A stretch of 18,951 bases of DNA from assembly GCA_031290635.1 (NCBI GenBank), contig JAITNE010000107.1:1-18951 (forward strand). The letters run 5' to 3'. Numbering within the stretch: the first letter of the stretch is position 1; the number at the start of each line of letters is the position of its first letter. This document shows positions 1-18,951 of this stretch, one piece after another. The DNA comes from Tannerella sp. Lineage in GTDB: Bacteria; Bacteroidota; Bacteroidia; Bacteroidales; Tannerellaceae. The notes under the pieces were generated by a model that was not told where the DNA came from, searched no databases, and saw only the letters and a list, made by a program, of their open reading frames with translations. The translations under genes and the position numbers were made by a program.

Positions 1-120
1 ATAATTGCCGATTTGTTTTTCTATTCTAAAAATAATCCCTGCCCCTGCGCCAACTAAACCGAGTTTTTAAATCATGAACTATAACTGTTTAGATTCCTTT
101 TTCAAGGACAACAGTACGAC

Positions 121-231
121 GCTCGCGTCAGTCCTTACGCCGGTCGCGTAAGGTCTTACGCCGAGCGCATTTTATCTTACATTTTGATGATTGCTGTTTT
201 ATGCAGCGCTGAAAGCATCTGTCCTTACATT
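121..231. repeat. Degenerate 21-bp tandem repeat at the 3' end of tatD
   Basis: Three adjacent 21-bp units lie at 121-141, 142-162 and 163-183. They share the pattern GCG...TCTTACgcc or TTACatt. A fourth similar unit at 211-231 (ending CTTACATT) contains the tatD stop codon (TTA at 225-227, read on the minus strand). The middle unit holds a perfect inverted repeat, GCGTAAG-GT-CTTACGC, at 146-161. The unit length matches the other 21-bp blocks in the window. I see no coding potential, and bases 1-120 contain nothing I can name. Confidence 0.65.
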
Positions 232-902
232 CCTTTCGTTATCGGATATCTTTGCCCGAACACAGAGTTTTGCTGATGAACGGCTATTTCCTGTGATAAT
301 ATTTCGACGCTTACCTGGAGGTCGGTTGCAATTAGTTCATAGACCTTGTCTATTGATAAGGGTTTGTCGTCGGTTTCAATTAACAGGCGGTCGTTGCGCC
401 ACGCTGATAAAAGCGCGTATTTATTATACGGAATGCTGAACGACAGGTAGAATCCTTCGTAGAGTAATTCTTTCGCGATTTGTTGATTGCCCCTGAAACC
501 GTGAATAATCCACGGCATCTTTGGCTTTAGCTCTCTGTGTATGCTTATTATCTCATTATGTGATTTCACGCAATGAATAATCATGGGCTTGGCTACTTCT
601 TCGGATAAATGTATGTGCTCAATGAACAGAGTGCGCTGGCGCGTGAAATCACTGTATTTCCCGGCTGTCAACTTGTCGAGACCGGTCTCGCCGATAGCGA
701 TAATCTCCGGCATGGCGGCTAATGCGCGTACCGTCGGCATCATCCTGACGTCGGGATGCCAGGGATGAACGCCTGCGGAATAGAAAACCCCTTTCGCATA
801 ACTGATGTCGTGCGAAAGCCGTAAGGTCAAGTCAATGGATACTATCGCAAATGTCCCGACCGGTATATTCTTGTTGTGAGTATGTACATCAATATATGTC
901 AT
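225..902 (-). CDS. TatD family metal-dependent hydrolase
   Basis: TatD-type TIM-barrel hydrolase of 225 residues, a family with 3'-5' exonuclease or deoxyribonuclease activity on DNA ends; cytoplasmic. Visible metal-site residues are the HTH pair H7/H9, E72 in IGETGLD, H110 in MIIHC, H134 in WIIHG and D178 in IETDD, so the active site looks complete. The open frame continues 21 codons further upstream, but family members begin just before the D-x-H-x-H strand, so I chose the ATG at 900-902. It is the last gene of the DUF4271-hemD-rnpA-yidD-tatD series, 92 bp after yidD, and I see no promoter in that gap. The length is normal for the short Bacteroidales form. The stop codon lies inside a 21-bp repeat unit. 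Confidence 0.9.
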   Translation of the reverse strand: MTYIDVHTHNKNIPVGTFAIVSIDLTLRLSHDISYAKGVFYSAGVHPWHPDVRMMPTVRALAAMPEIIAIGETGLDKLTAGKYSDFTRQRTLFIEHIHLSEEVAKPMIIHCVKSHNEIISIHRELKPKMPWIIHGFRGNQQIAKELLYEGFYLSFSIPYNKYALLSAWRNDRLLIETDDKPLSIDKVYELIATDLQVSVEILSQEIAVHQQNSVFGQRYPITKGM

Positions 903-964
903 AAATGTCAATATATATTTAATTGTCAATCGTCTCAAATTGAACGTTGTTTCTTGATTCTCCA

Positions 965-985
965 TTGGGCAGTGGGCAGGGGCAA
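965..985. repeat. Three degenerate heptamers just past yidD
   Basis: Three adjacent 7-mers on the plus strand, TTGGGCA, GTGGGCA and GGGGCAA, start 10 bp beyond the yidD stop codon. They are similar in period to the heptamers at other gene ends in this window, but their sequence differs. The array is short and imperfect, so chance is possible. Confidence 0.45.
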
Positions 986-994
986 GCCCGGCCT

Positions 995-1216
995 CTACGG
1001 TACCGGGTCATATCCGCTGCCTCCCCACGGATGGCAACGAAAAATCCTGCGCAAGGCAAGCAGAGAGCCTTTTAACGGGCCGTGCTTCTTCAATGCCTGA
1101 ACCGCATATTCCGAACAAGTAGGCGTATAGCGACAACTTGCGGGCGTCAGCGGCGAAATGCAGTACCTGTAGAAATATACCGGCAAGAGTAATATCTTAG
1201 TTATAAAATGCTTCAT
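995..1216 (-). CDS. yidD: Membrane protein insertion efficiency factor YidD
   Basis: Small 73-residue protein with the whole YidD family pattern: a hydrophobic N-terminus ([16 protein letters not shown]), then [11 protein letters not shown], an [10 protein letters not shown] motif and the closing GGSGYDPVP. YidD is a peripheral inner-membrane protein that assists YidC-dependent insertion of membrane proteins. The start codon overlaps the rnpA stop by 4 bp (ATGA, 1213-1216), so translation is probably coupled. The rnpA-yidD pairing is conserved across bacteria, which supports both calls. Confidence 0.96.
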
Positions 1217-1608
1217 ACGTTTACAATATTTTCCTTGCCGAAGAGGTTTTTCATTGCCTTGTGCATCGCCTTTTCGATGTTGCGATAGAGCAGTATCTCG
1301 TCGCTGAGATAGGTGAAGGCTACATGCAGATATTTGTTGCTCTGCCGGCAGCTCTCTACAAGCTCGCTTTTATTCAGCCGGTAAGTTTCGCGTACAAGCC
1401 TTTTGATGCGGTTGCGTCCAACTGCCCTGCGAATGCGTTTCTTGGGAACGCTTATCATCACTCGAACGCCCGCCGGCCATCTTCCGTCAACCGCTTCTTC
1501 AAGATATATCACCCGTAAGGGGTATGCCACAAATGCGTTACCTTCGGCAAAGAGCCGGTCAATGTCTTTTTTGCAGGATAAACGCTCCTCGCGGGGAAAA
1601 TCAGCCAT
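1213..1608 (-). CDS. rnpA: Ribonuclease P protein component
   Basis: Protein subunit of RNase P, which helps the catalytic RNA mature the 5' ends of tRNAs. It has 131 residues, near the usual family size. The opening [17 protein letters not shown] matches the family's substrate-cleft strand region, and the basic [10 protein letters not shown] helix (R65-E73) is the conserved RNR motif. The start (ATG 1606-1608) shares one base with the hemD stop (TAATG), and the stop overlaps yidD by 4 bp, so the gene sits in a translationally coupled series. In many bacteria rnpA follows rpmH; here it follows hemD, as is usual in Bacteroidales. Confidence 0.96.
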
Positions 1609-2360
1609 TAGCCGTTGTTTTTCTTCAGATACAAATCAAGTGCGGTAGCCATAGACGGCGCTTCAGGCGTAGGCGCTTCGAGGTCGAGGCGTAATCCGGC
1701 ATTCAGAGCAGCCTTCTGCGTAGTAGGGCCAAAGCAGCCTATCCGTATATCGTTCTGCTTGAACTTCGGGAAGTTCTCCAGCAGGGACGAAATACCCGAA
1801 GGGCTGAAAAATATAAGCATGTCGTAGTCGAATGCCTCGTCTGCGCCAAAATGATTGCTTACTGTGCGATACATGACCGCCATCTTGTATATTATTTTCT
1901 TGCTCTTCAACGTACTCATGAAATCAACCTTGTGTACGTCCGAGACAGGAATAATATACTTCTCCTTCGGATGCTTCATCACTAACTTGCCAAGGTCGTC
2001 CAACTGCCCGTTCGTCGCGAAAAATATCTTGCGCTTGCGGTAAATGATGTATTTCTGAAGATAGACGGCTATTGTTTCGGAGATACAAAAATACTTCGTA
2101 GTTTCAGGTACTACCAACCGTAACTCTTCACACAGATGGAAGAAGTGATCAACACCTGTGCGTGCAGTGAAAATAACTGCCGTATAGTCTGTTATATTTA
2201 TCCTCTGCTGCCTGAACTCCTTAGCCGACATCGACTCAACCTTGATAAACGGACGAAACTCCATCTGTATGCCGTACTTTTTCTCTATGTCAAAATAGGG
2301 CGATTTCGCAGTCGCCGGTTGAGGTTGAGATATCAACATCTTCTTGATTGTCAATGCCAT
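1608..2360 (-). CDS. hemD: Uroporphyrinogen-III synthase
   Basis: Protein of 250 residues resembling HemD, which cyclises hydroxymethylbilane to uroporphyrinogen III in tetrapyrrole synthesis. Family features are an N-terminal LISQPQP strand, the TARTGVDHFF segment, FFSPSGISSLLENFP and the C-terminal IGCFGPTTQKAALNAGLR stretch followed by APTPEAPSMATAL. HemD is weakly conserved in general, so the call rests on these segments and on the DUF4271-hemD-rnpA order. The start overlaps the upstream gene by 10 bp and the stop overlaps rnpA by one base. No other heme genes are in the window. Confidence 0.9.
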   Translation of the reverse strand: MALTIKKMLISQPQPATAKSPYFDIEKKYGIQMEFRPFIKVESMSAKEFRQQRINITDYTAVIFTARTGVDHFFHLCEELRLVVPETTKYFCISETIAVYLQKYIIYRKRKIFFATNGQLDDLGKLVMKHPKEKYIIPVSDVHKVDFMSTLKSKKIIYKMAVMYRTVSNHFGADEAFDYDMLIFFSPSGISSLLENFPKFKQNDIRIGCFGPTTQKAALNAGLRLDLEAPTPEAPSMATALDLYLKKNNG

Positions 2361-3073
2361 AAATTATTAGTTTCAATAATATTAAAAATATAAATCATAC
2401 CCTCATATAAACACACTAAAGGTGTCATTTCGAGAGCGCAAAGGTACAAAGAAAAAAATAAAAACCCCGCTTTTTGGTTGAAAAATATGTAAATAAATCT
2501 GTAAATAAACATTATACGATACAACAAATAGCTGATAATAAGTAATATGTACGCTGTAGAATTATACTCTCCCAATACGAGTATGTAAATCACAGGTAAA
2601 TACAGGCTTATTCCCCACAGACAAAACATGGACTGAAAGTTGCTGAACAGCGTCAGATACTTCGATCGGTCATCAAAAATCCTGCCGGTGAAGTAGATGA
2701 CGCCGTAGTTGATGATGAAAAAGACAAGCAGCAGCAGCATAATTGTTGTCAGAACAAGCAAGCCGGAGAAATAACCGGATGGAATGAAGTACCCGTTTTC
2801 GACGCCGTATGAGAACATGAAAATGCTTAGCAGAATTGTCGTCTGAAATGACATGAAGATGACGAAAAAGAATGTATCGCTTTCGGTTGTCTCCGTAATG
2901 CTCTGACGACGTTCATCCGCGTTGAGGTTGACGAGCAACTTGCCGAACAGAAAACTGTTCGTCCGCAAGACAATAGAGCATACTATCAGCAAAAGCAACG
3001 TTACGAGCAACAAAAAGTCGTTCGAAAACCCTGTACCGTTAAGCGCTATGCCTGTAAATGCCGAGATGTCCAT
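2351..3073 (-). CDS. DUF4271 family integral membrane protein
   Basis: Protein of 240 residues made almost wholly of hydrophobic helices. I can see about six or seven membrane segments, for example FLLLVTLLLLIVCSIVL near the N-terminus, FFVIFMSFQTTILLSIFMF, GLLVLTTIMLLLLVFFIIN and a C-terminal FLFFSLYLCALEMTPLVCLY. It resembles DUF4271, a Bacteroidota family of unknown function found next to hemD. I chose ATG at 3071-3073; the TTG one codon upstream is possible but less likely. The 3' end overlaps hemD by 10 bp. A promoter lies 25 bp upstream of the start. I do not assign a function. Confidence 0.8.
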   Translation of the reverse strand: MDISAFTGIALNGTGFSNDFLLLVTLLLLIVCSIVLRTNSFLFGKLLVNLNADERRQSITETTESDTFFFVIFMSFQTTILLSIFMFSYGVENGYFIPSGYFSGLLVLTTIMLLLLVFFIINYGVIYFTGRIFDDRSKYLTLFSNFQSMFCLWGISLYLPVIYILVLGEYNSTAYILLIISYLLYRIMFIYRFIYIFFNQKAGFLFFSLYLCALEMTPLVCLYEGMIYIFNIIETNNLWH

Positions 3074-3097
3074 CAATTATGTATGTGTTAGAGGCTG

Positions 3098-3105
3098 CAA
3101 AGTTA
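3098..3105 (-). promoter_or_regulatory. Bacteroidota -7 promoter element for DUF4271-hemD cluster
   Basis: TAACTTTG on the minus strand matches the TAnnTTTG -7 element of the Bacteroidota primary sigma factor. It lies 25 bp upstream of the DUF4271 start, in the 59-bp gap after the L,D-transpeptidase gene. I see no clear -33 TTTG at standard spacing. It would let the hemD cluster be transcribed separately from the envelope operon. Confidence 0.6.
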
Positions 3106-3132
3106 CTCAATTAATTGACAATTTGCTGATTT

Positions 3133-4206
3133 TTAGCCGTCAACCACGACGTCTTCGTATGCCGGTGTTACAACAATCAGCGTTTTGCGAGTGGAAATCA
3201 TCGGCACAATAGAGTTGATGTCTTCATTTCGCATGCGAATACAGCCTTCGGATGAACGCGAACCTGCCGTTTCGGGCAGATGCGTGCCGTGTATTCCGAT
3301 GTGATGATGCTCTTTAAAGCGGATAAAGTATTTCCCATAGATACCGGTTATCCGGCCGTTGCCGTCGTTGAAATCGTAGTCCCAGCCGGAAGCGTCGTGC
3401 ACGGCATAGATAGTGAAAATACCTTCGGGCGTTTTATTGTCGCCTTCCCGTTTTTTGTTGCCTGCGTTCTTGCCGGTAGCTACAGGAAAGGTGTGCAAAA
3501 CGCTGTCGGCATAGTTTATCAACCGCAATTTGAGGTCGCGCTTCGACACCAGAATCAAGTCGGTTTTGTTGGGAAACGAGTCCTTCTGCGCCGTCGGACA
3601 GACAATAATCACTCCCGCCGTCGGAATGTACAAGACGTCAAACTCAAAGGGTTTGTTTTTAACTATTTCGGAAAGTATCACGTAGGAGTATGTTTCTTTC
3701 GTAGCGCTGTCGGATTGTATCTGCATTGTCTGTCCGGCAATCGTTTTCAATCCGATACCTTTTACTCTGAAATACGCGACCGAATTATATTCATCGACAT
3801 AACAGACCGAATCAATTGCCCAGCCGGCGAATTGTTCGACCATAGCGGAAGATATTTTTTGTGTTTCGGGCATGCCGGCTACAAGTTCTGCTTCCTTCGG
3901 AAAGGTGGGGGAGGGTTTCAGCTTGTTATAAATCCAAACCTTCGGAATATCTACTCCCGCATTCGGAATATCTACTCCCGCACTCGGAATATCTACTCCC
4001 GCACTCGGAATATCTACTCCCGCATTTGGAGTATCTACTCCCGCATTCGGAATATCTACTCCCGCATTCGGAATATCTACTCCCGCATTTGGAATATCTA
4101 CTCCCGCATTTGGAGTATCAGTACAACTGCTGATGCTGATGCTGATTGCCATTAGTAGCGCGAGGCTGCATGTTGCGCATGTTTGTTTAAGACCGATTAT
4201 GTTCAT
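3133..4206 (-). CDS. L,D-transpeptidase (YkuD) lipoprotein with heptapeptide repeats
   Basis: Protein of 357 residues. An N-terminal lipoprotein signal ends in the lipobox I-S-S-C (C28), so it is probably anchored in an envelope membrane. Residues 31-86 are eight copies of a proline/glycine heptapeptide ([IT]P[NS]AGVD), a likely flexible spacer. The C-terminal third is a YkuD domain: H306 in GIHGTH and C322 in SEGCIRM form the catalytic pattern. YkuD enzymes make L,D cross-links or attach proteins in peptidoglycan. Family members usually have SHGC; here the His is replaced by Glu. The gene lies 15 bp after uvrA and shares its operon with a lytic transglycosylase, which fits cell-wall remodelling. 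A hydrolase-type YkuD function cannot be excluded. Confidence 0.88.
   Translation of the reverse strand: MNIIGLKQTCATCSLALLMAISISISSCTDTPNAGVDIPNAGVDIPNAGVDIPNAGVDTPNAGVDIPSAGVDIPSAGVDIPNAGVDIPKVWIYNKLKPSPTFPKEAELVAGMPETQKISSAMVEQFAGWAIDSVCYVDEYNSVAYFRVKGIGLKTIAGQTMQIQSDSATKETYSYVILSEIVKNKPFEFDVLYIPTAGVIIVCPTAQKDSFPNKTDLILVSKRDLKLRLINYADSVLHTFPVATGKNAGNKKREGDNKTPEGIFTIYAVHDASGWDYDFNDGNGRITGIYGKYFIRFKEHHHIGIHGTHLPETAGSRSSEGCIRMRNEDINSIVPMISTRKTLIVVTPAYEDVVVDG
3949..4116 (-). repeat. In-frame 21-bp tandem repeat, eight copies
   Basis: Eight head-to-tail 21-bp units with no gaps code for the heptapeptide [IT]P[NS]AGVD. Differences between copies are single bases at three sites only. In protein order the copies read T,I,I,I then T,S,S,I: copies 1 and 5 are identical, and so are copies 4 and 8. 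This suggests that a four-copy (84-bp) block was itself duplicated. Because 21 is a multiple of 3, gain or loss of units changes linker length without shifting frame. Confidence 0.97.
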
Positions 4207-4221
4207 CCGTATCAGTATTAT

Positions 4222-7062
4222 TCAAATGATTTCGCGATTGTCAAGTTCTTTTCTCAGGAAGGCTGCCGTATGGCTCGGCGTCTTTGATTTGACGAACTGT
4301 TCGGGCGAGCCGGCGAAGATTACATTGCCGCCGCCACGACCGCCCTCAAGACCCATATCTATAACGTAATCAGCCGACTTGATGACGTCGAGATTATGCT
4401 CTATTATGATAACCGTGTTGCCTTTGTTTACAAGGCGGTTGAGGACGTCGAGCAGGACGCGGATGTCCTCGAAATGCAGACCTGTAGTAGGTTCGTCGAG
4501 GACGTAGAGCGTCTTTCCGGTATCGCGCTTGGCAAGTTCGGTAGCGAGCTTTACGCGCTGACTTTCGCCGCCTGAAAGCGTTGTCGAAGGTTGTCCGAGC
4601 TTGATATATCCAAGGCCTACATCCTGCAAAACCTTGATTTTGCCGATTATCGCAGGTGTATATTCAAAAAACTCTACAGCCATGTTTATCGTCATATCAA
4701 GAATGTCGGCGATGGATTTGCCGCGAAAGCGCACTTCAAGCGTCTCGCGGTTATAGCGTTTGCCGTGGCAGTCTTCGCAAGGCGCGAAGACGTCGGGCAG
4801 GAAGTTCATCATTATTGTCTTGTAGCCGTTGCCCTTGCAGGTTTCGCACCGGCCGCCGGCGACGTTGAACGAGAAGCGACCGGGTTTGTAGGCGCGTATC
4901 TTTGATTCGGGCAACTCAACGAAGAGGCTGCGGATGTCCGAAAAGACGCTTGTATATGTAGCCGGATTGCTGCGCGGAGAGCGACCTATCGGCGACTGAT
5001 CGACGGTAACTATCTTGTCGATATTTTCTATTCCCCGGATTGACTTGTATGGTAGCGGCGTCTGTAGCGAGCGATAGAAATGCTGACTGAGAACAGGTTG
5101 AAGCGTGTCGCTGATAAGTGTTGACTTGCCGCTTCCCGACACTCCGGTAACGCATATCATCGTCGCCAGAGGAAATGTAACGTTCACATCTTTCAGATTG
5201 TTGCCGCTTGCACCTTTGATGCTCAGGAATAGACCGTTGCCGCTGCGTCGGGTAGCCGGTATTTCAATGTTTTTCAGACCGTTAAGATAGTCCGCAGTGA
5301 GCGTGTTAGCCTTGAGCATTTCGGCAGGCGTGCCGGCAAACACAACTTCGCCTCCGAGCCGTCCCGCTTCAGGTCCCATATCTATAACATAATCAGCGCT
5401 TAGCATGGTGTCCCTGTCATGCTCGACAACTATCACCGAGTTACCCGTATCCCGCAGTTCCTTCAACGAGTTGATAAGGCGTACATTGTCGCGTTGATGC
5501 AGGCCGATGCTCGGTTCGTCGAGGATATAAAGCACATTGACGAGGCGGCTGCCTATCTGCGTAGCTAAACGGATACGCTGACTTTCGCCGCCCGAAAGTG
5601 TGCCTGACTGACGGTTAATCGACAGATAATCGAGTCCTACGTCGAGCATAAAACTCAACCTCGAGCGTATCTCTTTCAATATCTCGGCAGCTATTGTACG
5701 CTGCTGAGGCGACATTTCCTTCTCCACAGCCATCATCCAGGCGTGCAGTTCGGAAACATCAAACTCCGACAGTTCGGAAATATTCTTGCCCCCTATCCTG
5801 TAGTGAAGAGATGCTTTATTAAGCCTTTGACCATTACATTCGGGACAGATACAGGTGCTGATATACTGTTCCGCCCATTTCTGTGCAGTATATGAGGCGT
5901 CGTCGTCCTGCTGCATCATGATATACTTCGCCACTCCCTCGTATGAGAGCGTATAGTTGGACATATTACCGATAATCACGTTTTCTTCCGTTCCGTTCAT
6001 TATAACGTCGAGAACTTCTTCGGACATGTCTTTGATCGGCGTTTTGATGCTCTCGCCATATTTACGGCACAGCGACTCTATCTGCTTGAAGATAAACGAT
6101 TCGTGATATTTCCCCAGAGCCGCTATTCCTCCGGAATAAATACTCAGCGAAGGGTCTGGAACGATTTTTTCCATGTCGAGGATATTGACCGTACCTATAC
6201 CCTTGCATTGCTGACAAGCGCCAAAGGGTGAATTGAACGAGAAACTGTGAGGCGCAGGCTCGTTGTACGACAGTCCGGTTACGGGACACATCAACCGGCG
6301 GCTGTAGAAACGGGCTTCGCCCTTATCGGCGTCCATTAGCAGCACAAGCCCTTCGCCCTGCTTCATCGCAAGGGCGAGGCTATCCTTGAGGCGTTTTTCG
6401 TCGTCGTCGGAAACTATCAGCTTGTCAACCACAACTTCTATATTGTGTATCTTGTAGCGGTCGAGTTTCATGCCGGCGCTTATTTCCATCAATTCGCCAT
6501 CGACGCGCACATTGAGGTATCCTTTTTTGCGGGTCTGCTCGAAGAGTTCGCGGTAATGACCCTTGCGACTGCGCACTAAGGGAGCGAGTATATAGGTTTT
6601 AAGCCCTGCATAGTCGCGCAGTATAAGGTTGAGTATCTGTTCTTCGGTGTATCTGACCATTTTTTCGCCGCTGAGATAGGAATAAGCCTCGCCGGCGCGA
6701 GCGTACAGAAGTCGCATGAAGTCATATACTTCGGTAGTAGTGCCGACGGTCGAGCGGGGATTGTTGTTAGTCGTTTTCTGCTCGATAGAAATGACCGGAC
6801 TGAGGCCGCTTATCTTGTCCACATCAGGCCGTTCGATGTTGCCGAGAAAGTTGCGTGCATAAGCCGAAAATGTCTCTATATAACGACGTTGACCTTCGGC
6901 GAATATCGTATCGAAAGCGAGCGACGACTTGCCGCTACCGCTCATGCCGGTGATGACGGTCAACTTGTTGCGAGGTATATCTACATCAATATTTTTGAGG
7001 TTATGCACCCGCGCCCCCAACACGCTCACATATCCGTGTTTGTTTAATTCGTTTGTCTTCAT
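4222..7062 (-). CDS. uvrA: Excinuclease ABC subunit UvrA
   Basis: Damage-recognition ATPase of nucleotide excision repair; a UvrA dimer loads UvrB on lesions. It has 946 residues, the normal length. Walker A motifs are GMSGSGKS (39-46) and GVSGSGKS (about 640-647). Both ABC signatures (LSGGESQR) are followed by LDEPSIGLH and LDEPTTGLH. The C-terminal zinc module is intact (CETC, 19 residues, CEDC). The first zinc module keeps C259, C283 and C286, but the position expected to be the second Cys of the first pair is Thr (CPVT). The gene starts 9 bp after the transglycosylase gene and ends 15 bp before the L,D-transpeptidase gene, so it is cotranscribed with cell-wall enzymes. No LexA-type operator was recognised. 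Confidence 0.98.
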
Positions 7063-7071
7063 ATTACTGTT

Positions 7072-8046
7072 TTATTGTACTACCCAGCGCTCATCATGTA
7101 CGTAGCGAGGCGAACCGCCGTATTTCATTTGATTCGTTTTCGGGATAAGGATAGTATAGCTCGCTCCGTCGGTAAGGAGTTTGTCGTCGCGAAGCCATGG
7201 ATTGAATATTTTCAGATCTTTGAATGTTACGCCGTTTTCTTGAGCAAATGCAGCTAAATCGGGGATGTCGCTGTTGACCGTACGCTCTTGATATTCAAAA
7301 GGTTTATAGAGGTTGTCGGCATGTATGATAAAACCATATTTGTAGGGGTTCTCAAAGATAAGTTTGACCGCAAAGATACGATAGGGATAGCGGGTTGTTT
7401 CTTCCAAAAGATAGAGGTCGAGCGAAGATTCTACGCCCTGCTTATCCATCTGTGTCGTGATACGACCCATTCCAGCATTGTAAGAGGATGCTACCGTAAT
7501 CCAGTCGCCGTATTTGCGATATGCTTCATTCAGATATTTACAAGCTGCTTGGGTTGATTTGGCTACATTGCGTCGCTCGTCAACCGTAGTCGTAATCCGC
7601 AGACCGTACTGTTTACCCGTACCTTCGAGCAGTTGCCATAGCCCTACTGCCCGCGCCGTCGAAACTGCCGTCGGGTCGAGGCTGCTCTCTATCACCGCCA
7701 GGTATTTGAAATCATCGGGGATGCCGTTAGCGCTCAGAATAGGCTCTATTACAGGAAAATAACGATTAGCACGCTTTATCAGCATCATAGTCGTAGAATG
7801 CAAATACGCAAAGCCGCAAAGTTCGCGGTCTATGCCCTCATACGAGTTGTAGCGCGTCAGGTCGATGCTCTTGCCGCAGAATCGGATTGACGACGGCACA
7901 GGAGGCGAGTTAGTGAAGGAGGCTACTACCGGCGTTTCAGCGACTACGGCTGTAGAATCTCTGTGTCCCGTCATCATGCAGGCGGTCAGACCGATAAGTC
8001 CTGCAATTCCTGCAGCTCCGACGGCTTTAATTATGTTTCTTTTCAT
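7072..8046 (-). CDS. Lytic transglycosylase lipoprotein (SLT domain, LysM-like C-terminus)
   Basis: Protein of 324 residues with a lipoprotein signal ending in L-T-A-C (C23). The SLT domain occupies about residues 95-215, with catalytic Glu120 in the AVIESSLDP motif, GLWQLL at 135-140 and [10 protein letters not shown] around 188-196. The C-terminal part (about 250-310, ending YTILIPK) resembles a degenerate LysM fold, giving an MltD-like layout. Such enzymes cleave the MurNAc-GlcNAc bond of peptidoglycan to form 1,6-anhydro ends. The start codon directly follows the TAA of the upstream gene (TAAATG), and the stop is 9 bp before uvrA, so it is an internal operon gene. Whether it is a MltD orthologue or another family 1 enzyme I cannot settle. 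Confidence 0.92.
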
Positions 8047-9378
8047 TTATATTTCTTCTGTTTTGTCGAGGTTAATACTTTTTGAGCGGAAGACGTTGAC
8101 GTCGCCCTTGCGCACTCGCGTTTTGCCGTCCGTTCCCGTAAATTCAATCAGATAATAATAAGCGCCGGCGGGTACGTATGAGCCGCGATACTTGCCGTCC
8201 CAACCGTCGGCAGGATTACTCCAGCTGAATAGCTCGTTGCCCCAGCGGTTGTAGATACGGCCGTTAAACCGGACTACCGACTTGTATTTGACGCGGAAGA
8301 CGTCGTTCACTCCGGGCGTCGTACCGGGCGAGAATGCGTTAGGTATCTCCATCACCGTCTCGGTAATGGAGATCTGAAACTGATGTTCGTTATTTACGCA
8401 GCTGCCGCTACGGTCGCTGACTTCGAGCTTCGCAACGAACGTGCCTGTACGGTCGAATGTATATTCAACCTCATCCGTCGAAGAGTGTATCAGCGGCTTG
8501 TCAGGCTCTTCTTCGCGAAATATCTGCCATAGATAACGCGAAGCGACGGGCGTGTTGCCATAAGCCTTGAAAGAGATAAGGGCAGGCGCTGAAAACTCGC
8601 TTTCAGAGCCTCCGGTAACGTTGCCCGAGCCGGTAGAGAAAACCGTCGTGTCGGCATAAACTTCAAGAGCTTTAGCTTCATACAAAGTAGTCGTAGCCGA
8701 CTGCTCCACGCCGAAATGACGGGCGAAGGCGTCGCCCTGCAAACGTATTTCGGTATCTGTCAGCGGCGGCTTGGTAAACGACCTTGCAAAAGGATTGCCG
8801 CTGAAAGTTTCGGCGTATGTATCATTTGAAAATTGCTTTAAGGTCGCGTTCCACTTCTGCGTAAGATAGCTGACCTGAAATTCCCTATCCACTTTCATCA
8901 GCGCTCCTCCCGGCGTGTAGTAGTTTATATCCTTAATATCAGCGTCTCCGTTTAAGCGGATAGCGATGCAGGGATCAACGTCGGGGGATACTTCAATGCT
9001 GTTTATCACCGCCGTCAGCTTGCTGTAATCGATTATAAAGACGTAGTACCGCATATTGCCGTTTTCATCGACATAATAGCCGTATTCGTCTTCTACGCCC
9101 GTGATGTAGGAGCTTGTGCCGGTCTGCACGGAGGCGACCGGTTCGGGGTTCAGCGCGTCAACTTTCGTCTTGTAGCGATACCACTTGTGTGCCGTTGAAG
9201 CCGACGTATAGCTAATCTTCACGTTATCCATCCCCCAAACCAAAAAAACTTTGAGGCGATAGTTACTGTTATCTACAGCCAACAACGGCTCGCCAAGTCC
9301 GCCCGACACAGCATATTCCTGCGCCGTCGCAATACATGCCGTCAGCATCAAAACTATAATATATCCTGTTTTTCTCAT
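8047..9378 (-). CDS. Secreted PKD protein with gliding-motility-associated C-terminal domain
   Basis: Protein of 443 residues with a Sec signal peptide (cleavage likely near ATAQ). The middle has a PKD-like immunoglobulin fold (about 255-340; RYLWQIF...YTFDRTGTFVAKLEV). Residues 342-432 match the gliding-motility-associated C-terminal domain: IPNAFSPG, GVNDVF, YNRWGNELF, GWDGKYRG, VPAGAYYY. In Bacteroidota that domain works as a type IX secretion sorting signal, so the protein is probably exported to or past the cell surface. The frame is open 29 codons further upstream, but the ATG at 9376-9378 is the one followed by a signal peptide and lying past the predicted transcript start. It is the first gene of the envelope-uvrA operon. 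The function of the N-terminal half is unknown. Confidence 0.85.
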   Translation of the reverse strand: MRKTGYIIVLMLTACIATAQEYAVSGGLGEPLLAVDNSNYRLKVFLVWGMDNVKISYTSASTAHKWYRYKTKVDALNPEPVASVQTGTSSYITGVEDEYGYYVDENGNMRYYVFIIDYSKLTAVINSIEVSPDVDPCIAIRLNGDADIKDINYYTPGGALMKVDREFQVSYLTQKWNATLKQFSNDTYAETFSGNPFARSFTKPPLTDTEIRLQGDAFARHFGVEQSATTTLYEAKALEVYADTTVFSTGSGNVTGGSESEFSAPALISFKAYGNTPVASRYLWQIFREEEPDKPLIHSSTDEVEYTFDRTGTFVAKLEVSDRSGSCVNNEHQFQISITETVMEIPNAFSPGTTPGVNDVFRVKYKSVVRFNGRIYNRWGNELFSWSNPADGWDGKYRGSYVPAGAYYYLIEFTGTDGKTRVRKGDVNVFRSKSINLDKTEEI

Positions 9379-9402
9379 CTTTCTTTTTATCATAAGAAGG
9401 GG

Positions 9403-9410
9403 CAAAGATA
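9403..9410 (-). promoter_or_regulatory. -7 promoter element of the envelope-uvrA operon
   Basis: TATCTTTG on the minus strand matches TAnnTTTG. Transcription should start near 9396, so the ATG at 9378 is preferred over the in-frame ATG at 9393, which would leave almost no leader. It is back to back with the promoter at 9433-9440. Confidence 0.65.
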
Positions 9411-9432
9411 CTAAATATTCAAAAATTATTTC

Positions 9433-9440
9433 TAACTTTG
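9433..9440 (+). promoter_or_regulatory. -7 promoter element of the LysM-PBP1 gene
   Basis: TAACTTTG on the plus strand matches TAnnTTTG and lies 31 bp before the ATG at 9472. With the opposing element at 9403-9410 it forms a compact divergent promoter pair. Confidence 0.65.
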
Positions 9441-9471
9441 CGCTGTTATTATAATCGTAATTCACACTGCA

Positions 9472-11241
9472 ATGAGTAAATTTTTGTTTTTCTCCATACT
9501 TATAGCCTCTTTAATGACGGCAACAAGCCTCTTCGCTCAAGAGGAGGATGTATTTTATCATACCGTCGAACGCGGGCAGACGGTCTATTCTATTGCCAAG
9601 ATGTATGACGTGAAAGTCGATGACATCTACCGGCTTAATATCAACAGCGAAGAATCCATCAAGGCGGGTTCACAGCTGAGGATTCCGCAGAAAAAGGCCG
9701 CAATCAAGGCTGAAGTCGAAGGCGTCTATCTGTTTCATACCATTCAGGCCAAAGAAACGCTCTACGGGGTATCCCAAAAGTACGGCGTAAGCGCTGAGAG
9801 CATCATCGAAGCTAACCCCGGACTGTCGAACCTCAGTTTCGCTACAGGCAAGATTATTCGCATTCCCTCAAATGTCAAGCCTAAGCAGACAACCGAGATA
9901 GTCGAGACCCGCAGAGGGGTTAAAGAGGTTTACTATACCATCCTCGAAAAGGAGACTGTCTATAATCTGTGCAAGAGATTCAAGACGACCGAACAGGAAC
10001 TGCTCAAGCTCAACCCCGAACTTGCAGGCGGTCTGCGCAAAGGCATGACAATACGTATCCCTCTGAGGATTAACGAAGACGACATTAGCCGGGAAGATGA
10101 GCTTGACGCCGGCGAGGTGAACGCCATGCTCGACGCACGGACGGCTGCCAAGCCGGTGAAGGCAGCCCGGATAGCTCTGCTGTTGCCCTACAATGCCACT
10201 AATCCGAAAGTTATAGCAGGCGGATCGTCTATCACCGAATATTACGAAGGCATGTTACTTGCTGCCGATAGCTTGCGCCGTATGGGTTACATAACCGAGC
10301 TGTTCGTCTTTGACATCGGCGACCGCAAGGAAGATCTGCAGAAAATCCTTGACGAGGATGCTGATGTACTCGAAAGCGTCAGTCTTATAATCGGAGGCGT
10401 TTCCAACGAGCAGATACGGCTGATTTCCGACTTTGCCCTCAAATACAAGAAGAAATATGTTATTCCCATCACTTCCAAGAACGATGAAGTGCTGACTAAC
10501 GCCTACGTTTTTCAGGTCAATACGCCTCAGACATATCTTTGTGATAATGCGGCTTTTGCGGCGGCTAACCTCTTCGACAAATATAATATTGTTTTTATCG
10601 ACACCAAAGATAAGGACGAACAGACCGACTTCATCAATACTTTCAAGAAGGAACTGAGAGGTCGCACGACGTCTTTCAGGGATTTTACGTATAACGAGGA
10701 TACTTTCGAGTCGAAGATAATCGCCGACCTGAGCGCCGACAAGCCTAACCTCATCATTCCGCTTTCCAATACGGAAGAGGCTTTGAATAAGATTACAACC
10801 GTCCTGCGCTCGATTACAAACACCAAGCCGGAGTACAAAATCACGCTCTTAGGATATCCTGTATGGCAATCATACAATAAATGTCTGGATGATTACCACG
10901 CCCTCGACACCTATATCTACAGCCTCTTCTATGCAGACAATCTCAATCCTGACGTCAAAGCATTTTACGACACCTACAGGAATTGGTACAGCAAAAGCCC
11001 TTCTCAAAAGCCTTTCCCCAAGTATTCGATGTTAGGCTTCGATACGGGGATGTACTTCTTCGGCTCGCTGCAAAAACACGGCGAAAACTTCGAGACCGAA
11101 CTGCCTGCAACCAAGCACAAAAGTTTGCAGATAGGTTTCAACTTCGAGCGCGTCAACAATTGGGGAGGATTCATCAATACTAATATCTACATCGTCCACT
11201 ACAACAAGGACTTCACCATTACCCGTTCCGATTTCAAATGA
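9472..11241 (+). CDS. LysM x3 protein with periplasmic-binding-protein type 1 domain
   Basis: Protein of 589 residues with a Sec signal peptide (cleavage probably after SLFAQ). Three LysM domains follow at about 29-72 (HTVERGQTVYSIAKMY), 88-132 (HTIQAKETLYGVSQKY) and 154-197 (YTILEKETVYNLCKRF), each ending in R-I-P. From about residue 231 (KAARIALLLPYN) to the end there is a type 1 periplasmic binding fold like that of amino-acid ABC transporter receptors. LysM binds peptidoglycan, so this is probably a wall-bound periplasmic protein. No transporter genes are nearby, so a role as a solute receptor is unproven; a scaffold or sensor role is equally possible. The stop lies within a 26-bp sequence that recurs 40 bp downstream. 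Confidence 0.88.
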   Translation: MSKFLFFSILIASLMTATSLFAQEEDVFYHTVERGQTVYSIAKMYDVKVDDIYRLNINSEESIKAGSQLRIPQKKAAIKAEVEGVYLFHTIQAKETLYGVSQKYGVSAESIIEANPGLSNLSFATGKIIRIPSNVKPKQTTEIVETRRGVKEVYYTILEKETVYNLCKRFKTTEQELLKLNPELAGGLRKGMTIRIPLRINEDDISREDELDAGEVNAMLDARTAAKPVKAARIALLLPYNATNPKVIAGGSSITEYYEGMLLAADSLRRMGYITELFVFDIGDRKEDLQKILDEDADVLESVSLIIGGVSNEQIRLISDFALKYKKKYVIPITSKNDEVLTNAYVFQVNTPQTYLCDNAAFAAANLFDKYNIVFIDTKDKDEQTDFINTFKKELRGRTTSFRDFTYNEDTFESKIIADLSADKPNLIIPLSNTEEALNKITTVLRSITNTKPEYKITLLGYPVWQSYNKCLDDYHALDTYIYSLFYADNLNPDVKAFYDTYRNWYSKSPSQKPFPKYSMLGFDTGMYFFGSLQKHGENFETELPATKHKSLQIGFNFERVNNWGGFINTNIYIVHYNKDFTITRSDFK

Positions 11242-11292
11242 AACTGTTTTTAGTTCAATAACCAGCTCCGATTTCAAATGAAACTGTTTTTA
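11227..11292 (+). repeat. 40-bp-spaced direct repeat across a gene junction
   Basis: A 26-bp sequence at 11227-11252 recurs exactly at 11267-11292, offset by 40 bp. Each copy contains AAATGAAACTG, in which the stop of the LysM gene (TGA, 11239-11241) overlaps a potential ATG. In the first copy the ATG at 11238 opens only MKLFLVQ before TAA; in the second, the ATG at 11278 starts the next gene. The simplest reading is a tandem duplication that separated an originally ATGA-overlapping pair. Confidence 0.95.
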
Positions 11293-11934
11293 CTTCTCTT
11301 CCTTATTATCTCTGTCCCGCTTGCGAATGCGCAGATTGTGCAGACCTTGCCTTACGAGTTTGTAGTCGGTATTTCGGGAGGCTCTACATTCTCGTCGGTT
11401 ACTTTTAATCCAAAGGTAGTGCAGGGTACGATTAACGGCCTTACTTTTGGTCTTATCGGTCGCATGACTATGGCGGAGAACGTCGGGCTGCAGATTGAAC
11501 TGAATTATGCCGAAGAGGGTTGGGCGGAGAAGTTTGAAGAACAGCCGGAGTACCGTTACGAACGCCGTCTGCGCTATCTGCAATTTCCGTTCTACACTCG
11601 CGTACAGTTTGGCGGACGCACGGTAAAAGCTTTTGTCAATGCCGGGCCGCAGATAGGTTACATGTTAAGCGAGGCTACCGACGAAAACCTCAACGGCGAA
11701 GCGCCCGGCAAGGTTAACGCTCAGCATGATATGAAGGTCTCGAACCGCTTTGACTGGGGATTGAGTGGCGGCGCAGGCGTCGAACTGCGTACTTCGGTCG
11801 GCTATTTCACTATCGAAGGGAGATATTTGTATGCCTTAGGCGATATTTATTCCACAAGTCGCGCCGACTACTTCTCCAAAGCTTCAGCTCAAACAATCAC
11901 CGCCAAAGTAGCGTATCTGTTTGTGATACATTAG
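11278..11934 (+). CDS. PorT-like outer-membrane beta-barrel protein
   Basis: Protein of 218 residues with a clear signal peptide (MKLFLLLFLIISVPLANA, cleavage before Q19). The rest alternates polar and hydrophobic residues in strands typical of the small PorT-type outer-membrane barrel family: GISGGSTFSS, LGLQIELNYAEEG-like segments, YLQFPFYTRVQFG, AFVNAGPQIGYML, DWGLSGGAGVEL and a final strand ending in AYLFVIH. Such proteins sit in the outer membrane; some family members support type IX secretion, but this one cannot be placed from sequence alone. It follows the LysM-PBP1 gene in an operon whose overlap was broken by a 40-bp duplication. Its stop is 3 bp from the convergent flavin reductase stop. 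Confidence 0.82.
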   Translation: MKLFLLLFLIISVPLANAQIVQTLPYEFVVGISGGSTFSSVTFNPKVVQGTINGLTFGLIGRMTMAENVGLQIELNYAEEGWAEKFEEQPEYRYERRLRYLQFPFYTRVQFGGRTVKAFVNAGPQIGYMLSEATDENLNGEAPGKVNAQHDMKVSNRFDWGLSGGAGVELRTSVGYFTIEGRYLYALGDIYSTSRADYFSKASAQTITAKVAYLFVIH

Positions 11935-11937
11935 CTG

Positions 11938-12501
11938 TCACTTCTTCTTTACCGTCCATCCGAAGTATCCTATTACATCATCCAGACCGTAATAGTTACC
12001 GTGAACATAAACGAGCAGATCGGCGCGTTTAAGGTCGAAAGCGCCGGTTGCGGGGTCTAAATAGCGGTCGTCGATACGGACATTTACTACATCCGAAATA
12101 AACATGTCGTGCGAGCCGAGCGCAAGTACTTCCTTCACTCTGCACTCGATGCAGACGGGCGACTGCTCTATCAGCGGCGCTCGCACTATCGACGACTTGC
12201 CGGCGGTAAGTTCCATCTCGGCAAACTTGTTATGATCGCGTCCGGAAACTACGCCGCACCAGTCTGTAGCCTTAGCCATCTCGCGGGTAGTAAGGTTGAT
12301 AACGTACTCCATCTGCTTTTTCAGAACAGGATAGGAATGACGCTCAGGACGCACCGAGATATAACACATTGGAGGGTTAGAGCAGATAGTGCCGATCCAG
12401 CTGACGGTCATAATATTGTATTCCGATTCTTCGCCGCCGCAGCTAATCATCGCTGCCGGCAAGGGGTAAATCATTGTCCCCGGTTTCCAATCTATCTTCA
12501 C
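11938..12501 (-). CDS. Flavin reductase-like FMN-binding protein
   Basis: Protein of 187 residues with the flavin reductase-like split-barrel pattern: PLPAAMISCGG, NIMTVSWIGTICSNPPMCYISVRPERHSY, YVINLTTREMAKATDWCGVVSGRDHNK in the middle, and a C-terminal VYVHGNYYGL. These proteins bind FMN and many reduce flavins with NAD(P)H; the substrate is unknown. The start is GTG (12499-12501), whose first base is the last base of the pyrI stop (TAGTG). No ATG in a better position keeps the conserved N-terminus MKIDWKPGTMIYP, so I accept GTG. It is the third gene after pyrB and pyrI and has no obvious pathway link to them. Confidence 0.88.
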   Translation of the reverse strand: MKIDWKPGTMIYPLPAAMISCGGEESEYNIMTVSWIGTICSNPPMCYISVRPERHSYPVLKKQMEYVINLTTREMAKATDWCGVVSGRDHNKFAEMELTAGKSSIVRAPLIEQSPVCIECRVKEVLALGSHDMFISDVVNVRIDDRYLDPATGAFDLKRADLLVYVHGNYYGLDDVIGYFGWTVKKK

Positions 12502-12515
12502 TATGCGTTATTCAC
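12497..12515 (-). repeat. GAATAAC-type repeat copy at the pyrI stop / flavin reductase start
   Basis: On the minus strand, GTGAATAACGCATAGTGAA matches 17 of 19 bases of GTGAATAACGAACAGTGAA at 14780-14798, the heptamer array at the aldolase stop, which lies in the opposite orientation. The copy encodes the last residues and the stop of pyrI and supplies the GTG start of the flavin reductase. Confidence 0.7.
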
Positions 12516-12962
12516 TATTTTAATATCTTCCTTATTGATTTTGCGTTCGCAGTAGCGGCATTTGATAGTGCCCATTCCGCGATCTATGACATAGAAGCGG
12601 GAGTCCATCGGTTCGTTGTTTGAGATACACTTGGGGTTGTTGCATTTGACGACGCCAACAAGTTCGTCCGGCAGGCTGACAAACTTCTTCTCTACTACCT
12701 CATAGTCGCGGATGATGTTAAGCACCACATTAGGAGCGACCAGAGCTATACGGTTTATCTCATCTTTCTCGAAGAACTTGTCCGCAATCTTTATCACACC
12801 CTTGCGCCCCATCTTTTTACTTTCGAGGTTATTGCCGATAGTGATACGGTTCTCCGTTTTATCGAGGCCAATCAACTGCGCCACTTTAAACAGATGTTCC
12901 GGCGGGATATGGTCTATAGCTGTGCCGTTTTCGAGGGCGGCTACCTGTAATTCCTTTGACAT
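12501..12962 (-). CDS. pyrI: Aspartate carbamoyltransferase regulatory subunit
   Basis: Regulatory chain of aspartate transcarbamoylase, 153 residues. It binds nucleotide effectors and joins PyrB trimers. The N-terminal part carries the allosteric-domain pattern ([21 protein letters not shown]). The zinc site is complete: C107, C112, C135 and C138 in a C-x4-C-x22-C-x2-C layout. The presence of PyrI suggests a dodecameric, allosterically regulated enzyme as in enterobacteria. It follows pyrB by 48 bp, a gap that contains a heptamer repeat, and overlaps the flavin reductase start by one base. The last residues (VNNA) are encoded by a repeat sequence. Confidence 0.97.
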
Positions 12963-12989
12963 GATTTTCAGTATATTTTAAACAGTTAA

Positions 12990-13022
12990 TTCTCAATTCT
13001 CAATTCTCAATTATTCATTCAC
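12990..13022. repeat. Heptamer tandem repeat at the pyrB stop
   Basis: Three perfect 7-bp copies (TTCTCAA on plus, i.e. GAATTGA-phase on minus) occupy 12990-13010, directly after the pyrB stop (13011-13013). The heptamer register continues as degenerate units into the pyrB 3' end (TAATTGA, GAATGAA). No stem-loop or U tract marks it as a terminator. Confidence 0.9.
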
Positions 13023-13928
13023 TATTCCCAGCACATCGCATATAATAGCTTCGCGGGTAAAAAGTCCGTTCCTTGCCTGCTGAATATAGTAAGCCTTGGG
13101 GTTGTTGTCCACGTCGTAGGTAATCTCGTTGACCCTCGGCAGAGGATGGAGGATACGCAAGTTAGGACGCGAGTTGTCGAGCATCCTGTTCCGCAGGATA
13201 TAAACGTTCTTGACCCGTTCATACTCTACAATATCGGTAAAACGTTCCTTTTGCACCCGCGTCATATAAAGAATATCCGTTTGGTTGATAATATCTTCCG
13301 AGAAGACCGTATGTTCCTGATATTCGATATGATGTTGACGGCAGATACGCTTCTGTTCATCGGGCATTCGGAGTTCGACGGGCGCGATAAAATGAAACTT
13401 CGGGCTGAAGTGCGACATGCCCGCAATCAGCGAGTGAACCGTGCGCCCATACTTGAGGTCTCCCACCATGGTAACGGTCAGATTATCGAGCCGCCCCTGC
13501 GTTTTACGGATAGAATAGAGGTCGAGCAAAGTCTGGGAGGGATGTTGATTAGCCCCGTCGCCGGCGTTGATAACCGGCACATCGGTAACTTCGGAGGCAT
13601 ACCTCGCCGCGCCTTCAAGGTGATGTCGCATGATGATTACATCGGCATAGTTGCTCACCATCAGAATAGTATCCTTCAAGGTTTCACCCTTTGAGGAGCT
13701 GGTCGTCGAGGCGTCCTGAAAGCCTATCACACGCCCTCCAAGCCTGTTTATCGCCGTCTCAAAGCTAAGACGGGTACGGGTAGAAGGCTCAAAAAACAGC
13801 GTAGCCGCCACCCGACCTTCCAGCAGGTTACGGTTCGGACAGCGTTCAAACTGTTCCGCGCTGTCGATAATCCTTAGAATATCCTCTTTGGCGCATTGAT
13901 CAATAGAAACTAAACTTTTCTTCAACAT
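13011..13928 (-). CDS. pyrB: Aspartate carbamoyltransferase catalytic subunit
   Basis: Catalytic chain of aspartate transcarbamoylase, 305 residues, which condenses carbamoyl phosphate with aspartate in pyrimidine synthesis. Active-site motifs are complete: FFEPSTRTR (carbamoyl-phosphate loop, S49-R53), [10 protein letters not shown], the TRVQKERF aspartate-loop segment and HPLPRVNEI. The length is standard. Transcription probably starts near 14042 from a TAnnTTTG element, giving a leader of about 114 nt that consists almost wholly of 21-bp repeats and contains a short upstream reading frame. pyrI follows 48 bp downstream. The 3' end runs into a heptamer repeat. Confidence 0.98.
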
Positions 13929-13975
13929 ATTACCGGGGATTTATTTCCTGTTATATCTAAAATCTTTTCTGTCAT
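13922..13975 (-). CDS. Possible 17-residue upstream reading frame overlapping the pyrB start
   Basis: In the predicted pyrB leader an ATG at 13973-13975 opens [17 protein letters not shown] and stops at TGA (13922-13924), running past the pyrB start codon (13926-13928) in another frame. It is encoded by the 21-bp leader repeats, and I see no strong ribosome site. It could affect pyrB translation or be accidental. Confidence 0.3.
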
Positions 13976-14045
13976 ATCCAATATCTTTTCAGGTTGATTT
14001 AATATCTTTCGAGTTATCTCTGCTATCTTCCCTGATTGATTCGCG
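13938..14045 (-). repeat. Five 21-bp tandem repeats in the pyrB leader
   Basis: Five contiguous imperfect 21-bp units run from 13941 to 14045. In the phase starting at 13938, 13959, 13980, 14001 and 14022 they share a plus-strand core AATATCTTT (or AAAATCTTTT, GCTATCTTCC). On the minus strand one frame reads as heptads such as EKILDMT and EKILDIT, but this frame has no start codon near the promoter. The same core and phase recur at 15051-15155. Confidence 0.85.
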
Positions 14046-14048
14046 ACA

Positions 14049-14056
14049 CAAAAGTA
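14049..14056 (-). promoter_or_regulatory. -7 promoter element of pyrBI
   Basis: TACTTTTG on the minus strand fits TAnnTTTG. A TTTG lies 22 bp further upstream (14079-14082), slightly beyond the usual -33 spacing. Transcription would begin near 14042, immediately before the leader repeats. Confidence 0.6.
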
Positions 14057-14087
14057 ATTATTTTTTTTCTATAACGCACAAATTTCG

Positions 14088-14095
14088 TACATTTG
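14088..14095 (+). promoter_or_regulatory. -7 promoter element of the KDPG/KHG aldolase gene
   Basis: TACATTTG on the plus strand fits TAnnTTTG and lies 25 bp before the ATG at 14121, giving a short leader of about 19 nt. It diverges from the pyrB promoter. Confidence 0.65.
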
Positions 14096-14120
14096 CAACC
14101 TCATAAACAAGAAAAACGAT

Positions 14121-14783
14121 ATGGCAAAATTCAGCAAGTTAGAGGTTTTAAACACCATTGTCCGCACAGGCATAGTCCCTGTTTACTACAACAAGAACTC
14201 CGAGACGGCGCGGAACGTCCTTGAAGCATGTTATTTAGGCGGCATTCGCGCCTTCGAGTTCACTAATCGCGGCGATTTCGCGCAGGACGTTTTCGCCAAG
14301 TTAGTAAAGTATGCCGCCAAGGAATGTCCCGAGATGATACTTGGCGTCGGCTCGATAGTTGACGCACCTACGGCGTCGATGTACATGCAGACAGGCGCAA
14401 ACTTCGTCGTAGGCCCGCTCTTCAACCCCGACGTAGCCAAAGTCTGCAACCGTCGACTTGTACCTTACACCCCCGGTTGCGGCTCGGTAAGCGAGATAGG
14501 CTTTGCCCAGGAAGCGGGCTGCGACCTCTGCAAGATATTCCCTGCGGGCAGTGTAGGCGGCGTATCCTTCGTCAGCAACATCCTTGCGCCGATGCCCTGG
14601 ACTATGATAATGGCAACCGGCTCGGTCGAGCCAACCGAAGAAAACCTCTCCGCATGGTTTCGTTCCGGCGTAACCGCCGTCGGCATGGGTTCAAAACTAT
14701 TCCCCAAAGAAGCCATCATCACGGGCAACTTCCAAGTCATCACCGACCTCTGCGAAAAAGCCCTCAAATACGTAAAGAAGTGA
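14121..14783 (+). CDS. eda: Bifunctional KDPG/KHG aldolase
   Basis: Class I aldolase of 220 residues that splits 2-keto-3-deoxy-6-phosphogluconate to pyruvate and glyceraldehyde 3-phosphate (and 4-hydroxy-2-oxoglutarate to pyruvate and glyoxylate). The Schiff-base lysine is K138 in CKIFPAG. E46 in FEFTNR corresponds to the catalytic acid/base, and R15-GIVPVYY is the phosphate-side strand. The remaining (beta/alpha)8 motifs ([26 protein letters not shown]) are intact. It stands alone, without kdgK, uxa or edd genes in the window, so sugar-acid use cannot be inferred from context. The stop codon is the first part of a heptamer repeat array. Confidence 0.95.
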
Positions 14784-14823
14784 ATAACGAACAGTGAATA
14801 ACGAATAACGAACAGTGAATATC
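14780..14823 (+). repeat. GAA-initial heptamer array at the aldolase stop codon
   Basis: Six heptamers in register from 14782: GAATAAC, GAACAGT, GAATAAC, GAATAAC, GAACAGT, GAATATC. The aldolase stop (TGA, 14781-14783) overlaps the first. The last units create a perfect 7-bp hairpin, ACAGTGA-ATA-TCACTGT (14812-14828). It lacks a U tract, so it is at best a weak or factor-dependent terminator. Confidence 0.9.
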
Positions 14824-14844
14824 ACTGTCATTAACTGTTCATTA

Positions 14845-14949
14845 TGTTTGGTAGCCTACGCATTATGATTGGTAGTCTACGCATTCTGTTTGATAGCATA
14901 ACTGTTTAGTTTGATAGCCTGACTGTTTAATTTGGCAGCATAACTACGT
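14845..14949. repeat. Five imperfect 21-bp tandem repeats
   Basis: Units at 14845-14865, 14866-14886, 14887-14907, 14908-14928 and 14929-14949 share a TTTGRTAGC core (one copy TTTGGCAGC) at the same position. The first two end in CTACGCATT; the third and fourth end in ACTGTTT. One plus frame gives heptads FGSLRIM, IGSLRIL and FDSITV, but stops interrupt it. The block continues the 21-bp spacing of the preceding heptamer array without a break (14782-14949 is 168 bp). Confidence 0.85.
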
Positions 14950-14980
14950 GGAAGATTAGGAAGAATGCACCGTATGTTGA

Positions 14981-15022
14981 CCTCAACGCGTAACGCGTTG
15001 TCCTAAACGCGTAACGCATTCC
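14981..15022. repeat. Two 21-bp repeats with a palindromic ACGCGT core
   Basis: Units at 14981-15001 and 15002-15022 share CCTmAACGCGTAACGC. In the first unit CAACGCGT-A-ACGCGTTG (14984-15000) is an inverted repeat perfect except for the central base. Two MluI-type hexamers lie in this block. It could be a protein-binding site; no gene is associated. Confidence 0.8.
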
Positions 15023-15031
15023 CTCTATTAT

Positions 15032-15250
15032 TTATAGCAGAGAAGGTAACAATAACTCTGGGTAGCTTACTAATATCTCTGAATACATTATCAAAATCTC
15101 CGGGTAGCTTACTAATATCTCTGAGGACATCATCAGTATCCCGTATTTAAGACCTGCCGAACTTATACTCGATACCGATGATACCTCCCGGACTACTTTC
15201 TCCTTAAAACAATTACTGTAACGATAATACGTTCTGATACTTTTTGTCAT
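15032..15250 (-). pseudogene. Relic of a transposase OrfA N-terminus fused to 21-bp repeats
   Basis: An ATG at 15248-15250, preceded by GGAGAAAG, opens a 72-codon frame. Its first 38 codons (MTKSIRTYYRYSNCFKEKVV, then REVSS and AGLKYGI) look like the N-terminal helix-turn-helix part of the IS3-type OrfA transposases common in Bacteroidota. After KYGI the expected second half is missing. The frame instead runs through repeats as heptads ILMMSSE, ILVSYPE, ILIMYSE, ILVSYPE and ends after LLLPSLL. No OrfB and no terminal inverted repeats are visible. I read it as a degraded insertion-sequence fragment; whether a peptide is made is unknown. Confidence 0.6.
15051..15155 (-). repeat. 21-bp tandem repeats related to the pyrB-leader repeats
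   Basis: Units starting at 15051, 15072, 15093, 15114 and 15135 share AATATCTCTG or a close variant on the plus strand. Units one and three are nearly identical (both have GGGTAGCTTACT). The core AATATCTYT lies in the same phase and strand as in the units at 13959-14042. The repeats begin exactly where the transposase-like sequence ends. Confidence 0.85.
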
Positions 15251-15299
15251 GCTTTCTCCTCTATTTTTGTACACCTGTGGCAGGACATGACAATAACTT

Positions 15300-15320
15300 C
15301 TAATTCCTAATTCCTAATTC
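15300..15320. repeat. Three perfect heptamers forming the 3' end of birA
   Basis: CTAATTC is repeated three times on plus (GAATTAG on minus). Read in the birA frame they encode the last residues (ELGIRN) and the stop codon, so the array provides the gene's own terminus. Confidence 0.92.
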
Positions 15321-16037
15321 TTTAAACCCGTATCTTGACAGGTTGCCGTCCGTGCGCCTCAATATTAAATGTCCCGAAGGCTCTATAGCGCTTATTGCTG
15401 CTAAAAACTCTCCTTGCGCATCAACATATTTATGAAATCCCTCCTTGCGATAGATAAGGTCAAAGTAATCACTGTGAATGGCCTCATAGCAGAAGCCGTC
15501 CAAACGAGCCGACTGATGTGCAAATTCCTGCATCAAACGACTTAATATCTCGTCGGTATCGTAAAACCTGCCGGTTACCTGCCGCATGGACACAGGGTTT
15601 GGCGCATCGCCGTAAAACACGGTCTGATTGACGTTAAGACCAACGCCGATTATCGACTTCGTGATTTGACCCTGCATAATGACGTTTTCTATCAATATCC
15701 CTGCTATTTTGCGGTCTTTGTAATAAATATCGTTAGGCCATTTGATGGATATATCGGGCAGATAGCTGTCGAGCGTCCGCTTTACGCACAATGAAATCAT
15801 CTCTGATATGGCAAACGGCTTGTTTGCAGGCAACCCCGACGGAAGGTACAGGATGCTGAAGGTGAGATTCAGGCCGGCTTCCGACTCCCAGGAAGTACCT
15901 CTCTGCCCGCGCCCCGAAGTCTGCTCATCAGCCGTTACAACGCTGCCCGAAGGCATGTCCTCAGCCTCCGACGCAAGCTGCAAGTATCTGTTGGTCGAAT
16001 CTGTCTTCTGTAAATGTATGATAGGAGGATTAAGCAT
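15300..16037 (-). CDS. birA: Biotin--[acetyl-CoA-carboxylase] ligase, monofunctional
   Basis: Protein of 245 residues that activates biotin as biotinyl-AMP and transfers it to a carrier lysine. Visible motifs are TDSTNRYL, GRGQRGTSW (G42-W50, the biotinyl-AMP loop), IKWPNDIYY and KIAGILIENV. There is no N-terminal DNA-binding domain, so it cannot be a BirA-type repressor. The open frame extends 26 codons upstream but would run through the terminator and into tRNA-Asn, so I chose ATG at 16035-16037, where the conserved IHLQKTDSTN begins. It lies 12 bp beyond the U tract of the tRNA-Asn terminator, with no promoter recognised between them. The last six codons and stop are made of heptamer repeats. 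Confidence 0.93.
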   Translation of the reverse strand: MLNPPIIHLQKTDSTNRYLQLASEAEDMPSGSVVTADEQTSGRGQRGTSWESEAGLNLTFSILYLPSGLPANKPFAISEMISLCVKRTLDSYLPDISIKWPNDIYYKDRKIAGILIENVIMQGQITKSIIGVGLNVNQTVFYGDAPNPVSMRQVTGRFYDTDEILSRLMQEFAHQSARLDGFCYEAIHSDYFDLIYRKEGFHKYVDAQGEFLAAISAIEPSGHLILRRTDGNLSRYGFKELGIRN

Positions 16038-16049
16038 TGAGTTGTGAGT

Positions 16050-16083
16050 TAAAAAAAAGAGAGAACATTTGACGTCCTCTCTT
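16050..16083 (-). terminator. Intrinsic terminator after tRNA-Asn, before birA
   Basis: On the minus strand a perfect 7-bp stem, AAGAGAG and CTCTCTT (16077-16083 with 16057-16063), encloses a 13-nt loop and is followed by a run of Us (16050-16056). It lies just past the tRNA-Asn 3' end and 12 bp before the birA start. Confidence 0.8.
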
Positions 16084-16091
16084 CCGGTGCG

Positions 16092-16165
16092 CTCTCCCTC
16101 TTGGACTTGAACCAAGGACCCTCTGATTAACAGTCAGATGCTCTAACCAACTGAGCTAAGGAAGA
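16092..16165 (-). tRNA. tRNA-Asn (anticodon GUU)
   Basis: A 74-nt cloverleaf including the discriminator G. The acceptor stem is TCTTCCT with AGGGAGA (one G-T pair), the D stem GCTC/GAGC, the anticodon stem TCTGA/TCAGA around the loop CTGTTAA, and the T stem CTTGG/CCAAG with loop TTCAAGT. The anticodon GTT reads Asn codons. No CCA is encoded. A TAnnTTTG promoter lies upstream and a terminator follows. Confidence 0.97.
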
Positions 16166-16185
16166 ATTATTTCGTACTTTTTTTG

Positions 16186-16193
16186 TACTTTTG
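16186..16193 (+). promoter_or_regulatory. -7 promoter element of the PfkB-S41 operon
   Basis: TACTTTTG on the plus strand fits TAnnTTTG, giving a start near 16200 and a leader of about 65 nt to the ATG at 16266. It lies only 5 bp from the opposing tRNA-Asn element at 16199-16206. Confidence 0.55.
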
Positions 16194-16198
16194 CGCTG

Positions 16199-16206
16199 CA
16201 AAGGTA
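16199..16206 (-). promoter_or_regulatory. -7 promoter element of tRNA-Asn
   Basis: TACCTTTG on the minus strand fits TAnnTTTG, with ATTG as a likely -33 element 20 bp upstream. Transcription would begin near 16192, about 27 nt before the tRNA 5' end. Confidence 0.7.
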
Positions 16207-16265
16207 GAGATTATTTTTTTAATACGCAATATTTTTGCCGAAAAAATTTGATAAAAGTTTCAAAC

Positions 16266-17246
16266 ATGAAGATTATTGGTATTGGAAACGCGCTGTTAGA
16301 CGTCTTGCTTCGCCTCGACAACGACATGACTTTAAGCGCTTTAGAAATAAAAAAAGGGGCTATGGACTTGATTGACGAGGCCAAGATGAAGAAGATACAA
16401 AAAGCTCAGTCTGACTTGGAACGCTCTGAGGCTCCGGGCGGCTCGGTAAGCAACACTGTTCGCTCGCTCGCCCGGCTTGGGGCTGATGCAGGCTACATCG
16501 GCAAAGTGGGCACAGATCGCGCAGGCGAAGTCTATAAGGAAGCAACCGTACAGGCGGGAGTAAAACCCTTTTTTGTCAGCGTCGAAGGCGTCTCGGGATG
16601 CTCTACGGTGCTTATCTCACCCGATGGCGAACGCACGATGGCGACTTTTCTCGGCCCTGCTGAGACTCTGACCGACAGCGACGTAGCCGACGAAACGCTC
16701 CTCGCCTACGACCTGCTCTATATCGAAGGCTATCTGATAAGCAATGAACGCCTCTTCCTGCCTGTCCTGAAACGTGCGAAAAGTATTGGGTTGAAGGTTG
16801 CTCTCGACCTGTCAAACTTCAACATTGTGAACGCTTTTCGTCCGATGCTTCAGGAAGTTATCCCCAAGTATGTCGATATTCTGTTCTCGAATGAGAGCGA
16901 AGCGGAGGCTTATACGGGATTGACGGCTCGTGAAGCGATAAATGTAATCGCTCGCGACGTCGAGAGGGCGATAGTAACCATCGGAAAGGACGGCGTTTTA
17001 GTTAGCGACGGCGCTCAAGTAGTGCATATCGCCGCCTTGCCGTGCAATGTTATCGACACTACCGGCGCAGGCGACAACTTCGCCGCCGGCTTCCTCTACG
17101 GATATTCGCTCGACGCCACCCTCGAACAGGCAGCAAGCATCGGCGCTCTGCTGTCGTCGAAAGTAATAGAAGTCGTCGGGGCGCAAATCCCCGATGAACG
17201 CTGGAATGAGATAAAATCAAAAGTTAAAGAAATAATAACATTATAA
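16266..17246 (+). CDS. PfkB family carbohydrate kinase, adenosine-kinase-like
   Basis: Ribokinase-fold kinase of 326 residues. The N-terminal GNALLDV strand and the GGSVSNT segment (58-64) bind the sugar or nucleoside. The C-terminal DTTGAGD (264-270) holds the anion hole and catalytic base D270. VTIGKDG is the usual ATP-side strand. The overall pattern (GGS-x-SNT, SNESEAEAYTG, no cysteine cluster) is closest to the adenosine-kinase-like subgroup. The substrate is not established, and fructokinase or 2-keto-3-deoxygluconate kinase cannot be excluded even though the KDPG aldolase gene is nearby. The frame is open upstream to 16191, but that region holds the promoter, so I chose ATG 16266. The S41 protease gene starts 3 bp after the stop. 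Confidence 0.9.
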   Translation: MKIIGIGNALLDVLLRLDNDMTLSALEIKKGAMDLIDEAKMKKIQKAQSDLERSEAPGGSVSNTVRSLARLGADAGYIGKVGTDRAGEVYKEATVQAGVKPFFVSVEGVSGCSTVLISPDGERTMATFLGPAETLTDSDVADETLLAYDLLYIEGYLISNERLFLPVLKRAKSIGLKVALDLSNFNIVNAFRPMLQEVIPKYVDILFSNESEAEAYTGLTAREAINVIARDVERAIVTIGKDGVLVSDGAQVVHIAALPCNVIDTTGAGDNFAAGFLYGYSLDATLEQAASIGALLSSKVIEVVGAQIPDERWNEIKSKVKEIITL

Positions 17247-17249
17247 GAT

Positions 17250-18951
17250 ATGATACGGAAATTAAGTACAAGTTTTTTAATAATAGCGCTTTACTCCACA
17301 GGAATGTATGCGCAGGCTCAAACCGGCAACGTCGGGAATGAACAAAATCGCTTCGAGGTCAGCAAGCAGTTGGACATATTCAACGCCTTAGTAAAGGAAG
17401 TTGAGATGTTTTACGTCGATTCTATTGACATCCAGAAAGCTGTACGTCGCGGTATTGATGCGATGCTCAAGGGCTTTGACCCTTATACGGAGTACATCCC
17501 CGAAAGCGAGATGGATCAGTTCAAGTTCATCACTACCGGCGAGTATGGCGGGATTGGCGCTTATATTCGCAGTCGCGACGGCGGTACTATCGTTACCGAG
17601 CCATTCGAGAAGATGCCGGCAGCAGAAGCCGGCCTGAAAGCGGGCGACCGGATAATCGCTATCGACACCGTCAATACTTCAAATCTGCCGTCCGACAGGG
17701 TCAGCGAGCTACTCAAAGGCATTCCTAACACTAAGATGAGCGTCAAAGTTAATCGCGCCGGTGAAAAGAAACCGCTCAAGTTTGACATCGTACGCAAGCA
17801 AGTCGTAGTCGATCAGGTTACGCATTATGGCGTCTATGGCGACAAGACGGGCTATATCTATCTCAACGGATTCAACGAAAAGAGCGCACAGGAAGTGAAG
17901 GCTGCCTTCGATGATTTGAAGCGCAATCACGGCGTTACTTCGCTGATTCTCGACCTGCGGGATAATGGCGGCGGACTGCTCGAAAGCGCCGTACAGATAG
18001 TCAATTTCTTTGTTGATAAAGACAAGGAAGTAGTCTCGATGAAAGGCAAAATAAGTCAGTGGGACAAAACATAACGCACTTATAATGAACCGCTCGATAC
18101 TCTTATGCCTTTAGTCGTGCTTATCAACAGTTCTTCGGCTTCGGCTTCCGAGATAGTTTCCGGCGCATTGCAGGACATGGATCGCGCCGTGCTGGTCGGG
18201 CAACGCTCCTTCGGCAAAGGCTTAGTGCAGTCAACGCGCAACCTCCCTTACGAAGGCAAACTCAAGGTTACAATGAGCAAATATTATATCCCCAGCGGCA
18301 GATGTATTCAGCAACTCGACTACTCGCACCGCAATCCCGACGGTACTGTAGCCGCTATTCCCGACAGCCTCACTTCGGTGTTCTACACGGCTAATGGGCG
18401 ACCTGTGCGCGACGGTGCGGGTATCCGTCCCGACTTCGAGGTGGACGACGAGAAGATGCCCGCCATGCTCTATTATCTCTATGCCGACAGGGATTATGTG
18501 CTTTTTGATTACATAACCGAGTGGGTCGGCAAACACAAAAGCATCCCGCCGATAGCTGATTTCACGTACTCGGACGACGATTATGCAACTTTCAAAACAT
18601 ATATGAATGAAAAGAATTTCGAGTACGACCGACAGAGCGTAACCGCCCTGCATGCTTTGAAAGAGGTAGCCGAATTTGAGGGATTTGTAGACGACGATTT
18701 GGCCTTATTTGCATCTTTGGAAGAGAAGTTGAAGCCTAACCTTGAGCGCGACCTCAATCGCTACGAGCAAGCTATTCGTCGCCTTATCTCGGCCGAGATA
18801 GTGAAGCGTTACTATTACCGGCGCGGCGAGTTGTTGCAGAACCTGAAAGACGACCAAACGCTACGCAAAGCGCTCGACGTTCTCCGCGACGCCGCCATAT
18901 ATCGCCAAGCGCTAAACCCAAGCGCTGAAAACGGAGAGTTGTTATCAACGA
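17250..18951 (+). pseudogene. S41 carboxy-terminal processing protease split by an in-frame TAA
   Basis: The gene encodes a CtpA/Prc-type serine protease of the periplasm. Residues 1-24 are a signal peptide, a PDZ domain spans about 98-182 (GEYGGIGAYI...AGLKAGDRIIAI), and the S41 core begins with ILDLRDNGGG at 233-242. At codon 275 (18072-18074) a TAA stands where the family usually has Tyr (QWDKT-Y). The same frame then continues with no other stop to the window end. It includes the catalytic-serine motif SASASE (18135-18152) and the lysine in SFGKG (18216-18218), so the 274-residue product would lack both catalytic residues. Coding character after the stop is unchanged. A recent nonsense mutation or a sequencing error is likely; the true 3' end lies outside the window. 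Confidence 0.9.

Follow-up and report, generated by a model that had tools for sequence, protein, structure and literature searches.

The window, which is the whole 18,951-nt stretch of contig JAITNE010000107.1 analysed here and comes from a Tannerella-like gut bacterium, carries short tandem repeats within or close to tatD, yidD, an L,D-transpeptidase gene, pyrI, pyrB, a KDPG/KHG aldolase gene and the biotin ligase gene birA. Tandem Repeats Finder (TRF) returned 23 rows in the window, 14 of them with a period of 7, 14, 21 or 42, and the only Rfam match in the window is one tRNA. Nine repeat blocks were listed in a preliminary description; seven are clear, each with a TRF score of at least 42, whereas the block near yidD lies at noise level and that at pyrI is sub-threshold.

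Three heptamer arrays clearly involve stop codons. At the end of pyrB, a perfect array on the reverse strand (12988–13012; TRF, 7 × 3.6) reads (AATTGAG)3.6 in the sense direction, is free of C on the sense strand of pyrB and runs across the pyrB stop codon (13011–13013). A second perfect array (15300–15320, reverse strand; TRF, 7 × 3) makes up the end of the birA ORF, supplying its final codons together with the stop; it reads (GAATTAG)3 in the sense direction, is also without C on that strand and has matches on many contigs of the same genome. The third, a higher-order array of GAATAAC and GAACAGT units found by TRF on the forward strand (14779–14821; lag-7 identity 0.67), holds the aldolase stop codon; with 9 G and 5 C, it does contain C, and it has relatives on contigs C107 and C43. 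At the aldolase end and beyond, TRF reports periods of 7, 14 and 21 from 14779 to 14945. A heptamer-like stretch at the pyrI stop and flavin reductase start (12497–12515, reverse strand) has a lag-7 identity of 0.50 and gives no TRF row at a score of 30. The 7-bp repeat about 10 bp downstream of yidD (repeat 966–984, reverse strand; ORF 995–1216) has a lag-7 identity of 0.75 and may be due to chance; we grade it as weak because its TRF score is 31, and at scores of at least 30 a 388-kb sample still yields about nine period-7 rows after Markov shuffling, against 46 observed. Five blocks had been said to overlap a stop codon; those at pyrB, the aldolase and birA clearly do, the pyrI block overlaps one but is sub-threshold, and the tatD and yidD arrays lie downstream of the stop.

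The window also holds repeats of 21 and 42 bp, all called by TRF. A 21-bp minisatellite of 2.3 copies (115–163) follows the tatD stop codon at a distance of 61 bp and has related copies on contig C21 (L022:9965–10017 and 10052–10100; 81–82%). In the L,D-transpeptidase gene, whose product has a YkuD domain at residues 217–345, an in-frame 21-bp array of 8.5 copies (3941–4119, reverse strand) encodes a linker of AGVDIPN-type heptapeptides that is missing in all seven relatives aligned. A 21-bp repeat of 2.2 copies is located in the leader upstream of pyrB (13944–13990). Beyond the aldolase lies a minisatellite island composed of a 21-bp module 1 (TTTGGTAGCCTACGCATTATG type; 14840–14945), similar by eye to a stretch of contig C34, a 21-bp module 2 (CGCGTTGTCCTAAACGCGTAA type; 14976–15017), also present on C34 and C166, a linker (CTCTATTATTTATAGCAGAGAAGGTAA; 15023–15049) common to C34 by sequence match, and a 21/42-bp module 3 (ACTCTGGGTAGCTTACTAATAT type; 15051–15135), also present on C34 and C107; modules 2 and 3 are the TRF repeats of the gene-free region. 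Modules and linker are common to C117 and C34, with few copies seen, and matches to the island stop where the modules stop. Arrays of 23 bp are present elsewhere in this genome.

We sampled 388 kb of the window's genome, comprising the window and 60 contigs (24% of the assembly, which is 59% complete). TRF returned 139 rows at a score of at least 50 against 0.2 per shuffle, which rules out a chance origin of the repeats. At this score, the leading periods were 21 (30 rows), 7 (18) and 42 (13); other periods in the 388 kb were 15 (8), 14 (7), 9, 18 and 23 (6 each), 41 (5) and 43 (4). The lag spectrum of the sample, per Mb, was 52 at lag 7, zero at lags 8 and 10, 5 at lag 20, 64 at lag 21 and zero at lag 22, and lengths of 7, 21 and 42 exceed both neighbouring lengths and shuffles. 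In B. ndongoniae, lag 7 reached 92 per Mb against 20 and 2 at lags 8 and 10. The excess of 7- and 21-bp periods proposed for the whole genome was thus found in the 388 kb, and the sequences do differ between blocks while the periods recur; the original observation is partly confirmed and the repeats are largely real.

The proposal of a single 7/21-bp family fared differently, and we reject it on the lag-7 identity and the G/C content of the 21-bp arrays. Among 25 sampled 21-bp arrays, the mean lag-7 identity was 0.30, with values above 0.5 in three and a 7-bp sub-period absent from 22, and G and C were both present in quantity in 23. Heptamer units lacked G or lacked C in 98 of 100 sampled arrays; AATTACG, which occurs in 9 of 41 genomes, has both, so this composition rule is not universal. 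These results show that the 7-bp (class A) and 21/42-bp (class B) arrays are distinct, unrelated classes.

Heptamer vocabularies were compared by counting overlapping exact matches to units in the 41 genomes. (AATTGAG)3 occurs 47 times in the window's genome, 82 times in G020, 16 times in G019 and one to five times in five others, and is absent from the remaining 33. (TTAACCA)3 is found in six genomes, with zero matches in that of the window, (CTAMACT)3 in five and AATTCAT in ten. The pyrB–pyrI junction carries a lag-7 or lag-14 array in 6 of 22 same-genus genomes, built from six different heptamers, against 0.12 (lag 7) and 0.08 (lag 14) arrays per set of 22 shuffled junctions, and each of the five junction units searched was found at further loci of its host genome. 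The flanks of eight same-unit arrays in the window's genome had an identity of 0.25 upstream (0.25 shuffled) and 0.29 downstream (0.25 shuffled), and those of 23 same-unit arrays in B. ndongoniae 0.30 (0.29) and 0.28 (0.26), with inner flanks common to a few arrays of the latter. In only 9 of 100 cases is an array internal to an ORF and clear of its ends, so the arrays are mainly intergenic, and they are dispersed over many contigs. A carrier element moving the heptamers was considered and rejected: a 44-bp core between inverted arrays of B. ndongoniae has only two matches in that genome at up to three mismatches, located at either end of one ORF. These data show that each genome favours a few heptamers of its own, which are dispersed within it, and that different units occupy one and the same junction.

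For 77 arrays flanked on either side by called genes, the position was compared with that of arrays placed at random in the spacers that hold them, extended by 60 bp (2000 trials). Stop codons are overlapped by 21 arrays against 13.8 expected, a count reached in 27 of the 2000 trials, and start codons by 3 against 11.3 expected, which indicates that starts are avoided. The suspected enrichment at stop codons is thus present but modest, and gene ends do hold many arrays of the heptamer class. In the set of 100 arrays, 23 cross a start or lie within 60 bp upstream of one. Near stops, the sense strand has more G than C in 40 of 46 arrays; near starts, it has more C than G in 18 of 23, although in the window's genome this bias is weak (3 of 5). 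Of 46 arrays no more than 20 bp from a gene end, 41 have the G-bearing strand running outward. The 11 listed arrays that begin 0–19 bp behind a stop, and therefore need supply no stop codon, all share the same polarity, so that the polarity at stops is stronger than tolerance alone predicts. A stop triplet occurs in 44 of the 46 units near stops on the G-bearing strand and in 14 of 46 on the opposite strand; shuffled units give 40.8 of 46, which 44 does not clearly exceed, and selection for stop codons as unit content is thus not demonstrated.

In spacers with arrays in both orientations, the G-bearing array comes first on the + strand in nine of nine cases, and in B. ndongoniae near-abutting pairs of non-complementary units occur at L204, L211 and L219. 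A held-out set of 22 arrays came from the pyrB loci L143–L171, from L202 and from 23 loci of the window's own genome that lie on contigs outside the sample. It had been predicted beforehand that 80% or more would point outward at distances up to 20 bp; this was missed (8 of 12; stops 7 of 8, starts 1 of 4), while the predicted order in mixed-orientation spacers held in three of three, giving 12 of 12 overall, and units lacked G or C, as predicted, in 21 of 22. Polarity at stops is thus confirmed in the held-out test and polarity at starts is not. Replication-strand polarity was rejected in B. ndongoniae, where the G-bearing strand lay on the G-richer strand of the 20-kb stretch only 24 times against 21. 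Inverted arms, such as intrinsic terminator hairpins would need, occur in 24% of 55 array-bearing spacers and 8% of 1165 others, a proportion that excludes universal hairpins.

We favour, with a probability of roughly 0.6, a reading in which private heptamers are dispersed by copying within a genome, change length by 7-bp slippage and are tolerated at gene ends, with the 21/42-bp minisatellites as a separate phenomenon. Class A, short and dispersed, would be of the STRR or long-simple-sequence-repeat kind, and each genome would retain a few private heptamers, usually with one strand free of C. Array DNA, mostly without its flanks, would be copied into further spacers between genes of that genome; the probable route is recombination between repeats, or template switching between them, while DNA is being replicated or repaired. 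Array length would thereafter shift in 7-bp steps through slippage. Arrays would be tolerated in spacers but not at start codons and ribosome-binding sites; a gene's 3′ tail, being dispensable, would tolerate them when the G-bearing strand is the sense strand, because this strand usually carries stop codons. Owing to such tolerance of spacers and 3′ tails, arrays would remain beside or across stop codons. Class B arrays would be minisatellites. In intergenic islands they would form dispersed blocks of several modules; where 21 bp preserves the frame as seven codons, they would encode a heptapeptide linker in a protein. We infer, rather than observe, how the arrays spread and change length, what causes their polarity and that they serve no dedicated function. 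Functional hairpins, which the array-bearing spacers with inverted arms could hold, would count against this reading.

Slippage with a favoured length had been named as one conceivable cause. In its pure form, which is Mrazek's proposal as reported in PMC4679880, the 7-nt step would reflect a polymerase-interacting stretch and arrays would grow from local sequence, which agrees with the sharp lag-7 peak of the window's genome and with two Cyanothece strains that, in excerpts of PMC4679880, differ by indels mostly in 7-nt increments. However, one heptamer recurs at many loci of a genome with mostly unrelated flanks and is missing from most relatives, lag 7 does not rise above lags 8–10 and 14 among sub-threshold duplications outside arrays (small counts), and composite head-to-head arrays of B. 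ndongoniae have nearly identical junction sequences at two loci, L204 and L219. Slippage is therefore insufficient alone, and we regard it as an unlikely sole origin. The strand biases at stops and starts, the outward G-bearing strands, the constant order in mixed spacers and the excess of inverted arms could instead mark functional 3′-end elements, namely RNA hairpins or unstructured tails of selected orientation, whose role would be to terminate transcription or translation or to determine how stable the mRNA is. Yet hairpins occur in a minority only, the rule for starts broke down in the held-out set and is weak in the window's genome, 16 of the 22 same-genus pyrB–pyrI junctions have no heptamer array, and none was found in 326 kb of G017, though five matches to (CTAMACT)3 lie elsewhere in that genome; such a function appears improbable. 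For the 21/42-bp arrays, helically phased protein-binding sites would predict the peaks at 21 and 41–43, about two and four helical turns. The 41/42/43 spread and the in-frame coding case are equally compatible with minisatellite expansion, and the lag-21 peak belongs mainly to the window's genome (5–15 per Mb in the other five genome samples), which leaves phasing quite improbable.

The arrays could also be footprints of end extension, in which a C-free repeat would extend each 3′ end at an intergenic break outward in a telomere-like manner before the ends are joined. This would produce the head-to-head order seen in every both-orientation spacer and, if true, would mean that Bacteroidales possess an unrecognised repeat-adding activity; we consider it very doubtful. 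Least probable is templated addition at broken ends by a telomerase-like bacterial reverse transcriptase of the DRT10/UG17 type, followed by joining. Telomere G-strands run outward, as the G-bearing strands do here, head to head, and AGGGTTT, one of the B. ndongoniae units, is the heptamer of plant telomeres, TTTAGGG, in rotated form. Reverse transcriptases (RVT_1) are encoded by the array-bearing genomes G041, G047, G009 and G013. According to excerpts of PMC12632851, the defence reverse transcriptase DRT10 synthesises tandem-repeat cDNA on an RNA template and would yield tandem repeats with strand polarity; however, the outward rule was not replicated at starts, and no RVT_1 match was detected in array-bearing G000 (the window's genome), G002, G008, G011 and G045, whose assemblies are incomplete or of uncertain completeness and in which RVT_1 may miss divergent enzymes. 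Such an origin is not supported by these searches.

Any mechanism, the preferred one of copying, slippage and tolerance included, is sharply constrained by the strand rule seen at stop codons. The presence of a different unit at one operon junction in each relative suggests that a comparison of sister strains could catch the spreading process itself. Operon or terminator predictions based on spacers in such genomes run over repeats, which calls for caution.

Porphyromonas gingivalis, the host of the BrickBuilt MITE, belongs to the same order as the organism of the window. Class B arrays resemble BrickBuilt, as excerpted from PMC4596501, in being dispersed intergenic minisatellites of about two helical turns with divergent copies; the BrickBuilt unit measures 23 bp against 21/42 bp in the window, and its conserved leader, tail and terminal inverted repeats were not found among the few copies seen here. 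Class A arrays show the 7-bp excess over other lengths and the mainly intergenic, dispersed placement of STRR and long simple heptanucleotide repeats. They are like the dispersed intergenic arrays of GGGAATC in Xanthomonas and GGGGA(T/C)T in Nostoc (excerpts of PMC4692102), but most units here have no G run, AGGGTTT and AGGGTTG of B. ndongoniae excepted.

The preliminary description knew of no described equivalent, yet excerpts of PMC4679880 report intergenic direct repeats of the heptamer TAACTGA in Beggiatoaceae, Cyanobacteria and five Bacteroidetes and, citing Mrazek 2007, heptanucleotides as the long simple repeat that outnumbers all others in the majority of genomes, with polymerase contact to explain the length of 7 and a preference of coding sequence for lengths divisible by three. 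The arrays described here share with TAACTGA the 7-bp tandem structure, the intergenic, dispersed and species-patchy distribution and the occasional mixing with other heptamers or location beside stops (PMC4679880, excerpts), although two-copy TAACTGA had zero matches in the window and the sampled sets. TAACTGA contains both C and G and, in a Beggiatoa strain, lies mostly just upstream of starts (same excerpts), whereas most units here have one strand free of C, start codons are avoided and many arrays overlap stops. Heptamers as the commonest class and coding repeats in multiples of three are likewise features of the long simple sequence repeats of Mrazek et al. 2007, as cited in excerpts of PMC4679880 and PMC4692102, which offer no tested explanation of why bacteria favour heptamers over 6- or 8-mers. 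The full-text literature, outside which most subscription papers lie, yielded no account of heptamer vocabularies private to single genomes, or of their strand polarity, for the Bacteroidales. The heptamer excess and heptamers in Bacteroidetes are already in print; private vocabularies, the reseeding of one junction with different units and strand polarity go beyond the Mrazek-type repeats as cited in those excerpts and seem to be new.

The genome that carries the window (G000; 1.61 Mb in 236 contigs, 59% complete, with the window as contig C117) exhibits a marked excess of 7- and 21-bp periods, as the preliminary description had anticipated. In a 388 kb sample consisting of the window and 60 further contigs (24% of the assembly), TRF returned 139 rows with a score of at least 50, compared with 0.2 per shuffle in first-order Markov simulations, and the commonest periods were 21, 7 and 42 bp. 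An independent scan for identity at fixed offsets (lags) revealed 52 arrays/Mb at lag 7 and 64/Mb at lag 21, with 0–5/Mb at lags 8, 10, 13, 20 and 22 and minor peaks at lags 15 and 23 (13/Mb each) and 24 (10/Mb). A 9-bp class of the AATTCGTGA type is also dispersed (L010:269–351, L022:11869–11912 and L035:5646–5673; lag 9, 21/Mb in G000). Seven of the nine repeat blocks originally reported in the window were clearly recovered by TRF, whereas the signal at yidD is no stronger than noise and that at pyrI does not reach the threshold; three of the five said to cross stop codons are clear (pyrB, aldolase and birA) and the rest are not. Among the first matches listed for the pyrB of the window, the best named ones were MAGs titled Tannerella sp. 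(80–87% identity) and Parabacteroides (82–84%); we take these Tannerella bins to be of termite-gut origin.

Bacteroides ndongoniae also showed the 7-bp peak, at 92/Mb, as did a Prevotella MAG (15/Mb), 78 pyrB-neighbourhood loci (14/Mb) and the genome G014 (13/Mb), but it was absent from the lag scan of 326 kb of G017. The 21-bp arrays are mainly a feature of G000, with 5–15/Mb in the other samples of the lag scan. In 55 other Bacteroidales loci, 22-bp arrays slightly outnumber 21-bp arrays (17 versus 14 TRF rows; for example at L109, L092, L103 and L120), and some appear palindromic by eye. The proposal that 7- and 21-bp repeats form one family does not hold, since 22 of 25 sampled 21-bp arrays of G000 have no 7-bp sub-period (lag-7 identity ≤0.5); 23 of the 25 have substantial amounts of both G and C. 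The three with a sub-period, including that at 14782–14821 of the window, are higher-order heptamer arrays.

To characterize the heptamer class, six samples (2.83 Mb) were combined, giving 104 lag-7 or lag-14 arrays, or 100 after removal of four of low complexity; 45 of these come from B. ndongoniae, so the counts do not represent independent events. The unit lacks G or lacks C in 98 arrays and in 32 of 34 distinct units, compared with 48% of random intergenic heptamers, and for units with at least two G+C the figures are 70 of 72 and 30%. Held-out loci (22 arrays) confirmed this composition rule (21/22). It is not universal, because the aldolase array of the window includes C and AATTACG holds both C and G; this unit is present in 9 of 41 genomes (G000, 24 of the same genus and 16 of the same order), most in G005 and G040, in pattern counts that take in overlapping matches inside one array. 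Runs of AAACCCT mixed with related units occur in B. ndongoniae (L219:15972–16040, L213:9159–9240 and L218:10334–10924), a heptamer that is the complement of the plant telomere unit TTTAGGG.

Of the 100 arrays, 46 are close to or overlap a stop codon (28 span the stop by the edge criterion); 23 have the same relation to a start codon, 9 are internal to ORFs and the other 22 lie elsewhere. Relative to random placement, the suggested enrichment at stop codons is present but modest (21 versus 13.8 expected, n = 77), and start overlap is clearly depleted (3 versus 11.3 expected in the same 77 arrays), an avoidance that may be overstated because genes were called as longest ORFs with approximate starts. 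The sense strand has more G than C at 40 of 46 stop-side arrays and more C than G at 18 of 23 start-side arrays, compared with a nearly even distribution in array-free 30-bp stretches behind stops (568 G-rich, 513 C-rich and 133 ties). Among 69 arrays between two called genes, the G-bearing strand is oriented outward in 41 of the 46 that are no more than 20 bp from a gene end and in 5 of the 14 more than 60 bp away; in mixed-orientation spacers, the G-bearing array comes first on the plus strand in 9 of 9. The held-out loci confirmed the stop-side polarity (7/8) and the mixed-spacer order (3/3) but not the start-side polarity (1/4), and because of this failure the outward rule as a whole (8/12) fell short of the target fixed beforehand.

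Pattern searches of the 41 genomes revealed that heptamer vocabularies are private to genomes. The pyrB–pyrI junction was readable in 22 of 25 genomes of the genus, the other three having no pyrB match, and six of the 22 carry heptamer arrays with six different units: AATTGAG, AATTACG, AATTAAA/AATTAAG, AATTCAT, TTAACCA and CTAAACT/CTACACT. The expectation for all 22 from first-order Markov shuffles is 0.12 lag-7 and 0.08 lag-14 arrays; lags 4, 12 and 15 were each best at one junction. Five of the six units were searched, and each occurs in 5 to 10 of the 41 genomes and at further loci of its own genome (one in G002, several in the other hosts). The flanks of same-unit arrays are on average not alike, with few exceptions in B. 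ndongoniae. Because of the private vocabularies, the recurrence of junction units and the unlike flanks, we favour an explanation in which array DNA would be copied to other loci of the same genome, by a route that we infer, and the copied array would then change in length. Pure in-place slippage fails to account for the shared vocabularies, and among duplications that lie outside arrays and below the threshold, where counts are small, lag 7 is not conspicuous. In B. ndongoniae, two direct composite copies (heptamer array, 44-bp core and inverted array) flank one ORF at L209:16059–16160 and 16856–16957; beyond these two copies, the core is unmatched in this genome at ≤3 mismatches.

The heptamer phenomenon is already of a known kind, contrary to the initial remark that no described equivalent was known, because PMC4679880 documents heptamers of sequence TAACTGA in five Bacteroidetes. 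It also reports, from Mrazek 2007, both the finding that heptanucleotides outnumbered every other class of long simple repeat in most genomes and an explanation based on the polymerase. PMC4692102 (2015) states that detailed heptamer literature was unavailable. Full-text literature searches found no published account of genome-private vocabularies, differing units at one junction or strand polarity, and these aspects seem to be new.

The 21-bp array in the L,D-transpeptidase gene encodes 8.5 copies of an AGVDIPN-type heptapeptide N-terminal to the YkuD domain, preceded by a probable lipoprotein signal. Of 70 relatives identified in addition to the window protein itself, seven were aligned, and all seven lack the heptapeptide array. 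At birA, a tRNA-Asn gene (16091–16165) overlaps the 5′ end of the listed biotin ligase ORF (15300–16115, TTG start), and the true start therefore probably lies further downstream.

The aldolase–birA island of the window contains a linker and three 21-bp modules that differ from one another. Contig C34 repeats modules 2 and 3 and the linker with their order unchanged (76% over the aligned region) and also has a module-1-like stretch by eye; module 3 is also found on C107 and module 2 on C166. One frame of module 3 (window 15051–15135; L173:190–430; L044:1–380) reads by eye as a heptapeptide repeat of the I/L-T-N-N-S-G-E/D type, which is open in C107; its glutamate codon GAG is TAG or TAA in the window and some C34 copies. 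Tandem arrays of 41–43 bp, some of which contain inverted repeats when read by eye, lie at L027:5099–5260, L031:2933–3062, L015:13–392, L046:2057–2185, L049:628–805 and L039:6605–6781, those of L027 and L031 being one family (90% over 136 bp). On C49 of G000 (L036:8170–8763), inspection by eye revealed a nested inverted repeat 3′ of a stop codon, in which heptamer arrays mirror their variant order almost exactly around a central 42-bp array; it also holds the repeat CATTGCGAGGCACGAAGCAATC and AATCTGCGTCATCTGCG. Although conserved outer ends were not found in the few copies of the island modules, the BrickBuilt minisatellites of P. gingivalis are the closest to them in kind.
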